From NCBI RefSeq assembly GCF_002951615.1, contig NZ_CP019062.1, positions 1,736,001 to 1,800,000 on the forward strand: a DNA stretch of 64,000 nt. The letters run 5' to 3'. The notes beneath the pieces are model-generated. The model had not been told where the DNA came from. It saw nothing but the letters and a program-made list of their open reading frames with translations, and did not search any database. The stretch comes from Rahnella sikkimica (GTDB lineage Bacteria; Pseudomonadota; Gammaproteobacteria; Enterobacterales; Enterobacteriaceae). Within the stretch, counting starts at the first letter, position 1. Each line of letters opens with the position of its first letter. Of this stretch, positions 1 to 64,000 are shown one piece after another. Made by a program: the position numbers and the translations under genes.

Positions 1-146
1 TGTAAACGGATCTGCTGTGACGTGGTGAAGTTGTCTTTGTCTGCCTTTAAGGATTTAAAGAACAGGCCGCCGGATACCAACTGTAAAGCACCGAAGACCA
101 CCAGTAAGATCACGATACCCGTGACCACTTTCATACGGTTGAACAT
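1..146 (-). CDS. Methyl-accepting chemotaxis protein, N-terminal fragment (Tsr/Tar-like)
   Basis: Only the first 48 codons lie in the window; the gene runs off the left edge. The ATG at 146-144 follows a good ribosome site (AAGGAAC). The translation starts [15 protein letters not shown] and continues with one hydrophobic helix and [10 protein letters not shown], very close to the first transmembrane segment of enterobacterial Tsr. The family senses ligands in the periplasm and controls CheA through CheW. Its strand matches the flhDC-motAB-cheAW cluster at 50-56 kb, where such a receptor normally follows cheW directly, so the DNA between the two looks like an inserted variable segment. Tsr rather than Tar cannot be settled from 48 residues. 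Confidence 0.8.
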
Positions 147-245
147 GTTGTTCCTTTTTAAATGGAAAATATCTGGAATGGTTATCGGCAGAAAGGAGGG
201 GAACTTTATGTGACCGGGGTCAGATTTTTTGCGGAGATAATGGGA

Positions 246-839
246 TCAGGCAACCGTGGCGACAAAACTCTTCAAAAGTGCAATGCGTTGCGCATCAGGC
301 TCGACCAGAAGGTCGTTGTGAATCATCAGCACCACGCCTTTCAGTAATTCTGTGGTGTTGTCGATTTGGGAAAGGGCTTTGAGTTTCTCAATATCATTGC
401 CAATTTCACGCCCTTTCAGCGAAAGACGTTTATTGGCCAGACCGGTCGCCAGTTCTGATGTCAGCAACGTCACCAGACGCACAGCGGCCTCAGGGTTTGA
501 CGCCAGCTGATGAATGTAATATTTCAGCAGCAAAGGCACAAAATCAGGCGTTGCGCCTAACTCTGCGCTCGCCAGATTTAACAGGTCAATCATGTGCGCG
601 GGCACACGGCTTTCCACAGCTTTACGTTGTACCTGAAGCTGTTTTTTAATGGCGGGCACGGACTGAAAAGGGATCACCGCAACGTTACCGCAGGTTTTAC
701 ACACGCCCGCGATGATATTTTTGACGAGCCCGCTGCCGTCATCAAACGGTACATCGCGCAGCTGATAGCTCACGATCCGTAAAGCCTCACACACGGCACA
801 TACGGCCTTTTTCTCATCCCCGACTTTATAAATAATCAT
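246..839 (-). CDS. Hypothetical protein with two CxxC pairs
   Basis: A 197-residue cytoplasmic protein that I do not recognise. The start chosen is the ATG at 839-837, because AAGGAAG lies three bases upstream; a longer reading from 869 has no such site. CAVC near residue 13 and CKTC near residue 47 form a four-cysteine set likely to bind zinc. The rest is helical and contains no enzymatic motif I know. It sits alone between a chemoreceptor and an exporter gene, on the same strand as both, with gaps of about 100 and 230 bases. Zinc-ribbon regulators such as MqsA also begin with CxxC pairs, but no HTH is evident here. Confidence 0.6.
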   Translation of the reverse strand: MIIYKVGDEKKAVCAVCEALRIVSYQLRDVPFDDGSGLVKNIIAGVCKTCGNVAVIPFQSVPAIKKQLQVQRKAVESRVPAHMIDLLNLASAELGATPDFVPLLLKYYIHQLASNPEAAVRLVTLLTSELATGLANKRLSLKGREIGNDIEKLKALSQIDNTTELLKGVVLMIHNDLLVEPDAQRIALLKSFVATVA

Positions 840-1066
840 ATTCTTCCTTTTGATCTCTCTGAAACTCATGTGGCCTCAATGTACGCCAGTTGTCGTACTT
901 AATCAAATTCTCATTTTGCACCACGCTGATATCCGTGAGGCCCCGTTTTACGGGCGGATAACACCCTATCTGACAAAAAGATGCATTGATTAAATGATTG
1001 TTTTTCAAGCAAATGGAAGACACTACGCAAAGTGCGCTGCAAGAAATGCAGCGCAGATTTGAAAAG

Positions 1067-2539
1067 TCAGTACGGCTCGCAAGATGCGGGTTTACACCGT
1101 CTCCTGACGTTAAACAGCAAATAACTCGCCAGCGCCAGCACCCAGACGCCGGACGCGCCGTACAGCAAAACGCCGGAAAAACCTTCCACCAGTGCTTGCG
1201 CCGCAATTTCGCGGGCGACTGAAACGTCGCTGCCACCGGCGATGCGTTCGGCGATTGCCGGTAAATTTTCTCCGGCAGGCAGCAATACTTTCAGGCCGGC
1301 GGCGATGCCCGCAACCAGCAGGCTGCCCATCAGCGCGATGTTGATCGCCAGTGTGATAAGCCGCGCGCTGATATCAATACCCGACGCCATTCCCGCGCGG
1401 TCGCCGGGAACAGAACCGGTGGTGGTGTTGGTCACCGGCGTATTGGTCAGACCCAGTGCACCACCGGCGATCAGTGCGCCCGGCAGCAGGCTGGTGTGCG
1501 TGACGACGGCGATATTCATCAGCATAAAACCCGCGCCGATGCTGAATAATCCCAGCGGGATCAGGCGCGCCGCGCCAAATCTGGCGGTCAGTTTTTCGCC
1601 CAGCGGCGGCATCAGCAAAGTGGGTAAGGTGTACGCAAGAAGCGCCAGCCCGGTCGCCACGCTGCTGTAGCCCAGCCCGCCCTGGTAATAAACCGGCAGA
1701 TAAATCATCAGCGGCCAGAAACTGAAGTTCATCCCCACAGACCCCATCAGCGCGCCGGAAAATGGCCGGATGCGGAACACGGAAAAATCAAACATCGGGT
1801 GCGGATGACGCTTCTCCGTCCAGACAAACAGCGCCGCGCTCAGCGCTGTAATCGCAATAATACTGCGCGCCAGCGTGCTTCCCCAGCCCAGGCTGCTGCC
1901 CTGCGTAATCAGATACGTCGCCCCCATGACGGTAACCGACAGCGTCAGCAACCCGCCGAGATCCAGTTTTTTGACCTGCCCGTCGCGGGATTCCACCACA
2001 TTATTCAGCGCCAGAATCAGCGTGATCACCGCGATAAAACAATGCACCAGAAATACCCACTGCCAGCTCAGCCACGCCACCAGAAGCGCCCCGATAATCG
2101 GCCCGAATCCCAGCCCGAAACCGAAGGTGATTCCCCACGCGGCGAACGCCTGGCTGCGCGCCTTGCCCTGCGGAAATTGCGTGGAAAGGATAGCGATGAG
2201 ACACGTCAGCATCGCGCCGCCACTCAGCCCCTGAAGGAAACGTCCGGCAATCAGCCACGCGGCGCTGCCGGATAATCCGCACATCAGCGACGTCAGCCCG
2301 AACGCGGCGATACTGATGATGAAAACGCGCTTGCGGCCAAAACGGTCGGCCAGCGTGCCGGTTGCCATCAGCACGGTTGTACAGGCCAGCGTATACGCGT
2401 TCATGATCCACTGGAGTTCGCGGAAACTGGCGTGCAGCTGTGCTTCAAGAACCGGCGAGATCACCGGTACGCTGGAGATTTCCAGCCCTGACATCAGGGC
2501 GGCGAGGCACACAGCCATCAGTGCCAATGTATTTTTCAT
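1067..2539 (-). CDS. MFS exporter, DHA2 (EmrB/QacA) family, 14 helices
   Basis: A 490-residue inner-membrane drug/proton antiporter. The start is the ATG at 2539-2537, with GCAGGAT eight bases upstream; an upstream in-frame TTG is less likely. The sequence has repeated hydrophobic helices throughout, the family motif A (GTLADRFGRKRVF near residue 60) after helix 2, and a motif C-like glycine-rich stretch (GFGLGFGPIIGALL) in helix 5. The length and helix count fit the 14-TM DHA2 group. The neighbouring GlxA-type regulator is divergently transcribed from the opposite side of a 114-bp gap and is the obvious candidate controller. The substrate cannot be inferred. Confidence 0.85.
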   Translation of the reverse strand: MKNTLALMAVCLAALMSGLEISSVPVISPVLEAQLHASFRELQWIMNAYTLACTTVLMATGTLADRFGRKRVFIISIAAFGLTSLMCGLSGSAAWLIAGRFLQGLSGGAMLTCLIAILSTQFPQGKARSQAFAAWGITFGFGLGFGPIIGALLVAWLSWQWVFLVHCFIAVITLILALNNVVESRDGQVKKLDLGGLLTLSVTVMGATYLITQGSSLGWGSTLARSIIAITALSAALFVWTEKRHPHPMFDFSVFRIRPFSGALMGSVGMNFSFWPLMIYLPVYYQGGLGYSSVATGLALLAYTLPTLLMPPLGEKLTARFGAARLIPLGLFSIGAGFMLMNIAVVTHTSLLPGALIAGGALGLTNTPVTNTTTGSVPGDRAGMASGIDISARLITLAINIALMGSLLVAGIAAGLKVLLPAGENLPAIAERIAGGSDVSVAREIAAQALVEGFSGVLLYGASGVWVLALASYLLFNVRRRCKPASCEPY

Positions 2540-2653
2540 GTGTAAATCCTGCAAACATTAAGAGGCGTTCAGCATGGAAGATGGGGGGCGCAGTGGAAAT
2601 CAGCGGATATGCCATGTATCGTCAAGATCATGCCAAACTGACGGTGACCTGTT

Positions 2654-3652
2654 ATGCAAAAAATTGAAGCCACACGCGTTTCTCCGCCACAAAACCGGCG
2701 GCTGGTTTTGCTGGCTTACGAGTGTCTCTGCACGTTTGAATTTGGCATTGCGGTCGAGGCGTTTGGCCGTGCCGATGAACTGACCGGCGAACCGCTGTAC
2801 GAGCTGTCCGTGGCCTCGGTTGAGGAAGGCACATTTGGCGCGCAGGGCGGCATCCGGTTAGTGGTCGATGGCGGGCTGGAACTGCTCGAAGGCGCGGGCA
2901 CGATTGTGATCCCCGGCTGGCGCAGCGTCCATGAACCGGCATCTGCGCGGCTTATTGCAGCGTTGCAAAAAGCACACAGCGACGGCACGCGCATCGTATC
3001 GATTTGCGCAGGCAGTTTTGTGCTCGGCGCTGCCGGTTTGCTCGACGGAAAACGTGCCACCGCGCACTGGAACAGCACCGATATTCTGGCGCAGAAATTC
3101 CCTAAAGTGCAGGTTGAGCACGGCATGATTTACGTCGATGAAGGCAGCATCATCACCTCTGCGGGCGGCGCGGCGGGCGTCGATTTATGTCTGCATCTGA
3201 TCCGTCGAGATTACGGGATAGAAGTCGCCAACCGTACTGCCCGCCGGATGGTGACACCGCCGATGCGCGAAGGAAATCAGGCGCAACTTATTCAGCAACC
3301 GGTGCCCTTGCGACAGGCTAAAACGCTCGCGCCGCTGCTGGATGATTTGCGCAGCCATCTCAATACGCCGATGGTCATTGAGCAACTTGCCGTTCAGGTC
3401 GGAATGAGCCGCCGGACATTCTTGCGTCGTTTTCACGATGCGACCGGCACCACACCGGGCGAATGGATGCTGACCGTGCGGCTGGAAAAAGCCTGCGCGT
3501 TGCTGGAAAGCGGGAAAATGAGCGTAGACCGCGTCGCCGAACAAGCCGGTTTCGGTTCCCCCGAAGCACTTCGCCACCACTTTCGGCAGCGGCTTAACAC
3601 CACGCCGACACGCTGGCGAAAAGAATTTAGTGCGAGGGATCTGGTGGGGTGA
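2654..3652 (+). CDS. GlxA-family transcriptional regulator (DJ-1/PfpI domain plus AraC HTH)
   Basis: A 332-residue regulator. Residues about 17-190 form a DJ-1/PfpI-like class I amidotransferase fold, with the nucleophile-elbow sequence SICAGSFVLGAAGLL near residue 117. Residues about 225-325 are an AraC-type double helix-turn-helix (MSRRTFLRRF and VAEQAGFGSPEALRHHF). The architecture matches the GlxA/FtrA family, whose amidase-like domain senses a ligand rather than catalysing a reaction. It diverges from the DHA2 exporter gene and probably controls it. The gene ends 57 bases before the CRISPR remnant, so it is the last intact host gene on this side of the prophage. Confidence 0.85.
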   Translation: MQKIEATRVSPPQNRRLVLLAYECLCTFEFGIAVEAFGRADELTGEPLYELSVASVEEGTFGAQGGIRLVVDGGLELLEGAGTIVIPGWRSVHEPASARLIAALQKAHSDGTRIVSICAGSFVLGAAGLLDGKRATAHWNSTDILAQKFPKVQVEHGMIYVDEGSIITSAGGAAGVDLCLHLIRRDYGIEVANRTARRMVTPPMREGNQAQLIQQPVPLRQAKTLAPLLDDLRSHLNTPMVIEQLAVQVGMSRRTFLRRFHDATGTTPGEWMLTVRLEKACALLESGKMSVDRVAEQAGFGSPEALRHHFRQRLNTTPTRWRKEFSARDLVG

Positions 3653-3709
3653 TTTGATGCCTGTTCGGCATTGAGAATGCGCCCCTGAGACCTGGCAAAA
3701 AGTCATGAT

Positions 3710-3797
3710 TCTCTGAGCTGCCTGTGCGGCAGCGCACGAAGCTTAGCGGGTTGCCGGCTAGCGCAGTCGTTTCTAAGCTGCCTGTACGGCAGCACAG
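3710..3797 (-). CRISPR. Type I-F CRISPR mini-array remnant, interrupted at attL
   Basis: A degenerate 28-nt repeat at 3710-3737 (stem GCTGCCTGTGCGGCAG, four mismatches to the I-F consensus) is followed by a spacer of exactly 32 nt (3738-3769), the usual I-F length. A second repeat starts at 3770 with the canonical TTTCTAA and GCTGCCTGTACGGCAG, but its last five bases (3793-3797, CACAG) belong to the prophage. The consensus reads 5'-GTTCACTGCC on the minus strand, so the leader should be to the right and the degenerate copy is the terminal repeat. No cas gene is present in the window. Confidence 0.9.
3777..3792. other. attL core
   Basis: The sequence GCTGCCTGTACGGCAG is identical to the attR core at 48864-48879. 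On the host side it is preceded by TTTCTAA, the first seven bases of the I-F repeat; on the phage side it is followed by CACAGG. The inverted arms CTGCC/GGCAG around TGTAC are the CRISPR hairpin stem and have the geometry of a tyrosine-recombinase core site. Confidence 0.9.
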
Positions 3798-3908
3798 GGA
3801 ATCACCCATATTACTCATTAAAATCAAATAGATAATCGGTATTTTTAAGAGTAATTCAAAGGTTTTGAACACTAAATAAATGCCTTTAACTTCATATGCT
3901 TACAATTA

Positions 3909-3920
3909 GTTTTGGGGATG
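3909..3920 (+). other. Candidate integrase arm-type site (attL side)
   Basis: GTTTTGGGGATG shares its first ten bases with the GTTTTGGGGAAGAG copies found inside attR at 48786 and 48810. It lies about 117 bp inside attL. Lambda-type integrases bind such arm sites on both sides of attP, so the match supports the assigned attachment site. Confidence 0.5.
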
Positions 3921-3963
3921 TAAATTGACAGTATTTTTCAGAAAGGGTAATCTGATCAAGGAG

Positions 3964-4230
3964 TGTGTTTATCCAGTAGCATGAGTTCAATTCTCATAAG
4001 CACGCATTTTATTCCGGCTCTTCTTACAATACTAATCATTACAATTCCACGCATTACAAGTGTTGTTTTGATGAATCTTGCAAATAAGGAAAAGCCTATG
4101 AATAGAGTATTCCGTACTACCCTAATGATTGCTTCATGTTTCTGTGAAACCGTATGGGCTGGAATAGTAAGCGTGTTTGCAGGTGCCTTCGCTGTCCACT
4201 CCGAGCTAGGCTCGGTACTGGATAAACACA
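3964..4230. repeat. 267-bp segment bounded by 15-bp perfect inverted repeats
   Basis: TGTGTTTATCCAGTA at 3964-3978 is repeated exactly in inverse at 4216-4230 (TACTGGATAAACACA). The 237 bp between are AT-rich and open on both strands. No target duplication is visible next to the arms, so a MITE-like element is possible but unproven. Confidence 0.55.
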
Positions 4231-4241
4231 TTTGCATTTAA
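3981..4241 (+). CDS. Possible small membrane protein
   Basis: An 86-residue reading frame from ATG 3981 with two hydrophobic stretches (roughly residues 8-30 and 48-70), so a two-helix inner-membrane protein is conceivable. AAGGAG lies 17 bases upstream, further than ideal; an in-frame GTG at 3963 overlaps that site. The frame spans almost exactly the 15-bp inverted-repeat segment, and an overlapping frame of similar size exists on the other strand. Coding status is therefore doubtful. I recognise no family. Confidence 0.3.
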   Translation: MSSILISTHFIPALLTILIITIPRITSVVLMNLANKEKPMNRVFRTTLMIASCFCETVWAGIVSVFAGAFAVHSELGSVLDKHICI

Positions 4242-4264
4242 GCTAATGCTCTTGTATGAAGTTT

Positions 4265-4304
4265 CCGGACGGTGGGTTCAAATCCCCCAGCGGTTTTTTT
4301 TCAC
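4265..4304 (+). terminator. T-arm-like hairpin followed by a T tract
   Basis: CCG...GTGGG, a seven-base loop TTCAAAT, CCCCC...CGG, then eight T. It works as an intrinsic terminator, but its loop also fits the tRNA T-loop rule (TTCRANY), and the bases before it resemble the 3' end of tmRNA. No matching 5' acceptor strand is found nearby, so it is at most a tRNA/tmRNA 3' relic reused as a terminator. Confidence 0.5.
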
Positions 4305-4503
4305 CTGTTGAAAAAATCTTGTGCGTCAAATGTCATCAAAACCCACTTTTGTTGCATTAAATAAAGCAGTCATCTGTTTTATCGCCCCTGACTTTACTCG
4401 ATATATCCTCAGTATTTGCGCTGTTATCCATTCAGTCTATGATTAACTCCATAATTATTTTAAAACCGGAACGTTCTTCGATCCGATGCTATACAAGGCG
4501 CAT

Positions 4504-4602
4504 ATGATGAAGTACCTAATGGTGGTCCCTTCATTGCTGTGCATAATTGTCATTATTATCGTTCTTGCATGGGTTATGGATGGCACCTATCCGAGTCTAT
4601 GA
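4504..4602 (+). CDS. Tiny single-helix membrane protein (32 aa)
   Basis: ATG ATG AAG opens a 32-residue frame whose middle (VVPSLLCIIVIIIVLAWV) is one strong transmembrane helix, followed by the short tail MDGTYPSL. It is the first of three consecutive tiny membrane frames on the plus strand between attL and the umuD-like gene. No clear Shine-Dalgarno sequence precedes it. Such accessory peptides occur beside phage attachment sites, but I recognise no family. Confidence 0.45.
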   Translation: MMKYLMVVPSLLCIIVIIIVLAWVMDGTYPSL

Positions 4603-4629
4603 CCAGCAAAACTTAACTGAGATATCTTG

Positions 4630-4728
4630 ATGAATCTGAAATTTATTCCCCCCATTATCGTGCTAATCGGTGCGGTTGGATTCATGGTGTGGTTCTTTGC
4701 TAGCGGTGCTGCAATGCCTGGCGGGTGA
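4630..4728 (+). CDS. Tiny single-helix membrane protein (32 aa)
   Basis: A 32-residue frame (MNLKFIPPIIVLIGAVGF...) with one transmembrane helix and a glycine-rich end. It starts 27 bases after the stop of the preceding tiny frame and ends 18 bases before the next one, so the three look co-transcribed. Its size matches its neighbour although the sequences differ. Function unknown. Confidence 0.45.
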   Translation: MNLKFIPPIIVLIGAVGFMVWFFASGAAMPGG

Positions 4729-4746
4729 GCGACAAATGGAGGGTGA

Positions 4747-4905
4747 ATGTCTGTTTACTTAATAATTGGATTAGTTCTAATCATTTGGTCATTACCTACA
4801 CTCATTGTTGCTATCTATAGGAAAGATCGTGATCAGGTAATCCGTGCCAGTAGGGTTTCTTGCATAGCAGCCCTTATCATAGCTGTAGGATATGTTGGGG
4901 GCTGA
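4747..4905 (+). CDS. Small two-helix membrane protein, superinfection-immunity-like
   Basis: A 52-residue protein with a strong ribosome site (GGAGG, four to five bases before ATG 4747). Helix one covers LIIGLVLIIWSLPTLIVAIY, a charged loop follows (RKDRDQVIR), and a second helix lies near the end (CIAALIIAVGYVGG). The LPT...A pattern followed by a short basic loop and a second helix recalls the superinfection-immunity membrane protein family (Imm type). The similarity is weak, so this is a suggestion only. It is the best supported of the three tiny membrane genes here. Confidence 0.55.
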   Translation: MSVYLIIGLVLIIWSLPTLIVAIYRKDRDQVIRASRVSCIAALIIAVGYVGG

Positions 4906-5148
4906 TTAGATGGTCTGAGTCGGTAGAGGTCAAAGAGATGTGGACTTTCATTGTTAAATAATTTCACTTTTTAACAGAATAATTTGTTTCCGACATCATG
5001 CTGTATAAAGCCTATTTACGATAACCCGGCCACCGAGACGGTTTTTTGTGCACGTTATCTGGCAATCGGCACGCTTCAAACTATTATTACTTCAGCTGAC
5101 AAGAGATTAGCAGGTCTGCCAAGACAAATAGCATTCTACCCTTACGAA

Positions 5149-5177
5149 AGCCCGCCTAGACAACGGGCTCTTTTTTT
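5149..5177 (+). terminator. Intrinsic terminator
   Basis: AGCCCG, a nine-base loop, CGGGCT, then C and a run of T. Downstream of the three tiny membrane genes. Confidence 0.8.
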
Positions 5178-5274
5178 GCCTGCTACTTGGTGAATATCTG
5201 AGCATCAGCTAATCTTTGAAGTGGGTGGAGTGAATACCCTCCAGCACTAAGTAATGTTGATAACTTTGATGTTT

Positions 5275-5303
5275 AGCCCGTCGTTAACACGGGCTATTTT
5301 TTT
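5275..5303 (+). terminator. Intrinsic terminator
   Basis: AGCCCG, a nine-base loop, CGGGCT, A and a T tract. A second copy of nearly the same hairpin, 126 bp after the first. Confidence 0.75.
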
Positions 5304-5400
5304 AACTACAAAACAAGATAAACTTAAGTCAAATTTTTAAATTCAGCTACTATAAAAGAAGGAGTAATACTCCTGTTCCGAAGTAAACTTTTGTGATGAT

Positions 5401-5982
5401 TCACTGGCCCTCTTTTGAGGGCATTTTTTCTTCCGCTTCCAGATCGCCACCTTTAATCAGCGTTTCCATGTCAGGCAGATCAAGTGATTGCAACGCCAGT
5501 GTCGGATGAAAGCGCACACGCTTCAAGCAGAATTCGCCACAAAACTTTGCGATCACAATGCTGCCTTCCGGTGGTTTGCGTGCTGTATCGATAACAGGGA
5601 TCGCATCTTTCTTGATGCCAGCCCGCCAGCTTGCATCGCCAACAAGCATCAGATACTGGCTTGGGCGGCTAAACCACTTGCAGGCTTCATTCGGCGTTAC
5701 CGACTTTTCAACGTAATCCCCTGCAGGTGATGGAAATCCCATATTAACGCCCTCCGTTGGGTTGAAGAGAGCGAACGTCCTGGCGTCTCCTTCTACGGTC
5801 GACACGTCGTGAAACGTATTAACGTAGATTTCGATCCAATGGTTGGCCTCGCGTAAACTCCAGTGCCAGTTTATCTTCACCAGTTCCGCCACAAAATCCT
5901 CAGTAGTGACAGTCCTGCGTCCTTTCTCGCTTATCTTGATAGCACACTTAAATGCAGCATCAATCTCGTATCTTCTTGGCAT
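5401..5982 (-). CDS. UmuD-like protein with N-terminal extension, catalytic serine displaced
   Basis: A 193-residue protein. Residues about 80-168 align with UmuD: GFPSPAGDYVE follows the cleavage-site position, and GEFCLKRVRFHPT matches the region of the catalytic lysine (K154 here, K97 in UmuD). At the serine position UmuD has GDSM, but this protein has GDAS, so the aligned residue is Ala117 with a serine one step later. The cleavage cysteine is replaced by Met81. It may therefore be non-cleavable. The first 75 residues are an unrelated helical domain. A strong LexA box lies 18 bp before the start. No umuC accompanies it. The role is probably SOS-linked modulation of host polymerase V or of a repressor. 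Confidence 0.65.
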   Translation of the reverse strand: MPRRYEIDAAFKCAIKISEKGRRTVTTEDFVAELVKINWHWSLREANHWIEIYVNTFHDVSTVEGDARTFALFNPTEGVNMGFPSPAGDYVEKSVTPNEACKWFSRPSQYLMLVGDASWRAGIKKDAIPVIDTARKPPEGSIVIAKFCGEFCLKRVRFHPTLALQSLDLPDMETLIKGGDLEAEEKMPSKEGQ

Positions 5983-6000
5983 TTTTTACCGCCCAAATAA

Positions 6001-6016
6001 CTGTACATGTATACAG
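6001..6016. promoter_or_regulatory. LexA (SOS) box
   Basis: CTGTACATGTATACAG matches CTGT-N8-ACAG exactly, is flanked by A/T, and sits 18 bp upstream of the umuD-like start at 5982. Confidence 0.85.
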
Positions 6017-6205
6017 TATAATCGTGAAGTATTAGGATTGTGAAGGCCTGCTATTGGAGAAAATCTTAGAGGGCTGATCTGGAAGGAGGGATTTTAATCC
6101 CCAGCAGTATCGATATGCATCACTCTATGGCACTGCAAGCGCTGGAACAGAGCATGGGTTCGTGGGAAAATGTCTCATAGTTGTTAATTTTAGGGTTTAG
6201 AAGGC

Positions 6206-6460
6206 GTGCTTATACATATCGAAACGGCTGCACAAATGTTAGGGATCAGCACTGGCGAACTCTTCCATTGCATAACAAGAACTGGGAATGTTTTGGGCTT
6301 AAAGCTGCCAAAAACCAAGAACACGAAGCCTGGTGACAACATGCCACACTACATGTTTGTAATGGATGATTTCATAGAGTTTGCAAAAGAGTTTAAGAAA
6401 CACAAGAGGTCAATGGATAGAAAAGTTATTCCCATGCCCCCAAAATGCAAGCCAAGATAA
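6206..6460 (+). CDS. Small hypothetical protein
   Basis: An 84-residue frame opening at GTG 6206, with an internal ATG at codon 11 as alternative. The first part (AAQMLGISTGELFHCIT) resembles a short HTH of the excisionase/MerR size class, and the end is very basic (KEFKKHKRSMDRK). It lies 150 bp before the gtr cassette. I recognise no family; a small DNA-binding protein is the most I can infer. Confidence 0.45.
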   Translation: MLIHIETAAQMLGISTGELFHCITRTGNVLGLKLPKTKNTKPGDNMPHYMFVMDDFIEFAKEFKKHKRSMDRKVIPMPPKCKPR

Positions 6461-6609
6461 TCAAAACAGAAGTAACCCCTCAACGGCTCATTATCTGACC
6501 GGTTAGTGTTTTTTTCCGGAAATAAACGCTAAGTTTGTTTGCTAAATGCTGATCGCTATGCCTTGTGATGATAGAATTCCAAACCTAATCCCGCCACAAC
6601 TCATTACAA
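6461..6609 (+). promoter_or_regulatory. Upstream region of the gtr cassette
   Basis: A 149-bp AT-rich gap that must hold the gtr promoter. I looked for the multiple GATC and OxyR half-sites that phase-vary Salmonella gtr operons and found only one GATC (6550), so this switch is not evident here. Confidence 0.4.
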
Positions 6610-6972
6610 ATGCTAAAATTATTCTCCCGCTATATCTCTGTAGGTGTCGTCAATACCTGCATACATTGGGCCGTGTTCGCTTGTGGAGTCTACTTGGCAG
6701 GCGTGAACCAGGCGGCGGCAAACTTTATCGCTTTTTTGGTGGCTGTCAGCTTCTCATTCTTTGCTAATGCTAAATTCACTTTTAAAGCAGAAGCCACCTC
6801 AAAAGGTTATGTACTTTATGTCGGCTTTATGGGGATTATGAGTTTAATCACTGGTAAAGTTTCTGACTACTATCATATAAACCCACTTATTACCCTTATT
6901 GAGTTTTCCGCCATTAGCTTAATATGCGGATTTCTGTTTTCCAAATTTGTGATATTCAAGGAATCGAAATGA
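6610..6972 (+). CDS. gtrA: GtrA, bactoprenol-linked glucose flippase
   Basis: A 120-residue four-helix inner-membrane protein of the GtrA family. The opening ([17 protein letters not shown]) and the motif [21 protein letters not shown] are characteristic. In phages of the SfV/P22 group GtrA flips undecaprenyl-phosphate-glucose to the periplasmic face so that O-antigen can be glucosylated. The stop codon overlaps the start of gtrB (ATGA), and the three gtr genes form one unit ending at a terminator at 9496. Base composition is more AT-rich than in the phage structural genes, as usual for gtr cassettes, suggesting separate acquisition. Confidence 0.93.
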
Positions 6973-7886
6973 AAATATCTCTCGTAGTCCCTGTTTACAA
7001 TGAAGAGGACGCCATCCCTATTTTCTACAAAACAGTGCGCGAGTTCGATGGATTGAAAGATCATTTGATCGAGTTGGTTTTTGTCAATGATGGAAGCAAA
7101 GACTCTACGGAAGCAATAATTCATGCTCTTGCATTATCAGATTCAAACGTTAAAGCAATAAGCTTTACGAGAAACTTCGGCAAAGAGCCTGCTCTATTTG
7201 CCGGGCTAGAACATGCTTCCGGTGATGCAATTATCCCTATTGACGTAGATTTGCAAGACCCGATCGAAGTAATACCCAGGCTGATTGAAAAGTGGCTCGA
7301 TGGTGCTGATATGGTTCTGGCAAAAAGAACAGACAGGTCTACTGACGGTCACTTAAAACGCAAATCAGCTGAAATGTTCTACAAGCTTCACAACAAAATA
7401 AGCAATCCAAAGATTGAGGAAAATGTTGGCGATTTCCGTCTAATGTCGCGTGACGTTGTCGAAAACATTAAGCTCATGCCTGAGCGAAACCTATTTATGA
7501 AGGGAATTCTTAGCTGGGTTGGGGGCAAAACAGAGGTAGTTGAATACTCACGCGCAGAGCGTGTGGCGGGGACATCGAAGTTTAATGGCTGGAAGTTATG
7601 GAATCTGGCTCTGGAAGGAATAACAAGCTTTTCAACCTTCCCTCTCCGGATTTGGACATACATAGGACTACTAGTTGCTTTTATTTCGTTCATTTATGGT
7701 GGGTGGCTAGTTGTCGATACCTTGGCGTTCGGCAATCCAGTTCATGGTTACCCTTCTGTTATGGTTTCGATTCTTTTCCTTGGTGGAATTCAGCTTATTG
7801 GGATTGGCGTCCTTGGGGAATACATTGGCAGAATTTACACTGAAACGAAAAGTCGCCCACGATACATTACTAAAAAAATGGATTAA
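6969..7886 (+). CDS. gtrB: GtrB, undecaprenyl-phosphate glucosyltransferase
   Basis: A 305-residue family GT2 enzyme that transfers glucose from UDP-glucose to undecaprenyl phosphate on the cytoplasmic face. The N-terminal domain shows [13 protein letters not shown] and [10 protein letters not shown], then DVDLQDP (metal-binding DxD region) and [11 protein letters not shown]. Two C-terminal transmembrane helices follow (roughly residues 220-245 and 260-285), ending in [11 protein letters not shown], a typical GtrB tail. The start is ATG 6969, which overlaps the gtrA stop; an in-frame upstream codon at 6924 would lie inside gtrA and is rejected. Confidence 0.95.
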
Positions 7887-7888
7887 TC

Positions 7889-9367
7889 ATGATTAAAAGA
7901 AATCACTTAGCGTATATTTTTGCCTCGGCTTGTTTAGCTATCGGCGCAGCAATTAGTTTCTATCTATCATCGCGATATTTTTCAGCCGACCCTGATTTTT
8001 TGAACTCATCGATTGTTTGGAGTGAAATAAAAACACGTGGCTTAAAAATAATGCAGGAGTGGAGCCCAACCGTTGATAATTGGTACATATCAATTTATCC
8101 AATCCACTTTTTAGTATTTTTAATTTTTGGTACGCCAACTATTTTAATGCTAAAGATAATGGCCGCATTTCAGATAACAATCTGCGCATTTCTTGCATCT
8201 CTTATCGTTTATAAAAAGACACGAAACCCATTAGCTTTTCTTTTGGTAATATTTTTTACCACAATATCTTATTATTCCTATAATATCGGGTTTGCTTTTC
8301 ATCTATTCTCACACAACTCTGTAAATTTGTATGGTCTTTTATGTATCCTTATTTACGTGTGTTGGGATAAGAGTCTCGCTGCATGCATCGGAATTTGCCT
8401 CATCTCGCTGGCATCATCTATTTCTGACCCATGGTTCGTAGTCGCTTATACTATACCATTATTAATTTTAGCTATTTATGACAAAGTTACGAAAAAAAAC
8501 ACCTCTTGGAGTTTTGTTCTTGCTTACACAATTACTCTGATAATATTCTTTAGCCATATAATTCAGCATTACTTGAAGGTTCCAGTAACTAAATTTCAGA
8601 TTGCCGATGTTGATATAGCCTTTAGCAATCTTAAATTTTTTATGGTTGATTCTGGGTGGATGAGTAATATATTTTTCATTAAAAACGAATGGGCTTATGT
8701 TGCTTCTTCATTAATTATGGTACTTGTGACGATTGCATCTGTTTGTTACAGCAATAAGCTAAATAGCATAAACACTGTATTGCTTTTCTCTTTATTAGGT
8801 GTTTCATCATCCTTTATTATTGGACTCCCAGAGAAAGATGAAATATCAGCTAGATTTCTTGCTAATTTAATTTATTTAGTTCCAATTATTCTTTGCGTAA
8901 ATATAAACAAATTAACCAGAGTTTTCGTAATCCCTTTCCTGTTACTTTGTTTTTCTTCATCGATTCACTCACACATGGTTAATTATGGAAATAATTATGA
9001 TGAAGAGGTGTTAGATCAAATTAAATTCATGAAAGAACACGACCTAAACTTCGGGTATGGGGCCTATTGGGGTACAAGGTCTAGTAGTGTTACATGGATG
9101 TCTAATGGGGATGCCACTATCATTCCTGTTGTCGTAAATCACTCAAATGGCGAGATAAATTGGCAAATCCACCGCTCACAGGTTTTCGAGCACTGGTATA
9201 ATCCTACGCAGAAACAAACATTTATTGCGATAACTCAGGATCAAGAGACTTGCCCCGTGGTTGAACTATGTATTTCTGGCATGCAAAAACAAAATGGTAC
9301 GCCAGACAATATTTTAAAATATAAAGACATTACATTTTTAGTTTATAAAAATGGCATACCTCGCTAA
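7889..9367 (+). CDS. gtrC: GtrC-type serotype-converting glucosyltransferase
   Basis: A 492-residue polytopic membrane protein with about ten hydrophobic helices and a C-terminal soluble part from about residue 370. It starts two bases after gtrB. In gtr cassettes the third gene is the serotype-specific enzyme that moves glucose from the lipid carrier to an O-antigen residue in the periplasm; the third position, size and topology identify it. Third genes are highly divergent, and I cannot say which sugar linkage it makes. It is strikingly AT-rich compared with the tail genes. Expression would alter lysogen O-antigen and probably block reinfection by phages that use it as receptor. Confidence 0.8.
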   Translation: MIKRNHLAYIFASACLAIGAAISFYLSSRYFSADPDFLNSSIVWSEIKTRGLKIMQEWSPTVDNWYISIYPIHFLVFLIFGTPTILMLKIMAAFQITICAFLASLIVYKKTRNPLAFLLVIFFTTISYYSYNIGFAFHLFSHNSVNLYGLLCILIYVCWDKSLAACIGICLISLASSISDPWFVVAYTIPLLILAIYDKVTKKNTSWSFVLAYTITLIIFFSHIIQHYLKVPVTKFQIADVDIAFSNLKFFMVDSGWMSNIFFIKNEWAYVASSLIMVLVTIASVCYSNKLNSINTVLLFSLLGVSSSFIIGLPEKDEISARFLANLIYLVPIILCVNINKLTRVFVIPFLLLCFSSSIHSHMVNYGNNYDEEVLDQIKFMKEHDLNFGYGAYWGTRSSSVTWMSNGDATIIPVVVNHSNGEINWQIHRSQVFEHWYNPTQKQTFIAITQDQETCPVVELCISGMQKQNGTPDNILKYKDITFLVYKNGIPR

Positions 9368-9495
9368 GAATACCATATAAATTGCTTTTCTCAGCACCCG
9401 CAATAACTTTGGATGATGAGATGGTCATGAGTAAACAAATATAACCAGTTATGATCTTGACGTGTTGCCCATTGCCGGTCAAGTCTCATGTAGCT

Positions 9496-9519
9496 AGCCC
9501 GCTCCTCGCGGGCTTTTTT
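9496..9519 (+). terminator. Intrinsic terminator of the gtr operon
   Basis: GCCCGC, a five-base loop, GCGGGC, then a T run; it separates gtrC from the convergent tail-fibre genes. Confidence 0.85.
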
Positions 9520-9555
9520 GTGTACTTGCGGCGCACCAGGAAGGAAAGAAAATTA

Positions 9556-9741
9556 TCAGGCTGTCGTTGGTGTAGGCCACCACGACTTAACGTTCTCAGG
9601 TAAAGCATTCCAGAAAACTGCATACCTTGGGTCTGAATCATCTACCGTACCTTGATAAGGGTAATATTCAGGGGCTTGAGGGCCAGCAAAAATTGCGGTG
9701 ATGGCAGTCTCACCAGAGTCAGAGAATTCTACATAAATCAT
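9556..9741 (-). CDS. Small tail-fibre-associated protein
   Basis: A 61-residue acidic protein starting MIYVEFSDSGETAITAIF. The ATG at 9741-9739 has GAGG seven bases upstream. It directly follows the tail-fibre gene as the last gene of the late operon, the place usually held by a fibre assembly or accessory protein in SfV- and Mu-type phages. The sequence resembles the opening of small tail-fibre assembly proteins but lacks their longer C-terminal part. A fibre chaperone is an inference from position. Confidence 0.5.
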   Translation of the reverse strand: MIYVEFSDSGETAITAIFAGPQAPEYYPYQGTVDDSDPRYAVFWNALPENVKSWWPTPTTA

Positions 9742-9762
9742 AATCAAGCCTCACATTGCGTG

Positions 9763-10716
9763 TTAAAAACTGTATCCGCTAACACTGATAGATATCGACA
9801 AGGTGCCGCTGGAGCTACTAAAGTTGTAGTAAATCGTTTGTGCCACTGAAATTGAGACAGCATAAAATGTTGTTACTACCCCCCAGGCTAAACTTGATCC
9901 CCATTGATGCTGACCTGTACCTACCACGTTATCAGCGTATAAATTTGCTGTGATCCCGGTTTGAGTGTCACTTCCTAAATTTCCAACCATATCAAAACTA
10001 ATGGCATTCCGAGGAACGGCAGTAGCTAACGAAGTGGGAAGATTGACTGTAGTCTTAGTCGTTGAGCTAAATACACCAGTAGCAGGGATATCAATATGCC
10101 TCCCCGCCTGGATAAACGGCTTAATTAGCCCGCTGGCATTTGTCCCAAATACACTAATTAGAGCCGATGCAGTGTACCCAGCAGGCATATTTGCGCCGCC
10201 GTAAACAGTTGGCGCTACTGCCGCCGTGGCGTTGACAGCAAGCAGCGCACTTGTGCCAGTTGTCGGGTTATAAATCGCGTAAAGTGCAACATAGCCAGAC
10301 GCTGGAGCTGAACCCGTGTCCATCCCGCCCGCGCCGTTGGTCGCCAGATTGATGGTCTTGCTGAAACTACCGATGCGATATTGCAGGCCGCCCAGGGCAG
10401 TCCCGACGATCAGTTCATCTGCGGTGAAAGTGGCGGTCGCTGATGCCGTGGTTACGGACATCTTAGCGTTGCGAGCCTCACCCACAACGCCCGTCACGCC
10501 GCCTTTGATCAGTAATTTCAGCGCGGCCAGAACCTGTGCGTCATTGGTGGGATCTAATACCAGGCCGCCACCGGTGACAACACTGGCTAATTCGCGTTGT
10601 ACCGTATTCAGCCAGGCGGCGTCTAATATTGTTGGTGGCGTACCGGCGGCCACATTCCCGTTTGTCCATTCGCCATTAGCATCCGCCGTTGTCGTTATAT
10701 TCCCAATTTTTTGCAT
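9763..10716 (-). CDS. Tail fibre protein
   Basis: A 317-residue receptor-binding fibre. The N-terminus (MQKIGNITTTADANGEWTNG and DAAWLNTVQRELASVV) is the gp53-like attachment domain found in many enterobacterial tail fibres. The middle is Thr/Ala/Gly-rich, suggesting a beta-structured shaft, and the end is Ser/aromatic-rich. At 317 residues it is short for a fibre. It follows the gp48-type baseplate gene, as in Mu-like tails, and precedes a small accessory gene. Its C-terminus probably determines host range. Confidence 0.85.
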   Translation of the reverse strand: MQKIGNITTTADANGEWTNGNVAAGTPPTILDAAWLNTVQRELASVVTGGGLVLDPTNDAQVLAALKLLIKGGVTGVVGEARNAKMSVTTASATATFTADELIVGTALGGLQYRIGSFSKTINLATNGAGGMDTGSAPASGYVALYAIYNPTTGTSALLAVNATAAVAPTVYGGANMPAGYTASALISVFGTNASGLIKPFIQAGRHIDIPATGVFSSTTKTTVNLPTSLATAVPRNAISFDMVGNLGSDTQTGITANLYADNVVGTGQHQWGSSLAWGVVTTFYAVSISVAQTIYYNFSSSSGTLSISISVSGYSF

Positions 10717-10764
10717 AGAAAAGTCCTCGCCAGTGAAGGCGCTTAAAATCGATTGAAGAATTAA

Positions 10765-11361
10765 TTAAGAATAATAGCCAAACTTAATAATGGTGTGAGA
10801 GGGCGCCAGCGCCGTCAGTCTGCACTCGAGGCGTTTATTCCCCCATGAGCGTAGCGGGTCTCCGCAATATGATATCCCCGCCTGCGCGTAGGTAATGGTC
10901 GTCTCCGGCGCGGTGACCAGCCAGGTGAAAGGCCAGCTTTCCCCGTTTAACGCATCTCCGCATACCGAGAAGCCTGCCCGTGCCTGCCGGTACACGGTGA
11001 CTGTCACGTCATACCCGAGCGCTTTTGCAACACCGATAAAATAGGAGGCGGACTGCCCTCCCGTGCTGAACAGTCTCGCGACAACGGCTTTTTGCCTCAA
11101 CGCAATACTGTCGTTCTCGCCGATGGCACAGTCGTCAGGAAGTCCGAGCGTCTTTTCCCAGTCTGCAAGCATAATTGTTGCCGTGGCCGGGAATGCGCCC
11201 ACCAGCAACCCCTCTGCCGCATCGTCTGATTGCTGATAGGACTGCGCCAGCGCCCGAAATACCGCTGACTGCACGCTGTCAGTTTTGCGGGGCCACACTA
11301 AACCCGTTGGCATCAGGTTCTGCAACGCAGCCGTGTAATCTTCTGTGCTGAACCGGCTCAT
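10765..11361 (-). CDS. Baseplate/tail protein, Mu gp48 (YmfQ/DUF2313) family
   Basis: A 198-residue protein with the family pattern: DYTAALQNLMPTGLVWPRK at the start, DWEKTLGLPDD in the middle, and repeated CGD motifs in the C-terminal half (VCGDALNG, YCGDPLRSWGN). The family sits at the tip of Mu-type baseplates between gp47 and the fibre. The start overlaps the stop of the gp47 gene (ATGA), showing translational coupling. Confidence 0.88.
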   Translation of the reverse strand: MSRFSTEDYTAALQNLMPTGLVWPRKTDSVQSAVFRALAQSYQQSDDAAEGLLVGAFPATATIMLADWEKTLGLPDDCAIGENDSIALRQKAVVARLFSTGGQSASYFIGVAKALGYDVTVTVYRQARAGFSVCGDALNGESWPFTWLVTAPETTITYAQAGISYCGDPLRSWGNKRLECRLTALAPSHTIIKFGYYS

Positions 11362-12503
11362 GTGTAAGTCACCGTACCCCTTACCGGAAGTTCACCCGTC
11401 GCGGTCGTGATATTCGCCGCGGGTGACGTCAGGATAAAGCCACTGGTACCGCTGACATTACTGATCGCGATCAGAAGATCTGACAGTAATATCGTAGTGC
11501 CCTGCGGGTTTCCGGATTCAAATAAAACACCGTCAATCGCCGCCGCGACCGCGGTGGTAGTCGTACTGTCTGCGGTTGAAATTCCGCTGATGGTAAAGTT
11601 AATAACGTGTTGTATCGGAGAGCAAACGTATACCAGTGAAGTGACAGGCTGCTGTGGGTAAATGGCATCAGCCACCCTGCCCTGATCGCCAGTTGCCTTC
11701 ACTGCTGACCAGTTTTCGAGTTGCGAAATCCCATCAGTGCCGACCGGAAAACCGTGGTTTGACGTATCACTGCCATCGATCATGATGTATACGCCGACCG
11801 TTCCCGCCCCCATCAGGCGGCGGACTGTCCACGCCCGCGTGACGCCGGAGACGGCCAGCGCCCAGGATTCATAATCCTCATCATTCCCGCCCTGTGGCGT
11901 ATTTTGATAGGCTAAAAGCATCCGGGAGCGGAAAGCATCTTCCGTTTCAATGTCAGCGCCATCAGTAATGGCGGTGTTGATCGTCACCGTTGAATCAACG
12001 CCGGAAATACTGACATCAAGTGTCAGCTGGGTGCCCGCCGGGGTATTTCCGGCATCACCGCCGCCGGTGGGGTCATCATTGGGATCGGGCAATACAGCAG
12101 TGATGGCCCCCGTTGCCGTACCCGATCCCCCGATATCAATTTTCGCGTCTGTTGTGTACTGATAGCCATCCCCACGATTTAGCACCGTACCCGCCGGAAT
12201 GGTGCCTCCTGAATTACCAGTAAAAACGGTGGCGTTGTTTGTTCCGGCATTAGCGGCTTTTCGCGTCACGCTTTTTATTGAAGCCCATCCCGCCAGATTT
12301 TCATCAGTGGCAGACCAGGGTACCGACTGTTTTGCAATCCAGTCGAGATACCCAAAATGAAGATAAGCCAGCCCAGCATCGGCAGAACCCAGAATATTCA
12401 GGTTTGAAAAACGTAACGGGGTGCCTACCCCTTTTAACTCGGATTCAATGGCAGCTATGTTGCGCGCACGCAATTCACTCAGCGTCGGCCTGTTGTATGG
12501 CAT
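11358..12503 (-). CDS. Baseplate protein J-like, Mu gp47 family
   Basis: A 381-residue baseplate wedge protein. The start (MPYNRPTLSELRARNIAAIESEL) is typical, followed by the baseplate_J core with EDAFRSRMLLAYQNTPQGGNDEDYESWALAVSGVTRAWT. The family forms the wedge arms joining hub and fibres of contractile tails. Start and stop overlap or abut the neighbours, with gp46-type upstream and gp48-type downstream, as in Mu and SfV. Confidence 0.92.
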   Translation of the reverse strand: MPYNRPTLSELRARNIAAIESELKGVGTPLRFSNLNILGSADAGLAYLHFGYLDWIAKQSVPWSATDENLAGWASIKSVTRKAANAGTNNATVFTGNSGGTIPAGTVLNRGDGYQYTTDAKIDIGGSGTATGAITAVLPDPNDDPTGGGDAGNTPAGTQLTLDVSISGVDSTVTINTAITDGADIETEDAFRSRMLLAYQNTPQGGNDEDYESWALAVSGVTRAWTVRRLMGAGTVGVYIMIDGSDTSNHGFPVGTDGISQLENWSAVKATGDQGRVADAIYPQQPVTSLVYVCSPIQHVINFTISGISTADSTTTTAVAAAIDGVLFESGNPQGTTILLSDLLIAISNVSGTSGFILTSPAANITTATGELPVRGTVTYT

Positions 12504-12505
12504 CG

Positions 12506-12940
12506 TTAAGACTCCCAGACCCAGAAGTAGCGTTTTGATTCAGCGCTTTGTCCCGGTTTTTCGTAAGTAATAATGAGATTTAGGCGGTTCGGGTAAACAA
12601 TCTGTGTTACGGGTGTAATGCTGGCAACAACACCGTCGTCGATCAGCCATTTCAACGCCTCTGAGGCATAGCTCTCCGCTTTATTCGCTGTGGCCACCGT
12701 GAGCTTTTGCCGCCGAAGCAACCAGAGCCTGGAACCAATGGGATAGTCTTGTTCAATATCCCCCCACCACCCCTTTCGGTCGTCGCCGTCATATTCATCG
12801 TCATCCCGCGCCAGCCGGTCAGTGAACAGGCTGATTAAAATGGCCGTTTCCAGATCGTCACCAGCCAGCAAATCCCCCGCTGATTCAACCCAGTCACCGA
12901 GGGATTGTTCTGCATTCCAGAGCGTTGTGATGTCTGTCAT
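12506..12940 (-). CDS. Baseplate protein, Mu gp46 family
   Basis: A 144-residue protein with the GP46 pattern: LETAILISLFTDRLA, then GWWGD and GSRLWLLRRQKLT, then a C-terminal VVASITPVTQIVYPNRLNLIITYEKP. It resembles gp25-type wedge proteins that contact the tail tube end. The start overlaps the gp45 gene stop by four bases. Confidence 0.88.
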   Translation of the reverse strand: MTDITTLWNAEQSLGDWVESAGDLLAGDDLETAILISLFTDRLARDDDEYDGDDRKGWWGDIEQDYPIGSRLWLLRRQKLTVATANKAESYASEALKWLIDDGVVASITPVTQIVYPNRLNLIITYEKPGQSAESKRYFWVWES

Positions 12941-13521
12941 TGAACCTTTTCCCCCGGTTTTTCACTGGTCGGTGAGGAGCTGCCGCTCTGCACGTTTTTC
13001 ACAACGTGATCGTGGCCATTGTAGACATCGCGCAAATTTTTCAACGTTGTAGTATTACTCCCCGCGTTATCGATAATATCGCCTGAACACTTGAGTACCG
13101 GCGTATCGGCAAACACCTCTTCTGATGCAACGATGGTCACCTTAGTCGCATTGATGACGTTCACCTCCTGGCCTTTAGCATCGATTTCTATCCCCGTTTC
13201 AGTCAGCTTTACATGCATGCCCCACATGTTGTAGAGAATGGACTCGCCCTGTTCCAAACCAGCTTTTCGGCTGGCCTTATGCCCGGATGCAATCACCACA
13301 GCGTTTGACCGGTCACCTCCCAGATAGGCAATCAGGACATCTGAATCAGCCGGTAATGAGGAAGAGAAACCAAATTCCATCATGCGCGGGGTATTACTTT
13401 TGACTTCGAGGGGGGTCTCATACTGAATTTGTTGGATCCCCCCCGCGTCGTTGGTCAGGGTTGCGCGCCCTACCCCCAACATCATCATGGCCCTGCGGTA
13501 GAGCGTGCTGATGGCTGTCAT
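12937..13521 (-). CDS. Baseplate spike protein, Mu gp45 (gpV-like) family
   Basis: A 194-residue protein starting MTAISTLYRRAMMMLGVGRATL. The start at 13521 overlaps the gp44 stop (ATGA); a longer frame from 13710 runs inside gp44 and is rejected. An OB-fold-like N-terminal region is followed by a beta-helical repeat stretch (GMHVKLTETGIEIDAKGQEVNVIN) and a C-terminal VYNGHDHVVKN that recalls the iron-binding HxH tip of Mu gp45 and P2 gpV spikes. It is the membrane-piercing needle of the tail. Confidence 0.9.
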   Translation of the reverse strand: MTAISTLYRRAMMMLGVGRATLTNDAGGIQQIQYETPLEVKSNTPRMMEFGFSSSLPADSDVLIAYLGGDRSNAVVIASGHKASRKAGLEQGESILYNMWGMHVKLTETGIEIDAKGQEVNVINATKVTIVASEEVFADTPVLKCSGDIIDNAGSNTTTLKNLRDVYNGHDHVVKNVQSGSSSPTSEKPGEKVQ

Positions 13522-14579
13522 CTGTTCAACTCCGGTATGAGGCTGTAGAAACGGTAAGGCTGAACAGAGAATGCAGCCGGCGGCATCAGCACCATTTGCG
13601 CAGCGGTACCGCGGTCGTCTTTGAGAAAAGTTACCTCTGCTAACAACCACAGCACGTCGTTGATCCCCATTTTGGGGATATTGACCGGGATCAGCGTGTT
13701 CGGCTCCCACAATTTACCGGCGCTGTCGCGCCAGTTATCGACGGTGACCTGAAGTGATTTTGAGCGGCCGTAACGGCGGTTCATTTCCCAGTCAATCGCC
13801 TGTTGCGCCAGTTTTGGAGTGTTCATCGTGCTTTCAACGATGATGATACGGTTCCGGTACCGCATTTTGGCCACATCAGGATCTTTTGCCGTGGCCTTGG
13901 TCACCGCGCCGTATCCGCTGTCATCAACCAGAGGATTGACTGACATTGAGACACCGGTGTATTCAGAGAACCGTTCATCTATTGAGGCCTCATACGCTGC
14001 GGCTTCAATATTCACGCCCTGAGATACGCCGCTGGCTGCTTTTTTAGTGCCAACGCGGGTCAGGTAGAGACTGCCGTCTGGCAGATCGTAATACAGTAGC
14101 GCGGCCCAGCGGGTGATGCGGTCAATAATTTCCTGTGAACTTTCCCCCCAGTTAAGCGTGAACTGCGGCACGTTTTCCATGTCGGTCACGTCACTCGACA
14201 CCGTGATGCCATAAGGTGCAGCCAGACGCTGGGCGATTTGCAGCGCCGTCGCGCCGGTGATCACGTTGTTGTTCCATTTGGCCGAACAGTCCACAAGGTC
14301 CTGGCATTTACTGCGCCCGGTTGCCCTGACCTCATGCCGAGTGGCAGAAATCATCGGTGCCCAGCGGTCGATATACCCCGTGATGACCGTATCAGCGCCC
14401 AGTTTAACCACGCAGGCATCACCTTCTTTCACCAGCTGCTTTTCATCACTGCCGGGGAATTCATCCATTAACGACAGGTCAAAATCGCTGGGCATCCGTT
14501 CAATACTGCGGGTGATCCGCACTTCATCCCAGCCGGAAAGAATTTTCCCGCCGATGGTTAACGTCATTTCATCATTCAT
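13518..14579 (-). CDS. Baseplate hub protein, Mu gp44 family
   Basis: A 353-residue protein of the gp44/gpD hub family: MTLTIGGKILSGWDEVRITRSIERMPSDFDLSLMDEFPG at the start, then GYIDRWAP and VRATGRSKCQDLVDCSA, a classic signature. It forms the trimeric hub between the tail tube and the spike. The C-terminal half has the LTRVGTKKA and VNIPKMGI segments usual for the family. It is coupled by overlaps to the gp43 gene upstream and the gp45 gene downstream. Confidence 0.92.
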   Translation of the reverse strand: MNDEMTLTIGGKILSGWDEVRITRSIERMPSDFDLSLMDEFPGSDEKQLVKEGDACVVKLGADTVITGYIDRWAPMISATRHEVRATGRSKCQDLVDCSAKWNNNVITGATALQIAQRLAAPYGITVSSDVTDMENVPQFTLNWGESSQEIIDRITRWAALLYYDLPDGSLYLTRVGTKKAASGVSQGVNIEAAAYEASIDERFSEYTGVSMSVNPLVDDSGYGAVTKATAKDPDVAKMRYRNRIIIVESTMNTPKLAQQAIDWEMNRRYGRSKSLQVTVDNWRDSAGKLWEPNTLIPVNIPKMGINDVLWLLAEVTFLKDDRGTAAQMVLMPPAAFSVQPYRFYSLIPELNR

Positions 14580-15982
14580 GAGGTCAGCGCCCTGAAGGTC
14601 AGTGGCATAAAGGCCGGATGGACCGGATCGGCCATTTTTACCAGGCCTTCGGTGCGGTCAGCATCCTGATACAGCTTGTTTGCCAAATTTAACGCGGGTA
14701 ATGACTGTGCCAACGTCAGGGTGGAGACATTGGCCAGAAGCGCGCCTTTTTCTTTCAGCGTGGTGTTTACATTGGTTTTAAGCACCGACAATTCGCTGAA
14801 CACGGCGTCATAGCCCGCATCTGCTGCAGCCAGAGAAACTTTATCGATCACAGATATGGTGCGCTGAAGCAACGCCGTGGCCTCGTCATAGCTCGCAGGC
14901 TCATAAAGGGAAGCGGTATAGGCCATTGCCCCCGCGCACAGCGTGATCAGGTAAATCTGAGCTGACAGTGTGATGCTGCTGTCACTGATGTCAGGGCGAT
15001 AGGTGGTGTCTGAAAAACCCGAAAGTGTTTCCAGCATGCGTATCAGATCCAGACCTCTCACCTCGCTGTCCAGCAACGCGTTAATCACGTCCTGTGCGCC
15101 GCTGGCATAAGCCGCGACGCTGGTTGATGCCAGCAGGCTGACCGTTGTGGCTTCCGCCTTCGCCCTGTCCTCTACCGAAGAGGCCATCTTTTGCGTTACC
15201 AGAAGTTCATAATTATCGGTATCTGCTTCGGATGACGTTGTCGTGGTTGCGCCCGACGAGGTGCCGCCGACAGAGCCGGTGTTATAACGGCCATATCGGG
15301 TGCTGCCGAACGTAGATTTCAGGGTGTTGCTGAGGTTGGTGGCTTCATTAGCAACGCGGGTAACCATGCCAGTCCAGAATGACACGGTGCTTTTGAGCAT
15401 TTTGATCACCTGCGTTACCGTCCGAATATCAGAGTTCACCTCGGCAATAAACGTGGCCGCCGATTTCGCCGCCAGCGCCAGCCAGGATGTTTGAACGGTA
15501 GAGGCGGCGGGCACAGCGCCAGTCACAGCGAAAACACGCAGCCCCGACTCAATAACGGTCAGGGTAAATTCAAACACGCGCTCTGAGTCTTTGCTTTCGC
15601 GCAGCCGGAGGCCGCCTTCTGGGATACTGACCGTCAGTTCGCCCAGCGTGGGGTGGATAAGCGTACCGGAGCCCAGGCTTTCGCAGGCGGCGATCAGGTT
15701 ATCGCGCTGCGTCATGACGTCCGGTGCGCTGTAGACGAGGCTGCTTTGAATGATAAAACCGGACAGCGTCAGACGGCGGGTAGAACGCCCCAAATCTTCA
15801 ACCCAGACCGAATCGCGATAAGGGTATTCATGAACGGCCTGCCGGCGACCGAAACTGCCGTCACCGTCAACAACAGCGAAAGGAACGCCGCGAAATGAGG
15901 CGGGGTGAATGTGATCCCGCCATTGCCATGTGTCGCCGGAAAAACCTAACAGAGAAGACAGTGCATCTTGAATCAGTGGCAT
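14576..15982 (-). CDS. Tail protein with DNA circularisation N-terminal domain (Mu gp43 family)
   Basis: A 468-residue protein. Residues 1-100 carry the so-called DNA circularisation domain (ASFRGVPFAVVDGDGSFGRRQAVHEYPYRD followed by STRRLTLSGFIIQ). Despite that name the family is a tail/baseplate component next to the tape measure in Mu-type phages. The middle is Ala/Thr/Ser-rich and probably helical. It lies between the tape measure and hub genes and is preceded by a hairpin at 16004-16019. Confidence 0.88.
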   Translation of the reverse strand: MPLIQDALSSLLGFSGDTWQWRDHIHPASFRGVPFAVVDGDGSFGRRQAVHEYPYRDSVWVEDLGRSTRRLTLSGFIIQSSLVYSAPDVMTQRDNLIAACESLGSGTLIHPTLGELTVSIPEGGLRLRESKDSERVFEFTLTVIESGLRVFAVTGAVPAASTVQTSWLALAAKSAATFIAEVNSDIRTVTQVIKMLKSTVSFWTGMVTRVANEATNLSNTLKSTFGSTRYGRYNTGSVGGTSSGATTTTSSEADTDNYELLVTQKMASSVEDRAKAEATTVSLLASTSVAAYASGAQDVINALLDSEVRGLDLIRMLETLSGFSDTTYRPDISDSSITLSAQIYLITLCAGAMAYTASLYEPASYDEATALLQRTISVIDKVSLAAADAGYDAVFSELSVLKTNVNTTLKEKGALLANVSTLTLAQSLPALNLANKLYQDADRTEGLVKMADPVHPAFMPLTFRALTS

Positions 15983-16003
15983 CCGATCCCCCAGAAATGA
16001 AAA

Positions 16004-16023
16004 ACCCGCCGAAGCGGGTCAGA
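16004..16023 (-). terminator. Terminator-like hairpin inside the tail operon
   Basis: On the minus strand: ACCCGC, loop TTCG, GCGGGT, then TTTT. It lies in the 51-bp gap between the tape-measure and gp43 genes and may attenuate the downstream baseplate genes or mark a processing point. Confidence 0.6.
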
Positions 16024-16033
16024 TTGATGAATT

Positions 16034-17920
16034 TTATGGGAGCGGCATCGCTGTAGTGACTTTTCCGCCCGTTCCAGTAACTGTTTTTCTCTCCCCGGTG
16101 CGCCCGCTGATAAACGTTACCTCTATCTCACTTTTGTTGTCTTTCAGGGCGGTAGAAATTGCGGCAGTCAGTTTATGCGTGTCGATACCGCCCCCTGCTG
16201 AAGAAGCTGGTCCGGCCGTGTTGATATTGGGTTCCACGCTTTTTTCTGGCTGATTTACTGACGGGGACTCAGTCGATGAGGGGCCGTTCATCAACCAGTC
16301 AGAGTACTGATCTCGCTGGTATGCCAGTCGGGACGGATCACGCAGCCCCTGCCACCGGGAGTCAGTCATTGATGCGTTAATCCCGCTGTCGATATCTTTT
16401 TCACTGTAGGGTTGACTGCCGTTTTCATGGCGGATCATGGCGGTCATCATACGTTTGAGCACGGCAGGGTCATTCAGATCAAGCTGTTCATGCTCGCCAA
16501 ACCCTGTGTCTTTCGTAATCGCGTTGATGTATGCCTGAGTATTATTCTCGCTGTTTGGCGCGTACGTATGAACAATACCGTAGGGCGTATTATTTCCGCG
16601 ATCTCCATAAAGCTGAAGCTGACGGCTCATGGCGGCCAACCCGTCTTCAGCTTTATCAAATACAGCAAATGATCCATCGCTACCCACGGCATTCGGGGCA
16701 ACCCGTAAATTCCCCGGATTATTGTTACGGATCCCACGGGCATTACCGTTACCCGGCTGGTTATAATACGCAGGGGACACAGAAGAAGGAGGTTGTACGT
16801 ACAGACCGTTAATATCCTGTTGCAACAGTTTGGCTTTATCCGTCGGGCCATAAAAACTGTTCAGTTTCTTAATCAAGTCCCCGGACGCATATCCCATGTT
16901 CAGGTCTAACTTTTCATCCCATGATAACGTTTTCTTAAATTTTTCATCCTTTAGCGCCTCCCTGATACGGTCGGCTTGCTTCCCTCCGGAATTAAAATCC
17001 ATCAACGATCCCACTGTTGCAGTATCAAATCCGTGTTCCATTATCTGAGAAATGCTGTCAAGGCCTCCCTGAATGGTAGGATCCTTACCCAGGTTAACCT
17101 GTGCCTTCATCAGTAATCCGTCCCAAGAGGCAGATATATGATTTAGCTGGGTACGAAATGCCAGGGCGTTTTGCACATCTTTATCAGAAAAAATCAGTCC
17201 ATCTCGCTGCGCCTGGTCTTTCAGACGCTGCACCTGATCCGTGCTTTGGCGTAAAAAGCTTAAAAGCTCCGGAGAAAAACCGCCCACCTGAGCAATGACA
17301 GACTGTTTTGCGGGAGATTCTTTCAGCATGGCCTTATTCAGGTCATCCATCAGTTTTACAACGTCTGCAACACCTTCCTTGGTTTTGCTGATCTTAATAC
17401 CGAGCTGCGCCATAAGAGCCGCAAAGCCGTCATCACGTTGATTCACGGCGTCGTTTGCACGCTGATAAAGACCGGAGACAGACCCTTCTGCCGCATCCCG
17501 CGCAGACCCGTTTTCGATCATGGCCCCGGTTAGCTCCTGATAAGCGCGGGTGGTTGTGCTGATGTTTTTTGCCGTTGTATCCACTTTATAACCGGCATTT
17601 GCATAACCCTGAATGCCAGACTTTACCGCGTTAAAAACACCGGCCAGACCGCTCAACCCCAGCGTCAGTCCGCCAACCATTTTGAGCGGAGGTACCAAAT
17701 CACCGATAAACTGCACGCCGTCCCTGGCGTTTTTTGCCAGATTACCAAGTCGACCGCTGATTTCATCGACACCTTCAGTAGACTGTCGGCCGCCGAGCTG
17801 TAAACCCGTCCGCGCATTGTTAAGCTGAGGAATAAGCTTTTTTACCGCATCATCGATGCTCTGAATTGACTCAGAAACCCGATCGTCTGCCGTCAGCTGG
17901 AAATCAAACGCCTTAGCCAT
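16034..17920 (-). CDS. Tail tape-measure protein with embedded P5-like lytic domain
   Basis: A 628-residue protein that sets tail length and probably helps penetrate the cell wall. The start at 17920 has GGAAAATAAG upstream; the extension to 17938 is rejected. Residues about 1-340 are helical with a hydrophobic segment (LVPPLKMVGGLTLGLSGLAGVF). Residues about 385-520 carry GIRNNNPGNLRVAPN, FAVFDKAEDGLAAMSRQL and YAPNSENNTQAYINAI, the pattern of the phage P5-type structural lytic transglycosylase. The C-terminal 50 residues end in a beta-rich VTFISGRTGERKTV. Its start lies inside the last codons of the frameshifted chaperone frame. Confidence 0.88.
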   Translation of the reverse strand: MAKAFDFQLTADDRVSESIQSIDDAVKKLIPQLNNARTGLQLGGRQSTEGVDEISGRLGNLAKNARDGVQFIGDLVPPLKMVGGLTLGLSGLAGVFNAVKSGIQGYANAGYKVDTTAKNISTTTRAYQELTGAMIENGSARDAAEGSVSGLYQRANDAVNQRDDGFAALMAQLGIKISKTKEGVADVVKLMDDLNKAMLKESPAKQSVIAQVGGFSPELLSFLRQSTDQVQRLKDQAQRDGLIFSDKDVQNALAFRTQLNHISASWDGLLMKAQVNLGKDPTIQGGLDSISQIMEHGFDTATVGSLMDFNSGGKQADRIREALKDEKFKKTLSWDEKLDLNMGYASGDLIKKLNSFYGPTDKAKLLQQDINGLYVQPPSSVSPAYYNQPGNGNARGIRNNNPGNLRVAPNAVGSDGSFAVFDKAEDGLAAMSRQLQLYGDRGNNTPYGIVHTYAPNSENNTQAYINAITKDTGFGEHEQLDLNDPAVLKRMMTAMIRHENGSQPYSEKDIDSGINASMTDSRWQGLRDPSRLAYQRDQYSDWLMNGPSSTESPSVNQPEKSVEPNINTAGPASSAGGGIDTHKLTAAISTALKDNKSEIEVTFISGRTGERKTVTGTGGKVTTAMPLP

Positions 17921-18631
17921 TCTTATTTTCCTTCGCAAGATTAATTCGCAGCGCCTGCGACTTCCACCACAGTAAACGGGTCCACGTCAGGCACCAGCCG
18001 TCAGTGGGCCCCCATCCGTAGTAATAGGACACGTCAGCAATCACATCCCGCCAGTGTCCGGTGTCGGGGAGTAGTTTAAAAAACCCAGCAGATAGGCCTC
18101 GCAGCTTTTGTAATCGGTATAAGGCAGGCGATTGATCACTTCCGGCGGAATATCCGAGAGTTCGGCGATCAGTGCTGACATTGAAGTCAGGCCCCCCTTT
18201 ACTGTCTGTGTTTTATAAAACTGGTCTACCTGTTCCAGATTGGGTTCAGACAGGTCAATGCTGCTCCAGCTGCGTTTTCCCGCACTGTCTTGAAGCGGGT
18301 TCGCCAACATAATGATCGTGCTGCTTTGCGGCTGACTCTCTGCATTGGGGTTTTCAGGTTTGTAATTCAAGAAAGTGAGCAGGAAAGACTCACACCGCTT
18401 ATATGTCGTAAAAGGCAACCGCTTAATCACCTGCGGGGTAACGCCGGACAGAAGGCAAATAAGGTGCCCCATTCCGGCAAGGGCACCACTGGCTTTCTGT
18501 TTATCAAGAAACTGATTTACCTCGATGACAGCAGGTTCATGCAGCTCAATATTTTCCCAAACCAGTTTACCGCTGGCATCAGCCAGCGGTTTGTCCAGTG
18601 GGATAAGGATGGTTTTATCCTGTTCTTCCAC
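17913..18631 (-). CDS. Tail assembly chaperone, -1 frameshift fusion product (239 aa)
   Basis: The zero-frame chaperone ends at 18041, but a heptamer T-TTT-TTA (minus strand, 18083-18077) in register just before its end is a canonical -1 slippery site. Slipping there joins the first 185 residues to a 54-residue extension that runs to a TAA at 17913. The extension contains WRDVIADVSYYYGWGPTDGW and LLWWKSQALRINL, the aromatic pattern common to the second chaperone product in contractile-tail phages (comparable to P2 E+E'). Location just before the tape measure is the universal place for such a pair. The frameshift itself is inferred. Confidence 0.8.
18041..18631 (-). CDS. Tail assembly chaperone (Mu gp41-like), tandemly duplicated domain
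   Basis: The 196-residue zero-frame product. It consists of two copies of one domain of about 85 residues. Copy one (residues about 7-95) has LDKPLADASGKLVWENIELHEP ending in RLPFTTYKRCESFLLTFLNY. Copy two (about 104-190) has ANPLQDSAGKRSWSSIDLSEP ending in RLPYTDYKSCEAYLLGFLNY. Single-domain gp41 proteins are about 90-110 residues, so this is roughly twice normal length. The protein helps the tape measure and tube assemble and is not part of the finished tail. It abuts the tube gene, with a two-base gap. Confidence 0.85.
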   Translation of the reverse strand: MEEQDKTILIPLDKPLADASGKLVWENIELHEPAVIEVNQFLDKQKASGALAGMGHLICLLSGVTPQVIKRLPFTTYKRCESFLLTFLNYKPENPNAESQPQSSTIIMLANPLQDSAGKRSWSSIDLSEPNLEQVDQFYKTQTVKGGLTSMSALIAELSDIPPEVINRLPYTDYKSCEAYLLGFLNYSPTPDTGGM

Positions 18632-18633
18632 GA

Positions 18634-19002
18634 TCAGCTCTCCACCACGTCAAAACCTTCCCAGCGCACGTCGAAGACCGCATCTTCGCTGTCCACTTCC
18701 TGCGATTCCACCGTCCACATACCGGTGCCGATGATGGTTTTACCGTTGGCCAGCTCAGCCACCACCGTCACATTGGTCATGTCCGTGAAGTCAGCAACGG
18801 TGGTGCCACCGCTGTCGCGCACCTGACAGGAGATGAACGGCGCAGACGGCTTCTCTTTATAGCCGTGCACATTGTCCATGCCGGTCAGCGTTTCACGCTT
18901 GAGCTTGGACGGACTGTATTTGAACTGGCCGGCGACCATGATCGAGACGCCATTTGTCGTAACAAAAGCTGTCCCCGCGAGACGGTTAGATGTATCTGCC
19001 AT
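18634..19002 (-). CDS. Tail tube protein (Mu gpM family)
   Basis: A 122-residue tube subunit: MADTSNRLAGTAFVTTNGVSIMVAGQFKYSPSKLKRETLTGMDNVHGYKE is the standard opening, followed by beta-rich repeats ending in VRWEGFDVVE. The family forms the inner rigid tube through which DNA passes. It lies between the sheath and chaperone genes, nine bases after the sheath gene, the invariant order in contractile tails. Confidence 0.92.
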   Translation of the reverse strand: MADTSNRLAGTAFVTTNGVSIMVAGQFKYSPSKLKRETLTGMDNVHGYKEKPSAPFISCQVRDSGGTTVADFTDMTNVTVVAELANGKTIIGTGMWTVESQEVDSEDAVFDVRWEGFDVVES

Positions 19003-19011
19003 GATGATTCC

Positions 19012-20496
19012 TTACGCCGCGGCTTGCAGGCGGAACTGGTTGAGGAGAGCGAACACGCGCAGTTGGTTGATCAGAACGCCATCCCACAGCACATCAACCC
19101 GGTTCGGGTTAGAGGTGCTTTTCGTCACCACTAAACCGGCGGCGAAAGCTTTGGAATCTTGCACATACCCGTTGTATTCCAGCTGGGTGTACTGGGCGAT
19201 CAGCTCCGCGCGGATAATATTCGGCGTCACGATGGCTGAGCCAGGCGCAAATCGGGTACCGTCGGCGGCCAGCTTCATGCGGGCAAATTTAGACGTCACC
19301 TGCGTTCTGATAAAACGGGTCACAAACATCAGCAGGAACAGCGTTTCAACCTGCAGATAGCTGTCGTCTGCATCCCCGTATTTATTGGTCTGATACGTGG
19401 TGATCAGATTTTCAACCTGCACCGTATTGTCATCAGCAACGGTGAATGTCGAAACCCCGCTGTAAAGCAGGTTGTTACGTTCCGTCAGTTCAAAGCGTGA
19501 TGCTAACGGCGGTGCCAGAACACCGCTGATGGTCAGCGTTTGCAAAGGTCGGCCCGGGTCGTTACGCAAGCTGCCCGCCACCGCACCCGTTGCCGCCGCT
19601 GCCCAGACATAGGCCGGGGTCGGTGAGTCATAGACGCCCAGCAACGTGGCGTGCTGATCGTTACGCGCTTCACCGATAGTGGTCAGTTGCCCATAAGTGC
19701 CTGATGCAGCCCCGAAGACATGGCCATACAGTTGCTGCGCGTAGCTCCAGCGGCCGGTGCTGTCGGAAAGCAGCCCTTTAAGCGCATTGAGTGAGGTTGT
19801 GTCTGTATAAGGCGTCACAATAAAATCAAAGGTGCGGTCGCCCAGATTGGCCAGTGCATTGGTCATATCCGGTGCGCCAGCGCCGCCGGTCATGGCGGTG
19901 AGCGTGATACCCAGCCCGGCAGGCGTACTTTCGCCCCCTGCGCTGCCCTGATAATTCAGGCGCAGATCAATCCCGTTGCCGTGAGCACCTTTATTTTTGG
20001 CCGTCAGCGTAACAACTCCCAGCGCAGACGCGGCCGTCACCGGCAGCGCGGTTTTTGCCAGAATCGCCGCTGTTAATGCCGCCGCCATAGACGTCACTGA
20101 ATCAGTACTCAACACCGTAGCCTGTACTCGCTGACCCGCAATGTAGAGCGAAATCACACCGGTTTCGGTTGGCGCGGCCGTTAAAGTCACGGTGCCGGTT
20201 GCGGCCGTCTGGGCAACACCGTCCGCCAGCGGAAGTAAATAAATCTCCCCCGAGACGTCGTTCGCCAGATACCCGACCATCTGGTTGTGGAGCATTGAGC
20301 CAGCACCGTAAATTCCAGCCGTATTGGACGCGGAGGATTCAATAACAGGAACATTGAGCTGCACGCCTGCGCTTGTGAGCGCCTGGCCGATAATCAACGT
20401 GCGCTGTGTTGCTGTCGCCGTGTTCGCCTGAGAATTATCAAACTCGGCAAAGAAAAGCGACGTGCGAAGATTGGAAGGGATATTTTGAAAATCCAT
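19012..20496 (-). CDS. Tail sheath protein (Mu gpL family)
   Basis: A 494-residue contractile sheath subunit. The opening (MDFQNIPSNLRTSLFFAEFDNSQAN) and the C-terminal ARMKLAADGTRFAPGSAIVTPN with the closing RVFALLNQFRLQ are typical of the Mu gpL group. Its presence shows the phage is a myovirus morphologically. The start overlaps the stop of the DUF2635 gene by one base. Confidence 0.95.
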   Translation of the reverse strand: MDFQNIPSNLRTSLFFAEFDNSQANTATATQRTLIIGQALTSAGVQLNVPVIESSASNTAGIYGAGSMLHNQMVGYLANDVSGEIYLLPLADGVAQTAATGTVTLTAAPTETGVISLYIAGQRVQATVLSTDSVTSMAAALTAAILAKTALPVTAASALGVVTLTAKNKGAHGNGIDLRLNYQGSAGGESTPAGLGITLTAMTGGAGAPDMTNALANLGDRTFDFIVTPYTDTTSLNALKGLLSDSTGRWSYAQQLYGHVFGAASGTYGQLTTIGEARNDQHATLLGVYDSPTPAYVWAAAATGAVAGSLRNDPGRPLQTLTISGVLAPPLASRFELTERNNLLYSGVSTFTVADDNTVQVENLITTYQTNKYGDADDSYLQVETLFLLMFVTRFIRTQVTSKFARMKLAADGTRFAPGSAIVTPNIIRAELIAQYTQLEYNGYVQDSKAFAAGLVVTKSTSNPNRVDVLWDGVLINQLRVFALLNQFRLQAAA

Positions 20497-20729
20497 TAGC
20501 GGGCACTCCCCGTATCAGTCGTAGCGGTAGTTTTATCGCTGTCTGTGGTGGTATCCGTCACTTTCGAAGCGGCCTTCGTCTGCTGCGCCGCATCAGTTTT
20601 TACGACGTCACCGTCGCGCAACCGGCGGTTCCAAAACGTACTTTCCGGCACTTCTGTCCCTTCTTCAGGCAATAGGGTGCTTTTAACCGGATCGCGCACA
20701 GTGCGCCCGGCGGTCGGTTTTACAAACAT
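20496..20729 (-). CDS. DUF2635 protein (Mu gp38-like)
   Basis: A 77-residue protein: FVKPTAGRTVRDPVKSTLLPEEGTEVPESTFWNRRLRDGDVV is the DUF2635 signature, followed by a Thr/Asp-rich disordered tail. In Mu the counterpart gp38 sits just before the sheath gene, as here. Its function is not established. Confidence 0.88.
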   Translation of the reverse strand: MFVKPTAGRTVRDPVKSTLLPEEGTEVPESTFWNRRLRDGDVVKTDAAQQTKAASKVTDTTTDSDKTTATTDTGSAR

Positions 20730-20745
20730 GGGTAACTCCAGAATG

Positions 20746-21291
20746 TTATTGAGGCAGGTCGATGGTGACGCCGACTTGCGGTGTGCCGTCAGGCTCTACA
20801 ATGGTGACGTCAATCCCTTCAAGTGGGTCCGCTTCGATAGGGTAAAAATCTTCCGGGCCCTGGTAATATTCGATATCCAGTTCCATCAGCAACTGGGCCG
20901 TATGCCCTTCACCACCGGCGTTGACATCGATGGTGGAGCGCACCTGTAAAAACTGCTGAGTCTGGCGGGTGAGCTCATAGCTGTTAATCACGGCTCGCTC
21001 AATTTGTTCGCGCAGCTGCTCCAGTGCCTCCTGCGCTTTTACCGCCCCGTTGTCCTGATCTACCTCATCAAGCTCCTGTAAGCGGCCGGTAATTAGAACG
21101 GTGGTCACTGTCGTAAACTGCGGCACGTTGCGCCCGAGGGAGTTTTTCAGATCAAAAGGGGTCTGCACCAGAATAGCGGGATACATATCCTCAGCCGTGG
21201 GCCAGTCGCGCGGGGAATAAACGCGATCAAGGGCGTCCGTCTTTCCCGTGAGCGCGCTGATGACGAGCCCCCGCAAAGCTGCTGCATTCAT
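20746..21291 (-). CDS. Phage protein of the Mu gp37 family
   Basis: A 181-residue protein: LDRVYSPRDWPTAEDMYPAILVQTPFDLKNSLGRN and VLITGRLQELDE fit the gp37 tail-terminator-like family that caps the tube and completes head-tail joining. It begins within the stop of the frameshifted joining gene (ATGA) and ends 17 bases before the DUF2635 gene. Confidence 0.85.
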   Translation of the reverse strand: MNAAALRGLVISALTGKTDALDRVYSPRDWPTAEDMYPAILVQTPFDLKNSLGRNVPQFTTVTTVLITGRLQELDEVDQDNGAVKAQEALEQLREQIERAVINSYELTRQTQQFLQVRSTIDVNAGGEGHTAQLLMELDIEYYQGPEDFYPIEADPLEGIDVTIVEPDGTPQVGVTIDLPQ

Positions 21292-21631
21292 ACCTTCACC
21301 CTGTTAAGAATAAGCTTTGAACCGCCGTGACTGTCCGGCTGGATATCGGCGATGGTGAACAACGTGTTCACCGTCTCACCGCCGACCGTGCCGATAAACA
21401 CCCGGTCCCCCTCTTCGGTGGAACGCTGAACTCACTGTCCAGCACACCCAGGACGGGGGACGTCGTGTTTATCGTGCTACCGTCATCCAGAGGTTCAACC
21501 TCCTGCGTATAGGCGCGGTCGAAAATCCCGCTGATGGTATATGCCACACCACCCGCGGGCCGGAAATCAACCGGGTCACCAAATACCCCCTGTAACGGCC
21601 TGAGCAGATGCTGATCCCAGTTGATACCCAT
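21288..21631 (-). pseudogene. Head-tail joining protein (gpFII-like) with apparent frameshift
   Basis: The frame from ATG 21631 (MGINWDQHLLRPLQGVFGDPVDFRPAGG) reads well to VPPKRG, then fails at a G5 run (minus strand, 21411-21407). With one extra G it continues as DRVFIGTVGGETVNTLFTIAD and ends in LNRVKV with a stop at 21290-21288 that overlaps the next ATG, as elsewhere in this operon. The intended product is 113-114 residues, a beta-rich head-tail adaptor. A one-base deletion in a homopolymer is either a real mutation or a sequencing error; without the second half, virions would probably be defective. Confidence 0.75.
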
Positions 21632-21906
21632 CAGGCTGCTCCGCTCTCAGATGCCGGGATTACCTGTTCAGAGGCAGGCTGCGCTTCTGGGTTCTCCACC
21701 GAAACGGCGGGATCACTCACCTGTTGAGACTCCTGCAACAACACCGTGTAGGCTTTAACAAACCCAAGGGCAATGAGGCGGTTCGCATCATTTTCAGGTA
21801 AGTCCAGACGGGCATTCTGCCGGTACTCCCCGCCGTCATGACGTAAAAACTTCCCTTTCAATACCACCACGCTGACAGTAGTCTCAGTTACTTTTTCTTT
21901 AGCCAT
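21631..21906 (-). CDS. Hypothetical phage head protein
   Basis: A 91-residue protein between the major capsid and head-tail joining genes, overlapping the latter by one base. The N-terminal half (VVLKGKFLRHDGGEYRQNARLDLPENDANRLIALGFVK) looks like a small folded domain of the kind found at this position in many lambda-like head operons; the C-terminal third is Glu/Ala/Ser-rich and probably disordered. Position is comparable to lambda gpFI, but I cannot show homology. Confidence 0.6.
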   Translation of the reverse strand: MAKEKVTETTVSVVVLKGKFLRHDGGEYRQNARLDLPENDANRLIALGFVKAYTVLLQESQQVSDPAVSVENPEAQPASEQVIPASESGAA

Positions 21907-21909
21907 GAT

Positions 21910-22956
21910 TTACACCACCGTTGCACAAAGTGATGCATTTACACGACTTGGGATCACCAGAGGCGCGGACTGCATCAAAATAATTCGCTGAGCCGGGTCA
22001 AATTTCACTTCTGATTTTGGCGCGAAGGCCAGCGGGCCATAGTTGAAGGCAGGGTCGAGAATGACCCCGAATGCACGCGTGCCCATCAGATCGGCCCCAC
22101 TCATGATCACGGCACCGTCGGCAATCATTGGTTTTTCAACATTATCCAGCGGGTCAATGAACCAGTCGTTATACAGCCACAGATCGAAGTTGCCCCAGCG
22201 GCCTTTGTACACAGCGCCTTTGGCGATCTGCGCACCCGCGTTAATCTGGTTACCAAACGGGCTGAGCGCCGGGAAGGTAATGGCGTTGTCCTTGATGGTG
22301 GTATCCAGACGGAATGCGCGCCATGAACTGTTGGTGAAGACAAGGTCGGTCGGTACTGCGCCGGACTCTTTTAAAAACGTCGTCTGCCATGTCTCAATAT
22401 CATCCGATGGCTGGGTATTTGTCGCGCCTGCTGTAACGCTGGTCGGCCATTTATCCGAACCGCTGAGCACAATAGTCAGGTCAGGAGAGCGACCAAAATC
22501 CACAACTTTGGTTTCATACCCTTCACCTGCCACGGTGACTGTGCCGGTCGCTAATGCACTGGCCGCCATCCATTCCAGACGACGGTTGATCATGTCAATC
22601 TGGTCAGCCATTTCAAACTGAAGGTTCAGCATTTCACGCTCACCAGCAGTGTATTCGCCACCAATACGCTCGCCAATCTGGCGGCGAATCGGCTTACGCA
22701 GATCTGGGGCACGCTTGTCTTTGATGTAGGCCGGCTTGAAAGTGTTGGTCTGGTATTTACGCTGCTCAACCAGCTTTCCTTCTACCAATGGCGACACAAA
22801 CGGTGCCATACGGCGCTTACCAATATCGACGTCAATCGAGACTTCTTCCGATTCGTAAGTCACCACGTTAGGGAAGAAGCGGTCGAGCAACCAGTTCTGG
22901 CTGGTCATCAGGTTTGGTACTACCTGAACCAGTACGTTGGTATCAAAAATATTCAT
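21910..22956 (-). CDS. Major capsid protein (lambda gpE family)
   Basis: A 348-residue protein with the Phage_cap_E pattern: VVPNLMTSQNWLLDRFFPNV, VDIGKRRMAPFVSPLVEGK, KRAPDLRKP followed by GERIGGEYTAGEREM, and C-terminal MSGADLMGTRAFGVILDPAFNYGPLAFAPKSEVKFDPAQRIILMQSAPLVIP. Lambda gpE is 341 residues, so the length is normal. It assembles the icosahedral shell with the gpD-type decoration protein encoded just upstream. Confidence 0.95.
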   Translation of the reverse strand: MNIFDTNVLVQVVPNLMTSQNWLLDRFFPNVVTYESEEVSIDVDIGKRRMAPFVSPLVEGKLVEQRKYQTNTFKPAYIKDKRAPDLRKPIRRQIGERIGGEYTAGEREMLNLQFEMADQIDMINRRLEWMAASALATGTVTVAGEGYETKVVDFGRSPDLTIVLSGSDKWPTSVTAGATNTQPSDDIETWQTTFLKESGAVPTDLVFTNSSWRAFRLDTTIKDNAITFPALSPFGNQINAGAQIAKGAVYKGRWGNFDLWLYNDWFIDPLDNVEKPMIADGAVIMSGADLMGTRAFGVILDPAFNYGPLAFAPKSEVKFDPAQRIILMQSAPLVIPSRVNASLCATVV

Positions 22957-22972
22957 ATGGGCTCTCTTGGTG

Positions 22973-22993
22973 TATGCCGGTTAAACCGGCATA
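22973..22993. repeat. Perfect palindrome between capsid D and E genes
   Basis: TATGCCGG, loop TTAAA, CCGGCATA, in the 97-bp gap between the decoration and major capsid genes. No T tract follows on the minus strand, so it is more likely an mRNA-stabilising or processing hairpin than a terminator. Confidence 0.6.
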
Positions 22994-23053
22994 AATTCAA
23001 AATACACAGCTCCCTACCAGGTGGGTGGCATAGGGATCAGTCGGAGGTTTAAA

Positions 23054-23455
23054 TCAGGAAATAGGGGCTTGCACGCTGTCGCGAAGGAAGATACCAAAGG
23101 GCCGTAACGCTATTTTCAAGCCGGCCAGCGTCCAGGATGCGTCGATAATGAGTTTGTTTTGGTTAAATTCCCCCATCAGATATACGCCGCCCTGCTGGGC
23201 TGATGTCGTGGTATCCACATCATCAACCAGAATAGCCATAGGGATTTCACTCCCATCAGTGGCTGTTTTAACGCTTAAAACATATTGGGAAGTGGCAGTT
23301 ACCATGCCTAAAACAGTACCGCGAACCAGCGGGCCATCTACCGCAATAGTTACCGAATCCGTGACTAACTGGAGGGGGCCAGACACCAACTGATCGGGAA
23401 TAAACATGGAAGATGTCATTCCCGGCGCGAATGCATTATCACCGAACTGATCCAT
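23054..23455 (-). CDS. Head decoration protein (lambda gpD family)
   Basis: A 133-residue protein: PDQLVSGPLQLVTDSVTIAVDGPLVRGTVLGMVT and AILVDDVDTTTSAQQGGVYLMGEFNQNKLI fit the gpD/HDPD family that trimerises on the expanded capsid and stabilises packaged DNA. It starts at the base where the scaffold gene ends, and precedes the major capsid gene as in lambda. Confidence 0.92.
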   Translation of the reverse strand: MDQFGDNAFAPGMTSSMFIPDQLVSGPLQLVTDSVTIAVDGPLVRGTVLGMVTATSQYVLSVKTATDGSEIPMAILVDDVDTTTSAQQGGVYLMGEFNQNKLIIDASWTLAGLKIALRPFGIFLRDSVQAPIS

Positions 23456-24099
23456 TATTTTTTACCTTTGGTTGAGTTGTACAAACTGGTCATAGCAGTA
23501 ACCAGTGCGCCAGCAGAGCCGGACGCAGCAGGTTGCACGTCATTTCCCAACTGATGGTTTTCGACCTTCGACATGCGTTCGTCCAGTGACATGCGGCGAG
23601 ACTGCTGCGGCTGCATCGGCCCGGAGCTTGCCAGCACGCGGATGGCGGCAGCCGAACTCATGCCGGTAGTGATAGCCAGCGAAACCGCCAGCGGACCTTT
23701 ACCCGCAGCATATTTGCTGCCGAGAATGCGGGAGATGCGGTCACGCTCAGCGCGGCGGCCTTTTTTGACATCACGATCATCTTCATCATCGTCACCGTCG
23801 TTTTCGTCGCCCTCATCCTCATCGGCGTCCGCATCGTCGTCATCATCCTCCGCACGGCGGGATTTGGCTTTTTTAGACTTTTCCTTGTCATTACCATCTT
23901 CGTCGTCAGGATCATCACCATCATCTTCTGCACGCTGAGATTTTTTGGACTTACCTTGATCATCCTGATCGTCTTTATCGTCATCTTCCGCACGACGACC
24001 TTTGGCCTTTTTGGACTTCTCTTTTTCGTCTTCATCATCTTCAGAAGCATTCGCAGAAAAACCAAACAGGTGCGCAAAACCTCGAATTTTCTTTGACAT
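23455..24099 (-). CDS. Highly charged capsid assembly (scaffold) protein
   Basis: A 214-residue protein in the position of the lambda Nu3 scaffold, between the C-type protease and gpD genes. Residues about 20-120 are an extreme polyelectrolyte: three spaced copies of a KSKK...RRAEDD block separated by long Asp/Glu runs. Residues about 120-155 (RDRISRILGSKYAAGKGPLAVSLAITTGMSS) form the conserved helical region seen in ClpP-like scaffold tails, and MSLDERMSKVENHQLGND follows. The acidic block could act as a nucleic-acid mimic or hold the scaffold soluble inside the procapsid; this is inference. Confidence 0.75.
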   Translation of the reverse strand: MSKKIRGFAHLFGFSANASEDDEDEKEKSKKAKGRRAEDDDKDDQDDQGKSKKSQRAEDDGDDPDDEDGNDKEKSKKAKSRRAEDDDDDADADEDEGDENDGDDDEDDRDVKKGRRAERDRISRILGSKYAAGKGPLAVSLAITTGMSSAAAIRVLASSGPMQPQQSRRMSLDERMSKVENHQLGNDVQPAASGSAGALVTAMTSLYNSTKGKK

Positions 24100-24101
24100 C
24101 G

Positions 24102-24953
24102 TTATTCTCCAACTAATTGTAATAAATCGCGGAATGCCGCATCAGGCGAGGCCACGCGATCAGCCAGCCCCAGTTGCACACCGTCGGCGCCAAGGAAACA
24201 GGCGGCTTCGGTATCCCGGACGGTTTTCTCTGTTATCCCGCGATTGCGGGAGACGGTACTCACGAACAAGCGCCCCATTTCGTCAATATCTGACTGAATG
24301 GCTTTGCGCGCCGTTTCGCTTAAAGGTTCATACGGATTGGACTCTGCCTTGCGATCGCCGTAGGTAATGATGGTGACCTGCAGCCCGTCATTTTTGATTT
24401 TCTGCGACCAGTCAACGTGCATCACAATGACGCCGACAGAACCGACGCCGCCGGTACGCGGCACGATTATCTTGTCCGCCGCACTCGCCAGCGCGTAAGC
24501 CGCAGAATAGGCGCTTTCGGATAAAATGGCCCAGACCGGTTTACTGCCGCGTGCGGCATAAATCTCATCGACAAGGTCAAAACACCCCGCGACTTCGCCG
24601 CCGGGCGAATCAATGTCCAGACAGATGGCTTTCACTTCACTGTCATTTAGTGCGCGCAGGAAACAGGCACGGATGCCGTCATAGCCGGTCATCCCGCTGT
24701 AAGGCCGCAAGGTGCCGAGTTTCTGCACAAGCGTCCCCTGAATCGGGATAATGGCGATACCTTCCACCACGTCATAGCCCGTATCACGGGCCTGTCGGGA
24801 GAATGAATCATCTTCGTCATCCCAATCAGACATGGACTGAATGCGCGTCAAGCCAAAACGGTCAGTCAGCGCCGCCATGACCACTTCGGCCTTTCGGGGA
24901 TGCAGCGCCAGCGGCGTGTTAAACAGGCGCTGCGCTAAGTGCGGTAAATTCAC
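24102..24953 (-). CDS. Head maturation protease, S49/SppA family (lambda gpC-like)
   Basis: A 283-residue serine protease. SPGGEVAGCFDLVDEI and PVWAILSESAYSAAYALASAADKIIVPRTGGVGSVGVIV are the S49 signature, with the nucleophile in the SAYSAAYAL segment; the likely catalytic lysine lies in YGDRKAESNPYEPLSETA. The enzyme cleaves portal and scaffold proteins during head maturation. Lambda gpC is larger because Nu3 is nested in frame inside it; here the scaffold is a separate gene. The start overlaps the portal stop. Confidence 0.93.
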   Translation of the reverse strand: MNLPHLAQRLFNTPLALHPRKAEVVMAALTDRFGLTRIQSMSDWDDEDDSFSRQARDTGYDVVEGIAIIPIQGTLVQKLGTLRPYSGMTGYDGIRACFLRALNDSEVKAICLDIDSPGGEVAGCFDLVDEIYAARGSKPVWAILSESAYSAAYALASAADKIIVPRTGGVGSVGVIVMHVDWSQKIKNDGLQVTIITYGDRKAESNPYEPLSETARKAIQSDIDEMGRLFVSTVSRNRGITEKTVRDTEAACFLGADGVQLGLADRVASPDAAFRDLLQLVGE

Positions 24954-26587
24954 TGTGCCTCCGGATCTTTAATTGTTTGAGGTGCAAAGGTGTCCGCCTG
25001 CGCCCATGTCGGAACCGGCAATCCGCGTTCCTGGAAGGCTTCGATCTCGCGGGCGCGCTGATCGAGGAGTTCTTCCCAGTCTTCGCCGACGTTTTCTGAG
25101 ACTTCCATTTCCAGCGTTGACATGCCGGAATCCATGCCGAGGATCGCCCCTTTTTTCTCAGCAACGGGGTCAACCCAGCCGCGACCGGGCCCCATCCACT
25201 GCGCACGGCAATAGGCTGCTTTGGCTGCCAGAAATTCCGGCGCGCCAGCAGGGAGAGGAACCTCACCGAGATCGTGGAGTTCTTCAATAAAGCTGCTGAA
25301 GATAGGCTGGGCAAAGCCGCTGGCAAAATCATCGCGGCGACGTGTCAGGGTTTTCCACGCTTCCAGCATCGCGGAGCGGGCTGAGCTGTAATTCACATCA
25401 GACCAGTCCTGCGTCAGCTGCTGGGTTGATATTCCCAATGCGGCGGCGCAGTTGCGAAGTGCGGCACTTTCGAAAGCGACGAAATTGCTGACCGGTCTCG
25501 TTGCGTTAACTGAGGTAATATTTTCACCCGGCGCAAGAATGGGAATGCGCGCGCCACTTTGCAGCGACAGCCGATTATCGTTATGAAAATCAGTACGCAT
25601 ATCCTGATAATCAAGCACATCATCACGAAGTCCGTCTTCGAACAGGCGCGGATCATAAGGAGACGTAACGTACGCCCCGAACACGGCGTTAAGGATGGAG
25701 GCTTCAAGCTCTACCTCGTCGTATTTGATCAGCATTTTCAGACGCTGAACAATCGGGGTGAAAATGCTGCTGCCACGATGCTGTGCAGCACGATCGCCGT
25801 CAAAGTCATGAACAACAATCGGACGCCCCCACGCGGTTTCACGCCGGACACGCTCCCAGGTCATGGTTTTTTCAGCGCTCCACCAGTCGCCCATGTGGGC
25901 TTTGCGGATGTGATACGCCACCGGCACGCCATCATCATCAATTTCCACCCCACCGCGGATGTTGAGCATGTCAAAAACCTGTTGTGGGTTACTCAGCCGA
26001 TCCGGGTCAATAATTTGTATGGTCGTCGCATACAGCGCGCGGCCATGCCCCAGCCTGTCAGTTCGGTATTGCAGAACCGCCAGTGCGTCGCCGTCTACCA
26101 ACTTGTGGCGGAAAGCCAAACGCAGCATTTGGGACACCGTTTTTTTTCGCTCAACGTCGCAATAGCGGCCTGGGTCGTTTGCCCAGGTACGCCAGGCTGC
26201 TTCTACAGCCCGCCCATATTCGTCAGCCCATTTTGCGTCAAAGGCTTTCAGGCCGGTTTGCATTGAAAGAGCACGATAATCCGCTTTTGCGATCGGGCGA
26301 AAATTTGCACCAACGGCATTATCGAGAATGCGTGTAACGCTGCCTGATGCCCACCCGTCATTACGTGCCATGTCACGAACGCGTGAAACGATGCGGTCAC
26401 GGTAGATGTTAACTTCGTTATCTGGTGACCAAAGCGCGGGCTGCCAGTTAGCCATCGCATCACTGAAGGAGTCAGCTGCGTCATAAGGCACGCGGCCTGA
26501 GCCATTTAGCATGGATGCCTTTCGATTCGATGGGGGTAATGGCCTGCCGTTTGGCCCGAGAATTCTGACCTCTCCGCTTTTCATCAA
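24950..26587 (-). CDS. Portal protein (lambda gpB family)
   Basis: A 545-residue protein matching the lambda portal: an N-terminal PYDAADSFSDAMANWQPALWSPDNEVNIYRDRIVSRVRDMARNDGWASGSVTRILDN, a central RRETAWGRPIVVHDFDGDRAAQHRGSSIFTPIVQRLKML region, and C-terminal ALGISTQQLTQDWSDVNYSSARSAMLEAWKT. Twelve copies form the DNA entry channel and bind terminase. Lambda gpB is 533 residues. It overlaps the gpW gene and the protease gene by four bases each. Confidence 0.95.
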   Translation of the reverse strand: MMKSGEVRILGPNGRPLPPSNRKASMLNGSGRVPYDAADSFSDAMANWQPALWSPDNEVNIYRDRIVSRVRDMARNDGWASGSVTRILDNAVGANFRPIAKADYRALSMQTGLKAFDAKWADEYGRAVEAAWRTWANDPGRYCDVERKKTVSQMLRLAFRHKLVDGDALAVLQYRTDRLGHGRALYATTIQIIDPDRLSNPQQVFDMLNIRGGVEIDDDGVPVAYHIRKAHMGDWWSAEKTMTWERVRRETAWGRPIVVHDFDGDRAAQHRGSSIFTPIVQRLKMLIKYDEVELEASILNAVFGAYVTSPYDPRLFEDGLRDDVLDYQDMRTDFHNDNRLSLQSGARIPILAPGENITSVNATRPVSNFVAFESAALRNCAAALGISTQQLTQDWSDVNYSSARSAMLEAWKTLTRRRDDFASGFAQPIFSSFIEELHDLGEVPLPAGAPEFLAAKAAYCRAQWMGPGRGWVDPVAEKKGAILGMDSGMSTLEMEVSENVGEDWEELLDQRAREIEAFQERGLPVPTWAQADTFAPQTIKDPEAQ

Positions 26588-26847
26588 TACCGAAACCTTA
26601 ACGTCCTGCGCGGACGCCTAACGATGCCCAACTGGGCTTGAAGAAGTTGAATAAATGCGGTGAGCTGAGCGATATCAGTTTGCTGATAGCTCACCGCCCG
26701 GGTGCCGTCACCCTGTGCATATGAGAAAGAAACACCTTTGGCGCCGGACGATAGATCAAGATAGGCCTGCTGCGCTGTCGTTAACGCCGCCGTCAATTGG
26801 TCACGCGTCAGCGCACCAGCCAATAAACTGGAGTTGGGATCGAACAT
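26584..26847 (-). CDS. Head-tail joining protein gpW-like
   Basis: An 87-residue protein: LTRDQLTAALTTAQQAYLDLSSGAKGVSFSYAQGDGTRAVSYQQTDIAQLTAFIQLLQAQLG is the gpW fold of two helices around a beta hairpin. It seals the portal after DNA packaging. It sits between the terminase large subunit and portal genes, as in lambda. Confidence 0.92.
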   Translation of the reverse strand: MFDPNSSLLAGALTRDQLTAALTTAQQAYLDLSSGAKGVSFSYAQGDGTRAVSYQQTDIAQLTAFIQLLQAQLGIVRRPRRTLRFRY

Positions 26848-26858
26848 AGGATTCCTTT

Positions 26859-28967
26859 TTAATTAGCCAGGCGTTTATGCAGAGGTTTGCGCTGAGGTTT
26901 TTCAGGTTCGGTAATAATGACGCCGGGTAACCGGAGATCCTGTTTTTCTTCAGGCTCCGGGGCCGGAGGCAATAACGTGTCAGGGTTATTTTCCAGAGCT
27001 ATCGCTTTGGCGTTCAATTTAAGACCTGAGTGGAATAGACCGCATAACGCGGCGTAAGCGTAAACACGACAGTCTAACGCTTCGTTAGCTTTGCCCGGTG
27101 GCAACTCCCACACGCTGTAGCGCTGGCCGGCGGATTCTTTCATGACTAAGCGTTCCGCTGTGAGCTGTGTGAAATATCCCATATCCCGATCGGTTGAAAA
27201 GTGCATGTAACCGGGACCGGGCTGCTCTATATGTAATCGGGAGCGAATGGAATCTTTTGCAGAGTTGACGCCAAGAATGATCGGACGGAATTTTGCGCGG
27301 GTTTTCGACGTCGGACGCTTATTCGGCCAGATGGGTGACCGTTTACCCCCCGTGGCCGATTCACCTTTGATCGCCCAAATTCTGCGACCCAGTCTTTCCT
27401 GTGAAAACTCATACACTTTTTGCGTATGGTTACCGCCTGAGTCATGGCAGGCGGCCATGATGGTAAAACCCCGACCGTCGGCGCGGCGCCATACCTGTTT
27501 GAGATAGGCGTCAAGCCGCAGCCAGGGTTCTGCCGTTTCAAGGTCGCCCTCAATCACATCGAACGCGACAGACCAGCTTTCCTCGTCTTTACCCCACCCC
27601 ACCACCTCGACCTCGAGCCTGTCATTTTGGGTATCGATGCCCGCCGTCAGAACGGCTACACCGTCCGGCACCTCAGCGTTGAATACTTCGCGCCGCGCAA
27701 GCAGCACATCAACGGGAAGGCGCTTACCATAATTAGGCCGGTGAGGCAGGCCCATCTGGGTATTCCACCAGGCCAGCTCTTTATCGGGGTCGCCTTTGGC
27801 TTTCAGATATTTTTCCGCGATATCCGCAGGCTTATCTTTTTGCCACGGGCTGAATAACTTCGACGCCTGAAAACCGGCGTGGATATTATCGACCCCTAAC
27901 TTTCCGCAGTCCGGGCAAACGATCCGGTGAACGGCGTGCCGCTCGGATGCCGACCACTGCCAGACCTTACTGACTGCGGTAACATCGTCGGCGTGCCATG
28001 CCTGTTCGTAGAGATTAAGCGGAACGTGTCGGGTGCCGCAGCACTCAAAAGGTTTTGTCTGATGCCACTGAATTGTTCTCAGCGACCGCAGCCTGTCACC
28101 CTCAGACCATCCCGTGCCGCAGCTTTCACAGTGGATCATGGCCTGTTTGGTATGGTGTTTATCGCCGTCTGACGGCCAGTGAATGTGCTTAAAAAAATCT
28201 GGAAACTGTCGGTGGCCACAGTGCGGGCATGCCACCGACGCGCGGCGCTGATCGGAATCTTCATAGCTCGCTGCAATCCGGCTTTCGTCTTCAACAGTTG
28301 GCGAACAGGCACGGACAGAAAGCCAGTTCAGCCCGAAGGTTGCTGTACGCTCCTCGGCGAGAGTGATCGGATCGCCTTCTCGGGTGATGGGATATTTATC
28401 CACCTCATCGGCCAGCAGCACGCGGATCGGACGGCGCGCAAGGTTGTCAGGACTCCCCGCGCCAGCCAGCGCCAGAAAGCCGCCGGTAAACGATTTATAC
28501 AGCAGCGTTTCTTTTGAATTCTTCTGCTTGTTGCCGCCAATAAGGTCGCGCAGCACCGGGGTAACACGCACCAGCGGCGTGATGCGCTCTTTGGAAAACT
28601 GTTCAGCCGCATCTTCTTTTGGCTGGAGGAGCAACATCGGGCAGGGATCGAGATGCGCAAAGTAGCCGAACAGGTTCTCAAGCAGCGCCGTCTTCATTAA
28701 CTGCGTGCAGCACATCACTGTAATGATATGAACGCCTGATTCGGTGGCGGCGAGCATCGGGCCGCGGGCGATTTCAACCGTTTCAGTCTCCCAGTTGCCC
28801 GAGGTGCTGCCCGCTTCTTTAGCTAACTTGCGGAACTGGTCTGCCCAGTCTGGAACGCTGATGCGCGGCGGCGGCGTCCACCCCTTCCTGATGCTGCTTA
28901 ACAGTCTGTCACGTTTCGTCTGTGTTAAATTCAGGCTCGCCGAGTCCGGAGATGTGTTTATGGACAT
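26859..28967 (-). CDS. Terminase large subunit (lambda gpA family)
   Basis: A 702-residue packaging motor and nuclease. The N-terminal ATPase has MCCTQLMKTALLENLFGYF (Walker A-like) and the Walker B RVLLADEVDKYP; a CxxC...CxxC metal-binding stretch lies near residues 240-280; the C-terminal nuclease has AGIDTQNDRLEVEVVGWGKDEESW and DCRVYAYAALCGL. It cuts concatemers at cos and drives DNA into the procapsid. Lambda gpA is 641 residues. Its start overlaps the end of the small subunit gene by 59 bases, as Nu1 and A overlap or abut in lambda. Confidence 0.95.
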   Translation of the reverse strand: MSINTSPDSASLNLTQTKRDRLLSSIRKGWTPPPRISVPDWADQFRKLAKEAGSTSGNWETETVEIARGPMLAATESGVHIITVMCCTQLMKTALLENLFGYFAHLDPCPMLLLQPKEDAAEQFSKERITPLVRVTPVLRDLIGGNKQKNSKETLLYKSFTGGFLALAGAGSPDNLARRPIRVLLADEVDKYPITREGDPITLAEERTATFGLNWLSVRACSPTVEDESRIAASYEDSDQRRASVACPHCGHRQFPDFFKHIHWPSDGDKHHTKQAMIHCESCGTGWSEGDRLRSLRTIQWHQTKPFECCGTRHVPLNLYEQAWHADDVTAVSKVWQWSASERHAVHRIVCPDCGKLGVDNIHAGFQASKLFSPWQKDKPADIAEKYLKAKGDPDKELAWWNTQMGLPHRPNYGKRLPVDVLLARREVFNAEVPDGVAVLTAGIDTQNDRLEVEVVGWGKDEESWSVAFDVIEGDLETAEPWLRLDAYLKQVWRRADGRGFTIMAACHDSGGNHTQKVYEFSQERLGRRIWAIKGESATGGKRSPIWPNKRPTSKTRAKFRPIILGVNSAKDSIRSRLHIEQPGPGYMHFSTDRDMGYFTQLTAERLVMKESAGQRYSVWELPPGKANEALDCRVYAYAALCGLFHSGLKLNAKAIALENNPDTLLPPAPEPEEKQDLRLPGVIITEPEKPQRKPLHKRLAN

Positions 28968-29478
28968 GTTCGATTAACACCTCGGTCATTCTGTCGGCTG
29001 GGACGTCCAGGTCAGCCGCCATCAGGGGAGCCACCCTTGACGGCCAGTTCATCCAGGCGTCGCGCTGTTGGCGAAAGGCAGCAAAGAGCACAGCTTCAGC
29101 AACAGAGAGCTCGACCAGTTGACCATCCTCTTTCTCGAATTCGAGCTTTGTCAGTAGTGCAAGATAGTTTTCTTTCACCCTGCTGGCTTCTTCCCGCGAC
29201 ATTTCTGCGCCGGTCGCCAGCATGATTTCTTTTACCGCCTGGGCGGTGGTTGTCTCGTCAGGTGATCCGGTTTCTGCTTTGAGTATTTTCTTTTTGGCCG
29301 CGTTCTGAATACGCGGATCTTTGCCATCGCGCAGAGTCGCCAGCGCTTTATCACTGGCTTCAACATCAATGAGATTTCCCTCGAGTACGATATATTTTCC
29401 CGCTTTAACCCAGCGGCCAATCGTCTTGCGATCGACGCCAGCGTGCTTCGCATATTCAATTTGGGTCATCGTTGACAT
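28909..29478 (-). CDS. Terminase small subunit (Nu1-like)
   Basis: A 189-residue DNA-recognition subunit. The start MSTMTQIEYAKHAG at 29478 is chosen because the HTH follows at once (YAKHAGVDRKTIGRWVKAG) and GAGGAAAA is upstream; the longer frame to 29616 runs through the repeat cluster. In lambda Nu1 the N-terminal winged helix binds the R sites of cosB. The C-terminal two thirds are helical and probably bind the large subunit. The eight TGGGACA copies immediately upstream are the natural candidates for its binding sites. Confidence 0.9.
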   Translation of the reverse strand: MSTMTQIEYAKHAGVDRKTIGRWVKAGKYIVLEGNLIDVEASDKALATLRDGKDPRIQNAAKKKILKAETGSPDETTTAQAVKEIMLATGAEMSREEASRVKENYLALLTKLEFEKEDGQLVELSVAEAVLFAAFRQQRDAWMNWPSRVAPLMAADLDVPADRMTEVLIEHVHKHISGLGEPEFNTDET

Positions 29479-29641
29479 GGGACATTTTCCTCGATGGGAC
29501 AATGGGACATTCAGATGGGACATTTTTTTGTGCCCCACCAAAATGTCCCACGCCAATGTCCCACATAAAAAATCAACAAAGCCGCGGGGCGTAAGGGCTG
29601 GCAATAGTAAGTGCATAAATATGCACGTGGGACATGGGACA
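29478..29641. repeat. TGGGACA repeat cluster, candidate cosB
   Basis: TGGGACA occurs in direct orientation at 29478, 29495, 29503, 29516, 29628 and 29635, and inverted at 29544-29550 and 29557-29563: eight copies in 164 bp directly upstream of the terminase small subunit gene. This is where lambda has cosB. A GC-rich island (29581-29602) inside it could hold cosN. The assignment rests on position and repetition. Confidence 0.6.
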
Positions 29642-29723
29642 CAAAATGAAGAATTTATAGCTGGTGAAACTGTGCGGCGCGCAATGACCCGTGAGATAAA
29701 TACCTTTGGGAAGGACCCATTTT

Positions 29724-30248
29724 TTATTGAGATTTATTATCATCTTGGTGTTCCGAACCATGGTGATAAAAATCCCCGTATGCCTTTTTACAAAAGGAGG
29801 CGTATGCCTTAGCAGCATCTTCGAGGGTATCGAAGTTTCCCAGCCGGTATTTCTTTCCGTCCATTTGGGACTGCGCCAACCATTTATTGCCGCGCTTGTA
29901 GACTCCCTTCACACCAGAGCGGTTAGCTTTCGTAATACCTACGTTTCTTTTGTTTTGGCCACGCGTTGCGAGGCGAAGATTGGCAATGCGGTTATCAGTC
30001 TTCACCTCATTCCTGTGGTCTATTTGATTCAAGGCGTGTTCACCATTCATATAGAACCATGCAAGGCGATGCCCAAGATATCGGCGACCATCAACCTGTA
30101 TTTCTATGTAGCCAGTAGCGCCGTTCACTCTTCCGGCAAATGACCCGGCAACTGCACGCTGACTGCGGTAGACGCGCCAGGTAAATCGGCCGGTGCGAGG
30201 GTCATAATGAAGAAGCTCATGTAATCTAATTAAGGTTAAGTCTTTCAT
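29724..30248 (-). CDS. HNH endonuclease with AP2 DNA-binding domain
   Basis: A 174-residue nuclease. The HNH_3 core is NQIDHRNEVKTDNRIANLRLATRGQNKRN (residues about 73-101), and a C-terminal AP2-like domain follows (SGVKGVYKRGNKWLAQ to AAKAYASFCKKAYGDFY). This is the layout of free-standing homing endonucleases. It lies beside the putative cos region, upstream of terminase, where HNH proteins in HK97-like phages assist cos cutting. Either a selfish homing gene or a packaging helper fits. Confidence 0.88.
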   Translation of the reverse strand: MKDLTLIRLHELLHYDPRTGRFTWRVYRSQRAVAGSFAGRVNGATGYIEIQVDGRRYLGHRLAWFYMNGEHALNQIDHRNEVKTDNRIANLRLATRGQNKRNVGITKANRSGVKGVYKRGNKWLAQSQMDGKKYRLGNFDTLEDAAKAYASFCKKAYGDFYHHGSEHQDDNKSQ

Positions 30249-30278
30249 TCACTGCCTATATTTATTCAGACAATAAAA

Positions 30279-30299
30279 AACCTCGCTATTTGCGAGGTT
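30279..30299 (-). terminator. Intrinsic terminator
   Basis: On the minus strand: AACCTCGC, five-base loop, GCGAGGTT, then TTTT. It ends the unit containing the 30320-30955 gene. Confidence 0.8.
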
Positions 30300-30319
30300 C
30301 AGATGTGTATCTCAATTGA

Positions 30320-30955
30320 TTATTTGGCTGTTTTCAAAGCCTCGGCTAATGCTTTATTTAGTGCCGCAGGCATTAGAATAGTGGACATTTTTATTGCCCT
30401 ATCCATATACCCAAGAGTGGGTTTAACAGGGAGGGCATCGCCGAACTGCATACGCAGAACCAATGGGGGTTGCTTCACCCTCTCCCGCCGAGTTCCATTT
30501 GCAGATCTCTTTGCGCGCCTTTTGACCTTCTTGTATTTATGCCGCTGCCACAGACCTGACCTGCCATCAACCTTGCCGAAGAATGCTTTGCCTGTGGCTT
30601 TTATCTGAGCAATTTTGTTGCGTGGAATGTTGCCGTATTTATTCAACTTAATATTTTTTGGATTCAGTAATGCATTCCCATTGAGCTTATGCACACCGCC
30701 GAACTCAAACGGTTCCAGATAACCGGCGGCAATGTCACGAACATAAACTTTCGCTGTTAGGTTGTCCCGTCGCGCACCAACAGAACCAACGGAGTTAACC
30801 GTAAAGGGTGTCGGGTTCTCCAGTTTCCGCTGGAACGCCGTTTTTTCAGCTGCTGCGATTTGCTTGGCTACACTGGTTAAGGCCTGTGCGGTAGCAAAAG
30901 GAATTTGCTTCTTTAAGGATTGCAGAGCAGCTGATAGTTCTTTTATTCCTGCCAT
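30320..30955 (-). CDS. Phage structural-type protein, possibly tail completion
   Basis: A 211-residue, very basic protein (clusters such as HKYKKVKRRAKR near residue 140). The opening (MAGIKELSAALQSLKKQIPFATAQALTSVAKQIAAAEKTAF) and the layout resemble minor tail protein Z/tail completion proteins of lambda, but identity is low. Its position upstream of the HNH and terminase genes, away from the tail operon, is unusual for such a protein. It is followed by a terminator, so it may be separately regulated. Confidence 0.45.
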   Translation of the reverse strand: MAGIKELSAALQSLKKQIPFATAQALTSVAKQIAAAEKTAFQRKLENPTPFTVNSVGSVGARRDNLTAKVYVRDIAAGYLEPFEFGGVHKLNGNALLNPKNIKLNKYGNIPRNKIAQIKATGKAFFGKVDGRSGLWQRHKYKKVKRRAKRSANGTRRERVKQPPLVLRMQFGDALPVKPTLGYMDRAIKMSTILMPAALNKALAEALKTAK

Positions 30956-31031
30956 CTCTATTCCTTAGCATCAAGCTTACACATGCATTATCGATGGCTC
31001 TCATTGAAAGCCACCTGGAATGCGCTTCGTC

Positions 31032-31577
31032 TTACAAGTATTTCTTAGCCAGTGCGACAACTTCGTCCCAGACTTCAATGACCGGGTGTTCAAGTTTAAC
31101 GAAGATAGCCCTTACGTCTTCGATGCGCAGTTCTGCCTCGTCGGCATCTGCTTCATCTTCGTCATCTTCTAATGGTTTTTCTTTAAACACATCAATCACT
31201 GGTGCTGGAACTGCAACGAAATAAACCTGAATGCTGGCCGTGGTACCGTCGGCGGCTGTTGCCGTTAACGTCGAAGCGCCAACGGTCGAACTGACCAGGC
31301 TTGCAGTGATCTGACCATTTGCGTCAGTCAGTGCGCTGGTTGGGGTGACGGTTGCGCCATTATCCGCAGTAAAACTCACCACAGCGCCGGGCTGAATTGT
31401 ATCGGCATTATCGCTCAGAGTTATCTGAACGGTGTTTGCAGCTGCGCCATTGGCCAGCATGCTGGTGATAATCGAGACGAGTGCTAATTTCACGGTATTT
31501 TCCTTCGGTTGGGATTCAGCCTGTTCGGCTGGGTGGAGATAGATGCTTTTCAGCCATGCAAAAAAACGCTTAATCAT
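31032..31577 (-). CDS. Membrane-anchored bacterial Ig-like (Big-1) domain protein
   Basis: A 181-residue protein. A hydrophobic segment near residues 30-47 (VKLALVSIITSMLANGAAA) reads as a signal or anchor. Residues about 49-122 are an invasin-type Big-1 domain (VSFTADNGATV, LTDANGQITASLVSSTVGASTLTATAADG). A strongly acidic linker (EDDEDEADADEAE) and a C-terminal helix follow. Ig-like domains on phage proteins often mediate weak binding to cell-surface or mucus glycans, but they usually ride on virion proteins, whereas this one sits in the lysis-terminase gap. The function is unknown. Confidence 0.65.
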   Translation of the reverse strand: MIKRFFAWLKSIYLHPAEQAESQPKENTVKLALVSIITSMLANGAAANTVQITLSDNADTIQPGAVVSFTADNGATVTPTSALTDANGQITASLVSSTVGASTLTATAADGTTASIQVYFVAVPAPVIDVFKEKPLEDDEDEADADEAELRIEDVRAIFVKLEHPVIEVWDEVVALAKKYL

Positions 31578-31596
31578 TTCTGTCTGGCCTCTTCGA

Positions 31597-31914
31597 TTAG
31601 ACCTCTGAAGGCTGTGCTACTGCGCGAACTAAAGCCATGATACCGGTCTGAATATCGGTTTTACCGATGGCAGCCCAACGCTGCGGCTCGGCAGCGGTGA
31701 AGCGGCGTAGCTCAACAGCTTCTGGAGTGGCTTGGGAGATCCCTGCGCGTGTAGCATCCGCCTTCTTAACTTCAATATCGGTGCTCAAGCGGCCCTGTAA
31801 TTCAGTGACCAATTCAAGCATTTCTTTACCTTTCGACTTAATGCGATTCATTAAATCAATTTCCCCCTGGCATAAGTCACGATAGCCAGAAATCTTACGG
31901 TGTTGGTTTTCCAT
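31597..31914 (-). CDS. acb2: Acb2-like cyclic-nucleotide sponge (anti-CBASS)
   Basis: A 105-residue protein starting MENQHRKISGYRDLCQGEIDLMN. This opening, the helix IKSKGKEMLELVTELQGRL, and the C-terminal EPQRWAAIGKTDIQTGIMALVRAVAQP are the conserved core of the Acb2 family (DUF7681, Acb2/Tad1 type). Characterised members form hexamers that sequester the cyclic di- and trinucleotides made by CBASS and thereby block that defence; related folds also bind Thoeris signals. It lies at the end of the lysis genes, overlapping the Rz1 gene end by 20 bases, so it is a late gene. Another ATG three bases upstream is possible. Confidence 0.85.
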   Translation of the reverse strand: MENQHRKISGYRDLCQGEIDLMNRIKSKGKEMLELVTELQGRLSTDIEVKKADATRAGISQATPEAVELRRFTAAEPQRWAAIGKTDIQTGIMALVRAVAQPSEV

Positions 31915-32242
31915 CATTATTTTCCTGTCTGGAAGATTCAATTTGGCGAATGCCGGAAATCTGTGTGTTGCAGTTCTGCAGATCGGTCAGCAGCAATTCA
32001 TTCCACTGAACTGATGACCCATATGTCAGCGGGTCACTTGGTGGCGGTGACGGCTGGCACAGAACCAGAAGACTGGCGGGTATCGGCGTTACTGGCACTT
32101 TGACGTACTGCGTTGTAACGGTTGAGCACCCGGTCATTTGCGCGAGCAGGCACAACAACAGGAGCGCAAGCATCGCCTGAAAGAGCAGCTTTGATGTCAG
32201 TCTGGGCTGCCTGTGAGTCCAGTGTGTTCGCATGCTGATCAT
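31895..32242 (-). CDS. Rz1-like outer-membrane spanin lipoprotein, nested
   Basis: A 115-residue frame that overlaps the Rz-like gene in another frame, the classic nested spanin arrangement. A signal peptide (FQAMLALLLLCLLAQMTGC) ends in a lipobox cysteine, followed by a Pro-rich segment (VPVTPIPASLLVLCQPSPPPSDP) typical of Rz1. It would pair with the inner-membrane partner to fuse the membranes in the last step of lysis. Translation may start at any of three early Met codons. Confidence 0.8.
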   Translation of the reverse strand: MISMRTHWTHRQPRLTSKLLFQAMLALLLLCLLAQMTGCSTVTTQYVKVPVTPIPASLLVLCQPSPPPSDPLTYGSSVQWNELLLTDLQNCNTQISGIRQIESSRQENNDGKPTP

Positions 32243-32453
32243 TCAAAGTTGCCCCTGCGATAGTGTTGAAGATGCTCACGGCCTTCGCCTGCGCGTTCAG
32301 GGTGAATTCCGCTGAATTTTTTGCCTGAGTGGCTACTGAGATTTCTGACTGCTGGCTTATGGTCTTGCCGTAATAGTGAAAGGCAGCCCAGAGCAGAACG
32401 CCTATAATGAGAAATAGCAGCGCGGTGATGACAATCCGGAACCAGTTGATCAT
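32034..32453 (-). CDS. Rz-like inner-membrane spanin (DUF2570 type)
   Basis: A 139-residue protein with an N-terminal transmembrane helix (FRIVITALLFLIIGVLLWAAF), then a helical periplasmic part (SQQSEISVATQAKNSAEFTLNAQAKAVS). Placed two bases after the endolysin gene and overlapped by the Rz1 frame, so its role as the inner-membrane spanin is clear from context. Confidence 0.82.
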   Translation of the reverse strand: MINWFRIVITALLFLIIGVLLWAAFHYYGKTISQQSEISVATQAKNSAEFTLNAQAKAVSIFNTIAGATLNDQHANTLDSQAAQTDIKAALSGDACAPVVVPARANDRVLNRYNAVRQSASNADTRQSSGSVPAVTATK

Positions 32454-32455
32454 GG

Positions 32456-32998
32456 TTAGCCCTCCAGACAGAGCGCTTTCTCTTTATCGCGGCGGATAAC
32501 CAAACCGGGCAGTTTTTTACCGCCGCCATTCACAAAATCAGGCAGGTGGTTACACATCATCGGCCAGTTGCCGGCCTGCGCGTACCGGTGGATTGATGTT
32601 TCAAAACGGGCTTTACGTGCGGGGCTGTAATACGTTCTCAGGCTGGAACAGCCCATATTGAACGCGGCTGATGTCATGGCGCTGAACTGGTTATCGTTCA
32701 TGTCCCTGCCACGGAAATACGTGTTTATGCATTTTTCCGCAGCTAAAATATTTTTCTGCCAGTCGTCGGCAATCTGCTGATCGGTTTTGCGTGTACCGGC
32801 TTTCACATCGTGGGTGTTGCCTATCCCATCAGTCAGGTATCCCGCTGGACAAACATAAGGTTCACGGCGGCACGCCTCAGCATTTCCGATCAGTTCTAAG
32901 CCTGGCTCATTCGTTCTGACTTGGCCGCTTGAAACTACGATCGCAATGATTGTCATGACTGAACAAACTGCAGCGCCAGCCTTTTTGGTTATTGCCAT
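32456..32998 (-). CDS. SAR-type endolysin, GH24 lysozyme family
   Basis: A 180-residue lysozyme. The N-terminal segment (VCSVMTIIAIVVSSGQV) is a weakly hydrophobic signal-arrest-release helix, so export is Sec-dependent and activation follows membrane depolarisation. The catalytic set is E41, C50 and T56 with spacing of nine and six residues, the E-8-D/C-5-T pattern of P21-like endolysins. It cleaves the glycan strands of peptidoglycan. Eight or more cysteines suggest disulphide control as in P1/P21 relatives. Confidence 0.92.
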   Translation of the reverse strand: MAITKKAGAAVCSVMTIIAIVVSSGQVRTNEPGLELIGNAEACRREPYVCPAGYLTDGIGNTHDVKAGTRKTDQQIADDWQKNILAAEKCINTYFRGRDMNDNQFSAMTSAAFNMGCSSLRTYYSPARKARFETSIHRYAQAGNWPMMCNHLPDFVNGGGKKLPGLVIRRDKEKALCLEG

Positions 32999-33000
32999 GA

Positions 33001-33330
33001 TTAGTCATCCTTCGCGGCTTCAAGAACGTCTTTTATTCCCCTTGAAACTTCTGGGTATTTAATCACCGAGGGTGTATCAGTCCGATATTTCAGTGAGTCG
33101 ATGGTTGCCTGCGTTAATTCCCGATCGAGCTTAAGCCTTTCGTCATCGTTCTTTTTCGCGGACCTGATAGCGCTTCGTTTATCGAAATATCCAAGAAGCG
33201 TGATAACGATGCCGACCAGCGCTGTCGCCATGTAGACCCGTTCCAAAGTGATGAAACCTGCAATGGAGGAAAGCAGCGTAAGCAGCGTTCCGCTGTTGGT
33301 TAAGTTTTCAGACTGTGGATTCATTTTCAT
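33001..33330 (-). CDS. Holin
   Basis: A 109-residue inner-membrane protein. The start at 33330 (MKMNPQSENLTNSGTLL) is preceded by GGCGAG; the longer frame to 33393 is rejected. Two hydrophobic helices (LTLLSSIAGFITL and VYMATALVGIVITLLGYF) are followed by a charged cytoplasmic tail. Position just before the endolysin gene, with a two-base gap, makes it a holin or pinholin. Confidence 0.8.
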   Translation of the reverse strand: MKMNPQSENLTNSGTLLTLLSSIAGFITLERVYMATALVGIVITLLGYFDKRSAIRSAKKNDDERLKLDRELTQATIDSLKYRTDTPSVIKYPEVSRGIKDVLEAAKDD

Positions 33331-33496
33331 GGTTCTCGCCCTCCGATAGTCCGGGTGGGTGCGTCGTCGTGAGAAATAAAAAAGGCCACGCACATGCGCA
33401 GCCTGAAAGAAGTGCCAGAGTTAGCGTCTGGCCGCTTATTACCGTATCTGATATCGTTAAATCGCCAGAATTAACCATTCAGATAAAGAGGATATT

Positions 33497-33781
33497 ATGA
33501 GCACATTTACTATTCGCGTAGAACTTCACAATGCTGATTCTGATGACTATGAAAAACTGCACGAAAAAATGGAAAATAAAGGGTATTTAAGAGAGGTTAC
33601 AGGATCGTCCGGGACAACCTATCATCTACCAGATGCTGAATATACATATTCCAGCACATCTAAAGATGAGACTAATATAGCTGATGAGGTGCAATCCATT
33701 GCTAACTCTGTAAAATCAAAATCTGGAATTATAGTAACAAAATCAGCAGGTCGAGCTATTCGTGGGCTTAAGGAGATTTAA
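33497..33781 (+). CDS. Moron protein, DUF2622-like
   Basis: A 94-residue protein on the strand opposite to the late genes, with its own ribosome site (AGAGG) and upstream AT-rich promoter-like DNA. FTIRVELHNADSDDYEKLHEKMENKGYLREV with the later LPDAEYTY fits the DUF2622 family, a small ferredoxin-like fold related in size and shape to Cas2/GhoS-type proteins. Being oppositely oriented between Q and the lysis genes, it is a moron probably expressed in the lysogen. Function unknown. Confidence 0.6.
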   Translation: MSTFTIRVELHNADSDDYEKLHEKMENKGYLREVTGSSGTTYHLPDAEYTYSSTSKDETNIADEVQSIANSVKSKSGIIVTKSAGRAIRGLKEI

Positions 33782-33784
33782 ATT

Positions 33785-33970
33785 TTATCGACCATCCTCA
33801 CACACATCTGGGGCGCTATCAAAGCGCTCCATTGCTACAAACGCGGCGCAAACAAACTCCCCCGCCGTCTTTGCTATCTCGTCGGTATGAACCCCAGAAC
33901 TTGCCAATATTGCACAAAGCGCTTCTACTGCACGCTCTTTTGATGGTTCGCTTAATTCTTTAAAATTCAT
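33785..33970 (-). CDS. Small hypothetical protein
   Basis: A 61-residue, acidic helical protein (MNFKELSEPSKERAVEALCAIL) with a strong ribosome site (GGAGGG, eight bases upstream). It is the first frame after the terminator hairpin at 33995 and is convergent with the 33497-33781 gene, leaving three bases between stops. No family recognised. Confidence 0.6.
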   Translation of the reverse strand: MNFKELSEPSKERAVEALCAILASSGVHTDEIAKTAGEFVCAAFVAMERFDSAPDVCEDGR

Positions 33971-33994
33971 TTAATTTACCCTCCATAAACGCAA

Positions 33995-34015
33995 AAACCT
34001 GCACTGGGCAGGTTT
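33995..34015 (-). terminator. Intrinsic terminator in the late leader
   Basis: On the minus strand: AAACCTGC, five-base loop, GCAGGTTT, then TTG. It stands between the Q gene and the lysis genes, so a Q-modified polymerase would have to read through it. Confidence 0.7.
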
Positions 34016-34023
34016 GTTTACAT

Positions 34024-34212
34024 TCAACTGAGTGCTGAAAAGGGTGCGGTCACAACGTGATGTTGATGTATCTTCCAGCACTCATGCGAATGTGCTTTCC
34101 AGTCACTCCTGGTTATCCCATCTTCGCAGACTGAAAAGCATTGTTTGGTTGTTGCAGTGCCGGGTGCCTCCCGGTGAACCATTGGCCAGCTAACCGGGTC
34201 CGCTGTCTTCAC
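34024..34212 (-). CDS. Doubtful small frame in the late leader
   Basis: A 62-residue frame opening at GTG 34212 with GGAAGAG upstream (MKTADPVSWPMVHREAPG...). His/Cys/Trp are frequent in its second half. It lies between two terminators in the region where a Q-dependent late leader is expected, so it may not be translated. No family recognised. Confidence 0.3.
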   Translation of the reverse strand: MKTADPVSWPMVHREAPGTATTKQCFSVCEDGITRSDWKAHSHECWKIHQHHVVTAPFSALS

Positions 34213-34226
34213 TTCTCTTCCAGGGT

Positions 34227-34318
34227 AAGCTGATTAGCCCTACCGCATAGGTAGGATTCACCGCAACAGCTTAAACGTATCATATGAACATAAAAGACAA
34301 AACCCCGCCGGAGCGAGG
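34227..34318 (-). promoter_or_regulatory. Structured late-leader region with tR'-like terminator
   Basis: Between Q and the lysis genes. On the minus strand, AACCTCGC, TCCG, GCGGGGTT, TT-G-TCTTTT (34318 to about 34288) is an intrinsic terminator placed like lambda tR'. Beyond it, nested hairpins AAGCTG/CAGCTT (34227-34232 and 34267-34272) and CCTACC/GGTAGG (34239-34255) make a compact structure. The late promoter itself I cannot place with confidence. Confidence 0.5.
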
Positions 34319-34400
34319 TTCTGAGATTGTCTAAGCTTTGTGACTACGTGACCACTCTTAACAGGTTACAAGAGTTTTTGCGTAGCGCACTAGAACTATT

Positions 34401-34799
34401 TTAAGCGACTTTCGCGACTCGGATTTTCTGGGTGTAGGCGTCCATTTCCAGCACCGCGCCGGTCATAGCCAGACAACCATCAACGAAGCCTTCCGCTACC
34501 TGCAACTGCTGGCGGATCAGGCCTTCACTCACCTTACACATCCTCGCAATTTTCCGTTTTGACAGACCGAAGCGGTAATGCAGCATGATGAGCGCTACCT
34601 CTTCAGGCTTACGGACGGCGGCCAGACGCCCTACTGCGGCATCAACAATCAGGCCATCATCATCACAGCAGGACTCGACTTTGCTGGATTCAGTCGGCAG
34701 TAGGCCTTTGAAGCCCGCGGCAATCGGTGACCAGCTCACGCCAGAATTATCGCGAGCCCACACGCCATAACGAGCCAGTACCAGTTGAATATCACGCAT
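34401..34799 (-). CDS. Antitermination protein Q
   Basis: A 132-residue late gene activator. The start MRDIQLVLARYGVWARDNSGVSWSPIAAGFKG at 34799 has GGAGAG upstream and is the canonical opening of the Q group of phages 21, 82 and SfV; the longer frame to 34859 overlaps the next gene. A C-terminal HTH (SKRKIARMCKVSEGLIRQQLQVAEGFVDG) is clear. It loads on RNA polymerase at the late promoter and allows reading through terminators into lysis, head and tail genes. Confidence 0.92.
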   Translation of the reverse strand: MRDIQLVLARYGVWARDNSGVSWSPIAAGFKGLLPTESSKVESCCDDDGLIVDAAVGRLAAVRKPEEVALIMLHYRFGLSKRKIARMCKVSEGLIRQQLQVAEGFVDGCLAMTGAVLEMDAYTQKIRVAKVA

Positions 34800-34815
34800 T
34801 ATTCTCTCCACACTT

Positions 34816-35826
34816 TTATTTGGCTTTGCCAGTGGCGATAACGCCCACGGCCAGCGCACGATCTAATGTTTTCATGACCAGGTACATCTGATCACCATGT
34901 TCTGCTTCCCAAGCCGGGGTATTCGCATGAAGTGAGTCGTGACACCGTCTGCACAGCGGGATCACGAACAGGTCATGCGCTTTTGTTGCCATACCGCCAA
35001 ACCCGTTGCCGGTGATGTGGTGCGGATCATCCGACCCGTTGCCACAGGCACAGCATGGCTGGCGCTTTACCCATTGGGTGTATTTCGAGTTCTCATACCG
35101 GCGGCGCTTCGGGATCAGGGCGTAAGACTCTGGAGTCTCAGGGTCGATGGCCAGCGCCAGCACAGGCTTAAGTCCCTCCGCAATAATATCTTCGGTCTGC
35201 CGTTCCCACGGATTGGTGTCTGACTCTTTGGTTTCGCCGCCAGGCTCTTCGCTACGTATGCCAAAAACGTCATAAAGAATGGCGCGCGGAAGTTTGTCAG
35301 CGAATCCTCTGCCTACCGCAAACCAGCAAATTTCAGCCACAGTAATCTGATGCCCTTCCCGTTCCCCCAACCAATACCGGATCCGTTCCGTGACATATTC
35401 CAACGTGTTCGCCAGCGCGGCGGCGTCCAACTGAACAGATTTTTTATCCCGGTATTGGGTGTCGTGGTGCCAACAAAGAGCAACGACTCCGCGTTCGCGC
35501 CTCGCGTGCGTCATTTCATGATGGTGATAGCCGAGATCTGTGCACTGGCAACCGCGATTCTGTTTAACCCAGCGCGTTAACCCCTCCCAGCCGCCCAGCA
35601 TGTGACTGACCACAAGATCCGAAGAAAGGAAATTGCTGAGCACCGGGTTATCGAGGACTTTCTGATGCGCGCCAGTGATCAGGCCGTCGGGCGCACTCTG
35701 CAAGTCGGCGGGCTCATCGGTAATCATCAGCCGCTTCCCGCTGAAAAGTTGCACCGCATCCGCTGCTGGACGGAAGATAATGATCCCCAGGTCCTTCTGG
35801 GGGTAAGGTTTCAGTAATACCTTCAC
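34816..35826 (-). CDS. DUF968 (Ref/YbcN-like) recombination nuclease
   Basis: A 336-residue protein. The C-terminal part carries the HNH-like signature CCACGNGSDDPHHITGNGFGGMATKAHDLFVIPLCRRCHDSLH, as in P1 Ref, a RecA-dependent nuclease, and in lambdoid DUF968 proteins. The N-terminal 100 residues contain another Cys/His cluster (CQCTDLGYHHHEMTHARRERG). It lies in the nin-like region between RusA-type genes and Q. A role in recombination is inferred from the family. Confidence 0.82.
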   Translation of the reverse strand: MKVLLKPYPQKDLGIIIFRPAADAVQLFSGKRLMITDEPADLQSAPDGLITGAHQKVLDNPVLSNFLSSDLVVSHMLGGWEGLTRWVKQNRGCQCTDLGYHHHEMTHARRERGVVALCWHHDTQYRDKKSVQLDAAALANTLEYVTERIRYWLGEREGHQITVAEICWFAVGRGFADKLPRAILYDVFGIRSEEPGGETKESDTNPWERQTEDIIAEGLKPVLALAIDPETPESYALIPKRRRYENSKYTQWVKRQPCCACGNGSDDPHHITGNGFGGMATKAHDLFVIPLCRRCHDSLHANTPAWEAEHGDQMYLVMKTLDRALAVGVIATGKAK

Positions 35827-36524
35827 GCTGCGCTCTCCTGTTTCTTCCGTAGATGCTCAGCCCACAGCCCCGCAACCCACTGGATACCCTTCGGAGTAAA
35901 CCGCGCCTGGCGGAATGCGTGCTGATTGTTCGGGTTGGTTCCAGTCTTCATCTCGAACCGGCCAGCGGCTGTATGCGTGCTGTAGGGTGTGAACTGTCCG
36001 TCCTGCCGGTAAATGATTTTTTCATCGATGAGGAATAACCGGAATTCGGGTTCTTTCGCCTTCAGCAGCTTGCAGACAGACCGGAATCCCATTGAGCCTT
36101 TGGCAATGACGTACTGATCAACGAAATCCACTTTCGGCGCAGCTAGCGCCAGCTGTGATTCTAATGCCTGTTTTTCTTCGGCCAGATCAGCAGCCAGTCG
36201 CAATGCGTCCGGCAATGACTGGGGTAACTGGTTTTTCAATTCCAGCTCCTGCCAGCGGTCAACTACCGCGGCGGTGAACTCAGGCGACAATCGGGCAACC
36301 AGCACCAGCGAATCGCGCTTATTGAACCAGTACTCCTGATATTCTTCCCCATTCTGTTCGTGCAAATAGGGGGTGTGCTCCAATGGCGCGCTTAAAATTC
36401 CAGCAACAACCAACCTTTCAGCCGACCTTTTCACGTTGCTGTGCTTACTCTGCACCAGCTCAGCAATCTCACGGCTCGACATCGTTACCACTTTTCCTGA
36501 CAGCAAACTGTTCGACATAATCAC
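35823..36524 (-). CDS. Phage antirepressor, Rha N-terminal and KilAC C-terminal domains
   Basis: A 233-residue protein. Residues about 12-95 fit the Rha regulatory domain (MSSREIAELVQSKHSNVKRSAERL, then YWFNKRDSLVLVARLSPEF). Residues about 125-225 fit the ANT/KilAC domain (FVDQYVIAKGSMGFRSVCKLLKAKEPEFRLFLIDEKIIYRQDGQFTPYS and FTPKGIQWVA). Such antirepressors bind or displace CI-type repressors. Start and stop overlap neighbours, in one early operon. Confidence 0.88.
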   Translation of the reverse strand: MIMSNSLLSGKVVTMSSREIAELVQSKHSNVKRSAERLVVAGILSAPLEHTPYLHEQNGEEYQEYWFNKRDSLVLVARLSPEFTAAVVDRWQELELKNQLPQSLPDALRLAADLAEEKQALESQLALAAPKVDFVDQYVIAKGSMGFRSVCKLLKAKEPEFRLFLIDEKIIYRQDGQFTPYSTHTAAGRFEMKTGTNPNNQHAFRQARFTPKGIQWVAGLWAEHLRKKQESAA

Positions 36525-36907
36525 TCCACACGATAAGCCGGCTGCACACCGGCGGGTTTGAAATCAGTAATCGTTATTTCTGCCTTCCCCTCTTTGGTAA
36601 CCGGGCCCCATTCGACCGTCATTCGTTTTACCTGGCTGTCGTCCTTCCAGATACCTGCGTGGGTCAGGCCATCAAACAGCGCCTTCTGGAAATTATCTAA
36701 ATCGCGTTTTGCCCTGGTGGGCGGGAATAAAACCAGATGAACATCCAGTTCTGTCAGCAGCGCCGGCGGGCTGCAGCGCAACTGCTGATAAATTGACGCC
36801 AACGCGTTTGAGCGGAAGATCCGGCCTCGGGCGCTAATCTTCACGCCCGTTTTTGTAGCGCGCCAGTAACCGTTGACGCTTGGCGGGAATGGCAGGATCA
36901 ATTGCAT
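36521..36907 (-). CDS. rusA: RusA-type Holliday-junction resolvase
   Basis: A 128-residue endonuclease: MQLILPFPPSVNGYWRAT at the start, and the catalytic segment RAKRDLDNFQKALFDGL with the acidic residues and lysine of RusA, followed by GIWKDDSQV. It cleaves four-way junctions during phage recombination. The start at 36907 overlaps the preceding ParB-like gene by ten bases; the longer frame to 36973 is rejected. Confidence 0.92.
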   Translation of the reverse strand: MQLILPFPPSVNGYWRATKTGVKISARGRIFRSNALASIYQQLRCSPPALLTELDVHLVLFPPTRAKRDLDNFQKALFDGLTHAGIWKDDSQVKRMTVEWGPVTKEGKAEITITDFKPAGVQPAYRVE

Positions 36908-37251
36908 GTCTGGTACTCCGGCTTCAGGAGGTGATCTACAACTTCGCCAGTATCGACAAAGTAATAATCGCAATCGGTCAGGTTGTTGATGAGCATCACT
37001 TCTATTTCCCGAACGGTCATTTTGCTGAATATCTTCACAATCTTTTTAGGAGGCCCGATGTAAACAGGCTCAACCTCGGCCAATTTAGCTGCGGCAAGGT
37101 TGTGATGGCCGTCCATCAGCACCGTGTACTGAACGCCACGGAGAAGCACCGGATAAATAGAAACACGGAACAATTTGAAGCGAAGCGCTTTATCTGCGAC
37201 TTTCTTCCGGTCGAGATAACGCTGAGAGCTAATTAATTTGCCCTGGATCAT
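36898..37251 (-). CDS. ParB-like (ParB/sulfiredoxin fold) protein
   Basis: A 117-residue protein. YTVLMDGHHNLAAAKLAEVEPVYI matches the ParB/Srx nucleotide-binding motif (DGHHR-type). Proteins of this kind are common in the nin-like region of lambdoid phages; some hydrolyse CTP or have nuclease activity. No DNA-binding HTH is present, so it is not a complete partition ParB. Overlaps rusA downstream and the 37248 gene upstream. Confidence 0.75.
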   Translation of the reverse strand: MIQGKLISSQRYLDRKKVADKALRFKLFRVSIYPVLLRGVQYTVLMDGHHNLAAAKLAEVEPVYIGPPKKIVKIFSKMTVREIEVMLINNLTDCDYYFVDTGEVVDHLLKPEYQTCN

Positions 37252-37523
37252 CCTGCCACCTCGGTAACCGCATCGCAGGTAAACTGGATTTCGCTATCAA
37301 ATGGAATCTCACAACCCAGATGAATAACTGGGCCGAAGGTTTCCATGAGTGACCAAAGCTGAAACTTTGAATATCCCTCTGAATCAGTCTCTGGTGGGGT
37401 GAAGTCAGGCAGACTTGGTGCCATGCGCTGAAGTTCTTCACGATTCGACTTCATGACAGAAAGGCCAAATTCGTTCAGCTTTACTCTTACGTAATTGTTT
37501 ATGTTTACGGTTGCCATTTTCAT
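37248..37523 (-). CDS. Small conserved early phage protein
   Basis: A 91-residue protein (MATVNINNYVRVKLNEFGLSVM and a C-terminal PVIHLGCEIPFDSEI). This type occurs next to methyltransferase and nin-region genes in many lambdoid phages but has no established function. Two Met codons compete for the start (37523 or 37517). Overlaps flanking genes by four bases or less. Confidence 0.7.
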   Translation of the reverse strand: MKMATVNINNYVRVKLNEFGLSVMKSNREELQRMAPSLPDFTPPETDSEGYSKFQLWSLMETFGPVIHLGCEIPFDSEIQFTCDAVTEVAG

Positions 37524-37678
37524 TGCTGCACCTCCCCCGCTTTGATCAGACTGTTCAGCACTGCGTCAGCATGTTCCCGCGCCGCTGTGTAGTCAGTGGA
37601 ATGCAGCTCCCCCGAAGGGGAGACCGCCAGTAACCAGCCTTTGTAAGCAGAGAGCCAGATTTTCTGGAATTCGTTCAC
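37520..37678 (-). CDS. Small early protein (52 aa)
   Basis: A GTG-started 52-residue frame (MNEFQKIWLSAYKGWLLAVSPSGELHS...). The GTG overlaps the methyltransferase stop (GTGA) and its own stop overlaps the next ATG (ATGA), the coupling used by all genes around it, which strongly supports coding. Function unknown. Confidence 0.65.
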   Translation of the reverse strand: MNEFQKIWLSAYKGWLLAVSPSGELHSTDYTAAREHADAVLNSLIKAGEVQQ

Positions 37679-39672
37679 GCGGCCACCTCTTTATCAGCGC
37701 CGCACATTTCCGGCAGATTGGCGCGCACCAGGGCTTCAGCGAATGGCGGCGGTACCGCGTTACCACAGCGCGCTACCTGTTTGTCTTTTGCGTATTTCTT
37801 GCCGCGATAGTCCTGATCGATGATGTACCAGCTCGGGAAACCCTGAGCGGCGTAAAGCTCATGGGGTTGCAGCATGCGCATACCGATATCAACGATCTGG
37901 TAATCGACACCCTCAACGGTGACCAGGCCGAATCTGTCATTCGTGGTTACGGTGTGCAGAGACCCGTCCAGACTGATGCCTTCTTTCTCGTTGCCGTAAT
38001 ACTTGAGCAGGAAAGCGCGTACTTCACCGATGTGCAGGCCGCCGGCTGTAATAGTCGGGGCCGGTTCAGTGACTTGCTGGCCATCTTTACAGGTGCCGCG
38101 CAGCTTTATCAGAGTGGATGTGACCAGCGCATGATGATCAGTGGTGGTAACTGTGTGAGCCGGTGCATCCATCGCCGCGCCAGCACCGGTGTAGTTACCG
38201 CCGAAGTGTTTCGCGAGGAACGCGGTGCATAACTGACTTTTACCGCCACCGCCTGCCGTAATTGTGCCGTTTGGCTCATCAGCTGCGTGACCGACACTGT
38301 TGCCGAACTGGCGGGCAATCACCGGAGCGACCAACAAGTGTTCTGCTTTGCTGGTTACGGTGGTAAGTGGCTTGCCAGCTTCATATGCCATGCGGTCGCC
38401 GCCAAAACCTGTCTGCCCGATTCGGGCAATGATCGGCGCAACCAGTGCGTGTTTACCACCACCTGCAACAACTGTCCCGAGAGGTTTTTGAATATCCAAT
38501 GCGCGCGGGGCCTGTCCTTCACGTTCTCCATACCCTATCTGAATCAGCGCCGGTGCTAGTGTTGCTTCTACCATGCCGAGTGCATGACCATAGCCGCCCG
38601 GACGTTCTGAACTGCCAGCGGTGATCGTCGGCAATGGTTCATCAACTTCCTGACCAGTCGCACCGGTACGAAATTTGGTGATGTGCGGGGTAACGACCGC
38701 ATAACCGTGGGTTTTCGTGATCGTCTGAAGCGGCTCATTCAACGCCTGACCACGGAAGCAGTTGTAACTGGTTTTGGTGCTGGTGTGGTTGCACTTCACG
38801 ATAAACGGCGTCGGGTTGTCGATCACGAAACGCTGAATGCCGCGCGCAATTCGCTTCAGCGTGTTCTCTGCCAGCGGCTTTTTACGCTCGAAGATGCTCG
38901 GGCATGGGATTGACCAGTCAATACACTCGGCGGCGGTGCGGTATGACGCCAGCTTTCCGCTCTGCACGTCCAGAGACTTCGGATCGCCGTGGCTGGCCAA
39001 TGGCCACTTAACGGGCTGCCCGTCGCAACGCATCACCATAAAGAACCGGCGGCGGATTGTCGGCGCGCCGAAGTCACAGGCACGTAATTCACGGTGATCG
39101 ACAACGTAGCCCAGACCGGCGACCAGACGACGGACATCGTCGCTGTTCACATCGATGTTCAGCACTTCGCAGCATTCTGCAATTGCCGGATGATCAGCGG
39201 GAACGCCGGTGGTCAGCATGCCAATAAAAGCCGCAAAGGTTTCACCAGCGCGCGCAGGATCCGGATGTTCTGTGCCATCTTCGGCGGTCAGAAGCGGGCC
39301 CCACGTTTTAAACTCTTCGACGTTCTCCAGCATCATCACGCGCGGGCGTTTTGCCAGAGCCCAGCGGATCACAATCCATGCCAGACCACGGATTTCTTTC
39401 TTAACGGGTTTGCTGCCTTTCGCTTTGCTGAAGTGACGGCAGTCCGGGCTGAACCATGCCAGGCCGACAGGACGGCCGTCAGTCGCCACAATAGGGTCAA
39501 CATCAAACACGGATTCGCAGTAATGCAGTGTTTCAGGGTGGTTTGTGCTGTGCATCGCAATGGCGTTCTCGTCATGGTTGATCGCGATATCTACGCTGCG
39601 ACCCGTTGCCATCTCAATACCGGTGCTCGCCCCACCGCCGCCCGCAAAATTGTCTACGATGATTTCTTTCAT
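37675..39672 (-). CDS. DNA (cytosine-5) methyltransferase with repeat-rich recognition region
   Basis: A 665-residue C5-MTase. Motif I is VDNFAGGGGAS (residues 6-16). The catalytic cysteine motif is SPDCRHFS (75-82) instead of the usual GxPCQ, and ENV follows at 116-118. From about residue 300 to 610 the recognition region is built of repeated units: (G)xDEPLPTITAGG...HALV.P.I..., seen at least six times with variation. Motifs IX-X (MRMLQPHELYAAQGFP and QVARCGNAVPPP) close the protein. No restriction nuclease is adjacent, so it probably protects phage DNA from host restriction. Confidence 0.9.
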   Translation of the reverse strand: MKEIIVDNFAGGGGASTGIEMATGRSVDIAINHDENAIAMHSTNHPETLHYCESVFDVDPIVATDGRPVGLAWFSPDCRHFSKAKGSKPVKKEIRGLAWIVIRWALAKRPRVMMLENVEEFKTWGPLLTAEDGTEHPDPARAGETFAAFIGMLTTGVPADHPAIAECCEVLNIDVNSDDVRRLVAGLGYVVDHRELRACDFGAPTIRRRFFMVMRCDGQPVKWPLASHGDPKSLDVQSGKLASYRTAAECIDWSIPCPSIFERKKPLAENTLKRIARGIQRFVIDNPTPFIVKCNHTSTKTSYNCFRGQALNEPLQTITKTHGYAVVTPHITKFRTGATGQEVDEPLPTITAGSSERPGGYGHALGMVEATLAPALIQIGYGEREGQAPRALDIQKPLGTVVAGGGKHALVAPIIARIGQTGFGGDRMAYEAGKPLTTVTSKAEHLLVAPVIARQFGNSVGHAADEPNGTITAGGGGKSQLCTAFLAKHFGGNYTGAGAAMDAPAHTVTTTDHHALVTSTLIKLRGTCKDGQQVTEPAPTITAGGLHIGEVRAFLLKYYGNEKEGISLDGSLHTVTTNDRFGLVTVEGVDYQIVDIGMRMLQPHELYAAQGFPSWYIIDQDYRGKKYAKDKQVARCGNAVPPPFAEALVRANLPEMCGADKEVAA

Positions 39673-40541
39673 GCTGTTGCTCCCATTGCGCGGGCCAGTG
39701 TGCCAGCGGTTTGAATGATTTCAGCCGTTGGCAGGCCGTCCATTTTCAGGCGATTGATGTGGTGACGCAGTTTGTTCTGGAGCTGGGCGGCGAGGTTTGA
39801 AGACTCTGCTACCTGGTCGAAGAGGTAATGCACTTCGGCTGGCCACACCTGGTTATTGGTTTCCGGTACCGGAATAATTTCTGGAATATTTTGTGGTTGG
39901 GTTTGTTGTAAACCGGCTGCCATGCTGCGGATTTGAAATAGAAATGCCTCGCCTTGCGCCAGCAGTTCTTCGCGGTCGATGTAGTTGAATGCAGGACCGC
40001 GCCACTTCTTATCAAACACGGCAACAGCACCAGCAAAAAATGCCCCGGTTGGTATTTGCTTTTCATCGGCAGGTTTAAACCAGAAAGGTGTATCAAATCC
40101 AATGCGACCACGGATGAATGAGACGTGATCCGCACCTTCTGGCCACCATGTTTCCGAAGTAGCAGCTTTAATTAGAAATACGTAGCGGCCTCCGAGCTCT
40201 CGCATCTTGAAGGTATGATTCATGATGTGTGACATACCGGTGACCTGCTGGCCATCGTACTGGCTGGCGCGGGAATACGGAGGGTTTGCGAAAGCTGCGC
40301 CATGCAGTTCAGCCAGACGGGCAGACCAGTCCTGAGTTATCGCATTGTCTTCCACGGTATAGAACGCCGGGCACTTACTGTTTTCTCCATCAGTAAACAA
40401 GTCGAGAACCAGCGGGCCGAACATGGCATTGATACCCCAGAAAAGTGCGTCGGGCGTGCGCCACTGATCGCCAACTTCTTTAAGCTTGTGAGCAGGCAAA
40501 GTTTTCTGCTCGGCTAGAGCCTGTGAATATGGATTGGTCAT
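39669..40541 (-). CDS. Phage N-6-adenine DNA methyltransferase (Dam-like)
   Basis: A 290-residue protein. DQWRTPDALFWGINAMFGPLVLDLFTDGENSKC and the catalytic NPPYS (in AAFANPPYSRASQYDG) are the signature of the phage DNA N-6-adenine-methyltransferase family. The C-terminal 90 residues are a helical extension. It starts at 40541, overlapping the previous stop. Together with the adjacent C5-MTase it would give the phage two different base modifications. Confidence 0.9.
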   Translation of the reverse strand: MTNPYSQALAEQKTLPAHKLKEVGDQWRTPDALFWGINAMFGPLVLDLFTDGENSKCPAFYTVEDNAITQDWSARLAELHGAAFANPPYSRASQYDGQQVTGMSHIMNHTFKMRELGGRYVFLIKAATSETWWPEGADHVSFIRGRIGFDTPFWFKPADEKQIPTGAFFAGAVAVFDKKWRGPAFNYIDREELLAQGEAFLFQIRSMAAGLQQTQPQNIPEIIPVPETNNQVWPAEVHYLFDQVAESSNLAAQLQNKLRHHINRLKMDGLPTAEIIQTAGTLARAMGATA

Positions 40542-40879
40542 GCCTGCCCCCTGCCCTGACGTGCTGCCCACAGATTGCGTTCGAACTCAGCACTGATTTC
40601 AGCTTTGGTTTTCACTGGCCGCACAACCGGTTCATCAGCCCCTGGCGCCGCGACAGCCTTTGGCGTTTCGCTCAGGAAATACGTTTTCTTTCCGGCACAA
40701 TGCCCGGTCACGATGTTGAATTGAGGCTTCTTGCTGATAGTGTTTATCGTTGACGACATTGAATGACGCGGCGGGATAAAGCCGGTGTTCTCGATCAGGG
40801 CCGCTTCAATGTTTGAACAAGTGCGCGGGGTTCTGTCACGCATCAGCTCTTCGATTGCCATCTGCTGATAGGTTTTCAT
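40538..40879 (-). CDS. Hypothetical early phage protein
   Basis: A 113-residue protein between the replication protein P-like gene and the adenine methyltransferase gene, overlapping both by four bases. The first 50 residues (MKTYQQMAIEELMRDRTPRTCSNIEAALIENTGF) look like a winged-helix-type fold, and the end is Arg/Ala-rich. No family recognised. Confidence 0.6.
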   Translation of the reverse strand: MKTYQQMAIEELMRDRTPRTCSNIEAALIENTGFIPPRHSMSSTINTISKKPQFNIVTGHCAGKKTYFLSETPKAVAAPGADEPVVRPVKTKAEISAEFERNLWAARQGRGQA

Positions 40880-41565
40880 AACCAGCCCTCCCGTTTTTTC
40901 CGGAGATACTCGTCATACATGATCTGTGCGGGGGTCGGGCCCGCTGGCGCTTTTGGCGCGGACAGCATCACAACGGGTGCCGGGATCTGCTCACCTTTCG
41001 CCAGGCGTTTTGCCCAGAGGGTCAGGTTATGCTGTACGGATTTACGGACTTCACCCTCGGTGTAGTTATTTTGAAGCATCAACCGGCGGACGTCGGTCAC
41101 AATCCAGTACATGATCGCCGCTGACCACGGGTAAGCCGCTGGTGTGCTGTAGTCGCCGCGGCGCGCGCAATACTGGTTGAACTCGGTCATCACCTCGTCG
41201 ACGGTCGGCAGGCCTGCAGCCTGAGCAGCACCGGATTTACACCAGCCGATGAATTTTCCGCAGCTCGGCCAGAAGTCTGTTTCCTGCTGGCGGGCCATGC
41301 GCATACCGGCTTTCACCTGTTCCAGCGTGGTCACGCCGCTTTCAGCGAATGCCATGATCCACTGCCGTTTCGCCGCGGCGATATCTGCCGGAGTACTCAG
41401 CGCGGTCTGGCGGGCAGCAGGGAAAATCTGCATCAGGTTAGTGAACAGCACATCGACCAGCTTCTCGGCGTCAGCGTTCACGACACGTTGTGGTTTCTCT
41501 TCTGGCATCAGCTGAGCCAGCGCGGCGCTGTCGCGGTTCTTAACTGCCATCATCATTTTGTTCAC
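40876..41565 (-). CDS. Replication protein P (DnaB helicase loader)
   Basis: A 229-residue protein of the lambda P family: VDVLFTNLMQIFPAARQTA, WIMAFAESGVTTLEQVKAGMRMARQQETDFWPSCGKFIGWCK is diagnostic. It recruits host DnaB to the origin bound by the O protein. The GTG start at 41565 overlaps the stop of the O gene (GTGA); an upstream ATG at 41580 would lie further inside O and is less likely. Confidence 0.9.
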   Translation of the reverse strand: MNKMMMAVKNRDSAALAQLMPEEKPQRVVNADAEKLVDVLFTNLMQIFPAARQTALSTPADIAAAKRQWIMAFAESGVTTLEQVKAGMRMARQQETDFWPSCGKFIGWCKSGAAQAAGLPTVDEVMTEFNQYCARRGDYSTPAAYPWSAAIMYWIVTDVRRLMLQNNYTEGEVRKSVQHNLTLWAKRLAKGEQIPAPVVMLSAPKAPAGPTPAQIMYDEYLRKKREGWL

Positions 41566-42488
41566 AGGGTGTTCTCCCATGCTTCAGCGCTGTTCCAGTG
41601 GCCGCCAGCTGAAGTTTCAGCCGGGACATTTGCGGTCAGTTTGATTGTCAGGTCGTCCCATTTTTCGCGGAGTTTCGACGGGTTCAGGATGTTCTTGCAC
41701 CAGAAGGTGTCGCGGTTAGCGCGGACAAACAGCTCACAGATTTGCTTATGTGTGCGGCCGTCGGCAGTACACATCAGGCGGATTTCATTTGCCCAGAGGG
41801 TCATATCCGGTTCTTTCGGGCGGGAAATCTCGCCGTCGCATTCGGCAGCCTGTTCGTACATGCGGATGATTTTTCCCCAGATGTATTCGGCAGCGGTCAG
41901 GTCGTCGGCACCTCCCCACTTACGTTTTTTGGCATTGAACACCACCGCTTCAGGGTGAAGAGCAAGAAAACTTTCATCACTGCTGTCGTCTGGCTGCGAA
42001 GCGGCCGGACTAAGGGTTTTATTACCTTGTGGATCAGGTGTTGTAGTTACTTGTGGATCGGCTTCAAAATTTGAAGGGCTAACTGCCGCGACGGCTTTGT
42101 TATTTGAACCCTCAGAATTTGAGGCCTCAATTTTTGATACCTCAGAATTTGATGCTTCAAAATTTGAAGGGGTATCTGTGGAGTTTGCTTCTGCTGCCGC
42201 CTGAACCAGCTTTGCTACGTTGATGCGATAAATATTGCTGGTATTGCGTCCCTTCGTTTTGCGTTCCTGCACTTTCAGCCAGCCACCCGCCTCGAGAACT
42301 TTCAACGCGCTGCGCACAGTGTTTGGGCTTTTCGCCCCAACCTGACGGGCAATGCGCGGGATGGCAGGCCAACTGATACCGTCATCGTTGCTGTAATCAG
42401 CAAGGCGGGACATGATCGCCACCTGAGAAATGGATAAGCCAGCAGGCGCGCATGCATCCCAAACCAGCCCCTGAAGTTTATTGCTCAT
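41562..42488 (-). CDS. Replication initiator O-like protein with origin inside
   Basis: A 308-residue protein. The N-terminal winged helix (LSISQVAIMSRLADYSNDDGISWPAIPRIARQVGAKSPNTVRSALKVLEAGGWL) binds origin iterons. The middle contains a repetitive segment (SNFEA, SNSEV, SKIEA, SNSEG) that is simply the translation of the 15-bp iterons at 42095-42169. The C-terminal part (DMTLWANEIRLMCTADGRTHKQICELFVRANRDTFWCKNILNPSKLREKWDDL) contacts the helicase loader. The arrangement copies lambda O, where the origin also lies within the gene. Confidence 0.9.
   Translation of the reverse strand: MSNKLQGLVWDACAPAGLSISQVAIMSRLADYSNDDGISWPAIPRIARQVGAKSPNTVRSALKVLEAGGWLKVQERKTKGRNTSNIYRINVAKLVQAAAEANSTDTPSNFEASNSEVSKIEASNSEGSNNKAVAAVSPSNFEADPQVTTTPDPQGNKTLSPAASQPDDSSDESFLALHPEAVVFNAKKRKWGGADDLTAAEYIWGKIIRMYEQAAECDGEISRPKEPDMTLWANEIRLMCTADGRTHKQICELFVRANRDTFWCKNILNPSKLREKWDDLTIKLTANVPAETSAGGHWNSAEAWENTL
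42063..42169. other. Phage replication origin: 15-bp iterons
   Basis: Four tandem 15-bp units start at 42110, 42125, 42140 and 42155 (CCTCAGAATTTGAGG, CCTCAATTTTTGATA, CCTCAGAATTTGATG, CTTCAAAATTTGAAG), a degenerate one precedes at 42095, and an isolated copy lies at 42063-42077. The units are near-palindromic, as in lambda ori, and lie inside the O-like gene. Confidence 0.8.
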
Positions 42489-42666
42489 CGGTCATCACCC
42501 TCTCAAACCGCGAATTGGATAGCTCGACGGGCTGGGCGCACTCATGCGGGCAACCGGCGCGCATGAAGATGACGCGATCCCCTGCTCTGTCGAAGCCCAC
42601 GACGTGTACCACAACGCCCCGCCAATCCTTGTAACGCCTGTCCAGCTTTTGGATTTCTTCAGACAT
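42478..42666 (-). CDS. DUF4222 protein
   Basis: A 62-residue protein starting MSEEIQKLDRRYKDWRGVVVHVVGFDRAGDRVIFMRAGCPHEC. The RYKDWRG...V.GFD..RVI.MR.G.PHEC pattern is DUF4222, a small SH3-like protein common just before O in lambdoid phages. It ends 11 bases inside the O gene. No function is established. Confidence 0.8.
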   Translation of the reverse strand: MSEEIQKLDRRYKDWRGVVVHVVGFDRAGDRVIFMRAGCPHECAQPVELSNSRFERVMTDEQ

Positions 42667-42842
42667 GCCGTCACCTTCTGGCTGCTCTGGCGGACGTAAC
42701 CTACCCACCACGCCGCGAACTGGTAGTTGCACGGCATCCAGCGGTTACCTATCATCACTTCGTACGAAAGAGAGCCAGCGGCACCGCCAGTCGCCACACA
42801 CCGGATTTGCGGAACGCCAGCTTTTATGAGTAAACTGTTCAT
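42495..42842 (-). CDS. Small early protein, C-terminal limit uncertain
   Basis: The frame opens MNSLLIKAGVPQIRCVATGGAAGSLSYEVMIGNRWMPCNYQFAAWWVGYV, plausible for about 58 residues, but then continues 172 bases through the DUF4222 gene in a different frame. Either the protein is really 115 residues with an overlapping gene, or an original stop was lost. Its start overlaps the CII/YmfL-like gene stop (ATG-type coupling), supporting the 5' end. Confidence 0.5.
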   Translation of the reverse strand: MNSLLIKAGVPQIRCVATGGAAGSLSYEVMIGNRWMPCNYQFAAWWVGYVRQSSQKVTACLKKSKSWTGVTRIGGALWYTSWASTEQGIASSSCAPVARMSAPSPSSYPIRGLRG

Positions 42843-43372
42843 GCGTTAATTGCTCCACACTGTTTAGTTAATGCACCCGACGCCTCAAGCTGCACACTTG
42901 GGGCGTCACCCTTTCCGGACTTATTCTTTTTCCCAAACAACGCCAGCACAGACCGAACCTCTGCATCACGAGCTGATAAGTGGTGACGGTGATACTTCAT
43001 AATTTCTGCTGCTTCTGCTGCATCAATCACGCCGTCTTCCAGAGCCGCCTGAATAATCATGTCGACGTGGCCACGATGCGCCGCCGTTCGCATGCTTTTG
43101 CTGAACAGCTCAACCTGGTCCAATTCATCCAGTTGGGGGATATCCACGAACAGGCCGCCGCGGCGCTGGGCGAAGTATTCAGCCAGGAAGCTGGTGCCGC
43201 TGATGTCTTCCATCGCTTCCAACTCGACAATTTCGAAGAACCGGCAGCCGTTTTTTTCGTACAGGTTGTTGTTGAACTGCGTTTCAGTCATGCCCAGAGC
43301 GCCAGCCATTGCAGACCGGCCACCTGAGAACGCTTTGCACATCGCTTTAACTACTGATTTCAGGTCTACCAT
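42839..43372 (-). CDS. CII/YmfL-like phage regulatory protein
   Basis: A 177-residue protein starting MVDLKSVVKAMCKAFSGGRSAMAGALGMTETQFNNNLYEKNGCRFFEIVELEAMEDISG. This is the YmfL type that takes the place of CII directly downstream of cro in many SfV-like and e14-like phages. An HTH lies in the first 50 residues; the rest is helical. It probably controls the lysis-lysogeny decision. The start at 43372 is chosen by homology and because the longer frame overlaps the cro end. Confidence 0.82.
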   Translation of the reverse strand: MVDLKSVVKAMCKAFSGGRSAMAGALGMTETQFNNNLYEKNGCRFFEIVELEAMEDISGTSFLAEYFAQRRGGLFVDIPQLDELDQVELFSKSMRTAAHRGHVDMIIQAALEDGVIDAAEAAEIMKYHRHHLSARDAEVRSVLALFGKKNKSGKGDAPSVQLEASGALTKQCGAINA

Positions 43373-43397
43373 TTCTCTTTTCCTTCGGTAGTTATGC

Positions 43398-43607
43398 TTA
43401 GGCAGCCGAGTCTGTAGTCTTTTCATAAAGCTCAGCTTTGAACTGGAGCTTCCCCTTGGTTCGGTATGCAGCTTCGGCTGCCCGTCCTTTCGGGATTAAC
43501 TTCCCGGGGCGATTTCGCCATTGATAGACGGCCTCGCTGGTGATCCCAAAAAAGGCGGCAACTTTCTCTGCACTGCCGAAGTGTTTTTCGATGTCGTCTG
43601 TGGTCAT
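43398..43607 (-). CDS. cro: Cro-like repressor
   Basis: A 69-residue HTH protein (IEKHFGSAEKVAAFFGITSEAVYQWRNRPGKLIPKGRAAEAAYRTKGKLQF), the usual Cro/YdaS type, with GGAGGCGAT before the ATG. It is divergent from the cI gene, with three operator copies in the 100-bp gap. It would repress the lysogenic promoter and favour lytic growth. Confidence 0.9.
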   Translation of the reverse strand: MTTDDIEKHFGSAEKVAAFFGITSEAVYQWRNRPGKLIPKGRAAEAAYRTKGKLQFKAELYEKTTDSAA

Positions 43608-43620
43608 ATCGCCTCCATTA

Positions 43621-43683
43621 CTAAGTTAAGTTAGATATTAAATACTAATCTTTATTAGGTCAATAAAAACTAAGATTACTTAG
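43621..43683. promoter_or_regulatory. Right operator region, three operators
   Basis: Three 14-bp palindromic sites: CTAAGTTAAGTTAG (43621-43634), CTAATCTTTATTAG (43645-43658) and CTAAGATTACTTAG (43670-43683). They begin 24 and 25 bp apart, like lambda OR1-OR3, between cro and cI. Confidence 0.85.
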
Positions 43684-43707
43684 CTTTATTTAATTCATGG
43701 TGGTGAG

Positions 43708-44334
43708 ATGGAAACGGTCGGCCAGCGGATAAAATCGCTAAGAAAGGTGACGAAAACATCCCAGAAAGATCTGGGTAAATTCTGCGGCGTGAGTGACGTG
43801 GCGGTGGGTTATTGGGAAAAAGACGTGAACGTACCGAGCGGTGAGTCTCTTTCTAAGTTGGCTAAATTTTTCAATACGTCGATTGAGTACGTACTTTACG
43901 GCACTGAGTTTGAAGATAAGCTGATTACCAGAATGCGGCGCATACCGGTGATCTCATGGGTTCAAGCCGGTGCTTTCACAGAATCAAAATCACCTGAAAC
44001 CTTCTCAGATATAGAGCGGTGGATAGAAACATCCCTTAGAGTGTCGGCTAATTCTTTCGCTTTAGAAGTTAAAGGGGATTCTATGACAAACCCTAATGGC
44101 CTCCCAACCATTCCCCAGGGCGCCACGGTTATCGTTGACCCTGAGGCCGAGCCAGTTAATGGAAAAATCGTCGTTGCCAGAATAGATGGAACAAATGAGG
44201 CAACCGTTAAGAAATTGGTCATAGATGGGCCACAGAAGTTCTTGGTACCATTGAATCCTCGCTATCCAAACTTACCGATCAACGGTAACTGCACCATCAT
44301 CGGTGTTGTCAAAGGCGTTCAATACGACCTTTAG
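43708..44334 (+). CDS. CI-type prophage repressor (HTH plus S24 peptidase)
   Basis: A 208-residue repressor. The HTH is residues about 17-40 (SQKDLGKFCGVSDVAVGYWEKD). The C-terminal LexA-like domain has the Ala87-Gly88 cleavage site (WVQAGAF), Ser125 in GDSM and Lys168 in ATVKKL, so RecA-stimulated self-cleavage and SOS induction are expected. It maintains lysogeny by binding the CTAAG-type operators on both sides of the gene. Confidence 0.95.
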   Translation: METVGQRIKSLRKVTKTSQKDLGKFCGVSDVAVGYWEKDVNVPSGESLSKLAKFFNTSIEYVLYGTEFEDKLITRMRRIPVISWVQAGAFTESKSPETFSDIERWIETSLRVSANSFALEVKGDSMTNPNGLPTIPQGATVIVDPEAEPVNGKIVVARIDGTNEATVKKLVIDGPQKFLVPLNPRYPNLPINGNCTIIGVVKGVQYDL

Positions 44335-44373
44335 TCCCTCTCCACACTGCTGACTAATCCAAACCAAATTAAA

Positions 44374-44422
44374 CTAAGTTTAGTTTGGTTTTTCGCTTGA
44401 CCACAAAACTAAGTTAAGTTAG
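44374..44422. promoter_or_regulatory. Left operator region
   Basis: CTAAGTTAAGTTAG at 44409-44422 is identical to the first right operator. A related palindrome, AAACTAAGTTTAGTTT, spans 44371-44386. They lie just after cI, where a left early promoter reading rightward would be. Confidence 0.75.
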
Positions 44423-44444
44423 ATTAATCCTAAGTACAGCACAA

Positions 44445-44518
44445 CGGGAAGAACACTGTGGGTTGAGGGACTCACTTACCATCAACTCGATCTGACCACA
44501 GAACCAGTGTTCTTCCCG
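44445..44518 (+). repeat. Long inverted repeat in the left early leader
   Basis: CGGGAAGAACACTG (44445-44458) is exactly complementary to CAGTGTTCTTCCCG (44505-44518). Inside are CTGTGG/CCACAG and GTTGA/TCAAC pairs, so nearly all of the 74 nt can fold. No N-like antiterminator gene is seen between the operators and the first genes, so an RNA-based antitermination element like HK022 put is one possibility. Confidence 0.65.
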
Positions 44519-44530
44519 ATGTTCGTTAAA

Positions 44531-44722
44531 TTAGTGAGTAGGCACGCCCGGAACCAGAGTCAAGTATGGGATTTCACGGAAGGTTACGACTTCATTCACG
44601 TTGACGGGATGCTTGCAACCTGCACATACGATGGAGGAGACGGTCTCAGAGAATGCAATGCTAGAAGTAACAGTGAATCTCTCAGAATTACACTTTTCGC
44701 AGATAAGTTTTATGTCAGGCAT
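44531..44722 (-). CDS. Small zinc-ribbon phage protein
   Basis: A 63-residue protein, MPDIKLICEKCNSERFTVTSSIAFSETVSSIVCAGCKHPVNVNEV, with two CxxC pairs (CEKC and CAGC) 24 residues apart, a treble-clef or zinc-ribbon arrangement. The overlapping plus-strand frame lacks any recognisable feature and is rejected. It is oriented against the left early operon and has only a weak ribosome site. Function unknown. Confidence 0.65.
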   Translation of the reverse strand: MPDIKLICEKCNSERFTVTSSIAFSETVSSIVCAGCKHPVNVNEVVTFREIPYLTLVPGVPTH

Positions 44723-44829
44723 TTTTGCACTCGAGGAATAAGTGGCTCACTCAATAAGATTATTAAGAATCTTCCTATTCCGTATATCAGTATAGCAGGA
44801 GTTCAGATTTGTGATTAAGCCGACAACGC

Positions 44830-44893
44830 AAAAAGCATTGCCGAATGGTGGCTTTACCCAAACCCATTCGTATTTCTGAAAACAGTGCTTTTT
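44830..44893 (+). terminator. Nested terminator hairpin
   Basis: AAAAAGCATTG at 44830 pairs with CAGTGCTTTTTT ending at 44893, with an inner stem CGAATGG/CCATTCG. Ends in a T tract, so it likely stops leftover left-promoter transcripts. Confidence 0.65.
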
Positions 44894-44896
44894 TCG

Positions 44897-44967
44897 TTGT
44901 GCATAGCATCCTGGTGATGGTCGGGTTCCCTACCCGATTGCGGGTTCGACTCCCGCCGCACTATCAG
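44897..44967 (+). ncRNA. tRNA-like element with CCC anticodon loop
   Basis: The fold has a 5 of 7 bp acceptor, T8, a 3-bp D stem with GG in the loop, an anticodon stem TCGGG/CCCGA with loop TTCCCTA (T33, anticodon CCC), a two-base variable loop, and a perfect T arm GCGGG-TTCGACT-CCCGC that fits TTCRANY. The variable loop and D arm are too short for a normal tRNA and no CCA is encoded (CAG follows). I read it as a tRNA-like or decayed tRNA element. Confidence 0.45.
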
Positions 44968-45010
44968 ATCGACGTGGAACTCGATAATTGCTGTGTGTAG
45001 TTGTCTTTCG

Positions 45011-45087
45011 GCGGTGGCATGACTCTTCAACCATCCAACATCAGGGGGAGTGAAGATAATGTTCTGATCATGACCACCGCCATTTTT
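45011..45087 (+). ncRNA. Structured RNA candidate with terminator tail
   Basis: GGCGGTGGCATGA at 45011 pairs with TCATGACCACCGCC before a T6 run (one bulge), with an inner CTTCA/TGAAG stem. The result is a 77-nt two-tier hairpin ending like an intrinsic terminator. It could be a small RNA or merely a second strong terminator. Confidence 0.5.
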
Positions 45088-45092
45088 TCGCA

Positions 45093-45153
45093 GACATAGA
45101 CAAGGGTTCGCTGGCCCCACCCAGTGCGCAACCGGTGGCCCTTTTCTATGTGT
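45093..45153 (+). repeat. Third stem-loop of the early leader
   Basis: ACATAGACAAGGG pairs with CCCTTTTCTATGT (one mismatch), enclosing a GC-rich loop of about 33 nt with CCGG-type pairing. It lies 47 bp before the 45200 gene and may shape its translation or serve as an antitermination element. Confidence 0.5.
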
Positions 45154-45199
45154 GTGAGTAATTTCCTGCGGTGTGCACCGCGATAACGAGGACAGTTGA

Positions 45200-45571
45200 A
45201 TGGCTGAAGACCGTATGACCAAAGTCCCGGAGTTTCTCTCCGAACTGGACGCCGGTATTTTCGAAAACAAAATCTCCGCCGCGCTGAATGCCGCAGCTTT
45301 AGGCGTTCTTAACAACGGCGGTAAAGGCAAAGTCACCATCGAGATTGATGTTTCCCGCATCAGTAATTCGATGGAAGAAAAACGCGTAATGCTGGCTCAC
45401 AAACTGAAGTTCTCAGCACCAACGCCGCGCGGGAAAACGTCGGAAGAAGACACCACCGAAACCCCGATGTACGTGGGCAAAGGCGGCAAGCTGTCCATCA
45501 TGCAGGAAGATCAGGGCCAGTTATTCACAATGGCGGGTGCTGCTGACGGCAAACTCCGCGACGCGCGATAA
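45200..45571 (+). CDS. Hypothetical left-operon protein, partner of the YfdQ-like gene
   Basis: A 123-residue protein with a good ribosome site (GAGGACA). MTKVPEFLSELDAGIFENKISAALNAAALGVLNNGGKGKVTIEIDVSRIS is a pattern seen directly upstream of DUF2303 genes in enterobacterial prophages, as here (35-bp gap). A beta-rich core is likely. No function is known; the pairing suggests a shared role. Confidence 0.65.
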   Translation: MAEDRMTKVPEFLSELDAGIFENKISAALNAAALGVLNNGGKGKVTIEIDVSRISNSMEEKRVMLAHKLKFSAPTPRGKTSEEDTTETPMYVGKGGKLSIMQEDQGQLFTMAGAADGKLRDAR

Positions 45572-45606
45572 CCATCGCATTAAACCTTCTGAAAAAGGAA
45601 ATCGTT

Positions 45607-46434
45607 ATGTCTCAAGTTTTAGACGCATCAGCAATCAAAGAAGTCCGCGACATGTCTTTTTCGACGCTGCTGGAAGAGCGTCTTTCCTCCGCTGATTGCC
45701 CCGCTGTAGCTCTGCCAGAGTCAGTGCGCATTCATTCTCTCGAAAACCTGCAGGATGGACGCTTCCGCTTCCGCGGGAAAATGGAAACCGCCAGCATTCA
45801 CGACTTCTGCCGCTACTGTAAACAGTATGCAGGTGCTGGCGTGCGCAGCTTCATCAACGCCGACAACATGGCAGCAGTGACAGTATTCAACCTCGGCACA
45901 CTGGATTTGCCAGGGCACGCCGATAACACAGCAGTGCTGAAGCTGAAACGCACCGCCCCATTCCAAGCTTTGCTGAATATCAACGGTGCCAAAAACTCAC
46001 AGAAAGATCTGGCCGAGTGGCTGGAAGACTGGTCTGAATTCCTGATTGCTTTCACCGCTGACGGTGAAGTGCTGGACATCAAGAAAGCGATCGGCGGCGT
46101 TCGTAAGATCACAATCGAAGCATCCAGCTCGGCGGATCATGAAGACAGTGATTTCGGTGCCAAACGGTCAGTAATGGAAAGCGTGGAAGCGAAAAGCAAA
46201 GAAGTCATGCCAGCGGCTTTTGAATTTAAGTGCGTGCCGTATGAAGGTCTCGGTGATCGCCGCTTCCGCCTACGCTACAGCGTGTTGACCGGCGGCAATG
46301 CTCCGGTGCTGGTTTTGCGCATTGTCCAGCTGGAAACCGAAGAAGAGCATATGGCGACCGAGTTCCGCGAACTGCTCGAAACCAACTTCACCGACGTTGA
46401 AGTCGAAACATTCATTGGCGAATTCAAAGCCTGA
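45607..46434 (+). CDS. DUF2303 (YfdQ-like) protein
   Basis: A 275-residue protein of the DUF2303 family: MSFSTLLEERL, FRFRGKMETASIHDFCRYCKQYAGAGVRSFINADNMAAVTVFNLG and APFQALLNINGAKNSQKDLAEWLEDWSEFLI are characteristic and match YfdQ of the E. coli CPS-53 prophage. Function is not established; it is a standard left early gene in lambdoid and SfV-like phages. A 9-bp stem-loop follows the gene. Confidence 0.88.
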   Translation: MSQVLDASAIKEVRDMSFSTLLEERLSSADCPAVALPESVRIHSLENLQDGRFRFRGKMETASIHDFCRYCKQYAGAGVRSFINADNMAAVTVFNLGTLDLPGHADNTAVLKLKRTAPFQALLNINGAKNSQKDLAEWLEDWSEFLIAFTADGEVLDIKKAIGGVRKITIEASSSADHEDSDFGAKRSVMESVEAKSKEVMPAAFEFKCVPYEGLGDRRFRLRYSVLTGGNAPVLVLRIVQLETEEEHMATEFRELLETNFTDVEVETFIGEFKA

Positions 46435-46445
46435 TAACGCGGCCT

Positions 46446-46473
46446 TAAATGCCCTGATTCGCCGGGGCATTTA
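46446..46473 (+). terminator. Stem-loop after the DUF2303 gene
   Basis: TAAATGCCC and GGGCATTTA with a ten-base loop, no T tract. A weak terminator or processing hairpin. Confidence 0.45.
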
Positions 46474-46577
46474 GTGAATCGTTATTACTGAAATTTAATT
46501 GCCACATCGGGCAAGGGCTTCGTTCAATCTAAAAACAGCGTGCAGCTTATTTCTTTCTTAAAGTGTGGAGTAATTCT

Positions 46578-46718
46578 ATGTCCTGGTTAACCATCCCCCC
46601 AGCAAAGCCTGTCGTACTTCACCAAACCGGCCATATTGGCCATGTAAGCAGTATTGGAGATTTGCTTGTGGAACTGACTGATGAAGCTCTAACAAGTGAG
46701 GGTGTCGCAGCAATTTAG
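46578..46718 (+). CDS. Small left-operon protein (46 aa)
   Basis: A 46-residue frame (MSWLTIPPAKPVVLHQTGHIGHVSSIGDLLVELTDEALTS...) preceded by GTGTGGAGTAAT, the same ribosome-site sequence found before xis at 47380. The leader match supports translation. No family recognised. Confidence 0.6.
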   Translation: MSWLTIPPAKPVVLHQTGHIGHVSSIGDLLVELTDEALTSEGVAAI

Positions 46719-46810
46719 CCCGTGGACTGCATCATTGAAGGTGGTGAGTAACCTTCTGGGCATGGAAGCCAGTGCTATAATCGACACATGTAAATCTGAT
46801 AGGAATATAA

Positions 46811-47197
46811 ATGAAAATCATAGCCTTGACTTTAATACTAGTCCCTTCATTAACTTTCGCTTCACTCAAAAGTTTAGAACTTGAAGTTTCTGGTACGCAT
46901 TTCACTATTCCACCCTCTTGCGTCAAGTCGGTGCAAATTGATGAGAATGAAGAGCCAGTAAACAACGGGGTTTATTTTGAAATTGAGTCGCCCTGTTCTA
47001 AGCAGTTATCTGATCTCTCCATAATGAATATTGGACAGCAAATGACAATTTCATACAACGGTCAGCTAGTGCAAAAAGCTACCATCACTTCTCGTTTATT
47101 CGGTGGATTTAAGTTCAGCACTACCGGAAGCAATATGATGGTAATTCGGCAAATTATCGCTGATTGGAAGTCGAAGCCAGGCAACAGCAATGCCTAA
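46811..47197 (+). CDS. Secreted protein resembling the SecDF P1 head subdomain
   Basis: A 128-residue protein with a clear signal peptide (MKIIALTLILVPSLTFA, cleavage about residue 17-18). The C-terminal part (IGQQMTISYNGQLVQKATITSRLFGGFKFSTTGSNMMVIRQIIADWK) follows the SecDF P1-head-like pattern of small periplasmic proteins. It has its own AT-rich upstream stretch and lies between left-operon genes, so it may be a lysogeny-expressed moron. Composition is lower in GC than its neighbours. Confidence 0.6.
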   Translation: MKIIALTLILVPSLTFASLKSLELEVSGTHFTIPPSCVKSVQIDENEEPVNNGVYFEIESPCSKQLSDLSIMNIGQQMTISYNGQLVQKATITSRLFGGFKFSTTGSNMMVIRQIIADWKSKPGNSNA

Positions 47198-47348
47198 ACG
47201 GGCTCATTTAGTCAGTCGGGTTTCCGTGAAAAGAATGCTGGATCTGTGGTTTGTTCCAGTTGAGTTTGCGTCAGCAATGCCGCCAGGGGAGAAAATGCTC
47301 TGGTGGCGAGCTGGGAAATATTACGGCCGATTTCGGATCAGCCAGTAA
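47190..47348 (+). CDS. Small basic protein (52 aa)
   Basis: A 52-residue frame starting inside the end of the preceding gene (eight-base overlap): MPKRAHLVSRVSVKRMLDLWFVPVEFAS... rich in Arg and Trp. The overlap and the tight placement before xis suggest it is real. No family recognised. Confidence 0.5.
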   Translation: MPKRAHLVSRVSVKRMLDLWFVPVEFASAMPPGEKMLWWRAGKYYGRFRISQ

Positions 47349-47391
47349 GCCGGTGTGCAGCCGGCTATAACTAAACGTGTGGAGTAATAGC

Positions 47392-47649
47392 ATGGGCCAG
47401 TTAGTTTCTTTAGCGGAATGGGCAGCAGGGCCAAATGGCTTCAAAGAACCACCGTGTAAAGCCACCCTGCATCGAATTGCAAAAACCCGGCAGACTTACC
47501 CGCCGGCAGTAAAACAGGGTCGGCGGTGGGTCGTTGATGAGGAAGCCAGGTTTGTTGGTATGGTTGATCGGGTCGAAATATCGAACCATCTTCCAGCCAA
47601 CGCCCGCACTTTAGTGGAGAAAGCACTTAATGGCAGCAAGACCCCGTAA
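47392..47649 (+). CDS. xis: Excisionase
   Basis: An 85-residue protein: LVSLAEWAAGPNGFKEPPCKATLHRIAKTRQTYPPAVKQGRRWVVDEEARFVG is a MerR-like winged helix of the phage excisionase kind. GTGTGGAGTAAT lies just upstream. It overlaps the integrase start by 20 bases, as xis and int do in lambda. It would bend attR/attL DNA and direct excision. Confidence 0.88.
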   Translation: MGQLVSLAEWAAGPNGFKEPPCKATLHRIAKTRQTYPPAVKQGRRWVVDEEARFVGMVDRVEISNHLPANARTLVEKALNGSKTP

Positions 47650-48775
47650 ATACAACATTTCAACACCGAACTTGTATTGCAAATTGGATAAGCGAAACAA
47701 CAAAACGTACTGGCAATATCGTCACCCCATTACGGGGGAGTTCGTCGGTTTTGGCACGGATTCAGATGCCGCGCACGCTGCGGCCCTTGAAATGAATCGC
47801 ATAACTTCAGAGCAATTAACTTCTCAATCTTTCGCCCTGATAGACATCGCGAAGCAAAGAACCGAACCTAATGCTCAGAACATGCGGTTAAAGCAGTGGG
47901 TGAAAGAATATAAGGCGCTCCTTGATCGACGCGTGCAGCGAAAAGAGTTGGCATCATCAACCGCTAGAGGCCGTAAGGCGTGTGCTGAACTCCTTTCGGC
48001 CAGGTCGCAAAACATATTGCTTAAAGATGTTGGCGCGCGTGAGATGGCTGCTTTGATAAACGAATATGTCGATGCGAATAAAACAAGGATGGCGCAGGTT
48101 ATGCGGTCGGCGTGGATCGACATGTTTAAAGAAGCACAGTTTGCCGGAGAGGTTCCCCCCGGCTTCAATCCGGCTCTGGCCACCCGTAAACCGCTGGATG
48201 AAGTATCCAGACAGAGACTCACGCTCGAGAACTGGTGGGCGATTTATCGCGAGGCTGAACACAGATCACCGTATATCTGCAATGCCATGCTGCTCGCTGT
48301 AGTTACTGGCCAGCGCCGTGGCGACATTGTAAAAATGAAATTCTCTGATATTTGGGATGACATGCTTCATGTTGTCCAGGGAAAGGGGAAAGGCAAAATC
48401 CGGATAGCGATCCCCTTATCGTTGCATTGTGATGCCATCAACATGAGTGTTCGCGATGTGATTAACAAATGCCGCGACCGCGTGCTGAGCAAACACCTTA
48501 TCCATAATTCAACGGTCGTCGGGGGTTCAGCCCTGGGCTCACCTGTGGCTGAAGGATCATTAACACAGCGATTCGCCGAGGCTCGAGATTGCGCCAAAAT
48601 CAAAATCGAAAAGGGCAAAACACCACCTACATTTCACGAACAACGCTCTCTTTCTGAACGCTTATATAAAGCCCAGGGGATCAACACACAGGAATTACTG
48701 GGACACACTTCAGCGAAGATGACTGAGCTCTATCATGATGAGCGCAAAGAAAAGTGGATTGTCATTGCCGTTTAA
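47630..48775 (+). CDS. int: Lambda-type tyrosine integrase targeting a CRISPR repeat
   Basis: A 381-residue recombinase. Residues 1-60 form the lambda Int arm-binding domain (PRKYNISTPNLYCKLDKRNNKTYWQYRHPITGEFVGFG). Residues about 82-175 are the core-binding domain. The catalytic set is Arg229 (TGQRRGD), His336 and Arg339 (TFHEQRSLSERLY), His359 (LLGHTS) and Tyr368 (TELYHDER), all in lambda spacing. It ends 88 bp before the attR core. The core it recombined is the palindromic stem of the host I-F CRISPR repeat. Arm-type candidate sites lie between the gene end and attR and inside attL. Confidence 0.95.
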   Translation: MAARPRKYNISTPNLYCKLDKRNNKTYWQYRHPITGEFVGFGTDSDAAHAAALEMNRITSEQLTSQSFALIDIAKQRTEPNAQNMRLKQWVKEYKALLDRRVQRKELASSTARGRKACAELLSARSQNILLKDVGAREMAALINEYVDANKTRMAQVMRSAWIDMFKEAQFAGEVPPGFNPALATRKPLDEVSRQRLTLENWWAIYREAEHRSPYICNAMLLAVVTGQRRGDIVKMKFSDIWDDMLHVVQGKGKGKIRIAIPLSLHCDAINMSVRDVINKCRDRVLSKHLIHNSTVVGGSALGSPVAEGSLTQRFAEARDCAKIKIEKGKTPPTFHEQRSLSERLYKAQGINTQELLGHTSAKMTELYHDERKEKWIVIAV

Positions 48776-48785
48776 TTATCAGTCA

Positions 48786-48823
48786 GTTTTGGGGAAGAGT
48801 TTTGGAGAGGTTTTGGGGAAGAG
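48786..48823 (+). other. Candidate integrase arm-type sites (attR side)
   Basis: GTTTTGGGGAAGAG at 48786-48799 and 48810-48823 are identical, with a shorter variant GTTTTGGAGAG (48799-48809) between them. They sit 41-78 bp from the attR core, and a related copy lies inside attL at 3909. Confidence 0.65.
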
Positions 48824-48863
48824 ATTTATTTAGCGATAAAACAGTGGGTTAATTCATTCGTGT

Positions 48864-48884
48864 GCTGCCTGTACGGCAGTGAAC
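48864..48884 (-). CRISPR. attR core and right part of the split I-F repeat
   Basis: The core GCTGCCTGTACGGCAG (48864-48879) is followed by TGAAC (48880-48884), the last five bases of the canonical I-F repeat on this strand. On the phage side the preceding bases are TTCGTGT. Joined to TTTCTAA before the attL core, it restores all 28 repeat positions. Confidence 0.92.
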
Positions 48885-49007
48885 TGTTGCATATTAACGA
48901 TATTTCCTGATGGAATAATGATTTAGCGCCTGATTCTGTTTAAAACCCTTTTCTCAGCCACTAATAAGACACAACGTAAAATCAATGAGTTAGCGGAAGT
49001 CGAAAAT
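48885..49007 (-). promoter_or_regulatory. Probable CRISPR leader
   Basis: The AT-rich DNA directly right of the split repeat is where the leader must lie, given that I-F repeats read GTTCACTGCC away from their leader (here on the minus strand). It contains no gene, and ends at the terminator of the sfsB-like gene. I can identify it only by position. Confidence 0.6.
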
Positions 49008-49028
49008 AAAGGGGTCGAGACCCCTTTT
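49008..49028. terminator. Terminator-like hairpin
   Basis: AAAGGGGTC and GACCCCTTT with a short loop; T-rich on both sides. It most likely ends the sfsB-like transcript (minus strand), insulating the CRISPR leader. Confidence 0.7.
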
Positions 49029-49056
49029 GGATAATCAACTGCCCATGACCTAAATT

Positions 49057-49275
49057 TCACGGATACTTTGTTCCGCTGTAGCGGGTCGGCCAGATGATTT
49101 CTGCGCGTACACCAATCGCTTCAGCGATCAGTTTTTCACCTTTAGGCCATTTTCGCGTTAACGCATTCGACAGCGTTGAAGAACACAATCCCGCTTCCCG
49201 CGATACCGCTGCCATGGTTGTGCCTTTCTTTTTAATCGCGGCAATGATGTCTGCTGAATGCCAGTCCTTTTTCAT
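49057..49275 (-). CDS. Ner/SfsB-family transcriptional regulator
   Basis: A 72-residue HTH protein: DWHSADIIAAIKKKGTTMAAVSREAGLCSSTLSNALTRKWPKGEKLIAEAIGVRAEIIWPTRY matches E. coli SfsB (Nlp) and phage Mu Ner closely. It is a host gene outside the prophage. The start overlaps the stop of the next gene (ATGA), so both are one unit. SfsB is linked to maltose gene control in E. coli; the target here is unknown. Confidence 0.85.
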   Translation of the reverse strand: MKKDWHSADIIAAIKKKGTTMAAVSREAGLCSSTLSNALTRKWPKGEKLIAEAIGVRAEIIWPTRYSGTKYP

Positions 49276-49667
49276 GCGGCAAACTCCTCAGATGAGGCAT
49301 AGAGCGCACAGCGAAGCATCTCGAAACGTTCACACAGCACAAACGCTAAAATCTCTTTTATTCTCTTATCATGCAGCGTCAGCAGTGCAAAGTTCAGGGC
49401 AGAACATTGATCGCAAAGCTCTTCCGGCTCCGCTTCGGTGTAATCAAATAGCCCGTCATCTAACGGGATCCCCATATTCTTGCGGTGTTCCGGAATAGGT
49501 TCGCGTAACGCCATTTCAAGGTTGATCAGCTGGGTTTGCAGCATCATGCACAGTTGATCCTGCGCACCTCTGTTTTGCGGATTCACCAACGCATTCGCCA
49601 GCAAACGGCAACTGTCTGTGAGTGCCCAGGAGTCGGGGGATGTTTCGGGGGTATCTAATGTCTTCAT
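49272..49667 (-). CDS. Hypothetical protein, co-transcribed with the sfsB-like gene
   Basis: A 131-residue, acidic, helical protein starting MKTLDTPETSPDSWALTDSCRLLANALVNPQNRGAQDQLCMMLQTQLINLEMAL. A CxxC-containing stretch (ELCDQCSALNFALLTLHDKRIKEILAFVLCERFEMLR) lies in the second half. The start at 49667 has no strong ribosome site; the frame to 49721 is possible. I do not recognise it. It resembles small regulators paired with Ner-like genes only by position. Confidence 0.55.
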   Translation of the reverse strand: MKTLDTPETSPDSWALTDSCRLLANALVNPQNRGAQDQLCMMLQTQLINLEMALREPIPEHRKNMGIPLDDGLFDYTEAEPEELCDQCSALNFALLTLHDKRIKEILAFVLCERFEMLRCALYASSEEFAA

Positions 49668-50033
49668 TGACTGAAACCTATGGCAGATTGCATCTCTGCT
49701 ACCGCCTAAGCTCCTACGCAAAGGTGGTAACTCAAGCGGGGGTAGGAGATCGGTCTACCATCCGACCAGCCCGAAGGCTGCCCCGCTTGAGTCACCTGAA
49801 CAATATACGTAAAAAAACGTTTTATAAAGGTGATACAAAGCGATAGCACACAAAGCGGTGCTACGGCAGAAAACCAGGCTCCTACACCCGGCTGCGGATT
49901 TTGCCGCAGCGAGGAGACAATAGCCGGATAACCATACAGAGAAAATGGGCAAACTTCGGGAATGAGATACTGATTCCAAAGAGTTTTTATGGTTTTCAGT
50001 GAATTGCAGAGATGGCATTAATACCCCTCCCGG

Positions 50034-50055
50034 CCTCCCCCTTCGCAGGGGGAGG
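50034..50055. repeat. REP-like palindrome
   Basis: CCTCCCCC, loop TTCGCA, GGGGGAGG. Sequences of this kind are dispersed in enterobacterial intergenic regions. Confidence 0.6.
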
Positions 50056-50112
50056 AGCAAGAAAAAACCACTAAGCACCTGATTTTACAACAAAATAAGA
50101 ACGAGGACTTTA

Positions 50113-50163
50113 TTTGTCCGAGACGGGTGTTTGTTCGAGACGGGTATTTTTTCGAGACTGGCG
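50113..50163. repeat. Three tandem 17-bp repeats
   Basis: TTTGTCCGAGACGGGTG, TTTGTTCGAGACGGGTA and TTTTTTCGAGACTGGCG follow each other without gaps. The conserved part is TTCGAGACGGG. Confidence 0.75.
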
Positions 50164-50317
50164 CGCTCAAAATCTTGCTGAAAGAAGCGGCCTGAAGACC
50201 TGAGGCTTCAGGACCGAGAGAAGGAACCGCGCAGCGGCAAGATTTGCGCCACGCGCCGTTGTGGCAGAACATGTCCGTCGTCCCAGCGGCAGCGCGTAGT
50301 GAGAAAAACGCAGGATT

Positions 50318-50345
50318 GTTAAGGGGCGCGTTTACGCCCCTTAAC
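50318..50345. terminator. Stem-loop downstream of cheW
   Basis: GTTAAGGGGCG and CGCCCCTTAAC, an 11-bp perfect stem with a six-base loop, 40 bp after the cheW stop. No T tract follows on the minus strand, so its strength as a terminator is unsure. Confidence 0.55.
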
Positions 50346-50385
50346 CCGGTGTGGGCCGGCGCCCACGACCTTGACGTTCAAAGAC

Positions 50386-50883
50386 TTAGATCTTCGTCAC
50401 CGAATCCACCAACGCCATTTCTTCGCTACTCAGCAACTTCTCAATATCCACCAGGATCAGCATACGATCCCCCAGCGAACCCAACCCGGTCAGGTATTCG
50501 GTCGACATGGTGACCGCAAACTCAGGTGCAGGGCGGATCTGATCATGACTCAGTGACAACACGTCAGAAACGCCATCGACCACAATACCGACCACGCGGT
50601 TTTCAAAATTGAGGACGATCACCACGGTGTTTTCGTTGTAAATCACATCTTCCTGAGCGAATTTCACGCGCAGATCGAGGATAGGCACGATCACGCCGCG
50701 CAGGTTCGTCACGCCTTTAATAAAGGCCGGGGTGTTGGCAATGCGCGTTACCTGATCGTATCCGCGGATTTCCTGCACTTTCAGGATATCGATGCCGTAT
50801 TCTTCATCGCCTAAAGTAAAGATCAGGAATTCCTGACCTACCGTTTCGCCCGCAATTTTAGACACGGTTGCAAGTCCTGCCAT
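50386..50883 (-). CDS. cheW: CheW, chemotaxis coupling protein
   Basis: A 165-residue protein almost identical in pattern to E. coli CheW ([57 protein letters not shown]). It bridges chemoreceptors and CheA. The start at 50883 has AAGGTG seven bases upstream; a GTG nine bases earlier is less likely. It follows cheA after 84 bp. In related bacteria a receptor gene follows; here a gap, two small genes, the CRISPR site and the prophage do. Confidence 0.97.
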
Positions 50884-50967
50884 GTTGTTCACCTTCGCTT
50901 TTTATCTTTAAATCGGCCTGAGTTCTTCACACCCGGCGACAGTTCAGGTCGCCGGAAGCTTTGCTTG

Positions 50968-53007
50968 TTATGCGGCGGTTGCGCCTGTTGCTAATTTATC
51001 GCGGTTCAGTGACTGCAAGGCAGACACGTCCACGATCAGCGCCACGCTGCCGTCGCCCAAAATGGTGGCGGCGGAAATGCCCGGCACTTTGCGATAGTTG
51101 CTTTCCAGGTTTTTCACCACCACCTGATGCTGACCAATCAGCTGGTCAACCAGCAACGCGTAGCGACGCCCTGCGCTTTGTAAAATCACCACGATGCCCT
51201 GCGTGGCTTCGGTTTTCGCCTCTTTAACATCAAAGACGTTATAAAGCTCAACCAGCGGCAGATATTCACCGCGCACTTGCAGAACACGCTCGCCACCGGC
51301 CAGCGGATGTAAATCCTCCGCCAGCGGTTGCAGCGATTCCATCACGGCATTCAGTGGCAGGATGAAGACTTCTTCACCGACTTTCACTGACATGCCGTCG
51401 AGGATCGCCAGCGTCAGCGGCAGCAGAATACGGATCGTGGTGCCTTTACCCTGCTGGGAATGGATTTCAACGTGACCGCCCATTTCCTGAATGTTTCGTT
51501 TCACCACGTCCATGCCGACACCGCGGCCTGAAACATCGGTGACTTTTTCTGCTGTCGAGAATCCGGCGGCAAAGATCAACATGCCGACTTCTTCGTCACT
51601 CATGTTGTCGTGGACGTTCATGCCCTGTGACGCGGCCTTCGCCAGAATACGTTCACGGTTAAGGCCCGCACCGTCATCGATAACTTCGATGCAGATGTTT
51701 CCGCCCTGATGTTCCGCGGACAACGTCAGGTTGCCGGTCGGATCTTTGCCGTTCGCAGCGCGCACGTCCGGGGTTTCCACGCCGTGGTCAAGGCTGTTAC
51801 GCACCAGGTGCGTTAACGGGTCAATAATGCGTTCGATCAGGCTCTTATCGAGTTCGGTCGAGCTGCCCAGTAACGTCAGTTCGATTTGCTTATTCAGCTT
51901 GCTCGCCAGATCACGCACCAGACGCGGGAAGCGGCTGAACACGAATTCCATCGGCATCATACGAATCGACATCACCGATTCCTGCAAATCGCGGGCGTTA
52001 CGTTCAAGCTGACCCATGCTGTTGAGCAGGTCGCTGTGAACCACCGGATCCAGCAGGTCAGAACGCTGTGCCAGCATCGACTGGGTAATCACCAGTTCGC
52101 CGACCAGGTTGATGAGCTGATCCACTTTTTCAACCGCAACGCGGATGCTGGTGGATTCAGGTGCTTTTGGCGCACGCGCTTTTGCCACTTCGGTGTTCGG
52201 CACAGCGGTCAGAACCGGAGCTGAACGCGGCGCGGCCGGAACCGGCGCAGCCTCGACGACAACAGGCACGGCGGCAGGCGCGTCGACAACGGCAGGAGCC
52301 GCGGCGGCTGCATGGGTGAAACTGATTTGTTCCGGTTCCAGCACAAAACACAGCACCGCAATAATGTCATCTTCAGTCACGGTGGTGATCAGCGTCGCTT
52401 CCACGCTGTCAGCGGTCTGAACCGGATCTTTGATCTCGCCAAGATTCCCCAGTTCTTCCAGCATGACCGGCACTTCCTGAGTTTTCAGGCCAGACAGACG
52501 CACACGCAGACCACCCGATGCCGGTGCTGCCTGAGCAGCCGGCGCGGCAGTGGTTGCACCGGTGGCAGGCACGGTCTCGACAACGTGAAGATCCGGAGCA
52601 GGCTCCCGCTCTTGTTGCGCGTCGAGGGCCAGTTGTCTCAGGGCCGCACAGATATATTCAAAACTTTCTGCATCGGGATCCCGGGATGATTTATAGGCGT
52701 CGAGTTGCTCCTGCATAATGTCTTTTGTTTCCAGAAACAGGTTGATGATGTCGGTGCTCAGGCTCATTTCAGCACGACGAGCACCGTCGAGCAGGTTTTC
52801 CAGTAAGTGAGTCGTTTCCTGCAAAACCGTAAATCCAAAGGTCGCTGCCCCGCCCTTGATTGAGTGCGCTGCGCGGAAAATCGCGTTGAGCTGCTCTACA
52901 TCGGGCGCTTGCGGATCAAGTAACAACAGATGTTGTTCCATGTCTGCCAGCAACTCGTCTGCTTCATCAAAAAATGTCTGATAAAAATCAGTAATATCCA
53001 TGCTCAC
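50968..53007 (-). CDS. cheA: CheA, chemotaxis histidine kinase
   Basis: A 679-residue sensor kinase. P1 has the phosphorylated His48 in RAAHSIKGGAATFGF. An Ala/Pro-rich linker (residues about 220-270) follows P2, then dimerisation and the ATPase with the N box LVRNSLDHGVETP, the G1 box EVIDDGAGLNRERI and the G2 box VSGRGVGMDVVKRNI, and a CheW-like C-terminal domain. The GTG start (MSMDITDFYQTFFDEADELL) has AGGTGAT upstream, as in E. coli. It phosphorylates CheY and CheB, encoded elsewhere. Confidence 0.97.
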   Translation of the reverse strand: MSMDITDFYQTFFDEADELLADMEQHLLLLDPQAPDVEQLNAIFRAAHSIKGGAATFGFTVLQETTHLLENLLDGARRAEMSLSTDIINLFLETKDIMQEQLDAYKSSRDPDAESFEYICAALRQLALDAQQEREPAPDLHVVETVPATGATTAAPAAQAAPASGGLRVRLSGLKTQEVPVMLEELGNLGEIKDPVQTADSVEATLITTVTEDDIIAVLCFVLEPEQISFTHAAAAAPAVVDAPAAVPVVVEAAPVPAAPRSAPVLTAVPNTEVAKARAPKAPESTSIRVAVEKVDQLINLVGELVITQSMLAQRSDLLDPVVHSDLLNSMGQLERNARDLQESVMSIRMMPMEFVFSRFPRLVRDLASKLNKQIELTLLGSSTELDKSLIERIIDPLTHLVRNSLDHGVETPDVRAANGKDPTGNLTLSAEHQGGNICIEVIDDGAGLNRERILAKAASQGMNVHDNMSDEEVGMLIFAAGFSTAEKVTDVSGRGVGMDVVKRNIQEMGGHVEIHSQQGKGTTIRILLPLTLAILDGMSVKVGEEVFILPLNAVMESLQPLAEDLHPLAGGERVLQVRGEYLPLVELYNVFDVKEAKTEATQGIVVILQSAGRRYALLVDQLIGQHQVVVKNLESNYRKVPGISAATILGDGSVALIVDVSALQSLNRDKLATGATAA

Positions 53008-53011
53008 GTGA

Positions 53012-54142
53012 TCACCTCTGCTGTGAATCGCGGCTTGTTGATGTGGTCGCAGGTGCCGTGACCGTCTCAGCGGCCGGAGCCGCTGTGGCAGGTTGGGCGC
53101 CCGCCGATGGTGTCACTGGCGTCTGCGTAGTAATCCCAGGTATTGATGGTGCTGCTACTGGTGCTGCTGATGATTCTGGTGTTACAGGCTCGGCGGCAGG
53201 TGCGGCCGGAGCCGGGCTCATTTTCGGTGCCAGAGCGGGTGCAGTCTGACGTCCGGGGACTTGTCTTTGCAGTTCACCGGCGTCACTGATCGTGATGGCT
53301 TCACCCTCACTGTTTTCCCGCTCAATCGCTTCTTCCGCGTGTTTATTGAGCACTAAAATACTGATGCGGCGGTTAATCGCGTCCCCGGCCGGATGGTTTT
53401 TAAGTTGCATGGTGGAACCCATGCCCATCACCCGAAGCACTTTGCCTTCACTCAGACCGCCGATAATCATTTCGCGGCGCGAGGCGTTGGCGCGGTCTGT
53501 TGATAATTCCCAGTTACTGTAACCGCGTTCACCCTGCGCATACGGCATGTCATCGGTATGACCGGCCAGGCTGATTTTGTTCGGGAAGTCATCCAGAACC
53601 GGTCCGATTGCCCGCAGGATATCGCGCATGTAAGGCTCAACAATCGCACTGCCAAGCTGGAACATCGGGCGGTTTTGGCTATCAATAATCTGAATACGCA
53701 AACCCTGCTCGGTGAGGTTAATCATCAGATGCGGGCGCAGACCTTTGAGCCGCGGATCCGACGCCAGCATGTCTTCGAGCTTTTGCTGCAATTTCTTTAA
53801 ATCGCCGGCTTCACGCTTACTTTCGCCCTGCGATTGATCCATTTTGTGGACTTCGCCGTCCTGTACCGTCGGATCAGCGCCGCCGCCCGGGATCGGGCTG
53901 GTGGCATCGCTGCTGCGCGGCCCGCCGGTAATGGCCACCGCCAGCGGCGTACGGAAGTATTCGGCAATTTGTACAAGTTCTTTAGGGCTGGAGATCGAAA
54001 TCAGCCACATCACCAGAAAGAAAGCCATCATCGCGGTCATAAAGTCAGCGTAAGCAATCTTCCACGAACCGCCGTGATGCCCTCCGCCGTGCTTGTTCTT
54101 TTTCTTGCGTACAACAACGATTGGATGGCTCTGATGCTTCAT
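53012..54142 (-). CDS. motB: MotB, flagellar stator protein
   Basis: A 376-residue inner-membrane protein. An N-terminal helix holds the proton-binding aspartate in [21 protein letters not shown], and the OmpA-like peptidoglycan-binding domain follows ([41 protein letters not shown]). The Pro/Ala/Thr-rich tail of about 80 residues makes it longer than the 308-residue E. coli MotB. It forms the stator with MotA; the genes overlap by four bases. Confidence 0.96.
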
Positions 54143-55029
54143 ACTTTTTCTTCTTCAGTTTGTTTCTGGCCCGGTGACTTGACCTGACGAACGTGTTCCT
54201 CCAGTTCGATGAAGGAAGGACGTTCAGAGGTGTAAAGCGTTTTACGGCCAAATTCGACGGCAATTTGTGGCGCGTAGCCGTTAATGCTCGACAGCAAAGT
54301 CACCTTGATGCACTGCATCATTTTGGCGTTTTCAGCACTTTTCTGGCGCAACACGCTGGCCAGCGGGGAAATAAATCCGTAGGCCAGAAGAATACCGAGG
54401 AAGGTCCCCACCATCGCATGGGCGATCAATGCGCCAAGCTCTGCTGCCGGTCGGTCTGCGGCGGCCAGGGTATGAACGATCCCCATAACCGCTGCCACGA
54501 TACCGAAAGCGGGCAGTGAATCGCCGACCAGCGCCAGGCTGTTAGCCGGCACTTCACTTTCGTGTTCATACGTTTCGATTTCCTCGTCCATCAGTGCTTC
54601 GATTTCAAAGGCGTTCATGTTGCCGCTGACCATCAGGCGCAGATAGTCAGTCAGATATTCGACTAAATGCTTATCGGCAATGATGCGGGGATAATTAGCA
54701 AAAATGTCGCTTTCCGCCGGATTATCGATGTCATTTTCCAGCGACAGCATCCCCTGCTGGCGAGACTTGGCTAAAAGCCGGTACAGCAACGCCATCAAAT
54801 CCATGTACAACGCTTTGTTGTATTTCGACGCACGGAACAGCTGTGGCAAAGCCTTCAGAGTGGATTTAATCGCTTTGCCGTTGTTACCGACGAAAAAGGC
54901 ACCGATGCCGGCACCGCCGATGATGAGCAATTCTGCGGGTTGGTATAATGCGCCCAGTTCACCGCCGACGAGCATGAAACCGCCGAACACTGAGCCCAAG
55001 ACCACGAGGTAACCTATTATTACTAGCAC
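54139..55029 (-). CDS. motA: MotA, flagellar stator protein
   Basis: A 296-residue four-helix protein: [53 protein letters not shown] and [35 protein letters not shown] are nearly as in E. coli. GTG start at 55029 with AAGGATTC upstream. With MotB it forms the proton channel that drives the motor. I could not find a clear FliA promoter in the 178-bp upstream gap. Confidence 0.97.
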
Positions 55030-55160
55030 GATGAATCCTTAATTCGATGTGGTTTTAGGGCGAGGAAAAGCGCGAGGCTGTGCCACCTTGCCCGATGTTA
55101 CGCAGCTCAAACGTGCATAAAAGGGGCCAGATTAGGGCTGATACGTTAGGGGGTAATAAT

Positions 55161-55180
55161 GAGCGGTGTTTCCACCGCTC
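55161..55180 (-). terminator. Stem-loop after flhC
   Basis: GAGCGGTG, loop GAAA, CACCGCTC, then ATTATT on the minus strand. It probably ends flhDC transcripts before motA. Confidence 0.65.
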
Positions 55181-55207
55181 CTGACGACATACTGCAACCT
55201 AACAATC

Positions 55208-55816
55208 TCAGACAGCGCGCTTGACCTGTTCGTCCAGCTCTTGAGATGTTATATCGGCAACCTGCGGGGAAAGTTTACGTTTTTTTACTGCGCGGGATGG
55301 GGGTTGGCAAAGACTGCAGACAAACCCGTGACGGGGCTGGTGTGCATGGGTAATGAATGAACCATCACAGCAGTTGCAGGCAGAGAGCTGCAGCATTCCG
55401 CTGTCGACAAAACGGACCAGCGTCCATGCACGGGTCAGTGCGAGGATCGGCGCTTCACCCGGTTGTTCCGGACATTGCTCCAGATAGAGACGGTAAGCCT
55501 TAATCACCGCTTCCACACCATTACAATGCCCGCTCTTTAAGAGAAACGAGTACGCGTTGTAAAACATGGAAGAGTGGATGTTCTGTTCCCAGGTCATAAA
55601 CCAGTCCGTTGAGAACGGTAACATGCCTTTCGGCGGCGGGCTGCCGCGCAATTCTTTGTACAGTTTAATCAGTCGGCCACGACTCAATTGCGTTTCGCTT
55701 TCCAGCATCTGCAATCTGGCACCCAGCGTAATCAATTCCATGGCAAGCTGAATGTCCCGTGCTTCCTGGACGATACTTTTTTCTGCCGGTTTGGTTGACG
55801 CATCTTTCCCAGACAT
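55208..55816 (-). CDS. flhC: FlhC, flagellar master activator subunit
   Basis: A 202-residue protein matching FlhC ([66 protein letters not shown]). The zinc site is C...C in [30 protein letters not shown]. FlhD4C2 activates class 2 flagellar genes. It begins three bases before the end of the flhD unit's spacing (two-base gap), so both are one transcript. Confidence 0.97.
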
Positions 55817-55818
55817 AG

Positions 55819-56163
55819 CTACGCCCTTTTCTTCATCGCGCCGCTGTCTTTCGCAGCCAGGCCTTTCAGCAGGTGGCTGGACAACAGGATGCCGGTGTGG
55901 ATTTGTTGTAAGTCATCCACGCGCGATTCCTGGGTCAGTCGTTCAATGGTATTGCTGTCGTCAAAGCGGAACTGACATAAAAGCTGGTTCGTTTCAGCCA
56001 GTTTAACCATCTGTGGCAATGTCAGCCGCCCCAGAGTATCGGCCATCACATCATCAATCCCAAGGCGAAACATCGCCGAGGCCTTTTCGTCGTTAATCAA
56101 GCGCTGTGCCAACAAGAGATATGACAGGTTGATATCATATATGTGCTTTAGCAATTCGGACAT
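55819..56163 (-). CDS. flhD: FlhD, flagellar master activator subunit
   Basis: A 114-residue protein ([69 protein letters not shown]), the partner of FlhC. The ribosome site is GGGGT. Upstream lies a long AT-rich non-coding stretch, usual for the heavily regulated flhDC promoter. Confidence 0.97.
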
Positions 56164-57361
56164 TGTGTTCTACCCCATTACCGATGCCACTGTTTTAAGG
56201 CGGCAGATTGATAGACATATTCCATGCAGCAAGAGTTTCACCCGGCGTGACAGGAGTATTTTTACTATCAAAACAATTGGATCATTGGCTGATTAATAAA
56301 TCTCACGTTAGTAAAAGATTTATCCCGCGGTATTTACTTCACCGCCAATACAAAGTTGTTCCTGATGTAAACTAAAATAATTGTGACAATTGCAAAGCTA
56401 AGTAATCGTGAAACACTTCAGTTTTGGTGTACTGGCAGGGTCCGTTGCTGTGATGGCGTCTCATTCAGTGAAACGCTTTTACATACATTATTAGGAATAA
56501 TCTTACTACGACGCAACTCTAACCCTGTTTCCTTTATACATACAATCTGGGCGTTGCCGAATTTTGAATAAAGTGTGACACACATCACATTTTTAAAATT
56601 TATTTTGTCTCCAAAAGTGCAATTTATCGTAAAAATTTGCGCAGTTTTAATCCAAAAGTAAAAAAGCGTCTAAAAAGGGGTTCTCAGGCAGTGTTTTTTC
56701 GCCATTTTGAGATCATTTTGTACAAAGACCAATTAAAGCCAAATGGTTAGCACACACATTGATTAATCATAGACTACCCAGTTTTTTGTGCTGTAAATTT
56801 CAAATAGCATGATCATTGTGCTAATTGTGCGCAACCCAGTCACCACAAGCCTTGCAGAGGATCGCGTCCGAAAAGTTTTGGTTAAAATTAGTTCGAAAAG
56901 TAGGGAAATCGTGAGCAACCACGCTATTTTAAAAGCAAAAAGACAATGATTGTAAGGAATTGTTACCAGACGAGCGCAGACATCCAGTCATGAGACTAGA
57001 TTGATAAGAAGAAATGATGAAACGGCAGTTTTGTGCCTTAAGGTCATATCGGCAACTCTTCAGGAAAACTTTAATGATTGTGCTTAAAAAAGTGGTTTAT
57101 GCCGCTCAATGGCAAATTGCGAGCTCAGGGATAGGATTTTTATTACCTAACCAGCATTCATCGCCACTTCAGTCCGTTAAAAAGCGAATAAACACATCAC
57201 TCACTGAGGTTACCAAAGGTATTCTCGATGAATTACGGAGATTAATCTGTTATTGAGCAGGCTAATTATCAGGATAATAAAAATTTAATAATGGCGCAGA
57301 GAGATTGTGGTCTGACAATCGATTTGTAGGGTTACTGAACATTAAAACAGCGGCATAAAAA
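56164..57361 (-). promoter_or_regulatory. Long AT-rich region upstream of flhDC
   Basis: About 1.2 kb without a convincing gene. A frame at 57014-57256 has no recognisable family and an ordinary composition for this AT-rich DNA. The first few hundred bases before flhD should hold its promoter and binding sites for global regulators, but I can name no individual site. Confidence 0.55.
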
Positions 57362-57385
57362 AACCTGCCTGATTTTCAGGCAGGT
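57362..57385 (-). terminator. Intrinsic terminator of the yeeZ-like gene
   Basis: On the minus strand: ACCTGCCTG, loop AAAAT, CAGGCAGGT, then a T run. Located 35 bp after the gene stop. Confidence 0.88.
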
Positions 57386-57419
57386 CATAACGTAATATTA
57401 TTGAATTAACTTTTGTAAG

Positions 57420-58244
57420 TTAAAAAGGCATGTTTCGCGGATCAGGGTGCTGATATTCGAAGCCCAGTTCTTTGCAGATCCGGTCGCCGTCCACGATTTT
57501 GCCCTTCCCTGCTGAAGGCTCTTCAGCAAACGTCGGTGGCACAAGCCCCATCTGCCGGGCCAGAGCCGGATAGAACTCTGCCTTAGCAGGATGCGCAGGC
57601 GCACAAAGATTATAGGTGTGACCGCCTTTTGGCAGGCTCAGCAGTAAGGTGATTGCCGCCACAACGTCATCCTGATGAACCAGGTTGACGCCGTGCTGAC
57701 CGCCTTTCACCTGCGTTTTTCCGGCCATAAAACGCCCCGGATGACGATCGCCACCCACCAGCCCGCCGAGACGCAACACATCAACGGACGTATTGGGCAA
57801 ACCGTGGAACCAGTTTTCCAGCTCTTTCAGCACAATGCCGCTGCGTGAAACGGGCAGCAGCGGCGAGTCTTCTTTCATCACACCCTCATGGTCGCCGTAC
57901 ACGGACGTCGAGCTGGTAAAGAGGATGCGCCGGACGTTATGCGCCAGCGCGCTGTCGGTCAGTTGCTGTACTGCCTGAAAATACAGCTCGCTACCCTCTG
58001 CGGTTTTGCGCGCAGGCAGCGTAATGATCAGGGCATCGACATTGAGCAACCGTTCGAGGTCAGCCGGTTCGCATTCCATATCCGGTGTGAATACCAGCGG
58101 GAAACACTCAATACCGACCATTCGGGCGGCATCAACACCGTCGGGCGTGGTTTTGCTGCCGACCACGTCGTACCCTCTTGAGGCCAGCGCCATGGCCAGC
58201 GGCATGCCCAGCCAGCCCAGTCCGATAATCGAAATCTTTTTCAT
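57420..58244 (-). CDS. yeeZ: YeeZ-like NAD(P)-dependent epimerase/dehydratase family protein
   Basis: A 274-residue Rossmann-fold protein. The N-terminus has KKISIIGLGWLGMPLAMALASRGYDVVGSKTT, and SSTSVYGDHEGVMKEDSPL with RSGIVLKELENWF carries the extended-SDR type elements (the usual YxxxK is modified). It lies beside the his operon, as yeeZ does in E. coli, and is divergent from it. The physiological substrate is unknown. Confidence 0.88.
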   Translation of the reverse strand: MKKISIIGLGWLGMPLAMALASRGYDVVGSKTTPDGVDAARMVGIECFPLVFTPDMECEPADLERLLNVDALIITLPARKTAEGSELYFQAVQQLTDSALAHNVRRILFTSSTSVYGDHEGVMKEDSPLLPVSRSGIVLKELENWFHGLPNTSVDVLRLGGLVGGDRHPGRFMAGKTQVKGGQHGVNLVHQDDVVAAITLLLSLPKGGHTYNLCAPAHPAKAEFYPALARQMGLVPPTFAEEPSAGKGKIVDGDRICKELGFEYQHPDPRNMPF

Positions 58245-58538
58245 ACATCACTCCGTTTGTTCTCTGGCATGATTTCGCCAGCTGCAGATACCTTTCTTTA
58301 TACCAGCAAAATACGCCTTTTCCCTTACGGGGTGCGTAAGGATTTCTCAGCGTCGGTTAGCAGATCATTCATTTATTTGATGAACCCCCTGCTGCAGATA
58401 AGAAAAACTCATCATCAGAAAAAAAGGTTGCGCAGTTGCCGCCCGATAGTTTAATTTCATTGGCAGCGAATTTGATACGTGCGGTGAATGATTCAATGTG
58501 AATCTGGCGGCACTGAATGAACAAAACGAGACACTGAC

Positions 58539-58586
58539 ATGACAAACGTTCTGATTAACCACCATCATCACCATCACCCTGACTAG
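58539..58586 (+). CDS. hisL: his operon leader peptide
   Basis: The 15-codon peptide MTNVLINHHHHHHPD has six consecutive His codons; E. coli has seven. Ribosome stalling at these codons when charged tRNA-His is scarce prevents the terminator at 58649 from forming. Confidence 0.96.
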   Translation: MTNVLINHHHHHHPD

Positions 58587-58648
58587 TCTTTCAGGCGATT
58601 GGTGCTGGGAGACTGTTTAGATCTTCCAGTGGCGCAGAACGCAGAGAA

Positions 58649-58682
58649 AGCCCCCGGAAGATTTCTTCCGGGGGCTTTTTTT
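58649..58682 (+). terminator. his operon attenuator terminator
   Basis: AGCCCCCGGAAG, short loop, TCTTCCGGGGGCT and seven T, between hisL and hisG. Confidence 0.95.
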
Positions 58683-58756
58683 ATGGCCCACGGAATTGAA
58701 GTAAAAGAATCTGACAAACAGAATTTACGATAAATAATTGAGAAACAGAGGTCATC

Positions 58757-59656
58757 ATGCTGGATAAAACACGTTTACGGATAGCAATGCAGAAGTCAGG
58801 TCGCCTGAGCGATGAATCACGCGAACTGCTGGCCCGCTGCGGGATTAAAATCAACCTGCAGGAACAGCGTCTGATCGCTTTCGCTGAAAATATGCCGATC
58901 GATATTCTGCGTGTTCGTGATGACGATATTCCGGGGCTGGTAATGGATGGCGTGGTCGATCTGGGCATTATCGGTGAGAACGTGCTGGAAGAAGAGTTGC
59001 TGAGCCGCCGCGCTCAGGGCGAAGACCCGCGTTACTTCACGCTGCGTCGTCTGGATTTCGGCGGTTGCCGTCTGTCCCTGGCCACCCCGCTGGACACCGA
59101 CTACACCGGTCCGCAAAGTCTGCAAAATGCCCGCATCGCCACGTCCTACCCTCACCTGCTCAAGCAGTATCTCGATAAAAAAGGCGTTGATTTCAAATCC
59201 TGCCTGCTGAACGGTTCCGTAGAAGTGGCCCCGCGCGCCGGTCTTTCTGACGCGATCTGTGACCTGGTCTCTACCGGCGCAACGCTCGAAGCCAACGGCC
59301 TGCGTGAAGTTGAAGTGATTTACCGCTCCAAAGCGTGCCTCATCCAGCGCGACGGCGAAATGCCGCAGGAAAAACAACTGCTGATCGACAAAATGATGAC
59401 CCGTATTCAGGGCGTTATTCAGGCACGCGAATCCAAATACATTATGTTGCACGCGCCAAGTGAGCGTCTGGACGAAATCGTGGCGCTGCTGCCGGGCGCT
59501 GAACGTCCGACCATTTTACCGCTGGCAGGCGATCAGCAACGCGTTGCCATGCACATGGTCAGCAGCGAAACGCTGTTCTGGGAAACCATGGAGAAGCTGA
59601 AAGCGCTGGGTGCCAGCTCTATTCTGGTTCTTCCAATCGAAAAAATGATGGAGTAA
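58757..59656 (+). CDS. hisG: ATP phosphoribosyltransferase
   Basis: A 299-residue enzyme that condenses ATP and PRPP in the first, feedback-inhibited step of histidine synthesis. Long-form HisG: the periplasmic-binding-like catalytic part ([55 protein letters not shown]) is followed by the regulatory ACT-like C-terminal domain. Same length as E. coli HisG. The start has AGAGGT upstream. Confidence 0.98.
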
Positions 59657-59660
59657 TGCC

Positions 59661-64000
<4,340 letters not shown>

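Follow-up and report, generated by a model that had tools for sequence, protein, structure and literature searches.

Prophage integration into the CRISPR loci of Streptococcus pyogenes was reportedly described by Varble et al. in 2021, and the precedent in that species concerns CRISPR type II-A. Phage 21, by comparison, attaches in icd, while an RNA anti-CRISPR (Racr) is a solitary repeat that is expressed from a phage promoter and binds Cas proteins. One account of S. pyogenes puts a prophage into a CRISPR locus, at its direct repeats, and describes it as disrupting immunity (PMC10359306). A second source reports a prophage of Providencia stuartii CMC-4104 as 'integrated into a CRISPR locus' (PMC9476899).

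The Rahnella prophage described here resembles the S. pyogenes case in its position within CRISPR direct repeats. It differs in that the repeats are of type I-F, in an unrelated host of another phylum, and in its lambda-type integrase, the several repeat positions used and the orphan state of the array. With the Providencia prophage it shares residence in an enterobacterial CRISPR locus; CRISPR type, junction and integrase, which the available part of that source does not give (PMC9476899), are given here for the Rahnella case. Prophages in CRISPR repeats are already known from S. pyogenes, and what is new is the combination of type I-F with a lambda-type integrase. It is plausible that the case is independent of the S. 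pyogenes precedent, as the preliminary description of this DNA had proposed.

A prophage within a type I-F repeat

Our analysis covered a window of 64,000 nt (the whole stretch of DNA analysed), in which positions 3793-48863 hold a complete lambdoid prophage with a contractile tail, set among the following features:

2654..3652, plus strand: GlxA-type regulator gene (DJ-1/PfpI and AraC HTH; Pfam), host left flank
3649..3676, minus strand: possible terminal I-F repeat, very degenerate (10 mismatches); a weak match, placed like the terminal repeat of G004
3710..3737, minus strand: degenerate I-F repeat, 5 mismatches (sequence; Rfam CRISPR-DR4 34.8 bits, just below the cut-off)
3738..3769, minus strand: spacer of 32 nt between the degenerate repeat and the attL repeat (sequence)
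3770..3797, minus strand: attL, hybrid I-F repeat (host half 3770-3792, core 3777-3792; sequence, Rfam)
3793..48863, no strand assigned: prophage, with terminase, portal, head, tail sheath and tape measure, and further genes for CI/CII-like proteins, O/P-type replication, methyltransferases, gtrB, xis and int
48857..48884, minus strand: attR, hybrid I-F repeat (core 48864-48879, host half up to 48884; sequence, Rfam)
48885..49000, minus strand: I-F leader remnant (by-eye alignment with Rahnella leaders)
49272..49721, minus strand: conserved right-flank gene of unassigned function (without a Pfam family match)

Two identical copies of the 16-bp core GCTGCCTGTACGGCAG lie at 3777-3792 and 48864-48879; a third, at 3717-3732, carries one mismatch. 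Core matches averaged 0.06 in shuffled sequence, with three or more in 0/100 shuffles, and if the variable base may be A or G, the 5.53-Mb genome has no mismatch-free copy beyond these three. Parts of the host repeat surround this common core at both junctions: TTTCTAA, core and TGAAC together give TTTCTAAGCTGCCTGTACGGCAGTGAAC (28 nt), of which exact copies stand in the arrays of other Rahnella genomes, and Rfam CRISPR-DR4, with a cut-off of 35 bits, recognised both hybrids (35.6 bits at 3770-3797; 36.5 bits at 48857-48884).

These results bear out most of the preliminary description, which had claimed that identical 16-bp cores bound the prophage, that the host halves around one core restore an exact I-F repeat, that a degenerate repeat lies exactly 32 nt to the left (3710-3737, across the gap 3738-3769) and that the prophage sits inside the repeat with the stem as common core. 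Its call of a lambda-type integrase agrees with the Pfam domains and the alignment with lambda Int, and the two comparisons it had suggested also came out as it expected: a prophage-free relative (G004) has the intact repeat and leader, and the same repeat flanks the integrase in all eight informative relatives.

A chance palindrome in an array that is not CRISPR at all might be argued from the shortness of the stem and from a locus of only two or three repeats, of which a single one is not degenerate. We reject this reading, to which we give almost no probability, on the evidence of the shuffles and Rfam matches, the synteny with full I-F loci, and the relatives' junctions and the full arrays beside their attR. 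A tRNA or tmRNA attachment site was also rejected, as the window contains no tRNA or tmRNA gene. Our main reading of the sequence, in which we have high confidence, is that the prophage sits precisely within an I-F repeat and that its lambda-type integrase most likely used the CTGCC-N5-GGCAG palindrome as attB core.

The integrase and its relatives at I-F repeats

The recombination genes and candidate Int-binding sites lie towards the two ends of the prophage:

3909..3919, plus strand: putative Int arm-type site, TTTTGGGGA-like, left end (predicted from sequence; recurs in other members)
47377..47649, plus strand: excisionase, Exc family (Pfam, PHROGs)
47630..48775, plus strand: lambda-type tyrosine integrase with arm-binding and catalytic domains (Pfam, PHROGs, lambda Int structures)
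48787..48826, plus strand: putative Int arm-type sites, TTTTGGGGA-like repeats, right end (predicted from sequence; kept in members)

The integrase and excisionase genes sit at the attR end, and integrase residues 12-379 align along lambda Int, covering both the arm-binding and the catalytic domain. The protein resembles phage 21-type lambdoid integrases in these domains and in its 47% identity to the phage 21 integrase, but its attB is an I-F repeat and not isocitrate dehydrogenase, the gene that adjoins the distant relative L028.

Eight close integrase relatives (94-100%) have sequence that extends past int, and in all of them the I-F core stands at a distance of 91 bp from the final int codon and is itself followed by TGAAC; these eight include L034, apparently the same prophage as that of the window, and six more relatives end at the int stop. 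The CRISPR-repeat junction thus recurs with the same integrase lineage. Since other strains have close relatives within their I-F repeats as well, the virus lineage likely docks at the CRISPR repeat, its lambda-type integrase most likely taking I-F repeats as attB. Several metagenome members may be close kin, in which case independent insertions would be fewer than contigs.

The repeat that is used varies. Canonical repeats are kept between attR and leader in L043 (two), L044 (one) and L046 (two), and a repeat with its spacer is retained left of attL in G018 and G019. L306 and L294, whose membership rests on similar left ends, their integrases having lain outside the stretches examined, are prophages that occupy adjacent repeats within a single type of array. 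Members differ in the central bases of their core, and in G016 these differ even between attL (G) and attR (C); such variation would not be favoured under a strict lambda-type overlap and counts against our main reading.

With the int-to-core distance fixed in 8/8 members, putative arm sites at both ends and a shared sequence of only 15-16 bp, it seems to us very improbable that a solitary repeat carried by the phage recombined homologously with the array and so brought the prophage in without its integrase, even though many single repeats were found in viral contigs and solitary I-F repeats exist in phages, according to one source (PMC10651486). The RNA anti-CRISPRs and solitary repeat units in that source (PMC10651486) are alike in placing an I-F repeat stem on phage DNA; they differ in that the stem here is the attachment core beside int. 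Apart from this core, the prophage contains no further copy of the I-F stem at ≤2 mismatches. Under integrase-mediated insertion, Int, bound to the TTTTGGGGA-like arm sites, would pair attP with the I-F repeat; the attP core, as read off both junctions, would be GTGCTGCC-TGTAC-GGCAGCAC, and every repeat in an array would then be a potential attB.

In the integrase tree, where rows L136-L138 are translations of the wrong strand and are to be disregarded, the window and 13 relatives form one clade (100/100). The label 'CRISPRatt' needed four changes on this tree because, L136-L138 aside, it was given only to members with a seen junction, the sites of some clade members being unread. Among integrases with an identity of about 55% and below, no such I-F core was seen: 0/25 distant integrases had the core, at ≤3 mismatches, in the 1.5 kb that follow int, although L047 and L141 offered only 81 and 103 bp there, and L136-L138 gave 0/3 when read on the correct strand. 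TTTCTAA plus core at ≤1 mismatch was found in none of five genomes with 45-53% integrases, genomes that may lack such arrays.

Across 394 Enterobacterales genomes, a set that included only two from Rahnella, three attR-type and three attL-type matches were recovered, both types occurring together only in this genome. Of the remainder, the two attR-type matches represent array ends, and the two attL-type matches resemble variant repeats. In the viral scan, the attP-type core plus CAC matched three stretches, two of them member attL junctions and one unrelated, so that no circular form was seen; TTTCTAA plus core matched 66 stretches, mostly arrays, solitary repeats and known members, with L294 and L306 as new ones.

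The host locus and its immune context

The GlxA-type gene was matched in 14/14 Rahnella genomes, and DNA relatives of the right-flank gene adjoin I-F arrays in Rahnella. The leader remnant contains an IHF-like AATCAATGAGTTA at 48980-48992, a leader motif to which we presume an IHF role applies. At the same locus, the empty site of prophage-free G004 reads degenerate repeat, spacer, exact repeat and leader, and in G012 the two flank genes enclose a single repeat that carries 4 mismatches.

Neither Cas1 nor Csy4 was found in this Rahnella genome, and its array, a short remnant whose distal repeats are degenerate, is comparable in form to that of G004, which has no cas genes nearby. The suggestion that the phage inactivated the array is therefore unsupported in this strain, where the orphan repeat is probably a docking site only. 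The undetected Cas1 and Csy4, the lack of Csy4 in G005, and the GlxA-type gene end directly left of the short array in G016 and L306, leaving no room for cas there, all favour a neutral safe harbour, in which the integrase recognises the palindrome but insertion there has no immune effect and is tolerated mainly where CRISPR-Cas is dead already. This is a serious possibility, just short of probable, against which stand G026, where a prophage splits an array adjoining complete cas1 and cas2/3, the junction relics in cas-bearing G002 and G013, and the three of 162 Rahnella I-F spacers that match the prophage, two of them with a CC flank:

39038..39069, plus strand: protospacer flanked by CC, matching a G010 spacer with 3 mismatches
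41718..41749, minus strand: protospacer flanked by AC, matching a G008 spacer with 5 mismatches
45497..45528, plus strand: protospacer flanked by CC, matching a G002 spacer with 1 mismatch

Our main reading also predicts that in cas-bearing hosts insertion would cut off the repeats beyond the prophage from the leader and silence the older spacers, while leader-side spacers would remain. We also put forward, tentatively and as rather less than probable, a lineage specialised on immune memory, which would land in the very kind of array that carries spacers against it, sever older spacers in cas-bearing hosts and decay to hybrid-repeat scars. As the attL hybrid retains the stem and the CTTAGAAA handle on the minus strand, an outward-reading phage promoter could bring captured spacers under phage control. 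No known anti-CRISPR gene appeared among the subset of prophage ORFs compared with NCBIfam (10 small ORFs) and with Pfam (10 ORFs).

CRISPR repeats stand out here as sites to which one phage lineage attaches recurrently; these repeats are of type I-F, the phylum is not that of the S. pyogenes precedent, and the integrase would have a natural multi-copy target. The lineage offers a tractable system, with cas present at some loci and absent from others, an empty site and members at different repeats, for asking whether phages gain from landing in immune memory, and genome surveys can encounter orphan or hybrid I-F repeats that are prophage junctions.

The spacer at 3738-3769 had no phage match and matched 10 plasmid records imperfectly, at several places in some. 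Further left, a candidate third repeat at 3649-3676, which the preliminary description did not include, is offset by 61 bp from 3710-3737; its repeat-like score (10 mismatches) is equalled at about 1e-4 of window positions.

The prophage splits a type I-F repeat

The preliminary description placed identical cores at both prophage ends, flanked by the halves of a type I-F CRISPR repeat and with a degenerate second repeat alongside, and this placement of cores, flanks and second repeat matches the sequence:

2654..3652: gene for a GlxA-type regulator, left flank
3770-3797: attL, hybrid I-F repeat
3793-48863: prophage, with the integrase gene (int) at its attR end
48857-48884: attR, hybrid I-F repeat
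49272..49721: conserved right-flank gene

With up to two mismatches allowed, the shared 16-bp core gives three matches in the window against 0.06 expected. Rfam assigns both junctions to CRISPR-DR4 on the minus strand, and the degenerate repeat to the same family and strand with a score just under the cut-off. Joining the host halves yields TTTCTAAGCTGCCTGTACGGCAGTGAAC. Of the 14 Rahnella genomes, 8 carry repeats that differ from this sequence at up to three positions, many of the copies being exact, and the genome under study scores zero in this count because its own repeat is split.

Searches with PHROGs and Pfam identified genes for terminase, portal, protease, major head, tail sheath, tape measure and tail fibre, along with CI- and CII-like regulators, O- and P-type replication proteins, methyltransferases, GtrB, an excisionase and the integrase, residues 12-379 of which align with lambda Int. 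The attP deduced from the junctions contains an 8-bp inverted repeat, GTGCTGCC-TGTAC-GGCAGCAC, and TTTTGGGGA-like motifs at both prophage ends are putative arm-type sites. A gtr-like cluster at window positions 6610-9367, comprising a 120-aa ORF, gtrB (PHROGs) and a 492-aa ORF without a Pfam match, is likely to serve O-antigen modification. Near attL, inside the left prophage end, are two weak tmRNA-tail-like matches (3980-3997 and 4274-4286), far under the Rfam cut-off.

Integrase relatives recur at I-F repeats

The closest named relative of the integrase comes from Rahnella ecdela FRB 231. Our genome collection contained one close relative, L009 (95%), followed by full-length sequences at no more than 53% and short partial matches at up to 63%; the best 80 of 104 matches in IMG/VR included 13 relatives at 94-100%. 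These 14 close relatives comprise eight with DNA past int and six ending at the int stop. The preliminary description proposed looking for the same flanking repeat beside integrase homologues, and close ones do carry it: in all eight with DNA beyond int, one of which (L034) is apparently this same prophage, the core begins 91 bp past the last int codon, and core plus TGAAC is followed by a Rahnella-type leader, either directly or past one or two more repeats. L045 and L046 share a core of 15 bp between their junctions. Among the six ending at the int stop, G018 and G019 retain attL plus a further repeat and spacer, and no core was found in the remaining four. Both prophage ends are visible in the window, in the R. 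ecdela contig carrying L009 (G005), and in G016 and G026.

Phylogenetically, the window integrase and 13 relatives form a single clade (100/100). The 25 more distant integrases, including L047 and L141 with only 81 and 103 bp past int, showed no I-F core (up to three mismatches allowed) within 1.5 kb past int. Their neighbours are different genes, for instance isocitrate dehydrogenase in the case of L028.

In L043, L044 and L046, the repeats that separate attR from the leader are canonical rather than hybrid copies, which suggests that the phage entered the third, second and third repeat, respectively. Closely similar phage left ends also occupy neighbouring repeats of one array type in L306 and L294, which were assigned by these left ends, the DNA examined stopping short of their integrases. 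In G016, the variable core base differs between the junctions (G in attL, C in attR); this base may therefore lie in the strand-exchange region or reflect later mutation.

At the sequence level, these comparisons, together with the prophage-free locus described below, establish precise insertion into a repeat, its recurrence, the use of several positions and an intact empty site. The exchange at the repeat stem would be catalysed by Int. In a cas-bearing lysogen, repeats beyond the insertion are predicted to be cut from the leader, with leader-side spacers staying in place. The attL hybrid retains the stem as well as CTTAGAAA, and its transcript, should transcription reach it from the phage, might undergo processing.

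The host array is an orphan remnant

In G002, G011 and G013, the two flank genes (GlxA-type gene and right-flank gene) enclose cas1, cas2/3, csy1-4 and arrays, and G008 has the same cas gene set split over two contigs. The I-F locus of G010 (L203, G010:C33:149000-168000) differs in gene order, with cas2/3 and csy1-4 adjoining a long array and no match to cas1 within this stretch. Csy4 is present in 5 of 14 Rahnella genomes. Neither Csy4 nor Cas1 was found in the genome under study, and its array is therefore an orphan remnant; the earlier claim that the phage had inactivated the array is not supported for this strain, where no immune role is seen. This array consists of a leader, the first repeat (now split), a spacer and the degenerate repeat, possibly with a third, very degenerate repeat.

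The intact I-F repeat proposed for prophage-free relatives is present in G004, where the locus takes a similar form: GlxA-type gene, degenerate repeat, spacer, exact repeat and leader at the empty site, with no match to cas genes across the 19.5 kb examined. The flank genes of G012 lie 0.9 kb apart, separated by a single repeat (four mismatches) with no evident leader. Tentatively, we infer that cas loss in such strains came about through recombination between arrays, independently of the phage.

Contacts with CRISPR-Cas loci

In the viral contig G026 (IMGVR_UViG_2884587386_000002), a leader and two repeats precede attR and the prophage; attL is followed by a single repeat remnant, then by cas1 and cas2/3, both complete, and by csy1 running to the contig end. 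Between its cas2/3 and csy1, a pair of degenerate I-F repeats with a spacing of about 63 bp (L312, G026:C1:45131-45209) resembles a CreA-like mini-array; in G013 the corresponding place is a gap of about 350 bp. The cas-bearing G002 and G013 each carry an attL-type junction with phage-like DNA adjoining the second array (L193:12028-14215 and L206:12368-14482). The former can be aligned piecewise, over about 1.1 kb, with the left prophage end in the window, and the latter matches G026, not this prophage, over 372 bp; both scars are probably decayed relatives of this prophage.

Among 162 distinct spacers from the Rahnella I-F loci examined, a part of all arrays, three match this prophage with up to six mismatches allowed (1, 3 and 5 mismatches), and the same spacers reversed gave none. 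The 5' flank is CC, the I-F PAM, in two of these matches and AC in the third. The matching spacers derive from G002, G010 and G008, all of which have Csy4.

Rarity and precedent

Across 394 Enterobacterales genomes, attR-type hybrid repeats occur in three and attL-type in three, with both types together only in the genome under study. Prophage integration into CRISPR loci has a reported precedent in Streptococcus pyogenes (Varble et al. 2021). A prophage of Providencia stuartii CMC-4104 is also reported to sit in a CRISPR locus (PMC9476899), the portions consulted naming no CRISPR type, junction or integrase. Among the matches listed, which mostly exclude subscription papers, no title or abstract concerned prophages with I-F repeats as attachment sites, and the portions consulted of PMC10484321, PMC11542602, PMC6546361 and PMC8754663 contain no I-F case; we therefore regard the I-F case as a new form of a known phenomenon. 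Several viral contigs (L247, L248, L256, L270, L291, L292 and others) carry one I-F repeat-like unit with an end deviating from TGAAC. These are probably solitary repeat units, and some of those near a contig end could be other attachment junctions.
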